This document shows positions 1 to 64,000 of a stretch of DNA of 64,000 bases, in pieces. Source of the stretch: Nicotiana tabacum (Eukaryota; Streptophyta; Magnoliopsida; Solanales; Solanaceae). A program made the translations under genes and the position numbers. Below the pieces are notes generated by a model, which worked only from the letters and a program-made list of their open reading frames with translations, made no database searches and had not been told where the DNA came from. How positions within the stretch are numbered: position 1 is the first letter of the stretch; each line of letters starts with the position of its first letter. The stretch spans positions 110,615,157 through 110,679,156 of the forward strand of contig NC_134089.1 of assembly GCF_000715075.1 (NCBI RefSeq), written 5' to 3'.

Positions 1-4
1 AGCT

Positions 5-458
5 TTTTTCTTGTGGTTCAAAATAAGTGATTTTTCTATATTTCAAGAATGAATTAGAGCTCGTTTGGATGGGCTTATTTTAAGTAGCTTTTAAGCCAAA
101 ATAACTATTAAGCCATAAGTTAGGATTTCTAACTTTTGACTTTTGGCTTGTTTTTGTCATTTTAGCTTAAAAATAAGTGCTTAAAAATACTTTTTTACTT
201 TATTCAAATACTACAAAATGACTTAAAAGCTATTTTAGCTTAAAAGCACTTGAAATAAGCCAATCCAAACGGGCTCTTAATTATTTTTTTTTACATTGTC
301 CTTGTAGTAATTAATGTTGGAATATGTGTTAGGAATATTTATGAGAAGAGATTGTAAAGGTTAATATGATCAATTTCATTACTAATTAATGTTAAAAGGT
401 GAATTTCTTAATATGTGTGAAAACAACCAAAAAATCACTTATTTTAAACCGGAGAGAA
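5..458 (-). mobile_element. Stowaway-like MITE, interrupted by a second MITE
   Basis: Read on the minus strand this is the same family as the MITE at 705-969: both carry a terminal segment with CCAAAATAAGTGA or a close variant, then AGAAATTCACCTTTTAA, then AATGAAATTGA and CATATTAACCTTTAC. The right terminus (near 451-458) abuts TA at 459-460. The left terminus is degenerate and lies close to the window edge. A 220-bp Tourist-like MITE at 57-276 splits it. Confidence 0.75.
57..276. mobile_element. Tourist-like MITE nested in the Stowaway MITE
   Basis: Terminal inverted repeats are GAGCTCGTTTGGATGGGCTT at the left and the complement of AAGCCAATCCAAACGGGCTC at the right. A 3-bp TTA duplication flanks the element (54-56 and 277-279). 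A TWA duplication and this kind of end are typical of PIF/Harbinger-derived Tourist MITEs. It is non-coding, 220 bp and AT-rich. Its insertion post-dates the surrounding Stowaway copy. Confidence 0.8.
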
Positions 459-702
459 TAATAAATAAGGTATCTTCATAGTTAAGAGAAGCCGGGAACG
501 CTCAAATTGACAGGTAAAGTCGTTACCTTGTGCACAAGGCTAATAAATAGATTAATTAACTTAATTTCCGATTAATTGTAGCATTAATAATAATTCATCC
601 CTTGGCATCTTACAAAAATAAAAACGGTCGAGGACAAGAAGACCTTTAATGCGATCAATTAGGACAACATTGAATTACGAAGACTGGTTTAACAAAAAGT
701 GG
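459..702. other. intergenic DNA between MITEs
   Basis: AT-rich sequence with no convincing reading frame, RNA gene or repeat. Confidence 0.6.
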
Positions 703-704
703 TA

Positions 705-969
705 CTCCCTCCGGTCCAAAATAAGTGATTTTTTTAATTTTTTTCACACAAATTTAGAAATTCACCTTTTAATATTTATTAGCAATGAAATTGACCATAT
801 TAACCTTTACTATCTCTTCACATAAATACTTCTCACACATACTCCAACATTATTTACTCCAAGGGCAATGTAGGAAAAAAATAATTAATTTATTCTTAAA
901 ATATGGAAAAATCACTTATTTTGGAGCACAAAAAGGACTAAAAAATCAATTATTTTGGACCAGAGGGAA
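705..969 (+). mobile_element. Stowaway-like MITE
   Basis: The inverted termini are CTCCCTCCGGTCCAAAATAA at the left and the complement of TTATTTTGGACCAGAGGGAA at the right. The TA duplication is at 703-704 and 970-971. It is 265 bp and non-coding. A 73-codon open frame lies wholly inside it and is not taken as a gene. Confidence 0.85.
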
Positions 970-971
970 TA

Positions 972-1541
972 ACATACGTTATTGCGTGTTAATTGTAATT
1001 TATTAGCACCAAAATCCACAGTGCTTATAGAACTTATTTTCATTGATTACCTACTTTTATGGTAGATATTTAGGGAACTTTTGTAGGCATAGCGAACTTT
1101 TGTATCCCTATATGGTAGCATGTAGTACGTTTTTTTTAAAAAAAATAGAGACCTTAATTTCTTTTTAACTTGCTTCGAAGACGAAATTAAACTACTATAA
1201 TAATAAATTTCGATAATATTCTTGAAGATGGTGATCGCTAGCTACGGCAGCTCATCAAAAGAAAATTAAATGAGCATAGCGAGCTCTTAACCAATTAGAA
1301 ATATGTTAAGAGTAAATGAGAGGAAAATAGCTATATACTCTCATACATGAAAGATTTATGTGACACAGGAAAAAAAATAAAGATAACAATTAAGCACACT
1401 CTTGTTTATCTAAATACCCAACCCACCTGTAATTCAAGAAATCAAAAATAACTTACAAAAAAGAAGAAGAAAGCAAAATTAAGTAATAACCCGGAAACAG
1501 AGCAAAGTGTTTATAGTATAATATCTATGTCAAATAATTCC
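972..1541. other. intergenic DNA and 3' flank of the early nodulin-like gene
   Basis: AT-rich. It must contain the 3' UTR and polyadenylation region of the minus-strand gene that ends at 1542, but I see no single decisive poly(A) signal. Nothing else is recognisable. Confidence 0.5.
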
Positions 1542-3429
1542 CTAAGGTGAAATAACGAATCCTCCCAAAACCAATGTCAAGAGGAGTGACACTGTTGACA
1601 TCAGAACAACTGAAGGAGTTATTGCCTTCTCTGCTGACGACTGGGAATTGAGTGGTGAACTCGCTGGTGAATGAATGTCCGCCGGAATGTTGTCGCTGGA
1701 TGCCGGAGCAATACTTCCTGTTGGCGGGCTTGATGACGTGGGAGATGAAGTCGGAGAAGATGCATTGGATGTTTGCCCCTCTGCTGGTGACAGAGAAGGC
1801 ACTTGGGATGTGTTTGTGGGTGCTGGAGATGCAGAATGACTCTTTGAAGATTTTGTAGGTGCTGGACTGTGAGCTGACGGTGCATGCGATGCCGGACCGG
1901 TTGATGTTTTTGGAGAGTTTCCAGGAGCACGAGCCACGGGAGATAGGTGTGAACCTGAAACAGGGGATATCTTTGAAGTTGTGGGCGTTGGAGCCGTTCC
2001 GGGTGCATGCTTATTCGGGGTTATGTGTGAGAGAGGACTAAGGGGCACGTGTGACGATGCAGGAGTTGGAGCCTTTCGAGGTAAATGGGCAATCGGAGAT
2101 GAGTGGGAACTTGCAGGCGCGTGTGACGTCTCGGATGGAGCCTTTCCAGGTGCATGGGAAGTTGGAGATGAATGGGAACTAGCAGGCGCGTGTGACGCCT
2201 CGGATGGAGCCTTTCCAGGTGCACTAGCAGTTGGAGATGAATGGGAACTAGTAGGCGCGTGTGACGCCACGGATGGAGCCGTTCCAGGTGCATGGGCAGT
2301 TGGAAATGAATGAGAACTAGCAGGCACGTGTGACGTCTCAGATGGAGCCGTTTCAAGTGCATGGGCAGTTGGAGATGAGTGAGAACTAGCAGGTGCGTGT
2401 GATGCCTCAGATGGAGCCTTTCTAGGTGCATGGACAGTTGGAGATGAGTGGGAACTAGTAGGCGCGTGTGACGCCTCGGATGGAGCCTTTCCAGGTTCAT
2501 GGGCAGTCGAAGATGAGTGGGAACTAGCAGGCGCGTGTAACCCCTCGGATGGAGCCTTTCCAAGTTCATGGGTAGTCGGAGATGAGTGGGAACTAGCAGG
2601 CGCGTGTGACCCCTCAGATGGAACCTTTCCAGGTGCATGAACAGTTTGAGATGAGTGAGAACTAGCAGGTGCATGTGACACCTCGAATGGAGCCTTTCCA
2701 GGTGCATGAACAGTTGGAGATGAGTGGGAACTAGCAGACACGTGTGACGCCTCAGATGGAACCTTTCCAGGTGCATGGACAGTTGGAGATGAGTGGGAAC
2801 TAGCAGGCGCGTGCGACGTCTCGGATGGAGCCTTTCCTGGTGCATGAACCGTAGAATGTGTTAGAAAAATAGAAAGACACGATTGAAGAAGAAAGAATTA
2901 TTATTATCCCTAAAGAGATATTATCCGTATATTGTTTGGAGAAAGACAAACAAAGCCACAGTATACGCAAATCGACTTGGCCATTACTCATGGAAGGCTT
3001 GAATTTAACGAGTAGAAAGAACTTTGTTTAGACTAGTCATTTTATTTTATGAAGAAACACATTTGTATAAATTAATTAAGACTTAAATTCATATTCAAGT
3101 TAATAAATATTTTCTCCGGTCCTGACCAATTTGCTTTTTTTCTTTTGGTCCAAAATAAGTGTCTACTTATATAATTAAGAAATTTTTTTCCAAAATTACC
3201 CTTATGTACGTATCCCTAAAAAGTCTTTTACTCCTCATATTAACTATACTGCAATATTTAATTAAGGGTAGTTTAGTCACACTAACTATTTTTGTCTAAA
3301 ATTTTGTATTTCCTTAATGGGTGTGCCCAAAGCAAATTGGTTACTTATTGTGGACCGGGGAGAGTACTAAATTAAAATACCAAGGTTTTGATATATAGTC
3401 TTGAACCACATTTTGCCTTTCGACGTGAT

Positions 3430-3462
<33 letters not shown>

Positions 3463-4984
3463 TTAAAAATATCAACCTGAACGTGTGTTGGAACCAGTAC
3501 CTGGAGGCACAATCGATGATGCTGCTGTTGGCGCCTTTCCTGGTGCATGGACAATTGGAGATGAGTGAGAACGAGCAGTTGCAGGCGACACCCCTGTTGG
3601 ATCCTTCACTGGTGCATGAGCCGTAGGAGAGAAGTGTGTACCTGTACTTGGAGAAGGTGGGTTGGAACTAGTACCTCGAGGCACATTCGATGATGCTGGT
3701 GTAGGCACCTTTCCTGGTGCATGGGCAATTGGAGATAGGTGGGAACCAACAGGAGCAAGTGACGCCCCAATTGGAGCCTTTCCAGGTGCATGAGCCGTAG
3801 GAGATAGGTGCGCACCAGGTCTTGGAGACACATGCGACAATGCAGGTGTTGGAGCTTTTCCAGTTGCATGTTCTGTCGGAGACAAGTGGGACCCAGCAGG
3901 GGCAAGTGACGCGCTAGTTGGAGCTTTTCCAGGTGCATGAGTAGTCGGAGCTAAATGTGAATTTGAAGGCACGTGCGACAATGCTGGTGTTGTAGCCTTT
4001 TGGGGAGCCTGAATCGTTGGAGATTGGTGAGAACCGGTACTTGGAAGTCCATGCGACGATCCCGGTGTTGGGGCCTTCCCTGGAGCAGGTGAAGCCAATG
4101 TTGGAGCCACAACTGGTGCATCCGATGATGCTGGCGTTGGAGCCTTTTTGGGTGCATAGGTCGCCGGAGATGGTGCATGAGCAGTTGGAGATGGTTGTGG
4201 ACCATGACGCGGAGTCACACCTGATGTAGGAGCTTTTCCAGGTGCAGGAGGCGTCGGAGATGAGTGGGAACCAGCAGGTGTCGGTGATGCTACCGGAGTT
4301 TTACCTACAGGAGAATCAGAATCCGGATTCCCTTTAGGCGACGGTGAAATGTGTGTTGATGATCCTTTAGGTGGAGTAGCCGTCGTTGGAGTGTGAGTGG
4401 ATGGAGCCGGAGCTTTGGACGGAGTAGCAGGAGGAGAAGGAGGCGGCGGTCTAACAGCTAGAACAACTATAATCAATTTTTGTCCTTCTTTACACTTATC
4501 CTTTTTGCCACTAATAAAATAGAATGGACCAGAGCGATCAAACTTGAAAACAGAGTTGCCATCTTCCATTTTCTTAATCGGATTTTCTGTGTTGCACTTG
4601 TCATAGGCATCCTTATTTACCTCCAATACTGAATCTGATCCTTTCTTATACTTGAACACTGTCACACGTACAAACAAGAAAAAAATAATTATCAAATAAA
4701 TACTAAGTACAAATAATATAGTAACATCTTTTGGTGCAAACAAACAAATTATCATATAATGGTACATTTTTGTAGCACGGATAATTGGAGAACTTACAAA
4801 GAGTGTCATTTACTTGAAATCTCAAACGCTGAGCCCAGTGGTCGTAACTTTCAAGAGGATTAAGAATCCAACCATCTGTGCCACCGACGTCGAATTGATA
4901 AGCGTTCGAACAGCTGATCTGAAAAGCCAGCAGCAGTATCAGCACTGGGGCATGTCTCGGTGGAGCCATGATAATTTTTCTCAT
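1542..4984 (-). CDS. early nodulin-like (phytocyanin-domain) protein with giant AGP-type repeat region, spliced, 879 aa
   Basis: Three exons: 4984-4798, 4658-3501 and 2836-1542. Donors are GTAAGT and CAG|GTACTG, acceptors GACAG and CACCAG; phases match (1 and 1) and total 880 codons with the stop. Residues 1-28 are a signal peptide ending SCSNA. Residues 29-131 are a plastocyanin-like domain starting YQFDVGG, with the family core HWAQRLRFQVNDTL, a likely disulfide C84-C118, and GPFYFISG where copper-binding phytocyanins have HYF(I/V)CG. It therefore probably does not bind copper, as in other ENODLs. Residues 133 to about 850 are Pro/Ala/Ser/Thr/His repeats rich in AP, SP and TP, which are arabinogalactan sites. 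The last 26 residues are hydrophobic and GPI-signal-like. It is probably an outer plasma-membrane or wall glycoprotein. Typical family members are about 170-370 aa, so this one is unusually long. The Met at 4966 is an alternative start. It is the only apparently intact host gene here. Confidence 0.85.
2064..2836 (-). repeat. 69-bp (23-residue) coding tandem repeat in exon 3 of the early nodulin-like gene
   Basis: About 11 units of 69 bp, each encoding a variant of SSHSSPTxHAPGKAPSExSHAPA. The start points of successive GGATGGAG blocks at 2134 and 2203 give the period. Because 69 is a multiple of three, other frames are also open for long stretches; these are artefacts of periodicity. Exon 2 carries a related but longer and less regular repeat (the HAPGKAPT type). 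Confidence 0.9.
3110..3364. mobile_element. Stowaway-like MITE in intron 2
   Basis: The left end carries TTTTCTCCGGTCCTGACCAA and the right end is the complement of GTGGACCGGGGAGAG. TA is present on both sides (3108-3109 and 3365-3366). Near both ends is the inverted pair ACCAATTTGCTTT / AAAGCAAATTGGT. The inside shares CCAAAATAAGTG with the MITEs at the left edge of the window. Confidence 0.7.
3431..3462. repeat. (AT)n microsatellite in intron 2
   Basis: Two (AT)n runs separated by a C. It lies shortly downstream of the inferred donor at 3500. Confidence 0.9.
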
Positions 4985-5087
4985 GGTCCTATAGAGTCTG
5001 GTTTTATGGGATGGCTGGCTCCAAAAAGAGTAAGAGTGTAGGAGATTTTGTCTCTGATATAATAACTCTAAATATAACGGAAGGAAT

Positions 5088-5117
5088 AAAGGAAGGAAGG
5101 AAGGAAGGAAGGAAGGA
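5088..5117. repeat. (GGAA)n microsatellite in the 5' UTR of the early nodulin-like gene
   Basis: About seven GGAA units; in the transcript they read (TTCC)n. The region between the proposed TATA box and the first AUG contains no other AUG and is pyrimidine-rich on the coding strand, as many plant leaders are. Confidence 0.85.
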
Positions 5118-5252
5118 GGTTCACCAACGCTGTAGAAATGTAATGTAAAAATGGGGACAAATGAAATGGACTAGAAACTGAAAATCTGAAGAAGAGAGTG
5201 AGGAATTGAAACTGAAAGAAAGGTTTGAGGGGGAATAATGATGTTAGATAGA

Positions 5253-5259
5253 TTATATA
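5253..5259 (-). promoter_or_regulatory. possible TATA box of the early nodulin-like gene
   Basis: Reads TATATAA on the minus strand, about 270 bp before the first AUG. It would place the transcription start near 5220-5225 and give a leader of roughly 235 nt with no upstream AUG. This is a motif match only. Confidence 0.4.
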
Positions 5260-5294
5260 GTCTATGCTTTTGAGTTTGACATGTGTGTGTTCCC

Positions 5295-5321
5295 GGGGGT
5301 TTGGGGGGGAGGGGGAGGGGG
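5295..5321 (+). promoter_or_regulatory. G-quadruplex-capable tract next to the core promoter
   Basis: Four G runs of 5, 7, 5 and 5 bases separated by loops of 3, 1 and 1 bases. It lies 35-65 bp upstream of the proposed TATA box. The G-rich strand is the template strand of the gene. The sequence capacity is clear; any regulatory role is inference. Confidence 0.6.
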
Positions 5322-5405
5322 CTTGTGCCATTGCAAATGACAAAAAAGGAAAAGAATTTGCAATATACATAGATCTCGTTTCCGCTGGATAATGAGAAAA
5401 AAGTA

Positions 5406-5664
5406 CTCCCTCAGTTCACTTTTACTTGGTATGTTTATTAAAAATAAATTTTTATTTTTACTTGTCACTTTATGCATATCAAGAGAAGACAATTTTTTTT
5501 CCTGTTATATCGAAAGTATTTTATTACTTATTTCAAATTATTTTCTCAAATCCAATAAAAATATATTAATTAATATGTGTATCATGGTAAATTATATACT
5601 TCATTTTTTATTTCTTAAGAGCGTGAAAAATTAAAACGGGCCAAATAAAAGTGAACGGAGAGAG
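5406..5664. mobile_element. Stowaway-like MITE in the promoter region
   Basis: The inverted ends are CTCCCTCAGTTCACTTTTAC and the complement of AATAAAAGTGAACGGAGAGAG. TA is at 5404-5405 and 5665-5666. At 259 bp it lies about 150 bp upstream of the proposed TATA box, and is a different subfamily from the MITEs at 5-969. Confidence 0.8.
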
Positions 5665-5666
5665 TA

Positions 5667-6779
5667 ATTGTATATAGTATTTGAGATTAAGCACATGGAT
5701 TAAAGTAACATACGTAATGGTAAGGGAATTTAATTACACGGACTTTAAGGTCGAGAGCAAGCTTTTAATAATACAATGGCCAAATTGATTGGCTATTGGA
5801 TGTTGTCCAAGCAATTCGTAGAACTCAAGAAACTGGCTTTGCATTTAATTTTCACCAATGACTTGTTTTAGTGAAAAGAACAAGAGCCTCAAATCCGACC
5901 CCCACTAGTGGAGTTCTCGGATTATTAATACAAAATGGCCCCAACTTGTAGAATGTAATTAAAAAATGATAAATGAAGAAAAATATGTTTTCAGATAATA
6001 CATTTAGAATGAAAGGTACTGGTCATTCTTCAAAAGAAAGTTTTAAGATTGCAGTTCTATATAGATGAAAAACATTAGAGAAATTTCAAGTAACCTGCAA
6101 AACGATGGAGGAACGGCACTTATTGTACAGAAAATAGCTGCATTTTCCATTGTCTCTGGCTCTCTGCTGTCACTCAAACAAAAAATGTGAAATACTTTTT
6201 GGGTTTAAGAAAGATTTAAATAAATGAGTGGAATTTAGGGTAAAAAGCAACTTTTTTTAATGGAAATTTAGTTAAAAAACAAACACTTCTCTCACAAAAT
6301 TTCAAACAGATACGACATGACTTTTTGGACAACAAAATATACTATCGAGAGAGCTTAGTATGTTTCACAAGATAAGGCATAAGTTTATAAACTTCTATTT
6401 TGTTTTAGAAAAAGTTGAAGTTGGATCACGAATGGTTATCCAACTTCAAGTTTTTTGTGCTAAAGTCATAAGACTTACTTCCTTTATCTCTACTTTTGCT
6501 TCCCTCCCTTTTCATATTGTTAATCTTGAACTTCAATCTTCATACACGTGACCCCAAAGCAGATTCGCACTATGCAGTTCGTGTAAATTGTTTCCTTCGT
6601 CTGTTTTGAGTGTTTTCTACTATGTCAAATCTCTTCTTCTTTTTTCTGCCTACACTGGAAATGTTCAGTGTTGTAAAGTAAAAAGACTACTAAACTCACA
6701 CTTTTCTAATCCTTGAAAAAACACTTTTACTTCTAACATTTAACTTAAACCATTAACACACTGTTCTGCCACAGGGGTG
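5667..6779. other. intergenic host DNA
   Basis: AT-rich with short open frames only. I see no gene, RNA or repeat with support. Confidence 0.6.
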
Positions 6780-6784
6780 CCTAA

Positions 6785-7433
6785 TGTATGGCTCAAAATC
6801 TGACATACGTAGATTAGTGCTAAAAGGAATGGCGAGGGGTCGACTAAGTTGTGGTCGTATCCACAAGGCGTAACAATGACGAGCATCTCGGCCACTACCG
6901 AGATCGATCCATCAGAAAGCTTGTACGGTAAAGTATATGTCGTGATACTTAAGGAGAGAGATGTAAAGTATAATCAAGAGATAGGGTATTCTGGCTAAAA
7001 ACCGTTGGACAAAGGGGAATATTTATAATATATATAGGAAGTAAGAAGACAGAAAAAGGGTGTGTGGCTCTCCTTGAAGAAAGAGGAACAAAAGAACAGG
7101 AGAAGATCTCTAACAAAAAAAAAAAGAACGAAAGTCTAGATCTTGGTTGCAAATCTTTGTAATCGTCATTGTTGAATCAATAAAGATAGATCTCATAGCT
7201 ATCCATGACATTCCTTCTTTGCTCTTACATTATGGAACAGTACGTCAAGGATGTAAGCTTATCGTTTATGTTTGATATCATTTAATAATCTTAAAAAGAG
7301 TTATAAGCTTGATTATATTCGATTCTCATATTAAACATTCTTTGATCTAGAGCTAATTATCTTTTGTTAAAATTTACCCTCTATTTTATCATTAATTAGT
7401 TTAACAAAAAGCTTGATACTTTTTGGTCGAATA
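6785..7433 (+). repeat. 5' LTR of element 1
   Basis: 649 bp, starting TGTATGG and ending GGTCGAATA (CA changed to TA). It aligns along its length with 13322-13976. A TATA-like stretch lies near 7018-7040. Confidence 0.9.
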
Positions 7434-7436
7434 ATT

Positions 7437-7454
7437 TGGCACCGTCTGTGGGGA
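7437..7454 (+). other. primer binding site of element 1
   Basis: TGGCACCGTCTGTGGGGA starts four bases after the LTR end, in the expected place for a minus-strand primer site. The tRNA was not identified here. Confidence 0.7.
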
Positions 7455-8740
7455 TTTCTTAGCCAAAATTTTAGTTTTCTCTAGATCTAAAACTAGCCAA
7501 AGTATCATTTTCCGGCTGTCATAGCCTCACCATCTCAGTATAAACACCAACTCAAAAAAGTGGTAGACATGCTTTTGAAACAACCAAATCAATTAGGGTC
7601 AGATCTCTATAAGAAATTGAAATTAGGTCTGTTGTCTATAAAAACCCACGCCTCGCCTGTAGCGATAGGTTCGGCACGTCGTATGAGTACTCAAAGTGGG
7701 ATTACGACTACTACGCACTTAGCGCGCCCGCAATCCTACTTGCCATATTAACGTTATATGTCGATCTATACTTCCACCTCTTAGGAAGGGACGATGGCCT
7801 GCTGTATGATTCTTTGAAATAACCAACTTATCCTACTATATTTTTGTACCCGTATGCAAAATGTAATTTATGTACAAGATGATGATGATGATGATGATGA
7901 TGATATAACACGTTTCCCTTATTATCTGTGCACATTGGACGGAGTCAATCCGGGGCTCGAGCTCGAGATCCCAACGGGCAAGGTAAGTTCAGCCCATAAG
8001 AAGCCTAGACGTGACTAACGGCGAAGCCAAACATGGGGTCGCCAAATCTGAAACCGCCATTCGAGTACGGGATGGAAGGGGTCGCCTTACAGCGCCCTTC
8101 CCCCTTCTCTAACTTACCAGGTCAAGGTAACAGGCAATTACGTTTGGATCTAACTTGTCATTTTTCTCTTTTTTGGACTGGGATAAGGATACGAGCATTC
8201 TCACAGGGACGCGAACAAGAAACAAACGCCACCAAACGCACCAAGCAAAACCCTCCATACCGTACCGTGTTGCAAATAGCAGACAAATGGTTCAAAACAA
8301 GCGAGTATAATTAAGAAAATCTCCATGAGCTGGGATCGGTGAGCCCGTGGAACATATAGTCCCTCCGACAAAAGTAGAACTTGAACTCGAAAAGCTTGCA
8401 TGTATATTCGCCATGACAATCTTACGCCAATTCAGCCAACTAAAATATTGTGAATTGTGTCTGAACTTCATTTAGTCCCATGGTACCCAGAAGCCCAAGC
8501 AATAAGTTTGTCGCTCATCCCGATAACGGCCTCTCCAGACAGAGCAAAGAAAGGACTAGGTAAAATGGGACTCCACCGACACATACACACTTTAACGACG
8601 CATAGCGCTCTCTAATGAAAACATAATTAAACAAACTGGGATTCACCCCAATGTACACATAAACAATGCAACAATAAGTGATGTTCTCCAATAAAAGTAA
8701 TGGAATAGGCAAACCCGCATCATCGCCAAGAAACGGAAAG
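7455..8740. other. non-coding interior of element 1
   Basis: No gag-like frame. It contains a short (GAT)n microsatellite at about 7878-7904 and otherwise unremarkable sequence. The short open frames at 7560-7751 and 8033-8314 resemble nothing I recognise. Confidence 0.6.
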
Positions 8741-8742
8741 TT

Positions 8743-9440
8743 CGACCTCGCTCGAACTCACAACGGGTTACAATTCGATCTCGCTCGAATTAATACCTTT
8801 ACGGCCATCGATCATCGTCAAACGGGTTGCAATTTGATCTCGCTCAAATTAACACCCTTACGGCCATCAGCCATCACCAAACGGGTTACAATTTGATCTC
8901 GCTCGAATTAACACACTTATGGCCATCGACTATCGCCAAAGGGTTACAATTCGATCTTGCTCGAACTAACACCCATATGGCCATCGGTCATCGCCAAACC
9001 GGTTACAATTCGATCTTGCTCAAATTAAAACCCTTACGGTCATCGGTCATCGCCAAATGGGTTACAATTCAATCTCGCTCGAATTAACATCCTTACGGCC
9101 ATCAGCCATCGCCAAACGGGTTACAATTCGATCTCGCTCGAATTAACACCCTTACGACCATCGGCCATCGCCAAACGGGTTACAATTCGATCTCGCTCGA
9201 ATTAATACCCTTAAGGCCATCCGGCATCGCCAAACGGGTTACAATTCGATCTAGCTCAAGTTAACACCCTCACGGCCATCGACCATCACCAAGTGGGTTA
9301 CAATTCGACCTTGCTCGACTTAACACCCCTATGGCCATCTACCATCGCCAAATGAAAGGAAAGTTCGACCTCGCCCGAACTCACTACGGGTTACATTTTC
9401 GACCTTGCTCGAATTCACACCCTTACGACCATCGGCCATC
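8743..9440. repeat. 59-bp tandem array in element 1
   Basis: About 11 diverged units built around GGGTTACAATTCGATCTCGC, then TCGAATTAACACCCTTACGG, then CCATCGCCAAAC. Successive GGGTT starts at 8765, 8824, 8883 and 8941 give 58-59 bp. Units further right decay. Tandem arrays in the 3' untranslated part are a known feature of Tat/Ogre elements and can seed satellite DNA. Confidence 0.9.
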
Positions 9441-9900
9441 GCCAAGTGGAAGCAAAAATTAGCTCACCTGAATTAACAAATCAAAGTTTGACCCCATCGA
9501 ACTCATAACGGGTCATAGTTCGACCTCACACGAGTTCGCCCCCTGCCATCCCTAAACTTGCCATACGAAACTGAGTCCTCCCAAGTCGGCGAACTAAATT
9601 CGACCTCGCTAGAATATACAAATAAAAACTGAGTCCACCTAAGTCGGCGAACTAAACTCGACCTTGTTTTAATTACCAATTAAAAATCAGGGACTCATTA
9701 CCGGGAAATCCGAAGGTCTTGTTCAAAAAAAAGAGAAAGGAGAGAGAAAGCTAAAAGTTACGTAATTAAAGGCGAAGTGACTATTTTATTCAGATATACA
9801 TACACAATAGTTCCGCTCTTAGAGAAGGCCAAAAGCGGGCCCCAAAGAAAAAGGTGAAGACAAAAAAAAACTAAGTACAAAAGCTTTAAAAGAATTCTTT

Positions 9901-12875
9901 TCACTCGGCATCATCTTCACCGCCGTTCTCCCCAACATCATCGTCATTGGAAGAAAGCTCATCTTCAATCTCAACACCCTCACTAACCTCCGGTGTCGCA
10001 GGGTCATAACCACAGGCGAGACGAGCCTCGCTTGCCTTCACCCGAGCATCATCAAAAGCGACCTTAGAAACGCTCTCCGCCTCCCACAAACCCTTGTATA
10101 TATCACGTTGGACCTCAGCATGGACCCATAGCTCATACAGACGATGGGGAACAATAGCCGAGGTAGATTCTTGAGGGGGAGATTAAGCCAATATCTGCAC
10201 CTTCTCAGCCTCAAGAGCTACAACTCGGTCTCCCAAGCTCGAAGCATTCCGATCAAGTTCACCAATCCGCTCCTCGAGCCGTGCCTCCCTCAACATGGTC
10301 GTCACCCTCTTAGATTCCTGTTCAGACTTGCGGACATGAATAGTGTCTTCTAGCGAAGCTGCCCTCGCCAAAGCCGACACTCGATCACCCTCGTCTCTCT
10401 CTAACTCAACCACTTTCTTTTCTAGCTCGACCACCTTCTCTGTCCATTCTGCACTTAGAGCGGCGACTCTAGTAGCATTTTGCTCAAGCTTAGCTTGTAA
10501 AGATAGCACCTTCGCCTGAAGGTCTTCGCACTCCGTGGCAACTTCTTTGCCCACCTCGATCTCCTCGTCTTTGGTGTGAAGTAGCTCCTCAAGCTCCCTG
10601 CATCATCAAATAGACCACATCAGTTCCTTATCTCTTTTCTCCAACTCCTCCCTAGCAAACTGGGTACTAACACCCGCTCTAAGCTTCTCGTGCATCTCAC
10701 GACACCTATTGCGATACCACCAATACTTCTCGGCCATTTTTAGAAAAATCTCAGCTCGCGTATCAGCCCTACAAGCACTCTCGATCTCCAGTATGTAAGT
10801 CTAAAAGAAGGAGAAGAGAGAAAGGGTCAGTAAAGATAAAGGGCACTAAACAAAGAAAACAAAAGGAAACTCACCCTTAGGGCCATCACGGCCACATCGT
10901 TTGACAACCCAGAATCGTTGACCTCATGAAGAGATCTGTTTTTGGAGGCGGAGCATAGAAGATCAAACTGTGGCACCAAATCCACTGTGTCCTGCAACAG
11001 CTTAAAATCTGACAAAATTTCGAGTATGCGGGAAGGGCCTTCCGTCCTTACATCAACCTAGTAAAACCCTCCTCGAACATCCTTATGTCCTCAGGGTTAA
11101 TATAAGAGTCGGATTCATAATCCTCAACCATGATGCCCTTCAATCTCTCATTAGTTAAAGATGGGGTACGGCCAGGCTGAGATGTCGACGGGCCACCTGA
11201 AACAGTAGCGACAGCCTCGGAACTCCGTATTTCTGCCACAATAGCCTCTTGAACGCTCGCAACAGGTATTGCCTCCGCACCTAGGCTGGCACCACCATCG
11301 GTTTTGGGTACCATCAAAACAAGGTCGTCCCTCGAGGGCGTTTCAACTAAAGAAGCCCCTTCCAACACTACCCTTCGCCTCTTTGACGGGACCTCTCTAC
11401 TACCAACGCGAGAGGATTCACCCGTTGAACGGACTGCGGGGACCGAAGTCTCCGACCGAGGAGCAACCTCCAAGCGCACAGTTTCGGCCGCGGACGCAGT
11501 CCGACAAGCGGCCAAACTCTCTACGCCTTCATCCGTAATAGCTCTTGGTGCGGGCCGGGCAGAGGGAGTCAGTTGACAGAATGCAAGTGCAGGAGCCCTC
11601 ATCCTTCTCGTTCCTCTCCGACTTGTCAATAAGAAGGGATTTGATCAAACAACGATAAGGTTAAAGAAATTATGAACAGAGGACAAATCAAAACCACGAC
11701 GAGCCAACTCACCGACAAGAGGCTTGCGCCCAAACTTCTTATGGAAATGTGCCCATTCACAAATCCCCATCGTGTGGGGGAGAATCAAGCTCGCTCACTT
11801 GCGAATATCAGCAACCAGAGGGGGAGGTATTCTCTTAGCTACAAAAACAAAAGCGAATCCTCAATGAAGTCGTTGAAGAGAGACGACAGGCGATCGTCTT
11901 AAGAAAAATTGCATAAACAGAAAGGAAAATTCACGAGCGAAATTCCACGTCTTAGGAAACCCCGCTGGGTTCGACACGACGTGCTCTGTTCGGACGTAGA
12001 AGAAGCTCTCCCAAAAGCGGTGATTTTCCTTATCGTCCATCTTTTCAAGCTCGCTCACTTGCGAATATCAGCAACCAGAGGGGGGGGGTATTCTCTCGGC
12101 TACAAAAACAAAAGCGAATCCTCAATGAAGTCGTTGAAGAGAGACGATAGACGATCGTCTTAAGAAAAATTGCATAAACAGAAAGGAAAACTCACGAGCA
12201 AAATTCCACGTCTCAGGAAACCCCGCTGGGTTCGACACGACGTGCTCTGTTCGGACGTAGAAGAAGCTCTCCCAAAAGCGGTGATTTTCCTTATCGTCCA
12301 TCTTTACCACCAAGCTCTCGGCTCCTCGGTGGCGCATGTGAATCATCGTACCCCTAGGAAAATGGGGGGACGAAGAGATGAAGCAGGTGACGTAGAGAAA
12401 TCCCTCGCCCCGCCAACTCCGCATACTTGATAAGCATAAGAAAAGGCTTGTACGCATACGGAGAAAGTTGAGCCGGGAACACCTCATAGAAGCGGCATAA
12501 ATCCACCACCAAGGAAGGTAGGGGAAGCGTGTACCCGATGACAAAGAGATACGCAAAAAAAGTGCAGTAACCTAGACGGTGTATATGCACTATGTCCCAG
12601 TCCGTCAGAACCAGTTCAAAATGATCAAGAATCTCCCATTTGGCTTTAAATGTCGTGAGCACTGCCGCATCCATCGTAGAAAAGACGGGCTTTGGATCAT
12701 CTACGACAGCGCTATTAATGTCGGTCATCACCTTCCTTAGGTAGGGAACCACCTCATCTACCGTCGGAAAAACCTCGTCTTCCGCCATTTCCACTCCCTC
12801 TTCGAGTAGGGGTACATCATTTTCCGGCACCGGAGCACCAACACCTTTGTCGGAGTGGGAAGATGCACTAGCCAT
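9901..12875 (-). pseudogene. antisense additional gene of element 1 (putative gypsy-type transposon domain plus coiled coil)
   Basis: On the minus strand, from Met at 12875: an acidic start, then a block containing FVIGYTLPLPSLVVDLCRFY, then PAQLSPYAYKPFLML and FWESFFYVRTEHV. This resembles the plant 'putative gypsy type transposon' domain (Pfam Transposase_28). Next come a basic Ser/Arg-rich segment (11629-11048), a coiled coil (10554-10183, heptads of L, V and A with many E, K and R) and an acidic tail ending about 9901. The reading frame shifts near the C-run at 12362-12366. A donor-like GTGAGT follows WNFAR near 12200, so introns are likely. The direction is opposite to the retrotransposon, as in antisense ORFs of Tat relatives. 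Function is unknown. Confidence 0.65.
11787..12306. repeat. 260-bp tandem duplication within the antisense gene
   Basis: Copies at about 11787-12046 and 12047-12306; the shared block TCGCTCACTTGCGAATATCA starts at 11791 and 12051. Each copy contains the same short coding block (MDDKENHRFWESFFYVRTEH) followed by the same donor-like site. A few substitutions distinguish the copies. Confidence 0.9.
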
Positions 12876-13321
12876 CTTTTCTTTGATCGAAAGAAACGAA
12901 AATGGTAAAGGAAAAAGACAATGGTCACAGCGAATCTTAACAAACAGCGGAAATATGAGAGAGAAGGAGAAGATTTATAAAGTTCTTTCTTAAGCAATTG
13001 AAAAGTGTAACATTCAAATATATTTATAAGGATATAAATTCCCTGGGCAGGAAAATCAAGGGCCGCCAGTTAGAAAACGGAAAGGGCACGGGAAACGATA
13101 CAATGTATAGAAAACGTGTGCCATAATGACGCATGAGAAATATTGATGACATTCTGAACAGATGTGACGGTCTGACGCAGCTCTCGAAACATCATGTCGC
13201 TTCCTCGCCATAAGGTTCGCATCCCTCGTGTAAAGCGTTCAGATTTCTCCCAATTTCCAGATCGACAGAGTTCGCCCATCGAGCTCGCCGAGAGGCGACC
13301 CCAACGGCCGGAGGGACTAAC
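12876..13321. other. region between the antisense gene and the 3' LTR of element 1
   Basis: Non-coding. If the antisense gene has its own promoter it should lie here or in the LTR. No strong polypurine tract is visible directly before 13322; the nearest candidate is CGGAGGGAC. Confidence 0.5.
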
Positions 13322-13976
13322 TATATGGGTCAAAATCTGACCATACGTAGATTAGTGATAAAAGAAATGGCGAGGGGTCGACTAAGCTGTGGTCGTATCC
13401 ACAAGGCGTAATAACGACGAGCATCTCGGCTACTACCGAGATCGAGCCATCAGAAACCTTGTACGGCAAAGTATATGTTGTGATACTTAAGGGGAGCGAT
13501 GTAAAGTATAATCAAGAGATAGGGTACTCTGGCTAAAGACTGTTGGACAAAGGGGAATATTTATAATGTATATAGGAGGTAAGAAGACAGAAAAAGGGTG
13601 TGTGGCTCTCCTTGAAGAAAGAGGGACAAAAGAATAGGAGAAGATCTCTAATGGCAAAAAAGCAAAAGTCTAGATCTTGGTTGCAAATATTTGTAATCGT
13701 CATTACTGAATCAATAAAGATAGATCTCATAGCTATCCATGGCATTCCTTCTTTTCCTTCTTTGCTCTTGCATTACGGAACAATACGTCAAGGATGTAAG
13801 CTTATCGTTTATGTTTGGTATCTTTTAATAATCTTAAAAAGAGTTATAAGCTTGATTATATTCGATTCCCGTATTTAACATGCTTTGATCTAGAGTTAAT
13901 TATCTTTGATTAAGATTTACCCTCTATTTCATCATTAATTAGTTTAACAAAAAGTTTGATACTTTTTGGTCGAACA
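13322..13976 (+). repeat. 3' LTR of element 1
   Basis: 655 bp, aligns with 6785-7433, starts TATATGG (TG changed to TA), ends GGTCGAACA and is followed by the CCTAA duplication. Scattered substitutions and small indels between the two LTRs suggest a fairly old insertion. Confidence 0.9.
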
Positions 13977-13981
13977 CCTAA

Positions 13982-15044
13982 CACGCCATTGAACTATTTC
14001 ACACTCCACAGTATAACCACTACATCTGAGAAAGCCAGAAGGGGGTCTATGTTTTTTCCTCTATATATCAGTATGACCAACTCATGATCACAACAAGCGA
14101 AGCAGAATATGTGTTAAAATCAGCCAAAAACCGGCAAATTAAGAATAAAAAAAAAAGTACTTGAACAACAGTTCAAAGCCAGAAAATACAAGCAGACAAA
14201 AGCAGAAAGGTACCAAGCAAAGAAAAAGGAGAAAAGAATACAGATGAACACACGCACATACATATGCGCGAAATTAAGTGACAATATGACCTTCAATTAT
14301 TGCAGTGACAAATTTTACACAAAACCAAGGACAACATACAAAATTGAATTAAAAAGATTAGATTAAAAGGACATGAAGGATATAATTAAAATGTTTACGA
14401 ATAATTCGTGATTTATGAAAAGTATCTCAACTTTGAGAGGACGATAAAAAACCTTATGCTTGTCACTTATTAAGTAGTACTTCAAGTAAAATAACAGGAA
14501 AAAGCAGTCAGCTTTTTTGTATTTGAACAGGAGCTCCTCATTAAAAAGAAATGAAGCATATATCATCATATACTCAGCCATCTCAGTTTAGACACTATTT
14601 AACTTGTAAGAAAATGCTGGTTCTGATACCTAGCTAGCTATTGAATGAGATTTAACATGACGCAGAAGATATAACGCAAATAAGCAAATTGGTAGAAACA
14701 TTACGTCAGATACTAACTACAGCTAGCTAGAGCAAGCAGCCTCACCAATTCAAGAAGCATAAATTCTAGATTCAGACAAACATTAGCTTTTGTTCGTTAT
14801 TTCTCTACTTCTTAAAGTAGTTCTACTAAAAACTATCATCCTCCTTCAGTCCTGTGGAAAGATTATTCGGGATAGAAACTGGCCATGGAGGAAGCACGTA
14901 CAAGAATGCTAACCTCGGAGGTATTAGTGCCAACCGGGACAGCCATCCTGTTGATTCATACAAGTTTTCAGTAGTGATTGGATTACCATGAGCCTCCAAT
15001 TTTTAACGTCTTGTCATTGTATGTGAAGGCAGACAATGTTTCCA
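13982..15044. other. intergenic host DNA
   Basis: AT-rich, with no supported gene. The part close to 15045 may be the 3' flank of the minus-strand F-box-like pseudogene. Confidence 0.5.
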
Positions 15045-15660
15045 TCAAATGGATGGAAGGCAAGAGGAGCAGGATCCAGCTAACCCCAGACTAGTTAAAA
15101 TATCATCAAACAAGATATCAGTAACCCTGGCTCTGTGCTGCAAAGACCAAGTAGCAGATTCATAATCATCAAGTACCCATAGACCGAAACCTGAAAATCC
15201 GAAGGGAACTGAGGGTGCAAGAGACACCTCAAAGTACCTCAATTGACCCTGATGCATATTGCACAAACTATACAATCCATTATTTTTGTAGTTGTTACAT
15301 TACTTGTCAATGTCAGGTGGAAGTCCAATGATGCGGCACTGATTGGAATGCCTACAAGGATCACATGCCACAATCCCATGCCAACGGTCAATCCAATGTA
15401 ACATTCCATTGGAGGAAAAAGGCATCCTCAGCCAGGCAGTCTCAATAGCTTGGTCGCTGTGTACAACAGCACTCCTACAGCTTCCAGTTTCAGAATAGAA
15501 TATCTCAAACTTGAGGTTACAGGACTCCCCTAATTGACAATCAAATCGCACCACTTTGTAGCTCTTCAGCGTTCCCCCTTCAATTTGGGTTATAAAACCA
15601 GTACTGACAAACAGAAAGCACAAAACAGGTGGAGGAAGTGTATAGGTCCAAATTTGGACG
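15045..15660 (-). pseudogene. F-box-associated protein, 5'-truncated pseudogene
   Basis: About 205 codons in one minus-strand frame, interrupted by a single TAA at 15302-15300 after PPDIDK. The reading resembles the C-terminal associated domain of plant F-box proteins: WTYTLPPP, then VSTGFI, YKVVRFD, FEIFYSETGSCRS, GMLHWID and FGFSGFGLWVLDDYES. The F-box itself is missing. The coding similarity stops where the next retrotransposon begins, so the N-terminal half was cut away or lies beyond the pile. F-box proteins are substrate adaptors of SCF ubiquitin ligases; this copy is probably not functional. Confidence 0.6.
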
Positions 15661-15671
15661 ACCACGGCTAC

Positions 15672-16140
15672 TGTGGAATACGACACGAGACGAGGTCTTC
15701 ACGACACGACGTCCTGTGGCCATTGAAGACGGCGACGATCAACAGCGGTTAAAGGACGCACGACCTTTGCAGTAGTATAGGCCCAACATGAGATAGTAGG
15801 AATATACTATCGAATATTTTCTATGACATGTCGTTTAGGGTTCAGGAGGGGATTGTCCCTTATATATAGTGAGTAGAAACCCTTGTATGGGGGAAGGACT
15901 TTTGACTAAGAGCACCCATTGTAATATCTTTCTACATTCTAGGTGATCATTTTTTCACGCTTAATCATTCGGTGCCACGAGATCAATAAAAATTATTTAT
16001 CTTATTCATCTCTTATGTCTCTCATTCTAGTATTTATTATACTTGGCTGAGATTTACCCCTTCATCTTCTTTAATCGATTTAATCAAAAATGTTTCAATG
16101 ATTATAGTTTCATCTAAACTCCTAAAAGGGATAATCACTT
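15672..16140 (+). repeat. 5' LTR of the Tat element (limits approximate)
   Basis: Begins TGTGGAATACG right where the F-box similarity ends. It has a TATA box (TATATATAG) at 15861-15869 and AATAAA at 15985-15990, and is followed by a TTGGCAC remnant of the primer site shortly before the gag ATG. Its U5 part (TTTACCCCTTCATC, then TTTAATC) resembles that of element 1. With no partner LTR in the window, the ends cannot be fixed. Confidence 0.55.
15861..15869 (+). promoter_or_regulatory. TATA box of the Tat LTR
   Basis: TATATATAG inside the LTR, about 125 bp before AATAAA; a normal spacing for an LTR promoter and R region. Confidence 0.5.
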
Positions 16141-16165
16141 CTTCCGAGCTTGGCACAAACCAACA

Positions 16166-16290
16166 ATGGCAGGGAAAGGAGATGCAAGGCAAAAAGCCAT
16201 AGTAGGCGTCGCAGCCAACCTCCTAGACACCATCAACGAAGATAGCAGAGAGGATCACGAAAATGAAACACCAAACATCACACCCGGGGA
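16166..16290 (+). pseudogene. gag start of the Tat element
   Basis: ATG at 16166 opens 41 codons (MAGKGDARQKAIVGVAANLL...) before the Tekay insertion. The frame continues after 25667 only with a one-base offset, so the coding region carries at least one indel as well as the insertion. Confidence 0.6.
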
Positions 16291-18137
16291 TGTTACATCT
16301 CGCGTTTTCGTACGTTAAAATTTTGTTTTTAGTTAACCGACGTAGACTCAGGGATGAGATCATCTTGACGTTAACGTACTTACGCTATTTAGAACAAGCG
16401 ATAAATAAGTGTTATGAAGGATAAAGGGGTACACAGATTAAAGAAAATAATTTTCGTTGAAAGTGGCCAATTTGGAATAAAATACGGGTCGAGCGATAAT
16501 ACCCGATAATTATGAACTAGTACCATGCAAGGTACCATATGACCACAGTAGTATAATATATAAAGTATTTAAAAAAAATAATAGAATTTTAAGTAATTTG
16601 TGGTAATTTTTAAATTATACGGGTAAGTGATTAATTATCAGGTAATGGGACATTACCCCATTAACTAATAACTGGATAAAATTAATTAATTATAAGACAC
16701 ATGGCAACCCTCCCTAACCAAGATAATGAATAATGACTAAGTAGTCATAATTGTAGGTGGCTTACATAGAATCAAGACTTAAAGATTAAGTCTTAATCTT
16801 ATCCAAAATCTGTCGTGGGCTTCATTTAGTATCTTGGCTTCATTTCAAATTTCATTACTTTGGCATTGAAACCAAGAATATTGAGGCAGAATATTTCGTC
16901 CAAAATTCATGCCAAGATTTCAAGAGAAATTTCAAAAATCAACCAAGAACATTTAAGTTCTGAATCAAGTTCGTCTAAAATTTCAACAAAAATCGAAAGC
17001 CAAATTTCGTATGTAAATTTCGCAGAAGCAGATTCGTTCAAATAATTTCAGGGACAAGTATGTTAAGGCCCTCACTTTTTTCTTTTGGCATGGTCCAATT
17101 ATACTGAAGAAATGGGCAAACGCACAGTTTTCATAAATTACTCTATTTATAGAAATAGTAGGGGTGTCTATATTCTTGATTTCCTATAAAAAATATTATC
17201 ATCTTCTGTTCATGGGTCTCAGAATAATATACAATTGAAAAAGTTTATCCGGAAGGAATATTGAGATTATTACATATTTTTCATGCATTTCACTCATTTA
17301 TACATGTGCATTGATCCATGACCAGATGACGTTATATACGGGTATATATGTATATGAGATATGGGAAAATGTTATGGCGTTATATACGCACCACCAACTG
17401 ATCAGCTAGTATATGTTGATGATGTCGCCCATAGTGGCCTAGATGATATAATGGGATACTCTCAGCGGTTTGATGATATTATGTACACTCATACCTATGC
17501 ATGACACGACATTTATATGCACGTGCATGACATTATAAACGTTACATAGTTTACAAAGTTATTCAGATTTAAAGATGTGTTTCCTTATTCCATGTTTCAG
17601 CTATGTCTTTTACGTACTAATTTTCATACCTTACATACTCAATACATTTTTCATACTGATGCCCTATTTCATGGGGCCTGCGTTTCATGCCCGCAGGTGC
17701 AGGTAGGCAAGCTGACGGTCCCCCTTCTTAGGATCCTTGATCAGCGAGAGTTGGCGTGCTCTATTTGATCCGGAACTGCTTTTAATTTTGGTACAATACG
17801 TTTGTACATATATATGTATATGAGTATGACGTGGCTCAGTCCCGTCTTTGTATAGTTATGTTTCTGTTAGAGGTTTGTAGACAGTATGTCTATTTAGGTT
17901 GTACGTGGCCTTGTCGGCTTTCAGTTTTGGATGTACAGTTATCTATAGCAGCCTTGCCACTCGCCCACTGTATTTTGCATGTATACGTACATACGCCTTG
18001 ATGGAAGGTTTCCTTTACGTATGTTATTTTTGTAATACAACAGATGTTATTTAGGTTCATATCTTAGACACATGCTTGGGGTGTTTGACAGGTAGGACTC
18101 AGGCACCCGTCGTGGCCCATCGGTTTGGGTTATGATA
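16291..18137 (+). repeat. 5' LTR of the Tekay element
   Basis: 1847 bp, TGTTACATCTCGCG to GGGTTATGATA (final CA changed to TA). It aligns with the 3' LTR throughout. The 61-codon frame at 16860-17045 recurs in the other LTR and is not a gene. Confidence 0.9.
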
Positions 18138-18141
18138 AAAG

Positions 18142-18154
18142 TGATATCAGAGTA
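18142..18154 (+). other. primer binding site of the Tekay element
   Basis: TGATATCAGAGTA, one or two changes from TGGTATCAGAGC, the initiator-methionine tRNA site used by most plant LTR elements. Confidence 0.75.
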
Positions 18155-18330
18155 GTTCTGTCCTAGGGTTGTCTACAGGCCATGTCTAGTAGAGTCTTGT
18201 TTATGGGTGTGTCGTGCACCACACTTATAAACAAGAGGCTACATGACATATAGGATGTTATCCTCTCTTTTTATATCAGATCATGCAATACAAGAATTCA
18301 TGTTCCTAACAATATGCTATATTTTCAGTG

Positions 18331-19640
18331 ATGCCTCCAAAGAGTACGGCCACCCAGAAGGGAAAGTCTGTGGCCGGTGAGACTACTAGTCGAGCGCCAC
18401 GAGTTACCAGGGCTCGGGGAGAGTTTCATGGTAAGGTTCCATCTCAGACTTCACATATCCCTCCCTTTCCATAAGAACTCCGAAGGACACTAGCTTCAAC
18501 GCCCGCCCTTGTACGTCCAGCTTCTCAGCCAGATGCACCAGGTCAGGAGATGAGAGATGCTATTCAGCAATTAATCCGATTAGTAGCCGTGCAGGCTCGG
18601 TATTAGGAAGTAGGTATTGGTCATGAAGATAGGTTCGTGAGTGCGAGGGTTCGTGACTTTATTAATTTAGACCCTCCACTATTCACTGGGCAGACCCGAA
18701 TGAGGACCCTCAGGTATTTATTGATAGGGTGCAGAGGACGTTAAGGGTAATGAAGGCCACTGCGATTGAGTCAGTTGAGCTAGTTTCATATAAACTCTGA
18801 GATGTTGCAGTTAATTGGTACGAGTCTTGGGAATTGTCCAGAGGTGAGGATGCCCCTCCAGCAGCATGACAGGAGTTTACAGAAGCTTTTCTTCATCATT
18901 ATCTGCCACCAGAGCTTAGGCGAGCCAGAGTTGATAGGTTCTTGACCCTTTGATAGGGTAACATGAGTGTTCGGGAGTACAGTCTTCAGTTTGATTCGTT
19001 GGCTAGGTATGATCCCACTATTGTATCTAAGATGGAGGATCAGGTTCACCGATTCGTGATGGGATTAGAGCCGCACTTGCTTAATGATTGTATGTCGGTC
19101 TCACTTCAGCCAGACATGGATATTTCTCGTATTCAGGCATACACTCAGGGTGTAGAGGAGCGTAAGCAGAAGAAGAGGGCCGATCGTGAGCATAATAGGG
19201 CCCATAATAACAGAGCGAGGTCTTCGGGTCCTTCTGGTGAGTTTCGAGGTGGTCAAAGACCATAATACTCGAGGTATCCAGCCCAGCCTTCGGCTAGCGC
19301 GCCCCCTCAGTTTGGCAGTAAGAGTTTTGATCGTTCTTCATATTTAGGGTCTAGTCAGAATTCCAGGGCCTCAGGTTCTCAGTATAGGGGAGAGTCAAAT
19401 CAGATGAGGCCGACCTTGCCACGACGTGCTCAATGTGGTAAGCAACATACCGGATAGTGCCGTATGGGATTAGGTATTTGTTATACTTGTGGTTATCCGG
19501 GCCACGTTATGAGGGATTATCCGATGAGAGGTGATGGAAGCATAGCTCAACCAGCGGGATCTGTAGCTAGTTCGTCATCATCAGTACGCCCCCTAGGCAA
19601 GGTCCCCAAGCACCAATGAGTCGTGGTAGAGGCAGAGACG
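18331..19640 (+). pseudogene. Tekay gag
   Basis: Starts at ATG 18331 (MPPKSTATQKGK) and runs through capsid-type sequence (VREYSLQFDSLARYDPTIVS, then MEDQVHRFVMGLEPHL) to a zinc knuckle near 19479-19520. The knuckle reads C-Y-T-C-x4-H-x4-Y: the fourth zinc ligand is Tyr instead of Cys. Several stops interrupt it (for example near 18473 and 18605). Confidence 0.8.
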
Positions 19641-19689
19641 GAGCATCTAGCTCGAACAACCCTCAGAACCGTATTATGCGTTGGCTGGA

Positions 19690-22600
19690 TGACAGGACCA
19701 GGATTTATCTCTTGATATTGTTATAGGTATATTATTAGTCTCCTCATATGGTGTATATTCACTGATTGACCCAAGTTCCACCTTATCATACATTACCGCG
19801 CTAGTTGCTGGTAAGTTTGGAATAGAACCTGAATTGGTTAAACCTTTTGAGGTATCTACACCTATTGGGGACTCGGTGATAGCTAAACAGTTATAGGGGT
19901 TGTATAATAATAGTTCATGGTCGATCTACCGTAGTAGAATTAATCGAGTTAGATATGGTAGAATTTGATGTTATAATGGGTATGGATTGGTTGGCTTCTT
20001 GTCATGCCAACATTGATTGTAGATCAAAGATAGTTCGATTTTAATTTCTAGGGGAGCCTGTTTTGGAGTGGAAAGGTAATACGGCATCGCCGAGAGGAAG
20101 ATTCGTTTCCTATCTCAAGGCAAGGAAAATGATCAATAAGGGTTGTATTTATCACTTAATTCAGGTTCAGGATATGGAGTAGAGTCACCAACCATTCAGT
20201 ACATCCCAGTGGTTGATGAGTTTCCCGATGAACTTCCGGGTCTCCCACCAAAGCGATAAATTGAGTTTTCTATTGACCTACTACCAGATACTTAACCAAT
20301 ATCAATTCCTCCCTATAGAATGGCCCCCACAGAGCTGAAAGAATTGAAAGAACAATTAAAGGACTTACTTGAAAAAGGCTTTATCAGACCTAGTACGTCA
20401 CCGTGGGGAGCACCTGTTTTGTTTGTAAAAAAGAAAGATGGTTCCTTACGAATGTGTATTGATTATAGGCAGCTGAATAAGGTGATGATCAAGAATAAGT
20501 ACCCCGCTCCCGAGAATTGATGATTTATTCGATCGGTTGCAAGGTGCCAAGTGTTTTTCAAAGATAGACTTGAGGTCTGGGTACCATCAAGTAAGGGTTA
20601 AGGATGAAGAAATTCCGAAGACAACATTCAAGACTAGATATGGGCACTTTGAGTTTAGAGTTATGTCATTCGGTCTGACCAATGCCCCAGCAGTATTCAT
20701 GGATTTGATGAACCGTGTGTTCCGGCCTTTTTTAGATCTGTTCGTAATATTATTTATCTATAATATATTGGTGTATTCTTGTTCAGAGGATAATCATGTT
20801 GATCATTTGCATACTGTGCTCAGAGTTCTACAAGAAGGGAAGTTGTATGCAAAAAATTTCTAAATGTGAATTCTGGTTGAACTCCGTAGCTTTCCTTGGG
20901 CATGTTATTTCGGGTGAAGGTATCCGGGTGGATACACAAAAGATTGAGGCAGTAAAAGCCTAGACCCACAACACCGACAGAGGTTCGTAGCTTTCTCGGT
21001 TTGGCAGGTTATTATAGAAGGTTCGTGGAAAGATTTTCTTCCCTTTCAGCACCTTTGACAAAGTTGACTCAGAAGGGAGCAAGGTTTCAATGGACTGATG
21101 CTTGTGAATGGAGTTTCCAGGCATTACAGGACAGAATAACTTCAACACCAGTTCTAACGCTCCCAGAAGGGACCGATGGTTATGTTATCTATTACGACAC
21201 TTCAGACATTGGATTGGGTTGTGTGCTGATACAGCATGGTAAGGTTGTGGCTTATGCTGAAAGCATGAGAAGAACTACCCAACCTATGATTTAGAGTTAG
21301 CCGCGGTGATTCATGAACTAAAGATGATGAGGCACTACCTGTATGGAATTCATGTTGATATCTATACGGATCATAAGAGCCTCCAGTACATCTTCAAGAA
21401 AAAGGAATTGAATCTATGTTAGAGGAGATGGTTGGAGCTACATAAAGACTATGACGTTGATATTTTATACCATCCAGGGAAGGGGAATGTAGTAGCCGAT
21501 GCCCTCAGCCATAGATCTATGGGTAGCCTGTCGTATTTACAGCCAGAAAAAGGGGAATAGCCCATGAGGTTCATCAGCTAGCTAGTCTTGGAGTTCGGAT
21601 ACTGGGCTCAGGTGATATATTACTCTTCAGGATACGACAACATCCTCTTTAATAACTGAAGTAAAGGGACGCCAGTACGAAGATCCTGTGCTAGTTCAAT
21701 ATAGAGATATCACTCTTCAGAAGGAGAAGACACCATTTGAAATTACAGAAGATGGGTTCCTCAGATATCATGGGCGATTATGTGTGCCTAATATTGCAGA
21801 GCTGTGTCGGTAGGTTATGGAAGAAACTCACTATTCTCGTTATTCTATCCATACAGGAGCAACAAAGATATATCATGATATCAGGGAAGTGTATTGGTGG
21901 GACGGAATGAAAAAGGATATAGCAGAATTTATTGCTCAGTGTCCTAAATGTCACAGGTTAAGATTGAGCATAAAAAACCAGGTGGATTGTTGCAGGCTAT
22001 GGAGATTCCGACTTGGAAATGGGAGATAATCAATATGGACTTCATCGTAGGCTTACCTCATACCCAGCGTATGTTCGATTCGATATGGGTGATTGTTGAT
22101 AGTCTTACAAAGTCAACCCATTTTCTGCCTGTCATATTCCTCAGAGGATTATGTGAGGCTTTATATTAAGGAGATAGTACGACTGCATGATGTCCTTGTA
22201 TCTATTATCTCGGATAGAGGAGCTCAATTTACATCTAACTTCTGGAGGTCTTTCCAAAAAAGGATTGGAGACTCAAGTAAGTCTTGGTACAGCATTTCAT
22301 CCCCAGACAGATGGACAGGCTGAGCGTACTATTCAAACATTGGAGGATATGTTACGAGCTTGTGTAATAGGCTTCAAAGGTAGCTGGGATGATCATCTGC
22401 GACTTATTGAGTTCGCGTATAATAATAGCTACCATTCCAGCATTCAGATGGCTCCATACGAAGCTCTTTACGGATGAAAGTGTAGGTCTCCTATAGGGTG
22501 GTTTGACGTTGGAGAATCTGGATTACATGTGCCAGACCTAGTTCAGCAAGCCATAGAGAAAGTAAAGTTGATTCGGTATCGACTATTGACAGCTCAGAGT

Positions 22601-23096
22601 CGTCAGAAGTCATATTCTGATGTGCGGCGTCGAGATTTAGAGTTCGGGGTTAATGACTGGGTATTCTTAAAGGTGTAACCTATGAAGGGTGTGATGAGGT
22701 TTGGCAAGAAAGGCAAACTTAGCCCACAGTATATTGGGCCTTATAGGATCATTCGGAGAATGGGCCGAGTAGCTTATGAGTTAGAATTGCCCTCGGAATT
22801 GGAGTCTGTCCATCCAATTTTTCACGTATCTATGTTACGGAAGTGTATTGGTGATCCTACCTGAGTAGTGCCCAAGAATGATGTACAGATTACAGAAGAC
22901 TTATCATACGAGGAAGTTCCGGTTGCCAATTTAGACCGACAAATCCGCAAGCTACGGAATAAGGAAGTAGCCTCCGTGAAAGTATTTTTGAGAAACAACA
23001 ATGTGGAAGAAATGACTTGGGAGGCCAAGGAAAATATGAAGTCTAGATATCCCTACTTATTTCATCCTCTAGAGAAGGTTCCGACTAAGACGTCAT
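19690..23096 (+). pseudogene. Tekay pol: protease, RT, RNase H, integrase, chromodomain-like tail
   Basis: Protease core LIDPSSTLSY near 19765, with the catalytic Asp kept. RT runs from 20320 ([20 protein letters not shown], then CIDYRQLNK) with a frameshift near 20518. The catalytic YxDD-type motif reads F-I-Y-N at 20753-20764, so both aspartates are lost. RNase H is at about 21140-21290 (YDTSDIGLGCVL). Integrase is at 21817-22480, with the DDE residues still readable in pieces ([30 protein letters not shown]). The C-terminal part (22682-23096) contains LNP..PIFHVSMLRKC-like sequence and a chromodomain-type end. Stops lie at 22679 and 22864, among others. Confidence 0.85.
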
Positions 23097-23302
23097 AATC
23101 ATAAGGTACGTGTATAAATTCTTATGTTGGTTATTGTCGTTGTTCATGGGAGGCCATTGTCGTTATTGATAATTGTGGTTCGGTTGGGCGTTGGATTATT
23201 AAGCTTCTACAGGGACCGTTGGTAGTAGTGTTATTATAAAGTCGACCATGCCAAAGTTATATGGATCACAGAGAGTTGAACATTCGAGAACGAATGTTTC
23301 TA

Positions 23303-23311
23303 AGGGGGGAA
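23303..23311 (+). other. polypurine tract of the Tekay element
   Basis: AAGGGGGGA a few bases before the 3' LTR start at 23315; the plus-strand primer position. Confidence 0.8.
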
Positions 23312-23314
23312 TGA

Positions 23315-25662
23315 TGTTACATCTCGCGTTTTCGTGCGTTAAAATTTTGTTTTCAGTTAACCGATGTAGACTCGGGGATGAATCATCTTGACGTTAACGT
23401 ACTTATTCTATTTAGAACAAGCGATAAATAAGTGTTATGAAGGATAAAAGAGTACACGGATTAAAGAAAATGAGTTTCGTTGAAAGTGGCTAATTTGGAA
23501 TAAAATAAGGGTCGAGCGATAATACCCGATAATTATGAACTAGTACCATGCAAGGTACCATATGACCATGGTAGTATAATATATAAAGTATATATGAAGT
23601 ATTTTAAAAATAAATAGAATTTTAGGTAATTTGTGATAAATTTTAAATTATGCGGGTAATTGATTAATTACCGGGTAAAAGAACATTACTCAGTTAACTA
23701 ATAAGTGGATAAATAATTAATAAATTAACCCCCTCCCACATGTGGCAAGGAGCCACAAACTTAGAAAAAAAGACGAAATAGTCATAATTCTAGGTGGCTT
23801 ACATAGAATCAAGACTTAAAGACTAAGTCTTAATCTTATCCAAAATCTGCCGTGGACTTCATTTAGTATCTTGGCTTCATTTCAAATTTTATTACTTTGG
23901 CATTGAAACCAAGAATATTGAGGCAGAATATTTCATCCAAAATTCTTGCCAAGATTTCAAGCGAATCCTCAAAAATTAACAAAGAACATTTAAGTTCTAA
24001 AGTAAGAACAGAAGCGTCTAAAATTTCAACAAAAATCCCAAGCAAAATTTCGTGTGTAAATTTCGCAGAAGTAGATTCGTTCAAATAATTTTAGGGACAG
24101 GTATGTTAAGGCCTTCCCTTCTTTCTTTTGGCATGGTCCAATTATACTGAAGAAACGAGCAAATGCACAGTTTTCATAAATTACTCTATTCATAGAGATA
24201 GTAGTGGTGTCTATATTCTTGATTCCCCATGAAAAATATTATCATCTTCTGTTCATGGGTCTCAGAATAATATACAATTGAAAAAGTTTATCCAGAAGGA
24301 ATATTGAGATTATTACGTATTTTTCATGCATTTCACTCATTGATACATGTGCATTGACCCATGACCAGATGACGTTAAATATTGGTATATATGTAAATAT
24401 AGGTATATGAGATATGAGAAAATATTACGGCGTTATATACGCAACACCAACTGATCAGCTGGTATATGTTGATCATGTTGCACATAGTGGCCGAGATGAT
24501 ATAATGGGATGCCCTCAGCGGCTTGATGATATTATGTACGCTCATACATAAGCATGACACGACATTTATACGCACGTGTATGACATTATAAACGTTAGAG
24601 AATTTACAAAGTTATTTAGATTTAAAGATGTGTTTCCTTATTCCATGTTTCAACTGTGTCTTTTACGTACTGACTTTCATGCCTTACATACTCAGTACAT
24701 TTTTTGTACTGACGCCCTATTTTATGGAGCTTGTGTTTCATGCCCGCAGGTGCAGGTAGGCAAGATGATGGTCCCCCCTTCTTAGGATCCTGATCAGCGA
24801 GAGTTGGCATGCTCCATTTGATCTAGAGCTACTTTTGATTTTGGTACGATACGTTTGTATGTATATATGTATATGGGTATGACGTGGCTCAGTCTCGTCT
24901 TTGTATAGTTATGTTTCTGTTAGAGGTTTGTAGATAGTATGTCTAGTTGGGTTGTATGTGGCCTTGTCGGCTTTCAGTTTTGGATGTACAGTTGTCTATA
25001 GCAGCCTTGCCGGCTCGCCTACTTTATTCTGTATGTATACGTACATACGCCTTGATGACAGGTTCCCTTCACGTATGTTATTTTCATAATGCATCAGATG
25101 TTATTCAGGTTCATATCTTAAACGCATGCTTAGGGGTGTTTGACAGGTAGGACTCAGGCACTCATCGCACCGAACAACAAAAAGAGAAAGATAGAATACC
25201 TTTCTTAGCTAGCCTAGCGTGCTAGAAACCTACAGGGAACAAGAGCCAGATCGAAGACATTCCTTTCATTATTTTATACCCCTCTCTTCTTAGTTGCTCC
25301 TCTTTCTAGGGATCTAATGGTCGTAGACCACCTTCTTGTGACTATGTCGAAGAATTCTTTCCCCCCTTTGAGTTCTCGAGTGAAAGGGTCCAAGCCATAG
25401 GAAAATATCCAGTTTCTCTCGCAACATATCTAGTTTATCCTGAAGCAGCATTTCTCGAAGTAGCATTCCCATAAGTAGAGGATGAAACCCTTGCTTGTTT
25501 ATCCCGACTAGGGTTTATGAATCACTCAAACAAGCCTTTCTAGCCGCATCTGAATCGGCATCCCTATCCATATGTTTATGCACAGGGGCATCCAAATCCG
25601 AATCTGTAGAATCTATTGGGGAATCCCCATCCGCACCCGGCCCATCGGTTTGGGTCGTGACA
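23315..25662 (+). repeat. 3' LTR of the Tekay element, carrying an insertion
   Basis: 2348 bp against 1847 bp for the partner. The extra ~500 bp is a block at about 25171-25638 placed 24 bp before the LTR end. The remainder aligns with 16291-18137. It ends GGGTCGTGACA. Confidence 0.9.
25171..25638. other. foreign insertion in the Tekay 3' LTR, possibly organelle-derived
   Basis: About 470 bp absent from the 5' LTR, bordered by near-repeats ATCGCACC and ATCCGCACC. It has no terminal inverted repeats, no LTR signature and no polyA. Its base composition is more balanced than its neighbours. It contains runs such as CGAAGTAGCATTCCC that look like plant mitochondrial intergenic DNA, but that is an impression and not a match. 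Confidence 0.5.
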
Positions 25663-25667
25663 GGGGA

Positions 25668-27119
25668 GACACTTCACCTACCCCGCACGGAAGCATGACT
25701 ACTTCATGCGAAAGTGAAGACTCCACATCTGTAACAGGAGAGGCACAATCTGTAGTAAGAAGACTGATGGAAGAATGGCTAACAAGTGCTCTGAACACCA
25801 TCCTTTATAAACCCTCCCAAAGGAATGATGGGAATGTGGCAGATGCAGATGTCACGATAAACGAGGGTGAACAAGACGCCCTCCGTACAAGTAACACTTA
25901 TGTTGCTAATAACGTAGGCAATGATACACTTGCATCCGTTTTCAAGAAAATGGAGGAGATGGAAAATGAGAATAAGGCACTCTGTGACCAAATGAAAGAA
26001 CACCAAGAGAGAGTTAACAAAATACCAGGCGCTCCAAAGTTGCTGCCAAAATGCGATGTTGGTCGATTCATCGAGCAACCATACAGTGAAGAAGCGGCCC
26101 CCTACACCATTCCAATGACCTTCAAAATGCCACCCCACTTAAAGATATAATGGTACTACCGATCTAGAAGACCACATCATTCACTACATTACAGCCATAA
26201 AAGGCAATGATATCTCAAAAGAGTAGGTACCATCGGTGCTGTTGAAAAAGTTCAGTGAAACCTTAATAGGGGGAGCCTTGACATGGTACTCTGAACTACC
26301 AGCACGCTCGATAGCAACATTCGAGGGAATGGCAGAAAAATTTGTCATCGCCCATGTAGGAGCCAAAAAGGCAGAGGCTAGGGTAAATGATATATTTGCT
26401 ATAAGACAGATGCACGGCGAGGGACTTAGGGACTTCTTAGCTCGGTTTAACAGGGTGAGAATGATCTTGCTGAATGTGTCAGAAGGAATGGCAGTAGAAG
26501 CCTTCCAAAACGGATTAAACACAAACGGGTCGAGAGTGACCAGAAAATTGCTAAGCAGGCTTATAAAATACCCTCCAACTACTTGGAAAAAAATCCATAA
26601 TGCCTACTGCACCGAGGTACGAGCCGATGAGGATGATCTGAACGGCCCGACCCAACAATTGATGTCACTCCAAACCGAAGCAAGGATAGATTGTCGCAAT
26701 GACGGTCGAAGAGATTAGTTAGGGTCCTGCCCCGATTGGGAAAGGCATCAACCCTACATCAGGATGTCTGCCCCACCTCCACCACGACATATGGATGCTC
26801 CTCTCGACATACGACACCATATCAATACGAGAAAGGTAGGCCTTCACTCCTATCCGCTCACAATTTTTGTGTTTATCCTTTAGAAATAGTGTACGCCCTA
26901 AAGAAACTCAGTCCAAAGGTGCAATGGCCGCAAAAGATGAGGTCAGACCCCAGCACTCGGAAGTCAAGCACTTTCTGTAAATTTCACCAAGAAAGGGATC
27001 ATAAAACCGAAGATTGCATAGGACTGCGACAGGAAGTAGTACGAATGCTAAACCATGGTCACCTGAAGGAGCTGTTGAGCGATCGAGGATGGACTAATTT
27101 TGCCTGCGGACGCGAATAA
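25668..27119 (+). pseudogene. gag of the Tat element, second part
   Basis: Continues after the Tekay insertion. The capsid-type region at 26236-26718 (GGALTWYSELPARSIATFEG; FIVAHVGAKK-like; RQMHGEGLRDFLARFNRV) is well kept. A zinc-knuckle variant, CKFHQERDHKTEDC (C-x2-H-x4-H-x4-C), lies near 26975-27016. Frameshifts lie near 26147 and 26720, with stops near 26150 and 26226. In other Tat-lineage elements gag packages the genomic RNA. Confidence 0.8.
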
Positions 27120-27164
27120 CCCCAAGGACCTCCAAAACCACCTTCTCCAACTCGCACCATACAG

Positions 27165-28753
27165 ATGATCATCGGCGGGGGTGATGGCGCAGCGATCAAT
27201 CATGTCAAGTTCACCACCACACATAAACTCAAACGATCAATCACCCACGAACGGTATGATGACCTCGTAGACAGTATCATCTTTGATAAGTCGGATGTCG
27301 GTGGTTCGTCTTTCCTCACTATGATGCTCTTGTTATCACTTTACGTATTGCAGATAATGATTTAAAAAGAATAATGGTAGATGATGGGAGCGGCGCATGT
27401 ATTATCCATCCTCGAGTCCTCGTGCAGATGAGACTCGAAGATAATATAATACCGCATTGTATAACGCTAACAGGTTTTAATAATGCAGTTAAATGGACTT
27501 CTGGAGAGATAGTGCTACTTGTCCTAGCCGGAGGAGTCACCCTAGAAACGACATTTCACGTCATGAACCAAGAAACATCTTACAACGCCATCATAGGGCG
27601 CCCGTGGATACACGACATGCGAGCGGTCCTTTCTAGTCTCTTTCAAGTGATCAAGTTTCCTACACTATGGGGAATATTCAACATTTGAGGGGAGAAACGC
27701 ACTGCACAAGAATGCTATCGCATCGCCCAAGATTGTGCACACACCCAACAACTCAAAGGAGCAAATGCACAAGCATAGCAATCAGCGATGTCAGGAGCCA
27801 AACTTAACGTGCGGACAGACGTTATCAAGGACCCCGACATCGTGGAAGCATCCGAATCAATGATAGAAAATCTTGATCCCGTCCTACTAGACGGCAACGA
27901 CAGCACAAAAAAGGCTTATATCGGGCACAACCTCTCAGAACCAGGTAAATTTCATAAGTTCTTGACTGACCATGCCGATTTGTTTGCCTTCTCCTATGCA
28001 GATATGCCAGGCATCCCAAAAGATATCGCCACCTACAAGTTAAAAGTCGACCCCCGATATTCGCCGGTGCAGAAAATGAAAAGGAAGTTCAATGTTGCAA
28101 TTAACGAAGCTGTCAGTGAAGAGGTTGATAAGCTGCTCGCAAATGGCTATGTTCGGGAATTGAAATATCCTCAATGGGTCGCCAATGTGGTCATGGTGAA
28201 AAAGAAAAACAGAAAATGGCGGATGTGTGTAGATTTCACGGACCTAAACAAGGCATGTCCGAAAGACTCTTTTTCATTGCCACATATCAACCAGCTCATC
28301 GATGCAACAGCAGGACACAAGTTGCTAAGCTTCTTGGATGCCTATTCGAGTTATAGTTAGATCCTCATGAAAGAAGAAGGCCAGGAGAAAACCACTTTCA
28401 TCACTCACCAGGGAACATACTGCTATAAAGTGATGCCATTCGGACTAAATAATGTAGGGGTGACATATCAGAGATTGATCACCAAAATGTTCAAAAACCA
28501 ACTCGGCAAAACTATGGAAGTCTACATCGACGATATACTGGTTAAGTCGAAAAGGAAAGAAGATCATATCGGTCATCTGAAGGAAGCCTTCGACATATTA
28601 AGATGGTACAACATGAAACTAAACCCCGAAAAATGCACTTTCGGCATAAGCTCGGGAAAGTTCCTCGGTTTCCTAGTGTCACAAAGAGGCATCGAGGTCA
28701 ACCCAGAACAGATTAAGGCCATCGAAAGAATACCCGAAACACTGACCAACAAA
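27165..28753 (+). pseudogene. protease and reverse transcriptase of the Tat element, first part
   Basis: The protease region has VDDGSGACIIHP near 27374. RT begins after a linker at about 27990 and reads GYVRELKYPQWVANVVMVKK, CVDFTDLNKACPKDSF, then TTFITHQGTYCYKVMPFGL and the intact catalytic block VYIDDILVKSK near 28530. An in-frame TAG at 28358-28360 interrupts it where relatives have Gln; a frameshift lies near 27366. RT ends abruptly at 28753, where element C is inserted, and resumes at 59744 in the same frame. Confidence 0.85.
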
Positions 28754-29545
28754 TATTGATACCCAAATTTTTCCTATAATAGTTTTAAAATGCATATATA
28801 TATTCAAAATCATGCATTAGCATCAGTTGGCATTTTCCACAATTTCTACATTTGTTAAATTAATTTGCCTAGTTATTTACCTTTAATAAATAATTGTAAA
28901 ATTGCATCATAAATGAATTTAGAATATGTCTTAATTTAATATTACTATTATGGTCCTATTGAGTCCAAATTATTTCATAAATAACCAAATTGGCATCTTT
29001 TGGCTATAGTTGCAATAACTTTGCAATTATAGCTCATGCGTACATTTTGTATTATTTTACCAAAAATTAGTCCTTTGTATTTTAAAATACTAAATAACTA
29101 TTTTTAAAATATTTCTTTGCATGAAATTCATTTTTTATAATTAGTAATTATTTTGCAAATTATTTTTTAATCAATTGTTTGGGGTAGTTAATAAATAGCC
29201 TCTTTAGCTCAATTTTAGCCTAAAATCTACTAGCCCACTACTTTATAAATTTGCCCAAAAAACCTAGGCCCAATACCCTATCTGGCCGACCTAAAACCCT
29301 TTGGCCAATCCTGGCCATTGATCATTCTTGATAAACGGTCCAGGATCCCCCTACCTTAATTAAACCTATATACCCCCTCTAACCCAAATCATTTTCACCC
29401 TTCCCCCCGCTGTCACCCATCTCTCCGTCTCTCAAACGCTCTCTAACTCTAACCCTAATTCCCCTACTATCACTCACCTACTACATTCCTATGTTGGTTC
29501 TTTACCACCTCAGGCCTCTAATGGCCTCTTCTATGCTATGGTACC
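28754..29545 (+). repeat. 5' LTR of C, first piece
   Basis: Starts TATTGATACCC (TG changed to TA) and aligns with 55319-56107. It stops at the GTACC duplication (29541-29545) created by insertion of D. A TATA-like CTATATACC occurs near 29367. Confidence 0.9.
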
Positions 29546-32500
29546 TGTGAGCACGTGATTTTTTCCCTATGAGAACTACTCCCAAAAATTCAAAATAAAA
29601 TAATTTTCCTTTGTGTGCAATTTGGAGAATTCTCGTGGCATTTTTTGGATTTTTGTCTATGAATGTTTATTCTATTTTAATTAATAAAAAATACAAAAAT
29701 ATATGTGTTGCATTTGCATTTGCATTTACAATTTAGGATTAAATAAACAGTAATTTGTTTCATGAAAATCGAAAAAATAATAACGTACTTTGCATTTTTA
29801 GGGTTTAATGTCAAATTGTGTGATTATCTTTGTATTTAATTTTGTGTGATAATTATTATTAAGGGTTAATTAGTATTTTCTAAGTTAATTTTGAATTTTG
29901 GTAATTAGGAATCAAAAAGAAAATAAAAGAAAAAGAAGAAACATGAGAAGAAGAGTTAAATCGGACTGGGCTGGTTTTAAAAGAAAGGTTTAGGCCCAAT
30001 GTCACACCCCAACCCAGGCCCAAACCGGCTGGTCTCAGAGACGGCCAAAATGAAATCGTTATCTGACGCCCAATCTGGCCGTTGATATGACTTGATCCAA
30101 CGGTCCAGATCACCCCTCCCATAACCCGTTTTGACCCATTCCCCGTACCCGTTCCTATACCCACCCCGACCCCGTTGCTACTAAACGACCCCGTTTGGCT
30201 TAAGGGAATTAATCTGGACCGTGGGTTCCCATCATCCAACGACCCAGATTAATCAACTTGTTTTCAATATATCAAAACACCCAAACCCCTTTCACCCGCC
30301 TCATTTTCACTCTTTCGTCTCTTTTAGAGACGAACCAAATGAACCAACCAAACCCTAGCCTCCCTCATACCCCTTCGCCTGAAAGTCGGCGGCAACGATG
30401 CCGGTGACCACGAAATTCACACCCCTGAACCTTCTAACCACCCTCAACACAAATCCCTACCCCTTTAACCTCGAATCATCCCGGTTTGTTTCGAATCTTC
30501 AATCGAAGATTCGAGAAAAACCCTAAACCTACCCAACCAATCCCAAGTTCACACCCCAGCTCCACCTGACCTCCCTCGTTCCCAAACCACCCCTACTTTG
30601 GCTCGAATCTTGCTAGAACTGGTCGAATTTTAAATCTAATGAAGAACCCTAGAGAGCCAAAACCTGGAACCTGTCCGAGTAAAAGGGAAATTTGAGGTTT
30701 TAGCCGACTTTAGCCGAGTGTTCTCAGTCGAGAACACTCGATTAAGGTCCGTTTTGGCTTCAAAGTTTCAAGAAGAAGTTCAGACTGAAATAGATTGGGT
30801 TTGGTCTGAAGTTTCGAGGTATTTCTTTTGTTTGCCTTTTTCTTTTGTTGTTGTTTTATTTCTGACTGATTAGTTCGTCATTTAGGTCAATTAATCCTCC
30901 TCCTCTTTCAGACCTTTTTCTGGTCCAATTTTTCTCATCTTAGTCGATTGGCATATGTTGAATCAATTAAATGGTCTCGTCGATTGACCCATTCATGTCT
31001 GTAGTTCAGTTGTTCTCCTCAAGTTATTGGATGTTGTTTTACCTTCTGACCTTTGTATTTTCAGCCTCAGGGCTCATAGCTAGTATACTTGTTGTTCCAG
31101 CATTTTGTTCGAGGTTAATTTAGAGTTGTATTTGTTCCCAATATAGATAGCTTACTCTCATGCATATGTATGAATCCGTTTCTTGACCTTAATAGTCCAG
31201 TCTGACTATTGTCCTGAATCATTGAACCCCCATCTTGGTTGAAATATTGTTGGATTTTATTTGAGTTCAATTGATGATTAAGTTTAATGATTCGAATCTA
31301 TTTGTTTGTTCTGTTAAGTTTGTTCTGGAATGAATCTAACCTTGTTGAATTGTCCTAATTGGAAGTTAGTTTCATGTATCTAATTAGCCAATTGATAGGC
31401 TTAAATTGGCTATAGTTGAGGTGTCATACATGTTCAAAGTGATTGGACTAGGACAGTAAATCACAGTAATTTCAGGGGTAATTTGGGGTTTTAAAAGTTT
31501 GGCAAATGGCCTTGCTAGTAGGTTGTCAGTAAAGTACTTAATTAACCATTAATCTAATAAGTTAGTGGGAAACAAAATATAATGGTATGGGGAGTCTTAA
31601 AAGGGATTGATTAAAATATGTTGCCCATACTTGCTTGAACATTAAATAAGGAAAAGACAAGGGATAATGGAAAAAAACATACTCTAGTGGGGTACTAAAG
31701 AAGATCATGGGCAGAATTAGTTTGAAAAAATTCTGCCTGAGTGCTCTGGAGAGCTGGCAAGGTCAGTGTTTGGGTATAAGTGGAGGGACTTAGGACAGAG
31801 TTGAAGGGGGATTGAAAAAGCAATCTAAAAAGAGAGAGTTAAAGAGTTCAAAGTTTGAATACGAAAACAGAGTGTTGAGAGTTTGAGGATCAGTTTTCTA
31901 AAAAAAAGCTTTTAAAGCTGAATTCTTCCACACTTTGAAACCTCAAGAGTTTTGAGAGAGTGCTTTAGACAATCAGCTCACACTGTTATATTGATTTTAA
32001 AAGCAGAAACAGTTGAAATCTCTCTGTTTCTGTTCTGTACTTGGGTGTCCAGGGCACTTGAAGGTATTTGGTGATTTATTTGAGGGTTGCTGGGTATTAT
32101 CTGATTGCTAAAAGGTGTTCTATGACTGTCTAGTCTAATTTCTAGTAGATTCAGTGTTTTGGTTAAGCTTCTTACTTCCTGGGCATTTTGACTGTGGTTT
32201 GGTCTTGAACTTGGCTTTGTTTGTTGTTGTTGTTTGTCAACCTGCTGATGTTACTGTTATCTACTGTAGCTGACCTTCTTTCCTTCTTACCCGTATTTCA
32301 ACTTCTAGGTACACAGCTGTAACTTTGGCATTTGTAAGCTGAAAACATGAAGTTTGAATATACGTGGAGAGTTGAAATTCCGCTTTGGTTTCTATATGAT
32401 TTGTGTATTTAAATTCTTCAGTCACTGGTGATAGGTAGATCCCTGTTAGTATGTAGTAAGTGGACTGAAATAGAGTTGTATGAGAGATTTTTTTAATATA

Positions 32501-34035
32501 CTTCATACTGAAACATGTTAGCATCTGGTAACTGATTCCCGTAGTTAAAAATGAGCTTGTTGGACTGTTAAATTAATCTGGACTGTGATTGTTAGATTAC
32601 TGGATCGTTGGATTATGTTCGACTAGTTCTGAATATCAGTTTTTATGCCAATTGCTAATTCAGGAAAGTACTACATCAATTGAAAGGAAAAGGAAAGTGT
32701 AAAAATATAAATAGTATTGGAATTTGGTTAAAGCATTGACTGTAGGCATTAGCTATAGTTAGTTTAGTGTGTTTGTTCAGTTTAAACACTTAAAGCTAGA
32801 AAATAGCTGGAGTTAGCATTCTATTTTTGGAACCTGTGATATTGTGTTTGCATTAATAGCCGTTGTTCAAATTGGTAATAGCATTCATGTAAATGTCGAA
32901 CTAAATGTTAGTATGGCAGTGGCATAAGATGTTGGCTGATCCATTAGTTAAAAAATAGAGTTGGAGTATCAATTGCATGTTTTGGAAATACAAAGTCATT
33001 TTGCGAGTTGCTTACCTGCTTTCAGTGCATTATTAATTCGTTTTAAATACAATAGGTAATGAATTAGTGAATTGGTATTAAATTAGGGGCTTAGAAACTT
33101 CATTCAGGATCGTTTAAGTTAATATGAGCAGTCTGGGCTACACCATTGCCCAATTGTATGGATCATTCAAATTTGGTAACAAGCCCACCTCACTTTAGGC
33201 CACTAATATGCTTGCTAGCCCGATGCTTTGATCAAAGGCCCCAAAAATTGGGCATTTTCTTTAACACGTAGGTTTTTTTAAATATAGTAGTTCATAAATT
33301 AACTAAGTGTTTTTTTATTATTTAGAGACAATAAAACTAAATAGAAAATCGTAGTTTACTTTAGGTTTTCCTTTAATAATAAAACGAGACGAGTCTCGCC
33401 AAATAAAAAATACAAAGATCGTGGGGCCCTTGTTAAATGTATATATTAAAATACTTAGATTTCGGGATGGGCTGTTTAGCAAATTTCACAGTTTTCCCCA
33501 AAATAATAACGTGCTAGCCACTTTAGGCGCGCTTTTAATAATTTATTTTCTTAAACTCGGGTGCACATTTATGTGACCCAAATCCAAATCTCAACGGAGC
33601 CAAAATGTGTCAATAACCACGGGTACGTTGATGTAACGTGGTTCGAGATGTGTTTTCACGACGTTGCAATTCTCGTTAAAAATAATAATAATAAAAGCAG
33701 TAAAAGTAAAATTTGCACACAGGTTCAACATGTATAAAAATCAGATAAATAAGCCGAATATGACAGTTGAGCGACCGTGCTAGAACCACGGAACTCGAGA
33801 ATGCCTAAACCTTCTCTCGGGTTAACATAATTCCTTATCCGAATTTCTGGTTCGCGGACTGTAATACAGAGTCATTCTTTTCCTCGATTCGGGATTAAAC
33901 CGGTGACTTGGGACACCATAAATCTCCCAAGTAGCGACTCTAAATTAAATAAACTAATCCCATTTCGATTGTCCTTTAATTGGAAAAACTCCCTTTATGC
34001 CCCCATCCGGGCGCAGGTAAAAAGGAGGTGTGACA
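29546..34035 (+). repeat. 5' LTR of D
   Basis: 4490 bp. From about 29990 to 31985 it is nearly identical to the 3' LTR; outside that stretch differences are more frequent, especially after 32000. It contains two perfect hairpins with 4-base loops (30491-30514 and 30715-30740). The 119-codon minus-strand frame at 29880-30239 is identical in both LTRs and has no recognisable domain, so it is not called a gene. Confidence 0.9.
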
Positions 34036-34039
34036 GCTC

Positions 34040-34057
34040 TGGCGACTCTGCTGGGGA
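34040..34057 (+). other. primer binding site of D
   Basis: TGGCGACTCTGCTGGGGA, four bases inside the 5' LTR. This type of site is seen in Ogre elements. Confidence 0.8.
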
Positions 34058-35270
34058 CCGAACCCAGAATCTCTGGTTCTGGGTTCAGAATTCGAGCTTT
34101 AAATAATTGTTATAATTGGCTTGTTTTATCTGATTTTTTACATGTTTGGGCCTAATGTGCTAAGTGATGCTTTTTACCGCTTTGATATTATCTGAACTGC
34201 ATATAAACTGCTACGAAACCCTTCTCTTCTCATCTTCGGGGATGTGCTCGCTGGTCGAGACTCTCTATTCTGTTAGTGTCATACCTTGAAATAAGAAAGA
34301 GGCTCGGACAAGTTACTAAGTCGGATGACCTTTTGGTTCTCGGTACGTACTCCTCGACTCGAGTTGTCCGCTCGAGTACACAGTCTAGAACAAACACCCA
34401 GGTTCTGAAGATAGAATAACTCAACTTCATGCCAGATCCCTAGTAGGAACGCTTATTTGCATCATGTGCACTTGACTTAGGGGACTCAACACAGGGGTTG
34501 GGTCCGTCTAGGACAAGCAACCTGAAATGGAAAAGACCATCCTGATGGATCCAACTTGTTTTCTGTGCATTTATTTATTCGAACTTACATGCTGACCGGC
34601 TTATGAATCTCGGGAATATCAGAAATTTGAAAAAGAAAAAAAAAATATTACCCATTTTTAGATGCCCAAAAACTGTCGAAACTCTGCCGGAATTTTGAGA
34701 AAATAAAAATAAAATATTTTATGTTTTTAAAATTGTTTGTTTTACTCAAAAAAAAATGCGTGAAAAAGAGTCCTTTATTTTAGTTTGTTTTGTTTTCAAA
34801 AACGGAGAAGAAAAATAGTTTGTTTGTTTGTTTGTTATAAAAGGAATAAAGGAAAAAGAATTTTGTTTTCAAAAATTGCTAGTTTCTCTGCCCGAACTAC
34901 GCAGGTTTGATTCTCACCGGATGTGAGATAGATAGGCAACCCTCATCGGGTTCAACTTCCCCTTTTGCAAAAATAGCCAAAAATGTCAAATTTTAGTTTT
35001 CGTCATAAATAAGTCGGGTGATGCCGTTTTTTTCTTCAAAAAATAGCCGATTGTCCCCAAAAGGGACACCGGAAGGCCGATTTTGCATAAATAGCCACCT
35101 TTGATCATTTTTAAGATTTCGATCGGTTAATCCACATAGCCTTAAAATCTTCGTCTCCGAAGTGCTGAAAGGCCGTGTTTGAAAAATCGGGTCTTTCATT
35201 TTAGTTTGAAAAAAATTGTAGTTTTGTTTTGAATCAAATAAATTTACCTTTTTCTTAATCACCTTAATAA
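34058..35270 (+). other. leader region of D
   Basis: Non-coding, about 1.2 kb between primer site and ORF1. It contains the first copy of the two-hairpin motif (34894-34953) and several A- and T-rich runs. Confidence 0.7.
34894..34953 (+). repeat. two-hairpin motif, copy 1 (D leader)
   Basis: GAACTAC, then stem TCTCAC/GTGAGA (34912-34917 with 34923-34928), linker TAGATAGGC, second stem AACCC/GGGTT (34938-34942 with 34948-34952), then TTC. See the findings for the comparison of six copies. Confidence 0.75.
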
Positions 35271-37166
35271 ATGAGCACAAATGCAAATGAATCTTTCACC
35301 ATACTTAATGAGGTCCCCCTCCAGCTCCACATGTGGTGGAATGATCTGGGAGAAGGCAACAAAGAAATAGTGGCTAGAGCCCTGGGAGGTCTTGTTGGTC
35401 TACTGAATGTCAAGCCAAAGTCGAATGTCATCGAGGCCTTAATATCATTTTGGGACCCGACCCGCAATGTATTTCACTTTGGGGATTTTGAGCTTGCGCC
35501 CACGCTGGAGGAAGTCGCGGGTTATGCAGGTCTGAATGGAAATCTGAGGGGTCAATATTTGCTGTCACCAAGACCGGTATCTCCGCACAAATTTTTGGAT
35601 TTTCTAAACATCAGCCGGAGCGTTCAGAATGATGATTTGTCGGGAGGGTGTTGCACTCTTTAGTTCCTGTATCAGCGTTATGGTAATCCTCGGGGTTTCG
35701 AAGAGCCAAATCTGGGACTAACCCATGCTGGGAACAGAAGTAAATGGGAAACAAGACGAACCTTGGCGTTCATAACGATATTCTTGGGAATTGTGATTTG
35801 TCCACGAGAAGATAAGAAAATAGAGACAGGTCTTGGGGGAATGGTTGATGTTGCAATTAAAAGGCCAGATAACACTATAGTTCCACTGATTTTGTCCGAA
35901 ATTTACCGAGCATTTACTGTTTGCAGGAAAGGAGGACATTTTTTCCAAGGTTGCAATTTATTACTTCAGTTGTGGATGCAAGAACATCTGTGCCACCGGG
36001 CGGGGTACATGAACTATGGGCTGACTGGGTCAAGCTGTATCGTAGAACTTGAAAAGCGAGTAAGGGGTATTGCATTTCCTGAGGGTACCGAAGCTTGGCT
36101 CATACGACTGAGGTCATTGACTGTCGATCAAATTGAATGGGCGTTTGGGTGGTTGCCCGTTACGGAGGTGCTATGTATGTCAGCAGGGGAATGTCATATC
36201 CTTTTAATGGGTGTTTGGAGTATTCAACCGTAAGCTCCCCATCGGGTACTACGCCATCTGGGAAGGTTTCAAGTCATCCCCAAAGATTAAGACTTGAGCA
36301 AGCACGTCATTGAGTTAAGTCCAGGAGCCGCATTCCCGGAAGATAAAATTCGCAAATTATGGAACGAGTGCCGGTTCCTCGGGCCTAAGGCTATGGTCCG
36401 AGATCTGGCTAAAGGTGAGGTGGTCCAGAAGTATAATGCGTGGTTTGGGAAAAGGTTCCAGATTCTCCAAAGGCCCACCAAAAGAGCCCATGTCCAACAA
36501 TTTACTAATGATTCACAAGAGCAATGGGGTTGGTTAGCAAAAGAAGAGAGTTACAAGGCATAAATAGGCAAGCTGAAGCAACAGATTAGAGACCTGGAAT
36601 TTGAAAATAGTCTGCAAGTTGACGCCGATCAGGGAGAAAAGAACAAATTGGCCCAAGAGAATGAAGCGCTAAAAGCCCAAATCCGGCAAATGAGGATAGA
36701 TGCTGACAACCAACAAAGAAGTCGATCGAATGAGCGGTTAATAAAAGGGTTGAAAAAAGAAATCAGTGAGTGCCGGAATGATTTGAAAAAATCTGAGGGT
36801 ACCATAGCACAACTCTAGGCACAATGGGCAAAAAGAACAAAAGAGCGCACACAGTACTTACAACAGGCAAGGAAGGATCATGAAAAGACCATTACCAATC
36901 TAAAAAGGAAGGTGACCACCCTAGAGAATGAGGCAGCTAAACGAGCCAAGGCGTTTGAAACTGAAAGTGAACACTGCTATGATCTAATGGCCTTGATGGA
37001 TGAGGAAATACATCAGTTACAGAAACAACGTCTGCAAGATTCTCGAGTTTTGAAGGCTAAAGGGGATCATATAGAACGCCTACTCCTAGAAAAATACCAA
37101 ACCAGGGACAAAATTTTGACTATTGCTCATGCTATTACCAGAAATGTCGGGTGTATGAAAACATGA
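35271..37166 (+). pseudogene. Ogre ORF1-like gene of D
   Basis: A single frame of 1896 bp from ATG 35271 with five internal stops (35661, 36231, 36288, 36561, 36816) and no frameshift. The N-terminal ~420 codons look like the ORF1 protein that Ogre elements carry before gag (motifs NVKPKSNVIEALISFWDP, FGDFELAPTLEEVAGYAGL, TLAFITIFLGIVICP). The last ~210 codons are coiled coil (KLKQQIRDLEFENSL, then LKRKVTTLENEAAKRAKAF). The role of this protein in the family is not known. The stops make this copy inactive unless read through. Confidence 0.75.
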
Positions 37167-37511
37167 CCCGTACTACTTTCTTCTCGGCAGTGATGATATT
37201 TGTGAAGCAAATCATGTGTGAATTGGGACAGCTGGAAAGAGGTCTTACACCTAAGACCGCGGCGAGGCCTAATGATGCCCCGCAAGCACCCAAATTAAAA
37301 ACTTTAATGTATTCGTAGAGTCTGTTGTCTGATAGAGTCCGTTTTTCCTTTCGCATCAAGGTCTGTCAGGAGTTCTTAAGTTTGTACTTGGTTTGGTATC
37401 GAGTCTGTTATTTTCTTTCCAAAAACGTCTAGTTTGTGATAGAATGTTTATTACTGAAAAATCGAAAATTTCCAAAAAATTATCTCTTTGTTTTTCACAC
37501 TTATTTTGTCA

Positions 37512-37573
37512 GAACTACGCACGGTTTGATTCATGCGAGGACATGATACGTAGGCAATCCACATAAGATTCGA
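37512..37573 (+). repeat. two-hairpin motif, copy 2 (between ORF1 and gag of D)
   Basis: GAACTACG, stem TCATG/CATGA (37531-37535 with 37542-37546), linker TACGTAGGC, second stem AATC/GATT (37556-37559 with 37567-37570), then CGACC. Confidence 0.75.
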
Positions 37574-37861
37574 CCACCATCAAAAAGAAATATATATATA
37601 GAAAAGAGAAAAAAGGAGAAAACAAAGAAAATAAAGGATAATAAGGCGTTCAAAAGGAGTACAATTATAAGAAGCCGGAATGACGCACGTAACTGAAGCA
37701 AATGCATGATAGAAAGGGTTAACTGCCTAGTTGCATTGCATCCTCAATGTGTGTTTTCCTATCTGTTAAAAACACTAACGCTAACAGGTTGCTCCCATTT
37801 AGAAAGATAGTTGGTTGTGGTTCTAAAGTAACATTTCCCTACAACACAAAGGCAAAAGACA

Positions 37862-38677
37862 ATGGCAGAGAACAATAGAACTGAGTGGGTTGGTACCAAT
37901 GCCCGAAAACAACTGGTTGAACAGGACTATGGGTTGGTAGAAGAGGTAAAAATGTTGAGACAGCATGTGGTAGACATGTATCGGGCATGGATGACTGGGA
38001 AAGCACCACCCCCGCCACCGCCTAGCTTCCTGAACTCTGTCCTTACCCAAATACCTAACACAATAACGGATGATCCTCCATACTCTCCATATCTACCCAC
38101 TTATGACAGCTTTCCCAGTCACCCGAGTAGCTCCATCACTCGTCGTCCAACTATATTTTTCCAATGCTACTCCCCTCCCCAACGCTACTTCTCTCCACGG
38201 GACTCCCAAAGACATGCTTCACTCTCCAAGTACCCAGCTCCACAAAATGCCCATCCACCCCCACGAGCATACCAGAAACCCCCTAGATCAGGTTTTAGGC
38301 CAAATCAGGCATTTACGAACGAGAGGTTGTTGAAACGAGAAAAGGCTCTCACCCCTATCGGAGAATCTTATGCAAGTCTGTTTGAAAGGTTAAAGCATGC
38401 TGGCCTGATTGAGCCGCTCCCCGGATATACTCCAGATCCACGTGCAAGAAGCTTTGATCCTACTGCACGATGCGCATACCACTCCAATGTCCCAGGGCAT
38501 AGCATTGAGAGTTGTCGTTCGTTGAAAAGGGAAATAGAAAGAATGATTCACGAAGGAGTGATTGCGATCGATGATAGTAATAAAAAGCATATGAACCCTC
38601 TTAGGATATTGACTAAAGCTGAAGATGTTGAAGCGGATAGTGGTCTTGGCAATATTGATGCGAATCTCAGTGGCTAA
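37862..38677 (+). CDS. gag-like protein of D, intact frame, 271 aa
   Basis: Open from ATG 37862 to the stop at 38675. The N-terminus is a short coiled segment (VEEVKMLRQHVVDMYRAWMT) followed by a Pro-rich linker. The middle has LTPIGESYASLFERLKHAGL, typical of Ogre gag proteins before the nucleocapsid part, and then a zinc-knuckle variant CAYHSNVPGHSIESC (C-x2-H-x5-H-x4-C). It is shorter than a full Ogre gag; the capsid core seems to be missing. No protease or pol frame follows. A packaging role is plausible by family; activity is unknown. Confidence 0.6.
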   Translation: MAENNRTEWVGTNARKQLVEQDYGLVEEVKMLRQHVVDMYRAWMTGKAPPPPPPSFLNSVLTQIPNTITDDPPYSPYLPTYDSFPSHPSSSITRRPTIFFQCYSPPQRYFSPRDSQRHASLSKYPAPQNAHPPPRAYQKPPRSGFRPNQAFTNERLLKREKALTPIGESYASLFERLKHAGLIEPLPGYTPDPRARSFDPTARCAYHSNVPGHSIESCRSLKREIERMIHEGVIAIDDSNKKHMNPLRILTKAEDVEADSGLGNIDANLSG

Positions 38678-41400
38678 GATGTCGTGCTTGGTAATTGGGA
38701 AGACGCTCCATTCCTTGGTCAGCCGGAGTAGAGCTTTTGGTGGTTTATTTTGTTGTCATTTATGTTATCTGGGTTACTCTAGGGTTGTGATACGGATATT
38801 GTCTTGTGTCAAACCCTCTTATCCTTCCATTTTGTCATAGCGGTTTGCTTAGTTTTGTCCAGGTTTGTTTCAGGTTTGTTCCAAGATTGTACTCTAGTTG
38901 CTTTACTTGTCTTGTTGTGCGAAACATTTCACCGATTGTCTAATGCAAATTCTGGTCTTTTGTTACCTCCAGTCATCTTCTTTGTTTAGTTCTTTTTTTA
39001 TCCTTTTGTGTTTTCTTTTGTTCAAACGTTGATTCTAGTGACATGACATGCGCGCACAGTTTAGGCCTAATCTTAAAAGTTAATTATAAAGCCATTGGGA
39101 GATGATCGGGACACTTAAGGGAAATAGGAACAACTTGAGATCATTTGAAGCCCGAGTCACGTGAAACTGGGGCAAGTAAAACATAAAGAAAACCATAAAA
39201 GCAAGTCAACCATATTGACAAGGGGGTCATTCATGGTAACGAAAGTGAGAGTGTTGCCCAACGGTGCTTTAAAAATGACAAATGAAAAGGCAAATGTGTG
39301 GATATGATTATCAAAGTCTGGCACAATCAGAAGATGTGGCGAATGTTTAATTGTGTTGTTTGTGCTTGACATGTTTTGAAGATTGGAATGACGAAGGCAT
39401 TTTATTCTTCTATCTAAACACTTTATCCTTCGTTAACCCTTTGAGCATTATTGTTTTTTTTTCATACCCCTCGTTCGGAATCAGTAGCAAAGATTAGAAA
39501 ACACAAGCATGGAAGATAAAGTAAAAGAAAAAGAAAAAGGAAAAGAAAACAACAAAACAACAAAACAACAAAAGAGAAAGGAGAAAGGAGAAATGAGAAA
39601 ACAGAAAGAAAAGAAAAAGAAAAGAAAATAATAAATAAGTGAAAAGGAAAACAAAAAAGGAATTGGGAACTACGTTTGACCTGATTCCTCAAAGAGGATA
39701 CGTAGGCGCTTCACGGATCGGTCATAGTGTAACAAAATAAAAAATCCCCATGCAAGAAACTGGGGCAGAAGTTATGTTTGATGTAAAGAAATATGGTTCC
39801 GAAGGTTGTAAATTTTGAACCCAAATTGATTCGTTTTGAGCCGCTAATACCCTTTCTTTCTAGCCCTATCCAAAATCCCACGTTACGGTCCAAAGAAAGA
39901 CCTTTTGACCAGTCTTCGAAAGATGCCAAGTCATGCGAATGGAAGTCGAGAATAACACTCTGATCCCCGGCAGAAAAGTAATAAAATGAGAGAGTCTTAT
40001 CGGTGAAAACCTTCACGGGCACCTTGATGCGGCTATAAGTTGAGAGAAAAACCAAATGAGAGAGGCTTGATAGTGAAAACCCTTCGGGCACTACAAATCG
40101 AATAAAGATTAAGAATCAGATAGGAAAGCACCAGACGAAGATTGTGAAAGGCGATTAACGACGGAGGATAGGCCACGTGTACATGTCATGGCCAATAGAG
40201 TTGGTATCCACATCTGATAGGTTTTACTTTGTTGTTTTTCTTTTTAGGGGTCATCTCTTTCTTTTGTCTTTTACTCCGTTCCTCTTACCTTTGTCATTTC
40301 CTCTTCTTGAGTCTCTTTGGTCAGAACAAGTGAGAAATGATTTCAAAATTTGCCATCAGCTTTCCAATTATGCAAGACGAGATCTGACTAGTACATCAAA
40401 GTGGTATAAGTCAGGAAAGAACAAGCGCAATGAGCCGGTAATAGTCAACATGCTTTGAGGTTCGTGCAAAATACCCAAGATTGGTCCATATCAATTCATG
40501 GACAATGCAACAAAAGGAGGGCCAGGGTGATTGAACCAATGGTATATTCAATGATAAGATTGACAAAAGGGTGGACCAGTGTCAAGAAGGATATCCCCTG
40601 CATAAATCGAAGGTTATAAGGCCAAGGCTAGTGGAACAATCAAGAAATAACAGCGCGAAGAGCGATAGACATAATTTGGAAATTCATAGGAGACTCAAAG
40701 GTCGGGGAAATGCCAGTTCATGAACAGTACCACAAAGAAGATATTGGGTCCGGACGGGAAAAAGGTATTTCAGTAACACAGACGATGGAGAAAGTGGTTA
40801 ATCAATAAACATGCAAAATCTTCAAGTGAGATCGGCTATCATAGAAAATACATGGGGTCAGATAAGAAGACTGGGAAAATGGTTGAGAGGTTTGTGAATA
40901 AGGAATCATCAAGAAGGTCGGAAGGTATCAGCCAAGTTTCAAGATGGTCAGTCAACGCATAGCATGAAAGAAAAAAAAGGGGGAAACTATCCCCAGCAGG
41001 AGTATCACAACCAACCACCACGTTTTAAACTGACCAAATTCTTTCTTTGATTTGAAATAGGGGCAGAAAATGTTATTGATGATGGAAAGGTATGATCTAA
41101 CGAAAGTTATCAAACTGGGGCAGAAAAATTTTCCTGAAGTCAGGTACCCACTTGAGGAGGAAGGAAGATAACACAAGTTTTAAGGGAGGTAGTCTTTGAA
41201 GGAGGAAGATAACATATTTTGAAAAAAAAACTATTGTTATCCCCAGTAGTTTGCAGAGGAATGAAACACCAGTTTTGAGGAAAGTAGTTTTGAAGAAGGA
41301 AGACAATACAAGTTTTGAGGGAAGCAGTTCTGAAGAAAGATAATTCAAGTTAGAAGGAAAATGGTTCAGGAGGCAAGGGGGAACAATGGCAATACGAATG
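38678..41400 (+). other. non-coding interior of D after gag
   Basis: No RT, RNase H or integrase motif on either strand. It contains a purine-rich low-complexity tract (39505-39665), the third two-hairpin copy (39667-39724), and several AACTGGGGCA boxes (near 39165, 39760, 41115) that also occur in C. Confidence 0.65.
39667..39724 (+). repeat. two-hairpin motif, copy 3 (after gag of D)
   Basis: GAACTACG, stem TCCTC/GAGGA with loop AAA (39686-39690 with 39694-39698), linker TACGTAGGC, then a region with no clear second stem, ending CGGTC. Confidence 0.65.
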
Positions 41401-41404
41401 CAGT

Positions 41405-41935
41405 TCTAAGTTGTTGTTGAAGTTAGGAGCCCGCCTGAAGAGAGGAATGGCGTTTTATTTTCTAAGTTGTTGTTGAAGTCAGGAACCCGCCTGAAGAGAG
41501 GAATGTCGTTTTATTTTCTAAGTTGTTGTTGAAGTCAGGAGCCCGCCTGAAGAGAGGAATGACGTTTTATTTTCGAAGTTGTTGTTGAAGTCAGGAGTCC
41601 GCCTGAAGAGAGGAATGGCGTTTTATTTTGTTATTGAAGTCAGGAGCCCGCCTGAAGAGAGGAATGGTGTTTTATTTTCTAAGTTGTTGTTGAAATCAAG
41701 AGCCTGCCTAAAGAGAGGAATGACGTTTTATTTTGTTGTTGAAGTCAGGAGCCCGCCTGAAGAGAGGAATGGCATTTTATTTTCTAAGTTATTGTTGAAG
41801 TCAGGAGCCCGCCTGAAGAGAGGAATGACGTTTTATTTTCGAAGTCGTTGTTGAAGTCAGGAGCCCGCCTGAAGAGAGGAATGTCGTTTTATTTTGTTGT
41901 TGAAGTCAGGAGCCCGCCTGGAGAATGAAGGTATT
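41405..41935 (+). repeat. 56-bp tandem array in D
   Basis: About ten units of TCTAAGTTGTTGTTGAAGTC, AGGAGCCCGCCTGAAGAGAG, then GAATGGCGTTTTATTT. Starts at 41405, 41461 and 41517 give 56 bp; some units are shorter because TCTAAGTTGTTG is missing. The open frames here are periodicity artefacts. Confidence 0.9.
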
Positions 41936-42319
41936 ATCTTTTTAAGTCACAGTAGAAGTCAGGAGCCCGCCCAGAGAGCGGAGGGTTACAACAAAAACCC
42001 CCAGCATAAACTCAAGTGTAGAAGTCAAAAGAGAGGCAACAATGGTCAAAAAAAGATAATTCGCGTGTCGAAGGAGAAACAATTTGAATTTCACAAGAAA
42101 GAAAAAAACATCAGGGGAAACATAAGCCAACAAGAAAGCAGGGAAACAAGAGAAAGTTTGAAGATCTAGATAAGATTTTGTAATTCCTAAGTTTAGTTTA
42201 GATTCTTGTTTTCTTTTAGCATGGTGTAATAAGGAGGTCAATAAACAGATAACAGCAGCAACAATAGCAGTGACAACAAAACCACAGCTTCATGATAGTC
42301 CCAGCTACCGAAACTTCCC

Positions 42320-42387
42320 GAACTACATTGACCTGATTCCCTTTTAGCCAGGGATATGTAGGAAACCTTTGAAGCAGAGGTTCGGTC
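42320..42387 (+). repeat. two-hairpin motif, copy 4 (before the D polypurine tract)
   Basis: GAACTAC, stem TCCC/GGGA (42338-42341 with 42351-42354), linker TATGTAGGA, second stem AACCT/AGGTT (42364-42368 with 42378-42382), then CGGTC. It ends about 100 nt before the polypurine tract. Confidence 0.75.
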
Positions 42388-42487
42388 AAATCTTTCAAAG
42401 ATGTTTCAAACAGAGTAACCAAACGGGCAAAAATCGCTCATATCCGCTCACTTTATCTTTGCACGAAAACTCTTCGTGTTTCCGGAC

Positions 42488-42500
42488 AAAGAGGGGCAGC
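42488..42500 (+). other. polypurine tract of D
   Basis: AAAGAGGGGCAGC directly before the 3' LTR; identical in element C. Confidence 0.85.
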
Positions 42501-45500
42501 TGTGAGCACGAGATTTTTGCCCTATGAGAACTACTCCCAAAAATTCAAAATAAAATAATTTTCCTTTGTGTGCAATTTGGAGAATTCTCGTGGCATTTTT
42601 TGGATTTTTGTCTATGAATGTTTATTCTATTTTAATTAATAAAAAATACAAAAATATATGTGTTGCATTTGCATTTACAATTTAGGATTAAATAAATAGC
42701 AATTTGTTTCACGAAAATCGAAAAATAATAACGTACTTCGCAATTTTAGGGTTTAATGTCAAATTGTGTGATTATCTTTGTATTTAATTTTGTGTGATAA
42801 TTATTATTAAGGGTTAATTAGTATTTTCTAAGTTAATTTTGAATTTTGGTAATTAGGAATCAAAAAGAAAATAAAAGAAAAAGAAGAAACATGAGAAGAA
42901 GAGTTAAATCGGACTGGGCTAGTTTTAAAAGAAAGGTTCAGGCCCAATGTCACACCCCAACCCAGGCCCAAACCGGCTGGTCTCAGAGACGGCCAAAATG
43001 AAATCGTTATCTGACGCCCAATCTGGCCGTTGATATGACTTGATCCAACGGTCCAGATCACCCCTCCCATAACCCGTTTTGACCCATTCCCCGTACCCGT
43101 TCCTATACCCACCCCGACCCCGTTGCTACTAAACGACCCCGTTTGGCTTAAGGGAATTAATCTGGACCGTGGGTTCCCATCATCCAACGACCCAGATTAA
43201 TCAACTTGTTTTCAATATATCAAAACACCCAAACCCCTTTCACCCGCCTCATTTTCACTCTTTCGTCTCTTTTAGAGACGAACCAAATGAACCAACCAAA
43301 CCCTAGCCTCCCTCATACCCCTTCGCCTGAAAGTCGGCGGCAACGATGCCGGTGACCACGAAATTCACACCCCTGAACCTTCTAACCACCCTCAACACAA
43401 ATCCCTACCCCTTTAACCTCGAATCATCCCGGTTTGTTTCGAATCTTCAATCGAAGATTCGAGAAAAACCCTAAACCTACCCAACCAATCCCAAGTTCAC
43501 ACCCCAGCTCCACCTGACCTCCCTCGTTCCCAAACCACCCCTACTTTGGCTCGAATCTTGCTAGAACTGGTCGAATTTTAAATCTAATGAAGAACCCTAG
43601 AGAGCCAAAACCTGGAACCTGTCCGAGTAAAAGGGAAATTTGAGGTTTTAGCCGACTTTAGCCGAGTGTTCTCAGTCGAGAACACTCGATTAAGGTCCGT
43701 TTTGGCTTCAAAGTTTCAAGAAGAAGTTCAGACTGAAATAGATTGGGTTTGGTCTGAAGTTTCGAGGTATTTCTTTTGTTTGCCTTTTTCTTTTGTTGTT
43801 GTTTTATTTCTGACTGATTAGTTCGTCATTTAGGTCAATTAATCCTCCTCCTCTTTCAGACCTTTTTCTGGTCCAATTTTTCTCATCTTAGTCGATTGGC
43901 ATATGTTGAATCAATTAAATGGTCTCGTCGATTGACCCGTTCATGTCTGTAGTTCAGTTGTTCTCCTCAAGTTATTGGATGTTGTTTTACCTTCTGACCT
44001 TTGTATTTTCAGCCTCAGGGCTCATAGCTAGTATACTTGTTGTTCCAGCATTTTGTTCGAGGTTAATTTAGAGTTGTATTTGTTCCCAATATAGATAGCT
44101 TACTCTCATGCATATGTATGAATCCGTTTCTTGACCTTAATAGTCCAGTCTGACTATTGTCCTGAATCATTGAACCCCCATCTTGGTTGAAATATTGTTG
44201 GATTTTATTTGAGTTCAATTGATGATTAAGTTTAATGATTCGAATCTATTTGTTTGTTCTGTTAAGTTTGTTCTGGAATGAATCTAACCTTGTTGAATTG
44301 TCCTAATTGGAAGTTAGTTTCATGTATCTAATTAGCCAATTGATAGGCTTAAATTGGCTATAGTTGAGGTGTCATACATGTTCAAAGTGATTGGACTAGG
44401 ACAGTAAATCACAGTAATTTCAGGGGTAATTTGGGGTTTTAAAAGTTTGGCAAATGGCCTTGCTAGTAGGTTGTCAGTAAAGTACTTAATTAACCATTAA
44501 TCTAATAAGTTAGTGGGAAACAAAATATAATGGTATGGGGAGTCTTAAAAGGGATTGATTAAAATATGTTGCCCATACTTGCTTGAACATTAAATAAGGA
44601 AAAGACAAGGGATAATGGAAAAAAACATACTCTAGTGGGGTACTAAAGAAGATCATGGGCAGAATTAGTTTGAAAAAATTCTGCCTGAGTGCTCTGGAGA
44701 GCTGGCAAGGTCAGTGTTTGGGTATAAGTGGAGGGACTTAGGACAGAGTTGAAGGGGGATTGAAAAAGCAATCTAAAAAGAGAGAGTTAAAGAGTTCAAA
44801 GTTTGAATACGAAAACAGAGTGTTGAGAGTTTGAGGATCAGTTTTCTAAAAAAAAGCTTTTAAAGCTGAATTCTTCCACACTTTGAAACCTCAAGAGTTT
44901 TGAGAGAGTGCTTTAGACAATCAGCTCACACTGTTATATTGGTTTTAAGAGCAGAAACAGTTGAAATCTCTCTGTTTCTGTTCTGTACTTGGATGTCCAG
45001 GGCACTTGAAGGTATTTGGTGATTTATTTGAGGGTTGCTGGGTATTATCTGATTGCTGAAAGGTGTTATATGACTGTCTAGTCTAATTTCTAGTAGATTC
45101 AGTGTTTTGGTTAAGCTTCTTACTTCTTGTGCATTTTGAGTGTGGTTTGGTCTTGAACTTGGCTCTATTTGTTGTTGTTGGTTGTCAACCTGCTGATGTT
45201 ACTATTATCTCCTGTAGCTGACCTCCTTTCCTTCTTACCCGTATTTCAACTTCCAGGTACACAGCTGTAACTTTGGCATTTGTAAGCTGAAAACATGAAG
45301 TTTGAATATACGCGAAGAGTTGAAATTCCGCTTTGGTTTCTAAATGATTTGTGTATTTAAATTCTTCAGTCACTGGTGATAGGTAGATCCCTGTTAGTAT
45401 GTAGTAAGTGGACTGAAATGGAGTTGTATGAGAGATTTTTTTTAATATAGTTCATACTAAAACATGTTAGCATCTGGTAACTGATTCCCGTAGTTAAAAA

Positions 45501-46983
45501 TGAGCTTGTTGGACTGTTAAATTAATCTGGACTGTGACTGTTAGATTACTGGATTGTTGGATTATGTTCGACTAGTTCTGAATATCAATTTTTATGCCAA
45601 TTGCTAATTCAGGAAAGTACTACATCAATTGAAAGGAAAAGGAAAGTGTAAAAATGTAAATAGTATTGGAATTTGGTTAAAGCATTGACTGTAGGCATTA
45701 GCTATAGTTAGTTTAGTGTGTTTGTTCAGTTTAAACACTTAAAGCTAGAAAATAGCTGGAGTTAGCATTCTATTTTTGGAACCTGTGATATTGTGCTTGC
45801 ATTAATGGCCATTGTTCAAATTGGTAATAGCAGTCATGTAAATGTCGAACTACATGTTAGTATGGCAGTGGCATAAGACGTTGGCTGATCCATTAGTTAA
45901 AAAATAGAGTTGGAGTATCAATTGCATGTTTTGGAAATACAAAGTCATTCTGCGAGTTGCTTACCTGCTTTCAGTGCATTATTAATTCATTTTAATTATA
46001 ATAGGTAATAAATTAGTGAATTGGTATTAAACTAGGGGCTTAGAAACTTCATTCAGGATCGTTTAAGTTAATATGAGCAGTCTGGGCTACACCGTTGCCC
46101 AATTGTATGGATCATTCAAATTTGGTAACAAGCCCACCTCCCTTTAGGCCACTAATATGCTTGCTATCCCAATGCTTTGATCAAAGGCCCCAAAAATTGG
46201 GCATTTTCTTTAACACACAGGTTTTTAAATATAGTAGTTCATGAATTAACTAAGTTTTTTTTTATTATTTAGAGACAATAAAACTAAATAGAAAATCGTA
46301 GTTTACTTTAGGTTTTCCTTTAATAATAAAACGAGACGAGCCTCGCCAAATAAAAAATACAAAGATCGCGGGGTCCTCATTAAATGTATATATTAAAATA
46401 CTCAGATTTCGGGACGGGCTGTTTAGCAAATTTCACGGTTTTCCCCAAAATAATAACGTCCTAGCCACTTTAGGCGCGCTTTTAATAATTTACTTTCTTA
46501 AACTCGGGTGCACATTTATGTAACCCAAATCCAAATCTCAACAGAGTCAAAATGTTTCAATAACCACGGGTGCGTTTATGTAACGTGGTTCAAGATGTGT
46601 TTTCACGACGTTGCAATTCTCGTTAAAAATAATAATAATAAAAGCAGTAAAAGTAAAATTTGCACACAGGTTCAACATGTATAAAAATTAGATAAATAAG
46701 CCGAATATGACAGTTGAGCGACCGTGCTAGAACCACGGAACTCGGGAATGCCTAACACCTTCTCCCGGGTTAACAAAATTCATTATCCGGATTTCTGGTT
46801 CGCGGACTGTAATACAGAGTTATTCTTTTCCTCGTTTCAGGATTAAACCGGTGACTTGGGACACCATAAATTTCCCAAGTGACGACTTTGAATTAAATAA
46901 ACAAATCCCGTTTCGATTGTCCTTTAATTGGAAAAACTCCCTTTACGCCCCCATCCGGGCGCATGTAAAAAGGAAGTGTGACA
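42501..46983 (+). repeat. 3' LTR of D
   Basis: 4483 bp, TGTGAGCACG to GTGTGACA, followed by the GTACC duplication. It contains the same two hairpins and the same 119-codon minus-strand frame as the 5' copy. Confidence 0.9.
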
Positions 46984-46988
46984 GTACC

Positions 46989-49150
46989 TCCATCTCCAAG
47001 ATCCTTGAGGAGATTCTCAAAGGAACTAGGCAGGTCTGTGTACACCTTTGGGTTTTTCTCGCCTGTTTCAGGCCATTTGGTTAGACTTCGAGTAAGATCC
47101 TTCTTATTTTCATCTTAAATTCATGGATTCCTAAGCCTATGATCCCGTCTCTGTTCTACTTTCAAAAACCATAATTTGGGGTCTCCGATCATTTCGGATC
47201 TGTACAGATATGAGACGAATCGAACCTATCTCACCTATTTATATGAAAGTTTTATGGTTTTTCAATTGATTCTCCGTTTTTCCTAAAAACTAGGGTTTAC
47301 TGAAAATTATCTTCTCTAAAAGCTTTCCGATTTTGAATGTTTAATCTTTTGTTCTTACGTGCTTCTGATCGGTTTATGTTGAGTTTGCCTTAACCTAGTC
47401 GATTTACTCTAAAGCCCTAATTTTCCCATATTGTGATTCGATTCTGAGTTCTTCATGTTACTTGTGCAATGTTTCATTCTGTGTTTGATTCACATGCTTC
47501 CCTTAGTCAGATTCAGTGTTTTTGACTTTTTACCCTAGTTCATCTTTATTAGGGTTTCTGGTTCAACTTCTCGATTGATTTCTGTGTGTTTATGAAATTG
47601 TATTTTAGCCTATTTTTCTATTTGTGGAAACCTATATTCTTCCCCCCTTTAATCAGTACTATTTCAAATTTCTGATTTACTGATTTGCTCTGTCAAACTT
47701 ATGTGCTGATTTTTGATTGTTTCCCTTATTTACGACCTTAATTAGTTTTCTTACCTTATGTGATTAGTTGTGATACTTACTGATCCTTCAAGATTGTTTC
47801 ATTAACTGAACTCCTGTCTATTTACCTCTAATTGCTTACTTGATTTTCTTTCCTTAAATGTATCCTGCCATTGATTTGTGTGCAATTGATTTTGTGGCTT
47901 CCTTAATTGTTGAATGATTGATCTCCTTTACCTTATTCTTCTTTGCTCCTAAACACTATATATACTCTCCTCTATTCTCACTTCTAAGACATGAACATTG
48001 GTTCACAAACACATTTTCACTCTAAAAATCCCTCTGTTCTTCTCTGCTACTTGTGATATTCATTAGTCTTGCCAGCTGTAAGCCAAGGCTATATATTGCA
48101 CAACATCTGCTTTACATATTGTGTTCTCTTTCCCTAACCGGTATGTCCCTGATTAAATTTTAGAACCCAAACCCTATATGTTTCATTACTGCCTTAGTTC
48201 ATCAGTTATGAGTTCCATTCTTGTTCCTGTTTACTATCTTGCCCAGCATGCCTAACAATGTCTTGTTCAATATATGATTAGCATGTCTAAATTATACTTG
48301 CATGTCTACTGCTTTATCAAGCATGTCTAGATCTCATCTTGTTCAGTGTGTGATTAGCGTGTCTACACTATGAATACTTGTGTGACATTTGCCTAGCCTG
48401 TTCATTTAAGTTCTTGCCTATTCTACTTTGCTAATGAGATCATGCTAAGTTATCTAGTCTCTCCAGGGTAAGTCTAATTTTTTTCTTGATCCTGTCAAGT
48501 GTTTATGTGTTTACAATATGGCTTTACTGTAATCCTTGCTCTATGTCTCAATCACCTACCTTATAGCTGTAGAACCCTTGAGATTTTTGTGCATCCTGTT
48601 GTTTATGTGCTCCATTATACATTGATGTGTATTCTATGCGTCTATTTGCCAAGTGTTCTGAATCTGGTTGTTCCGTGGTTTGTGTTGGGTGATTTCAAAA
48701 AGTATTTTAATACCTTTCTCAAACATGTTTATTTTCAGAAAACCTTTTCACTCCTAGAGTCACTTCTATCTGTTTTCTTATCAAAAACTTATCAAAACTA
48801 TGTCAAGCACTCTCACTTTACTCTTAAGTCAATAGGTTCTGCCCTCTAGTATGTGTACTGCTTAGAGATCCTGGAGATCTATCTGAACTTTGCATATCAG
48901 GGCTGGCTCTTCCACACTGCACATAATCAGTCTCTATTTGAGAAAAGTCTGAGTATAAGCACTGCCCGAGATCCTTGAGGTCCTTAGGTAAATCTGATAC
49001 ACCTAGACACAAATGTGGCAATGAAATCTTGGGCATTTGAGACTACTAAAGGCCTGATACCTCAGGTTTGCTTTGGGCCTGCATCAGGCTCCCTATAGTT
49101 TAATCTATATCGTATTTATGTAATTTATTCAATCTTGGTCTGAAATAATA
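46989..49150 (+). repeat. 5' LTR of C, second piece, truncated
   Basis: Resumes at TCCATCTCCAAG right after the duplicated GTACC and aligns with 56108 to about 58236 of the 3' LTR. It breaks off inside the LTR at CTGAAATAAT and is joined directly to protease-like pol sequence. The final ~1.5 kb of LTR is absent. The stretch from 48490 is nearly identical to the partner; the part before it differs visibly more. Confidence 0.85.
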
Positions 49151-49152
49151 TG

Positions 49153-52100
49153 GGGAACTGCAAAAGAAGAATCATTAGATGGGCTGAGGAATCTATTTCT
49201 GGAGGATGGGGACATGGACTGTAGTGCAATAATTGAGGATGAGGAGGAGGAAGAAGAAGGCCTCACTATTAAGATTGTAGAGAAGGGAGCTGTTCTCAGG
49301 AACTGGACTGCCACACCATCCCGGGCCCGCCGAGTCCCTGGGTAGCTTGGCAGATTTTATTTCTATAGCCATTCTAGGCATCTAAGATTTTCAGTAATTT
49401 TGTTTTAAATACTCACTTGTTTCAAAATAAATGCTCGATTCATCGAGCCATACTTGTTTGGATGTTTTAAGTCTTAATCAAATGCATTACTCTTTATTAT
49501 TCATTATTATCTTCCACATTTTTCTTTCTACAGCGTTATTATTACTTTTTCTGATGAACCGGTGACTGTGACATGTAATGAGGCAACGCAATATGAGGAT
49601 AGTGATTCGATGAAGAAGATGAGATAGCTGAGGAAGTACTCAGGGAGGTTGAAAACTTTAAGAATAAGCCCAAGTCCAACCTGGACGAAACTGAAGCAAT
49701 AAATTTTGGGGACACTGAGGTCGTCAAGGAGACTCGCATCAACATTCACTTATCGCTGACAGAGAAAAAGGAGTACATTCATTTCTTAACGTAGTATGAG
49801 GATATTTTTGCATGGTCATATGATGACATGACCGATTTGAGCACGTCCATAGTGGTTACAAGTTGCCTACCACTCCCATGTGTCCGTCGGTGAAGCAGAA
49901 ACTTAGAAAATTCAAACCAGATATGAGTCTAAAAATCAAGGAGGAAGTTAGTAAGCAGATCAAAGCCAAAGTCCTCAGGGTGGTTGAGTACCCAACCTGG
50001 TTAGCCAACATTGTGTCAGTTCCGAAGAAAGATGGGAAAGTTAAAGTTTGTGTTGACTACCGAGACTTAAATAGAGCAAGTCCCAAGGATGACTTTCCAA
50101 TGCCAAATATAAACATCCTGATCGACAATTGCGCCAAGCATAAACTCCAATCCTTTGTAGATTGCTTCGCGGGTTATCACCAGATCTGGATGGATGAAGA
50201 AGACGAAGAGAAAACAACTTTTATTACGCCATGGGGGGTATACTACTAAAAGATGATGTCATTTGGTCTAAAAAATGCTGGGGCTACTTAAATGAGAGCC
50301 ATGACAACCATCTTCCATGATATGGTACATAAAGAAATAGAGGTGTATGTGGATGACGTCATTATCAAATCCAAGAGGGTCGCGGATTACATAGCAGACT
50401 TGAGAAGGTTCTTTGACAGGTTAAGAAGGTACAACTTGAAACTGAACCTCGCAAAGTGTGCATTCAGGGTTCCCGCAGGAAAGTTACTGGGATTCATTGT
50501 TAGTCATCGAGGGAGCGAGCTGGACCCATCTAAAGTTAAGGCTATTCAGGAGTTACCGCCTCCTAGGAGCAAAAAAGACGTGATGAGCTTCCTAGGACGT
50601 CTCAACTATATCAGTCGCTTCATAGCACAGTCCACAGTCATATGTGAACCCATTTTCAAGATGTTGAGGAAAGATGCTGAAACAAGCTGGACCAAGGATT
50701 GTCAGAAAGCTTTCGACAAAATCAAGGAGTACCTGTCCACACCACCGGTTTTGGTCTCGCCAGATCTAGGAGGACCTTTGCTACTCTATCTATCTGTATT
50801 AGATGGAGCCTTCAGATGTGTTTTGGGACAATATGACGAGACAGGGAGAAAGGAGCAAGTCATATACTACCTAAGTAAGAAATTCATGCCTTATGAAGCA
50901 CGATACTCTCTGTTGGAACGCATTTGCTGTGCTTTGACCTGGATGGCCCAGAAGTTGAGGCATTACTTTTGTGGCTATACCACATACCTCATATCTAGGA
51001 TGGACCCTTTGAAGTACATATTTCAGAAACTCATGCCAACTGGGAAGTTAGCCAAGTGGCAGATACTGTTGAGTTAGTTCGATATCGTCTACGTAACTCA
51101 AAAAGCAGTCAAAGGATAATCATTGGCAAACCATCTTGCCGAAAATCCTGTGGGAGGAGAATACGAACCCCTAAAAACATATTTTCCTGATGAAGAGGTG
51201 TCATTCGTAGGAAAGGACATTACCGAAGCATACGGCGATTGGAGGATGTTCTTTGATGGAGCTGCAAATTTCAAAGGAGTGGGCATTGGGCGGTTTTGGT
51301 ATCAGAAACAGGCCAACATTATCCGATATCTGCTAAACTCAGATTTTTGTGCACCAACAACATGGCAGAGTATGAAGCCTGCATACTAGGGCTCAGCATG
51401 GCAATCCACATGAATATTTAGGAGCTGCTGGTAATAGGTGATTCAAATTTGCTTGTGCACCAGGTACAAGGAGAGTGGGACACCGAGAATTTCAAGATAT
51501 TACCATATCTACACCATGTGACAGGAATTGAGAAAGAGGTTCACAAAGATAGAGTTTCGGCATGTGCCTAGAATTCAGAATGAGTTTGCCGATGCATTGG
51601 CCACCTTGTCATCTATGATACAACATCTAGACAAGAATTTCATTGATTCCATCCCAGTAAGAATTCATAATCAACCGGCGTATTGTGCCCACGTTGAAGA
51701 AGAAACAGATGGAAAACCTTGGTTCCATGACATCAAAGAGTATTTTGCAAAAGGAGAATATCCGAAGCATGCGAACCACACTCAGAAATGGAAACTTCGG
51801 AGATTTACCAATCACTTTTTCCACAACAGAGGAAACTTGTATAGAAGAACTCCTAATTTGGGATTGATAAGATGTGTTGACGCAAAAGAGGCTTCTAAGC
51901 TACTTGAGGAGATATACATGTTGGGGCCTGTGGCCCACAAATGAATGGTTTTGCCCTGGCCAAGAAGATACTTAGGGCCGGTTCCTTGTGGATGACTATG
52001 GAGACAGATTGCGTCAAGTATATCCGCAAATGCTACCAATGTCAAGTGCATGCCGATATGATGAGGGTACCGCCGAATGAGCTCAATGCAACAAGCTCAC

Positions 52101-52969
52101 CTTGGCCATTTTGCACCTGGGGAATGGATGTCATTGGTCCTATCGAGCCCACTACTTCAAACGGGCACAGGTTTATTCTAGTAGCCATTGATTACTTCAC
52201 AAAATAGGTAGAGGTTGTATCTTACAAAGCTATAACCAAGAAAGTCGTCGCAAACTTTGTCAAAGAACGTATTGTTTGCCAATTTGGAGTCCCTGAGTCC
52301 ATTGTTACTGATAATGCCACCAATCTCAATAGCAATCTGATGAAATCCATGAGTGAGACTTTCAAAATCAAGCATAAGAATTCCACAGCCTATAGACCTC
52401 AGATGAATGGAGTCATAGAAGCCGCCAACAAAAACATCAAGAAGATACTAAGGAAGATGGTAGAAAACCACAAGCAATGACATGGGAAACTACCCTTTGC
52501 TTTGTTGGGATACCGCACTACAGTTCGCACATCAATCGGGGAAACTCCCTACATGCTGGTTTATGGTACCGAAACTGTCATCCCAGCCGAGGTAGAGGTT
52601 CCTTCTTTAAGGATTATACAAGAAGACGATCTCAGCGATACAGAATGGATAAAGAGCCGCTATAAGCAATTGGACCTTATAGATGGAAAAAGGATGAACG
52701 CAATATGTCACGATCAGCTTTACCAGAATAGAATGTCCAGAGCTTTCAACAAAAGGGTCAAACCAAGACAGTATTCACTAGGACAACTGGTACTGAAGAA
52801 GATCTTACCACATCAAGATGAAGCCAAAAAGAAATTCTCTCCCAACTAGCAAGGTCCTTATATGGTTCACAGAGTGCTAACAAGAGGAGCGCTCATACTT
52901 GCAGAAATGGATGGAGAAGTCTGGCCAAAACCAATCAACTCAGACGCTGTCAAGAGATACTATGCTTAG
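49153..52969 (+). pseudogene. Ogre-type pol of C: protease end, RT, dual RNase H, integrase
   Basis: 49153-49341 is the end of the protease region (GLTIKIVEKGAVLRNWTATP). An intron follows, then a linker and RT from about 49860: KIKEEVSKQIKAKVLRVVEY, CVDYRDLNRASPKDDFPMPN, and the intact catalytic VYVDDVIIKSK near 50345. RNase H follows (about 50690-51060), then a second RNase H (FFDGAANFKGVGIG, AEYEACILGLSMAI, GDSNLLVHQVQGEW), a trait of the Tat/Ogre lineage. Integrase has KCYQCQVHADMMRVPP, MDVIGPIEP, IVTDNATNLN and NGVIEAANKNIKKIL, so D, D and E are kept. About ten stops or frame changes (for example 50247, 50289, 51075, 51117, 52204, 52477, 52846) disable it. Confidence 0.85.
49342..49533 (+). 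other. putative retrotransposon intron in the pol of C
   Basis: 192 bp, AT-rich, donor CTGG|GTAGCT and acceptor TTTCTTTCTACAG, located between protease and RT. A spliced intron at this place is a known peculiarity of Ogre elements. The sequence on both sides reads as pol; the inside does not. Confidence 0.65.
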
Positions 52970-52999
52970 ACTATTTATATTTCTTCATATGATGTAATT

Positions 53000-53061
53000 G
53001 AACTACGCTTGACCTGATTCCCGCTTATGAGGGAATATGTAGGAAGCCTTGTGGTTCGGTC
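53000..53061 (+). repeat. two-hairpin motif, copy 5 (after pol of C)
   Basis: GAACTACG, stem ATTCCC/GGGAAT (53017-53022 with 53031-53036), linker ATGTAGGA, second stem AGCC/GGTT (53045-53048 with 53053-53056), then CGGTC. It starts about 30 nt after the end of the integrase frame. Confidence 0.75.
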
Positions 53062-53095
53062 ATATCATAATAAAATTTTTGTTTCACCCAGAATC

Positions 53096-53330
53096 AGAAA
53101 CTGGGGTATAATTTTGAGAAGGACCCTCAAAATTTCGAAGCAAGTCCAACCGGCGCCATTACATGCCAGAAAATTAGAAATTGGTTAAGAAACTGGGGTA
53201 GAATTTTGAGAAGGATTCTCAAAATTCCGAAGAAGGATTAGCGAGTTCGTTGCTCGCAAACAACCGAAGGATCATCCACCAAACTGGGGCAGAATTTTGA
53301 GGAGGACCATCAAAATTCTAACACGAGAAA
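53096..53330 (+). repeat. three 91-bp units, each with a perfect hairpin
   Basis: Each unit has AAACTGGGGYA followed by an inverted repeat: AATTTTGAG/CTCAAAATT (53110-53134), GAATTTTGAG/CTCAAAATTC (53201-53227) and GAATTTTGA/TCAAAATTC (53292-53318). The starts 53110, 53201 and 53292 are 91 bp apart. Confidence 0.8.
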
Positions 53331-53689
53331 GCTGCAATGTCTTTGAAATATGTTACAGTCACTAGTTCATCTAAAATTACTTGATATTTCAATATGTTTC
53401 CAAAATAACTCTATTTTTATCAATAATCGCACATTTTCGAAAAATCTATTTCCGTAATAGCTAGGTGTTACCCAGGGAAACTTAAACAAGGCATCCAGCA
53501 TGAAGAAACAAAGCCAGCAGATGAAGGTACAAACCAACCTCCCCTTACAAAACTTACAATTTTTCTTTGAACGCAGACACATCTGATGTAGCAATAGCAT
53601 TCGCAAATATATACACGCGGCAAAATCACTATCAATCGAGCCACCAAATACCGAATATATCCCCAGCTAAGAAATATTCTACCATTATT

Positions 53690-54560
53690 TGCTATTCCAT
53701 CTGTATAGGACTAAGCCCTGTCCCACACCTTACATGAGGCTAAGCCTTGCCTCCATATTTGCATAAGGCTAAGCACCGCCTTCCATCTGCATAGGACTAA
53801 GCCATGTCCCGTATCTTGCATGAGGTTAAGCTCTGCCTCCATATTTGCATAATGCTAAGCACTGCCTTCCATCTGCATGGGACTAAGCCCTGTCCCACAT
53901 CTTGCATGAGGCTAAGCCCTACCTCCATATTGGCATAAGGCTAAGCACTACCTTCTATTTGCATGGGGCTAATCCCGGTCCCGCATCTTGCATGAGGCTA
54001 AGCACTACCTCCATATTTGCATAAGGCTAAGCACTGCCTTCTATTTGCGTGGGACTAAGCCATGTCCCACATCTTGTATGAGGCTAAGCCCTACCTTCAT
54101 ATTTGCATAATGCTAAGCACTGCCTTCCATCTGCATGGGACTAAGCCCTGTCATGCACCTTGCATGAGGCTAAGCCCTGCATCCATATTTGCATAAGGCT
54201 AAGCACTGCCTTCTATTTGCGTGGGACTAAGCCATGTCCCACATCTTGTATGAGGCTAAGCCCTACCTTCATATTTGCATAAGGCTAAGCACTGCCTTCC
54301 ATTTTCATGGGACTAAGCCCTGTCCCGCATCCTGCATGAGGCTAAGCCATGCCTCCATATTTGCATAAGGCTAAGCACTGCCTTCCATTTGCATGGGACT
54401 AAGCCTTGTCCCGCATCTTGCATAAGGCTAAGCACTGCCTTCCATTTGCATGGGACTAAGCCTTGTCCCAAATCCTGCATGAGGCTAAGCTGCCTCTATA
54501 TGTTCATAAGGCTAAGCATTGGCTTTAATTTTCATGGGACTAAGCCATATACCTCCTTGC
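53690..54560 (+). repeat. 86-bp tandem array with 29+29+28 substructure in C
   Basis: About ten units, each made of three related blocks: GACTAAGCCCTGTCCC.., GGCTAAGCCCTGCCTCC.. and GGCTAAGCACTGCCTTCC.., each ending in a TTGCAT-type box. Period 86 bp (53875, 53961, 54047). It is a small higher-order repeat in the 3' untranslated part of the element. Confidence 0.9.
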
Positions 54561-55159
54561 ATAAATGTTGCTCTATTCCGATACTATCTATTTGCTCTTC
54601 TGTCGGGCTAAGCTATGCCCTCTATTTCGCAAGACTAAGCTTTGTCTTGTCGACATCTTATTATCGCATTTCAAGGGTTAAAATATCGTCAATCTGTCCT
54701 AAGGCTTCATAGTCTAAAGGCATCATCCTCATAACCGGAAGGCACCATGCCATGGCCTGATGATCTCTCAAATTTGCATATCATTATTCAAAGGCGTCAT
54801 GGTTCGGAGGAACCATATTCTTGGCCCGAGAACATCATTTTATGGTCTGCGAATTCCCCACTGAATAATTCATGGCCCAGGATACCATGGTATGAGGACA
54901 TCATCCTTAACCGTCTGAAGACAACTTTCATGGTCCAAAAAGAATCTGCATCATGTTTAAATTTTCGCACAAATACATGTTCATATCATCTCTTTATCTA
55001 CAAGTGACCAGTAAGCAACTACTATCCCAGTAGGAGCAATCTCGCTCCAGTTCCTTTACTATGTCAAACTTGACCGTTCACCATAACCACTCTTTTACCC
55101 ATCCCGAAATCTCGTGTCCGTTCTTGAATGACTTCATCGGCATATTCCGCCGATGGATG
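54561..55159 (+). other. non-coding 3' region of C
   Basis: Contains decaying repeats with the theme CATGG(C/T)C..GA..CATC in 54715-54960 (for example CATGGCCTGATGATC, CATGGTTCGGAGGAACCAT) and no coding sequence. CATGGTTCGGAGGAACCATA includes a palindrome ATGGTTC/GAACCAT. Confidence 0.5.
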
Positions 55160-55228
55160 GAACTACACATGGCCTGATTCTTGTAAAATCAGGGATATGT
55201 AGGCAGCTCAAAGACCAGAGTCCGGCCT
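55160..55228 (+). repeat. two-hairpin motif, copy 6 (before the C polypurine tract)
   Basis: GAACTAC, first stem around 55079+100 to 55195 with wobble pairs (TCTTG with CAGGG), linker ATATGTAGGC, second stem GCTC/GAGT (55206-55209 with 55218-55221), then CCGG. It ends about 78 nt before the polypurine tract. Confidence 0.65.
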
Positions 55229-55305
55229 CTATCTTTCAAAACATCCCATTTGGTCAGAATTGGCCATTATTTCTTTACCCGAAAACTCTTTCATCCTTCC
55301 CGGGT

Positions 55306-55318
55306 AAAGAGGGGCAGC
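55306..55318 (+). other. polypurine tract of C
   Basis: AAAGAGGGGCAGC immediately before the 3' LTR; the same 13 bases as in D. Confidence 0.85.
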
Positions 55319-58300
55319 TGTTAATACCCAATTTTCCCTATAATAGTTTTAAAATGCATATATATCTTCAAAATCATGCATTAGCATCAGTTGGTATTTT
55401 CCACAATTTCTACATTTGTTAAATTAATTTGCTAGTATTTTACCTATAATAAATAATTGTAAAATCGCATCATAAATGAATTTAGAACATGGCTTGATTT
55501 AATATTACTATTATGGTTCTATTGAGTCCAAATTATTTTATAAATAGCCAAATTGGCACATTTTGGCTATAATTGTAATAACTTTGCAATCTTAGCCCAT
55601 GCGTACATTTTTATATTATTTTACCATAAATTAGTCCTTTATATTTTTAAATACTAAATAACTATTTTTAAAACATTTCTATGCATGAAATTCATTTTTT
55701 ATAATTAGTAATTATTTTACAAATTATTTTTTAATAAATTGTTTGGGTTATTTAACAAATAGCCTTTTTATTTAAATTTTAGCCTAAAATCTACCAGCCC
55801 AATACCTTATAAAACTATCCCAAAAAACCCAAGCCCAATACCCTATCTGACCTACCCAAAACCCTTTGGCCAATCCTGGTCGTTGATCATTCTTGATCAA
55901 TGGTCCAGGATCCCCCTACCTCAATTAAACCCATATACCCCCCTCTAATCCTAATCATTTTCACCCTTCCCCCCACCGTCACTCTTCTCTCCGTCTCTCA
56001 AACGCTTTCTAACTCTAACCCTAATTCCCCCACCGTCACTTACCTACTGCCTTCCTATGGTGGTTCTTCACCACCTCAGGCCTCTAATGGCATCTTCTAT
56101 GCTATGGTACCTCCATCTCCAAGATCCTTGAGGAGATTCTCAAGGGACCTAGTCAGGTCTGTGTACACCTTTGGATTTTTCTTGCCTGTTTCAGGCTATT
56201 TGGTTAGACTTTGAGTAAGATCCTTCTTATTTTCATTTTAAATTCATGGATTCCTAAGCCTATGATCCTGTCTCTGTTCTACTTTCGAAAACCCTAATTT
56301 TGGGTCTCCGATCCTTTCAAAGCTGTACATATCTGAGATGAATCGAACCTATCTCACCTGTTTTTATGAAAGTTTTATGGTTTTTCAATTGATTCTCCGT
56401 TTTCCTAAAAACTAGGGTTTACTGAAAATTATCATCTCTAAAAGCTTTCCGATTTTGAATGTTTAATATTCTGATCTTACGTGCTTCTGACCGATTTATG
56501 TTGAGTTTGCCTTAACCTAGTCGATTTATGCTAAAGCCCAAATTTTCCCATATTGTGATTCGATTCTGAGTTCTTCGTGTTACTTGTGCAGTGTTTCGTT
56601 CTGTGTTTGATTCGCATGCTTCCCTTAGTCAGATTCATTATTTTTGACTTTTTACCCTAGTTCATCCTATTTGTGGAAACCTATATTCTTCCCCCCTTAA
56701 TCAGTACTATTTCAAATTTCTAATTTACTTATTTGCTCTGTCAAACTTATGTGTTGATTCTTGATTGTTTCCCTTATTTACGACCTTAATTAGTTTCTTA
56801 CCTTATGTGATTAGTTGTGATACTTACTGATCCTTTAAGATTGTTTCATTAATTGAAATCATGTCTATTTACCCTTAATTGCTCACTTAATTTTCTTTCC
56901 TTAAATGTAACTGCCCTTTACCATTGGGTAATTACCCCTAATTAAGGAAAAAATGCACTAATTTGTGTGTAATTGATTCTGTGGCTTCCTTAATAGATGA
57001 ATGATTGATCTCCATTACTTTATTCTGCTGTGCTCCTAACCACTATATATACTTTCCCCTATTCTCACTTCTAAGACACGGACATTGGTTCATAAACACA
57101 CTTTCACTCTAAAAATCCCTCTGTTCTTCTCTGCTACTTGTGATATTCATTAGTCTTCCCAGTTGTAAGCCAAGGCTAGATATTGCACAACATCTACTTA
57201 ATATCTTGTGTTCTCTTTCCCTAACTGGTATGTCCCTGATTAAATTTTAGAACCCAAACCCTATGTGTTTCATTACTGCCTTAGTTCATCAGTTATGAGT
57301 TTCATTCTTGTTCCTGTTCACTGTCTTGCTTAGCATGCCTAACACTATCTTGTTCAATATATGTTTAGCATGTCTAAACTATACTTGCATGTCTACTGCT
57401 TTATCTATCATGTCTAAATCTCATTTTGTTTATTGTGTGATTAGCATGTCTACACCATAAATACTTGTGTGACATTTGCCTAGCATATTCATTTAAGTTC
57501 TTGCCTATTCTGCTTTGCTATTGAGATAATGCTAAGTTATCTAGTCTCTCCAGGGTAACTCTAGTTGTGTTCTTGATCATGTCCAGTGTTTATGTGTTTA
57601 CATTATGGCTTTACTATAATCCTTGCTCTATGTCTCAATCACCTACCTTATAGCTGTAGAACCCTTGAGATTTTTGTGCATCCTGTTGTTTATGTGCTCC
57701 ATTATACATTGATGTGTATTCTATGCGTCTATTTGCCAAGTGTTCTGAATCTGGTTGTTCCGTGGTTTGTGTTGGGTGATTTCAAAAAGTATTTTAATAC
57801 CTTTCTCAAACATGTTTATTTTCAGAAAACCTTTTCACTCCTAGAGTCACTTCTATCTGTTTTCTTATCAAAAACTTATCAAAACTATGTCAAGCACTCT
57901 CACTTTACTCTTAAGTCAATAGGTTCTGCCCCTCTAGTATGTGTACTGCTTAGAGATCCTGGAGATCTCTCTGAACTTTGCATATCAGGGCTGGCTCTTC
58001 CACACTGCACATAATCAGTCTCTATTTGAGAAAAGTCTGGGTATAAGCACTGCCCGAGATCCTTGAGGTCCTTAGGGAAATCTGATACACCTAGACACAA
58101 ATGTGGCAATGAAATCTTGGGCATTTGAGACTACTAAAGGCCTGATACCTCAGGTTTGCTTTGGGCCTGCATCAGGCTCCCTATAGTTTAATCTATATCG
58201 TATTTATGTAATTTATTCAATCTTGGTCTGAAATAATTATTTATAAACAGATATTGGGGTAATTAGTGAAATGGAAGGGTAGTTGTAATGGGTAAAACTG

Positions 58301-59738
58301 GGTAGAAAATATGTTATAGGCTTTATATTCTGCAAATCTGTATTATAAGCCATGTTCTAGGATTGCTATGTCTATTTGCATTTGAACCATGTTGAACTTA
58401 TGCATTAGATAACCTGTTCTTAGGATATTCACGCATATTGCTTTAGCATACTACATGTCATATATTGTTATTCCAGCTTTGATTTTGCATAAGTACTTTC
58501 ACTTAGAGATCCTACTATTAGGTTAATAATCATGCCGTAATAAAAATAGTCATCTCTTATATGCATTAGATACCATATTTCTAGGAACTCTATTTGCTTC
58601 TGTTGAATCATGTTTATTCCGATCACTATCTACAAATGGTTTAAACAGCCTCACATATAGGCATCATGTCTTAAAATACAAATAAGAAACCTATTATAAC
58701 TTGTGTCACCTAGATCAGCATGCTCATAGGTTGAACAGTCTCAACTATTCAAACAATTCCTGTAATTGTGATTACGCATAGTCCCCATGCCTAGGCAAGC
58801 CTTAGGTGATTAATGTCCTTATATAAAATTGAAAATTGCATTTTAATTGTGTATAAACAGCTTAAGTCTTACAGGTTTAAGATCAGTAGGCAAACTGATT
58901 TGGACCCTGCCATTAAGTTTTTAAATCTCGGTGCAAGATTTGTGTCTTAATGTTCACTTAGATATCCTGTCTTAGGATTCTTTCTAAAAAATTACCTAAA
59001 TCTGTATTTTAGACGTGCTGTTTATTTGCCTATATACATGTGGAGGTAAACATGATCCTTTTAACTGCTTTTTCTCTATTTGCTTGTCCTACATGTTATT
59101 TGTTTGTTGCCAAGATTTTTGACTTTTAAATACCTTAGGTTTGTCTAGAACTGTCCAGATTTAGAGGTCCTAAATTCGTTCGGGGCCACAAAGAAAGGAC
59201 GGGTAACAACACGCTAAGAGGTCGTTAAACAAACTCGCTTATATAACCATTACAGGGAGGGTAATGGGTAGTAAAAAGATATGATGACATGCGCGCTAAT
59301 GTCACATGTAACCCCTCTAGTTGAGGATGATTACTGGGCATTGCATAGATTGATCCTGTAGGTTAATCAACTTAGGACTTCCCTTCCCCCATTCCTATAT
59401 GTGTTTAAATTATCTAAACTTCCTTTTTCTTTACATATATGTGTGTTTAAGCTGTCCAAACCTCTTTTACTTTCATTATCTGAATTTTCTTGATCATATA
59501 TGTATTCAGATTGTGAAAACTACTTTATTTTGCAAATATCTGGTCCCCTCAAGGTTATTCCGATCCCTTACCCTAATATCTGGTAATGCAAACTAGTTAC
59601 ATGAGTTAATCACTCTAGGTGCCCTAACGCACCTTAATTCGTTAGGTGGCGACTCTTAAAATACCCAATTCCCTAAAGGAAACGAGTTGTTTCCCCATGT
59701 CGAAACCCGCACCCCGCAAGGGAAAAGGGGTCGCGACA
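55319..59738 (+). repeat. 3' LTR of C
   Basis: 4420 bp, TGTTAATACCC to GGTCGCGACA. Compared with the 5' LTR it lacks about 84 bp near 56666 and has a short extra block near 56912-56960. The 142-codon frame at 57586-58014 lies in a segment almost identical in both LTRs, but it has no recognisable domain. Confidence 0.9.
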
Positions 59739-59743
59739 GCAAA

Positions 59744-60949
59744 AACCAGGTACAAAAATTGACGGGACAGATAGCCACCTTGTCGAGGTTTATCTCACGG
59801 TCATCGGATAGGTGCCATAAATTCTTTAACGTATTAAGGAAGGACAACGGGTTCTAGTGGAATGCAGAATGCGTTGACGCCCTGAGGAAACTAAAAGTGT
59901 ACTTGTCTTCACCACTCTTACTCGCCAAAGCAGACCCAGGCGAGTTCCTCCTAGTCTACCTAGCCGTATTCGAAGTCACGGTAAGTGCAGTTCTAGTCCG
60001 GAAAAACCAAGGTACGCAATCTCCAATTTACTATGTCAGCAAAACCTTAATTGATGCTGAAACAAGGTACCCCCACCTTGAAAAATTGGCTCTGGCGCTA
60101 GTCGTAACTTCACGAAAGCTTAGACCATATCTTCAGTGCCACCCTATAAAGGCGGTGACGACCTTTCCTCTCAGGAGTATCCTCCACAAACCTGAATTAT
60201 CGGCTCGGCTGGCCAAATGGGCCATAGAACTAAGCGAGCACGATATAACATACCAACCGCGGACCGCAATAAAGTCGCAAGTGCTCGCCGACTTCGTTGC
60301 TGATTCCAGCACAGAGATACTGCCCGAAGTCAAGCAAGAAGCATTTCACACTTCATCTGAGCCATCCGACCTCTGGGTCCTCTACACCGATGAGGCGTCC
60401 AACATGTTAGGATTGGGACTACGACTCGTACTCGAAGTCCCAACGAGAGAAGTAATTCATCAATCTATACGATGTCCTGAAATGACTAACAATGAAGCCG
60501 AGTATGAGGCCGCAATTGCAGGGTTAAAATTGGCCCTCAAGTATGGTGCTCGGCGGGTCATCCTCCGTTGCGACTCTCAACTCGTTGTGAACCAAGTTAC
60601 TGGGACTTTCCAAATTAAGGAACAAATGTTGCAGAAATACCAGACCAAAATCCACAAACTACTGCCAGAATTCGACGAATGCCGATTCGACCAAATACCC
60701 CGAGCACAAAACATCGAAGCAGACGGTCTCACCAAGCTAGCAGCAACAACTAAAAATATCACCAAGGAGAACGTGGTCACCCTTCTCCACTCATCAATAG
60801 ACCAAGTCAAGGTACATTCTATAAATTTAACTTAGCACTGGCGTAATCGCATCATATCATATCTACAGGAAGGAACACTCCCACAAGATAAAAAAGAAGC
60901 CAAAAAGCTCCGAATACAATCGGCCAGATACAGTCTCATAAACCAAGAC
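59744..60949 (+). pseudogene. Tat element: RT end and two RNase H domains
   Basis: Resumes in the frame left at 28753, with the RT-thumb/connection motif FISRSSDRCHKFFNVLRKD; a TAG at 59855-59857 interrupts it. RNase H of the RT type follows (EVTVSAVLVRKNQGTQSPIY, YVSKTLIDAETRYPHLEKL). From about 60373 a second RNase H is visible: LYTDEAS (Asp), NNEAEYEAAIAGLKLAL (Glu), CDSQLVVNQV (Asp) and QNIEADGLTKLA (Asp). All four catalytic residues are present. Two RNase H domains are a hallmark of Tat/Ogre elements. The sequence ends at the CACTA insertion; integrase is not in the window. Confidence 0.85.
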
Positions 60950-62754
60950 CACTACAATAAAACGGGTAAATTGCAGAGGTTAAAATTGCAATTTGTGGAG
61001 GTTAGAAACCTCCGTTATTTGTTGTCACGGTGGTTGACCAGGCCCCCACAATAAGCATCGCCACTATTAATTTGCGGCAGATAAATGCGGGGGTTTCGCG
61101 AACCGCCGTGACAGAAAATAGCGGAGGTTTCTAACCTCCGCAAATTTCAATTTTAGCCTCCGCAATTTCATGCGCGAAAATAGATTTTTTTAAACCCCCG
61201 CAATTTCTTATGTCGTGATCTGTTCAATTTTTCTTAGAGGCTTTTATCCCCATCTATTTTTAAATATATTATGGAATTAATTTTTTATCATCAGTTTGCC
61301 ATACTTTTCCCCTAATATCAATTGAAATATTTATGCTTAAACCAAAACATTAAAATTAAGAAACATCAACATTTCATTAACCGTGAAAAATACTATGACA
61401 GAGTAGTATTATATGTCATCAAGCTAAATTAGAACATAGTTAACCGTCTATATTAGTCAGCTATTACATTGTCATAATACATCCACTTCAATTAAAATGA
61501 ATCTCAATGGTTGTCACTGGAATTACTAGCGCCAGAAGATCTTGCATCCGTCAGTAAAACGGGTCCACTAGCTGCATCACTTGGCTGCAGCAATAAGTAA
61601 AAAAAAATACAACTATTAAGAGGAGTATCAGGATTGAGCATCAAACTAGTCTCTAAATAAAAGATTGAGCATCAAACTAGTCTATAAATAATATTAATGT
61701 TTTATTGGAACATAAAGATTGCAGGAAATACTTCAAGGATGATGCATTGCAATGCAAGTCCAGTATCAGCCAAGACAAGAGAATCTTGGAAAGTATCAGT
61801 CACAGGCTATACTATAAAAAGTTTATAAGGGAAAGAAGGTAGAAATAACCAGCTTCAAGCATGCACACAATAACCTCAATAGTACTTTCCAAGCATGCAC
61901 ACATTAACCTCAATAGTACATCCACATAAAAAGTTAGGTAAGATGAACACTTGGGATCAGAATTGGAGCAATTAAATCTACTAAAAGATTGTAGCCAATT
62001 CCCCTACTAATTTTCTCAGCAAGATCATCCAAATAGTAACAACAAATAGTCATATAAACAATCACACCATTTTGAAAACTGCAATTTTTAATGATTCGAT
62101 AACTCTGGTATATCATATTAAAAATTGAGACCTATTTCACAGAGAAATCAAATGAAGTGCCAAACAACATTGTAGAAAAGAAAATCTAACTTTATAAAAA
62201 CATCTGAACAAATTATACTACCACAAGAATCCAATAAAACCTTTAATGATTATATAAAGGATCTGAGTTAAATAGGAAGGATTAACAGAACTTGAGACAT
62301 GCAAGATAAAATTAAGCACCAATATAAGATATGGTATGAAAATCTACTTAGAAATAACCAGCAGAATAAATAAGTAGAACGATCAAATCAAATCAAAAAT
62401 GCATTAAACACAAGACTAAAAAATAAATAGTACGAGAGAAGAACAGGTTGCCTCATGTATGAGAGAAGAATAGCAAGTTCCTTATCTAAATTTTACTCCA
62501 AATAACATGTATGAAAAATAAAATTGCAAAATACACCAAAAATAAAAGAACTTAGCATTTACCATTATAGGAGGAGAAGCAAGGATCCCAGCAAATTGTT
62601 CTGGTATTGAGCCTTGCTTCATTATCATGTATGCTTTTAGAGTATTCATCAATTGATTGTACTTTTCTTGGCACCCGTAGAAGAACATCCAACATTATTA
62701 CACACAATTCTAATATTACCAAGATGGAGATTTGTCTCTCTGAAAGTATTGCTT
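60950..62754. mobile_element. CACTA (En/Spm) transposon, one end
   Basis: Begins CACTACAATAAAAC after the possible 3-bp target GAC (60947-60949). The next ~260 bp are subterminal inverted motifs (GGAGGTTAGAAACCTCC near 60997, GCGGAGG..CCTCCGC near 61123-61141), which fit CACTA ends. A minus-strand transposon gene remnant follows. The element is interrupted by an LTR starting at 62755, and its other end is not in the window. Confidence 0.65.
61504..62700 (-). pseudogene. CACTA-associated transposase-like protein, C-terminal exons
   Basis: The last exon 61584-61504 reads PSDAASGPVLLTDARSSGAS and ends NSSDNH before TGA; its acceptor is GCTGCAG. The exon before it ends at 62563 with donor GTAAATG and reads CQEKYNQLMNTLKAYMIMKQ, then GSIPEQFAGILASPPIM; phase 0 matches. 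This looks like the C-terminus of the plant Ptta/En/Spm transposase family (Transposase_24). The N-terminal part is missing because of the LTR insertion. The ~980-bp intron (61585-62562) shows nothing else. Confidence 0.5.
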
Positions 62755-64000
62755 TGTAACGACCCAACCGGTCGTTTTGGGCACTTATCTCCTTTCTACT
62801 ATTTTAAGTCTTGAATAGCTTCATACAATGTTATGACTTAGTGTGAATTGTCAACTTTGATTTTTCAATGATTTCGGAGTTAGTTTGGAGGAATGAAAGT
62901 AAAGGTTCAAAGTTTAAGTTTAAAGAGTTGACCAGAGTTTGATTTTTGTGCAAACGACATCAGAATGGAGTTTTGATGGTTTTAATAGCTCCTTATGACA
63001 ATTTTAGAGTTAGGAGAATGTTCGGATATTTATTTTGAAGTCCGTAGGATAAATTGAAGCATTTTGACGAAAGGTGGAAAAAATGGAATATAGAAATTTG
63101 ACCGAGAGTTGACTTTTTGATATCGGGGTTGAAATTAAATTTCGGAAATTGGAACAACTTCATTATTCCATTTATGACTTGAGTGCAAAATTTGAAGTCA
63201 TTCTGGATTGATTTGATAGGCTTCAGCATAGAATGTAGAATTTGGAATTCGTTAGTTTCCGCGAAGCTTGAATTGGGGTGTGATTTGTATTTTATTGTGG
63301 TTTTGTGTGATTTGAGACATCAACTAAGTTTGTATTATGGTTTAGGACTTTTTAGTATATTTGATTGAGGTCCCGAGGGCCTCGGGTGGATTCCGGACGG
63401 TTAACGAAATGTGATTAAGAACATTTCAACGTGTTTCTTAAAGAATAAGTGGTATAACATTAAGCTAATAGCTCCAAATTCCTTTTTGATTAAAGCATTA
63501 GATCCGTATCAAAATTTCGGAGCCATAGCAAAAAGAATCGTCGAATTCAGACATCGTATGAGAGAGTTATGCCCATTTTTGTGTCGAAAAGAAATAATTT
63601 CTCATCGCCAGCGCCCAGGGTAGCGCTGGGCGCTATCCCTGGCACCGTGATTTTTTTAGATATTAGAACCAGCGCCACAGGCAGTGCCCGGTGCTACCTT
63701 TGGCGCCCGAATGGTAAAATACTATAAAACGGGAGTTTCGGCCATTTTTACACATTTGGAGCTATAGAGCTCGGTTTGGGCAATTTTCAGAGGCAAACTT
63801 CACCACAAAACTTGGGGTAAGTGTTCTTAACTCCCTTGTGATTATATTCTATGAATTAATCTTCATTTTTGGGGTTAGATTATTGATATTTCAAGAGAAA
63901 TGGAGTTTTCTAAAATTCCATAAAATGCATTTTCAAGATTTGATCATCGATCCGGAGTCGAATTCGAGTAAAATTAGTATGGTTGGACTCGTAATCAAAT
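62755..64000 (+). repeat. LTR retrotransposon end (LTR start), running off the window
   Basis: Starts TGTAACGACCCAACCGGTCG, a form of LTR start common in Solanaceae gypsy elements. It is followed by typical LTR-like non-coding sequence, including a GC-rich inverted repeat AGCGCCCAG/CTGGGCGCT at 63610-63634. No partner LTR or coding part is in the window, and its orientation is inferred from the TG start. Confidence 0.6.

Follow-up and report, generated by a model that had tools for sequence, protein, structure and literature searches.

The repeated motif described here is best modelled as a four-helix nested pseudoknot, and it recurs up to four times, in fixed order, along Ogre retrotransposons of Nicotiana tabacum: M1 in the 5' UTR, M2 in the spacer between ORF1 and gag, M3 just past pol, and M4 immediately upstream of the polypurine tract and 3' LTR. 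The 3' UTR holds two copies, M3 where it opens and M4 where it closes. The module spans 57 to 69 nt on the sense strand, with near-invariant joints GAA, TGAT, TA and C, and its helices follow the order P1a-P2a-P3-P1b-P4-P2b. An earlier note on this DNA had described two hairpins with fixed flanks. Both hairpins are real (P3 and P4), but the flanks hold two further helices that it missed. P1, the least tested helix, is recognised by complementarity and pairs CTACR, within GAACTAC, with YGTAG, within ATRYGTAGG. P2, which also covaries, pairs the four bases preceding TGAT with the last four bases of the motif (the final GGTC) and crosses P1.

The six copies of the earlier note were borne out by direct sequence check in the 64-kb window, the whole stretch of DNA analysed; all lie on the + strand, with first and second stem sequences as it wrote them. 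The pattern GAACTACN4-9TGATTC has six matches there, against a mean of 0.02 in shuffles, and the covariance model that the note proposed, built from the six copies, recovers exactly those six in 64 kb at 60.5 to 72.7 bits; the best non-copy match scores 9.2 bits. LTR pairs found by self-BLAST confirm two elements, with element A inserted in the 5' LTR of element B, and all features given here are on the + strand. The 5' LTR of element A (29545..34036) is 97.7% identical to its 3' LTR (42500..46984), and the internal region begins with the primer-binding site TGGCGACTCTGCTGGGGA (34037..34070). M1 (34894..34957) lies in the 5' UTR upstream of an ORF1 remnant (35271..36230, DUF7745 in two frames). 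M2 (37512..37575) lies between ORF1 and a gag-like ORF (37832..38674, first ATG at 37862) that is named from its place and look and has no Pfam match. M3 (39667..39723) occupies the site that comes after pol in pol-bearing relatives, and M4 (42320..42387) ends 112 nt upstream of the 3' LTR. Ten ORFs of element A showed neither RT nor integrase. Element B has a 5' LTR split by A into two parts (28756-29545 and 46984-49149), remnants of RT, RNase H and integrase (49827..52846) with no ORF1- or gag-sized ORF upstream of them, M3 (53000..53061) 30 nt past the pol stop codon as read, and M4 (55160..55227) 93 nt upstream of the 3' LTR (55321..58237). The claim that copies sit outside coding blocks holds for the blocks identified in both elements, and a BLASTN comparison of the two internal regions matched only the motif copies and the 3' end.

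Several traits place the host elements with Ogre. The primer-binding site TGGCGACTCTGCTGGGGA follows the 5' LTR of A and also occurs in locus L162; we take it to match tRNA-Arg, as is usual for Ogre (Tat clade). A second RNase H is indicated by RVT_3 between RT_RNaseH and rve in locus L163, and in element B RVT_3 falls just below the cut-off. An extra ORF precedes gag, with DUF7745 and a sub-threshold PMD match (window 35271-36230; L162); the plant mobile domain is reported in 57% of Ogre (PMC6317226).

In M1 of element A, P1a lies at 34897-34901, P2a at 34904-34907, TGAT at 34908-34911, P3 at 34912-34928, P1b at 34931-34935, P4 at 34938-34952 and P2b at 34954-34957; three of the six P1 pairs form. 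In the order P1a, P2a, P3, P1b, P4, P2b, the helices occupy 37515-37519, 37523-37526, 37531-37546, 37549-37553, 37556-37570 and 37572-37575 in M2 of A; 39670-39674, 39678-39681, 39686-39698, 39701-39705, 39708-39718 and 39720-39723 in M3 of A; 42323-42327, 42330-42333, 42338-42354, 42357-42361, 42364-42382 and 42384-42387 in M4 of A; 53003-53007, 53011-53014, 53019-53035, 53038-53042, 53045-53056 and 53058-53061 in M3 of B; and 55163-55167, 55171-55174, 55179-55195, 55198-55202, 55205-55222 and 55224-55227 in M4 of B. The P4 region in M3 of A has no clear stem, as the note had remarked, and relatives of its position show a short GCC/GGC stem (for example loci L106 and L125, read by eye). Most copies have unremarkable folding energies (z between -3.3 and +0.9, n=7), and the model's nested part is well above the minimum energy (mean -4.0 versus -14.4 kcal/mol). 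An alternative nested fold, pairing GAACTAC with GTGGTTC in the copy at 53000, was dropped; most other copies were judged by eye unable to form it.

That the structure is selected, as first proposed from six copies, is supported by a larger alignment of 91 distinct copies, in which covariation exceeds column shuffles, and by tree simulations that are exceeded for P2, P3 and P4. In these copies 94.3% of pair cells pair, compared with at most 38.7% when the pairing is slid; cells changed on both sides number 287 versus 92.7 in column shuffles, and the covariation score is 0.438 versus 0.222, while two measures of the same test fail to beat the shuffles. P2, which was absent from the search model, is paired in 96.9% of cells and shows double changes at each of its four pairs, and among the 85 distinct copies outside model building it pairs in 320 of 331 cells, with all four pairs formed in 73. 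Raw covariation counts are inflated by the common descent of copies at one position. For each of three trees, pair-keeping double changes in P2, P3 and P4 exceed all 300 simulations, and those in P1 show no excess; under a tree-based null two column pairs pass E 0.05 and single pairs are mostly non-significant. Both tree tests used 90 distinct rows, the partial row being left out. Ranked by covariation, the top seven column pairs all belong to the structure. P1 is supported by complementarity and one varying pair (8-58), and is weakly tested because sampling fixed GAACTAC, only that pair varies, and 18 changes break the helix. As a natural control, P2 of at least 4 bp forms in 7 of the 25 distinct chance matches from the first viral scan versus all seven copies then known, namely the six in the window and a bacterial-contig match, L052, which is not in alignment A4; when the P2 halves of those seven are cross-paired, 20 of 42 combinations also reach 4 bp.

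The sample drew on 100 listed places, of which 90 were fetched and 85 gave a model match (L142 partial; L100:2960 cut by the locus end). Five fetched loci gave none: L087, L146 (cut off), L141, L147 and L152, the last three resembling Ty3-type RT coding sequence. Loci L081, L091, L095 and L101 were left out of model matching, since those copies fall in neighbouring loci.

Across the 4.0-Gb N. tabacum genome the motif core has 86,314 matches and the reversed-pattern control has one, which makes this a very common structured motif. The primer-binding-site pattern TGGCGACTCYRCTGGGGA has 21,613 matches, or 4.0 core matches per site. In the sampled stretch, 22 of 23 primer-binding sites are followed by a copy within 15 kb downstream on the same strand, and for 18 the first copy is at most 2 kb away. 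The motif is thus not placed at random, in agreement with the earlier note, and could serve as a structure-based marker for Ogre elements and derivatives of them. Complete M1-M4 quartets number 8 among 27 groups, and eight elements show a gap of 7.6-7.8 kb; grouping and primer-binding-site counts cover 95 places, the 100 listed less L087, L141, L147, L152 and the place at 2784500. Spacing between copies is widely variable, and one pol-bearing element (L162-L163) was read in detail.

All four copies persist in short derivatives that lack the space for ORF1 and pol. In three such quartets the M1-M2 gap is 0.75-1.06 kb and the M2-M3 gap 2.0-3.2 kb, and a gag-like ORF still follows M2. P2 is paired in 40 of 40 cells in the short quartets and in 96 of 96 in pol-bearing elements (strict sets of 12 and 26 rows, 10 and 24 of them distinct). 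A looser sorting, in which some of the short elements had been recognised from the M1-M2 or M2-M4 distance alone, gave 107 of 108 in each set (28 and 27 distinct rows). The three short quartets show little P2 difference within one position, so their double changes lie between positions, and it is possible that the copies of derivatives are kept by descent. In two short elements with an M2-M4 distance of 5.7 kb (L138, L135), P2 of M4 differs by a matched change, GGCC/GGTC versus GGCT/AGTC.

The motif bears on how giant multi-ORF plant retrotransposons express, export and package one RNA. Our tentative proposal, to which we give a little less than an even chance, is that the motif is a multivalent cis signal on full-length Ogre RNA, its fold read by a protein at several sites for export or packaging. 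In the simplest case that protein would be the Gag of the element itself, or else a host export factor, and RNA so marked, autonomous or not, would be exported or packaged for reverse transcription. The restriction of copies to non-coding parts would reflect a lack of space for the fold within coding sequence. The evidence favours neither packaging nor export over the other. The Ty1 5' pseudoknot and the internal RNA signals of barley BARE/LARD are precedents for cis signals of LTR elements that non-autonomous members keep. Mouse MusD MTE and IAP RTE export elements, likened here by description only, are likewise structured cis elements of LTR retrotransposons, and the MTE has a pseudoknot (PMC12786077); unlike the motif, they are not mentioned as repeated along one element in the available part of that source. 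No cis signal of Ogre appeared among the hits listed by the literature searches made, and these together with the Rfam searches made yielded no description of the motif. A fold kept at four set places, derivatives included, offers a defined 65-nt target for studies of binding, decay and mobilisation.

Alternatively, and with distinctly lower probability, the fold may control expression or decay of a polycistronic RNA, as an exonuclease block like an xrRNA, a site of internal initiation, or an NMD shield after a stop codon, so that ORF1 and gag-pol are both usable. The placement of copies is suggestive: M1 ends about 315 nt upstream of ORF1 (two elements), M2 ends 202-363 nt upstream of the first gag ATG (six elements), M2 and M3 begin 30-262 nt past a stop codon (window, L162-L163), and the tract after M2 is purine-rich (mean 0.72 versus 0.47-0.57 for other classes). 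Viral xrRNAs, known from flaviviruses and from the plant-infecting Tombusviridae and Luteoviridae, are described as small pseudoknotted folds in UTRs or between genes, some with little sequence conservation, those of plant viruses being pseudoknots of which many are intergenic (PMC6299227). In flaviviral xrRNAs an apical loop pairs with sequence further downstream; in the motif the long-range helix supported here, P2, has its first strand before hairpin P3 and not in an apical loop. Packaging-destined BARE RNA, reported as uncapped (PMC3735527), might need protection. Against control of expression or decay, M4 precedes no ORF, M1 is retained even where a derivative has no space for ORF1, and in six elements three to eight ATGs intervene between M2 and the first ATG of gag, a poor arrangement for scanning from a new 5' end. 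We favour a cis signal on the genomic RNA, for packaging or export, over one for expression of the next ORF, a function we infer.

A bolder and rather improbable variant would make the motif a new active RNA device: the pseudoknot would cut Ogre RNA or stop an exonuclease at the borders of coding units, turning one giant transcript into several mRNAs with a protected fraction packaged. If true, more than 80,000 genomic matches in one plant would make it an extraordinarily abundant RNA of that kind. The narrower reading, a self-cleaving ribozyme of HDV type or a new class cutting the element RNA at each copy, is very unlikely. HDV-like ribozymes (R2, L1Tc, CPEB3) do share with the motif the nested double-pseudoknot topology, a size of about 60 nt, occurrence in retroelements and the same helix order. 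They have a 3-bp P3 with conserved L3, P1.1 and a J4/2 with catalytic C and A, and they cut just upstream of P1 and need nothing upstream. The motif departs from these core features and has other joints and conserved bases, a one-base J4/2, TGAT between P2 and P3, a P3 of 3-6 bp with a variable loop, a conserved GAA directly upstream of P1, and up to four internal copies per element. The 3-bp P3 of some M3 copies (for example in L103, read by eye) and the C directly before P2b in 83 of 91 copies fit a ribozyme better, as do the nested double pseudoknot of about 60 nt and six invariant nucleotides reported for HDV-like ribozymes (PMC8256844). Rfam gave no match at gathering score in the 64-kb window and none of any family at E up to 5 in 20 motif loci, and cutting at all four copies would destroy the very RNA genome to be copied.

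More improbable still is a feature of the DNA itself, or descent alone, with inverted repeats or protein sites copied along with the element and playing no part as RNA structure. The kinship of copies, the two column pairs significant under the tree null and the cross-pairing of P2 halves would fit it, but P2 crosses P1, which is impossible in a DNA cruciform, pair-keeping double changes outrun the tree simulations, and 22 of 23 primer-binding sites have a copy after them on their own strand. Least credible is a signal for frameshifting, splicing or other local processing. Ogre is reported to splice out an intron that separates gag-pro from RT (PMC6317226), but the one element read has no copy in the corresponding gap: its first ORF ends at L163:3773, its RT ORF starts at 3858, and the copies closest to the gap fall outside it.

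Other identities and hosts were also considered. L052 and part of the window each gave a single unlikely match below the Rfam gathering score, and ARAGORN (bacterial code) finds no tRNA-like gene. Two pattern scans of viral contigs gave 51 and 13 stretches that, read singly, look like chance phage matches, and two protein scans of viral contigs confirmed no relative. Bacterial genomes gave a single match, L052, which comes from a roe deer jejunum MAG assigned to Bacilli. All four helices are present in it, P2 having at least 6 bp, and since it adjoins an apparent ssb gene without a start, we read it as probable plant food DNA in a chimeric contig.

All six copies of the motif placed in the window by the earlier note are borne out, each on the + strand: M1 to M4 (numbered by place) of the Ogre element A at 34894, 37512, 39667 and 42320, and M3 and M4 of element B at 53000 and 55160. 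The pattern GAACTACN4-9TGATTC matches six times in the window against 0.02 in shuffles. A covariance model (R1) built from the six copies with P1, P3 and P4 paired and P2 omitted recovers exactly those six at 60.5-72.7 bits, and the best non-copy score across 64 kb is 9.2 bits. Pairwise identity is 64-87% in the motif cores and 41-65% in the 100-nt flanks on either side, where 2 of 30 comparisons reach the 95% background level (64%; median 57%).

The two hairpins first proposed, P3 and P4, stand, but the structure extends beyond them to two further helices. The supposed linker is more than fixed sequence, as its YGTAG pairs with the CTACR after GAA (P1). The four bases preceding TGAT pair with the final four (P2; GACC/GGTC, GGTT/GACC, GGTT/AACT and GGCC/GGCC in the window), and P2 crosses P1. 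Taking the six copies by themselves, pairing holds in 92.6% of pair cells (100% for P2), against at most 42.3% when partners are slid by 1-3 columns. With L052, a match from a bacterial genome, P2 of at least 4 bp adjoins TGAT in 7/7 copies; shuffled downstream parts give a mean of 1.9/7, and 7/7 in 5e-5 of trials. When downstream parts were permuted between the seven copies, 1% of permutations reached the observed P2 sum, although a P2 of at least 4 bp also formed in 20 of the 42 single swaps. Among 25 distinct chance pattern matches from viral contigs, 7 form a P2 of this length. Most copies have unremarkable folding energies, so the case for structure rests on covariation.

The larger alignment agrees with the claim that paired bases change together. 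Ninety of 100 listed GAACTACN4-9TGATT places were fetched and 85 had a model match; with other fetched genome loci and the window these make alignment A4 (100 matches, 91 distinct). Here 94.3% of 1660 pair cells pair (P1 95.8%, P2 96.9%, P3 95.5%, P4 89.1%), against at most 38.7% in slid versions. Changes on both sides of a pair occur in 287 cells (92.7 in shuffles), with double changes at all four P2 pairs. There was no excess in A4 of pairs with any double change (12, matched by 104/500 shuffles) or of further pair types (31, matched by 106/500). When the six training copies are left out, 320/331 P2 cells pair and 73/85 rows keep all four P2 pairs; the helix exists in eight fully Watson-Crick versions. 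The joints are nearly constant: TGAT between P2 and P3 (91/91 distinct copies, TGATT being fixed by sampling), TA between P3 and P1b (91/91) and C before P2b (83/91), the last two not fixed by sampling; the letters of GAA before P1 were fixed by the sampling pattern GAACTAC.

We tested column pairs by mutual information with average-product correction, using our own version of the R-scape idea as a null, in which substitutions are re-placed on a FastTree tree (60 simulations). The top seven column pairs were all structure pairs. Two passed E 0.05, P4 68-82 (no simulated value as high) and P3 24-52 (E 0.033); P2 16-86 reached E 0.2 and the remaining pairs were weaker. Counted on the all-column tree, pair-keeping double changes numbered eight in P2 (null mean 0.4, largest 4), six in P3 and four in P4, each unmatched in 300 simulations, and the excess was repeated on trees built after removing P2 columns or all paired columns. 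Branch events give P1 no support (0, 1 and 2 on the three trees), a helix hard to test because sampling fixed GAACTAC; its one varying pair, 8-58, is GC 57, AU 23, GU 6 and other 5 in A4.

By self-BLAST, element A (LTRs 29545-34036 and 42500-46984, 97.7% identical) interrupts the 5' LTR of element B, splitting it into 28756-29545 and 46984-49149; the 3' LTR of B is 55321-58237. Element A has the primer-binding site TGGCGACTCTGCTGGGGA and an ORF1 carrying DUF7745; its gag-like ORF has no Pfam match, and its ten scanned ORFs contain no RT or integrase. Element B holds remnants of RT, RNase H and integrase; among named proteins, those most similar to its RT by score come from Nicotiana. By our reading, M3 of B begins 30 nt past the pol stop. 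M4 ends 112 nt before the 3' LTR in A and 93 nt in B. Between M3 and M4, element B has 86-bp tandem repeats (53609-54564) and element A tandem repeats of about 56 bp (41348-41982). A CCC...GAAACTGGGG stretch 3' of M3 (39723-39770 in A, 53061-53115 in B) could form a hairpin or play an internal polypurine-tract-like role. The ORFs flanking B's insertion (25554-28755 and 58238-60835) look like gag-pol of another element; the covariance model finds no motif copy in these regions.

Nor is the motif placed at random: in a sampled 3 Mb, 22 of 23 primer-binding sites have a same-strand copy downstream within 15 kb, the first within 2 kb in 18. Among 95 sampled genome places, 81 fall in 27 same-strand groups, including eight complete M1-M4 quartets. 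P2 classes in most groups run from GGTT-like through GGTC/GATC and GACC/GACT to GACC, AACC or GGCC, this last class with A directly after ACTAC. The order is broken by GCATACC copies, which lead three groups, by a doubling of M1-like copies in two groups, and by two groups in which two elements run together; in some elements three copies lie within 1.5 kb, the M1-like one doubled (L169:985, 1802 and 2428). Taken with the element described next, this layout puts one copy in the 5' UTR, one in the ORF1-gag spacer and two in the 3' UTR, one near each end.

The M2-M3 distance is 7,612-7,818 nt in eight groups. One pol-bearing element with such a 7.6-7.8-kb gap, examined as three separate pieces, has a primer-binding site, M1 0.9 kb on, ORF1 (DUF7745) and M2; a long gag-pro ORF, then RT-RNase H-second RNase H-integrase; and M3, 262 nt past the pol stop, followed by a 2.4-kb stretch free of long ORFs, M4 and the PPT. 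We name its post-M2 ORF (in L163) gag because the corresponding ORF of L169 matches Retrotrans_gag and the two have a short N-terminal peptide in common. The sole Pfam signal in the gag-pro ORF (L163:243-3773) is a weak G-patch match just below cut-off. The peptide L-A-T/S-H-S/P-Y-x-T-R-S-K-G lies within the gag ORF of L169. In L163 (243-300) and L166 its codons precede the first gag ATG, which may point to a non-ATG or spliced start.

Across the 3.996-Gb genome, GAACTACN4-9TGATT has 112,732 matches (3,017 in the reversed control), the same pattern with the 3' core 86,314 (1 in the reversed control) and the primer-binding-site pattern 21,613 (0 in the control). The ratio of core matches to primer-binding sites, 4.0 with exact patterns that miss diverged copies of both, agrees with four copies per element.

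Three quartets (L165, L166 and L167; M4 of the second lies outside that piece, as L108) are short, with M1-M2 0.75-1.06 kb and M2-M3 2.0-3.2 kb, which is too little for ORF1 and pol. A single gag-like ORF, 238-510 aa long, follows M2 in each (no Pfam match in L167), and no ORF of at least 110 aa lies between M1 and M2. P2 pairs in 40/40 cells here and in 96/96 in pol-bearing elements, which argues for a role of the motif in cis on the RNA. Copies at one position differ little among the three, so they may persist by descent; two other short elements, L135 and L138, differ by one matched P2 change in M4, which argues against mere persistence.

Our leading, still tentative, reading is that the fold would be a multivalent tag by which a protein recognizes genomic RNA. 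Control of RNA decay or translation, the main rival, is possible on a lesser footing: copies do stand before ORFs and after stop codons, but no ORF lies behind M4, M1 is retained in derivatives without ORF1, and in six elements the first gag ATG is preceded by 3-8 other ATGs downstream of M2. That the RNA cleaves itself at the motif is improbable.

Rfam holds nothing similar, and mainly open-licence literature, searched by motif letters and topic, yielded no description in the portions available, which covered Ogre retrotransposons (PMC6317226), export elements (PMC12786077), xrRNAs (PMC6299227, PMC5760640), HDV-like ribozymes (PMC8256844, PMC4035085) and BARE RNA (PMC3735527). The bacterial match, a full motif at L052:7819-7900 (minus strand), lies in a contig labelled Bacilli of a MAG from roe deer jejunum and adjoins an apparent ssb gene without its start; it probably derives from plant food DNA fused to bacterial sequence.
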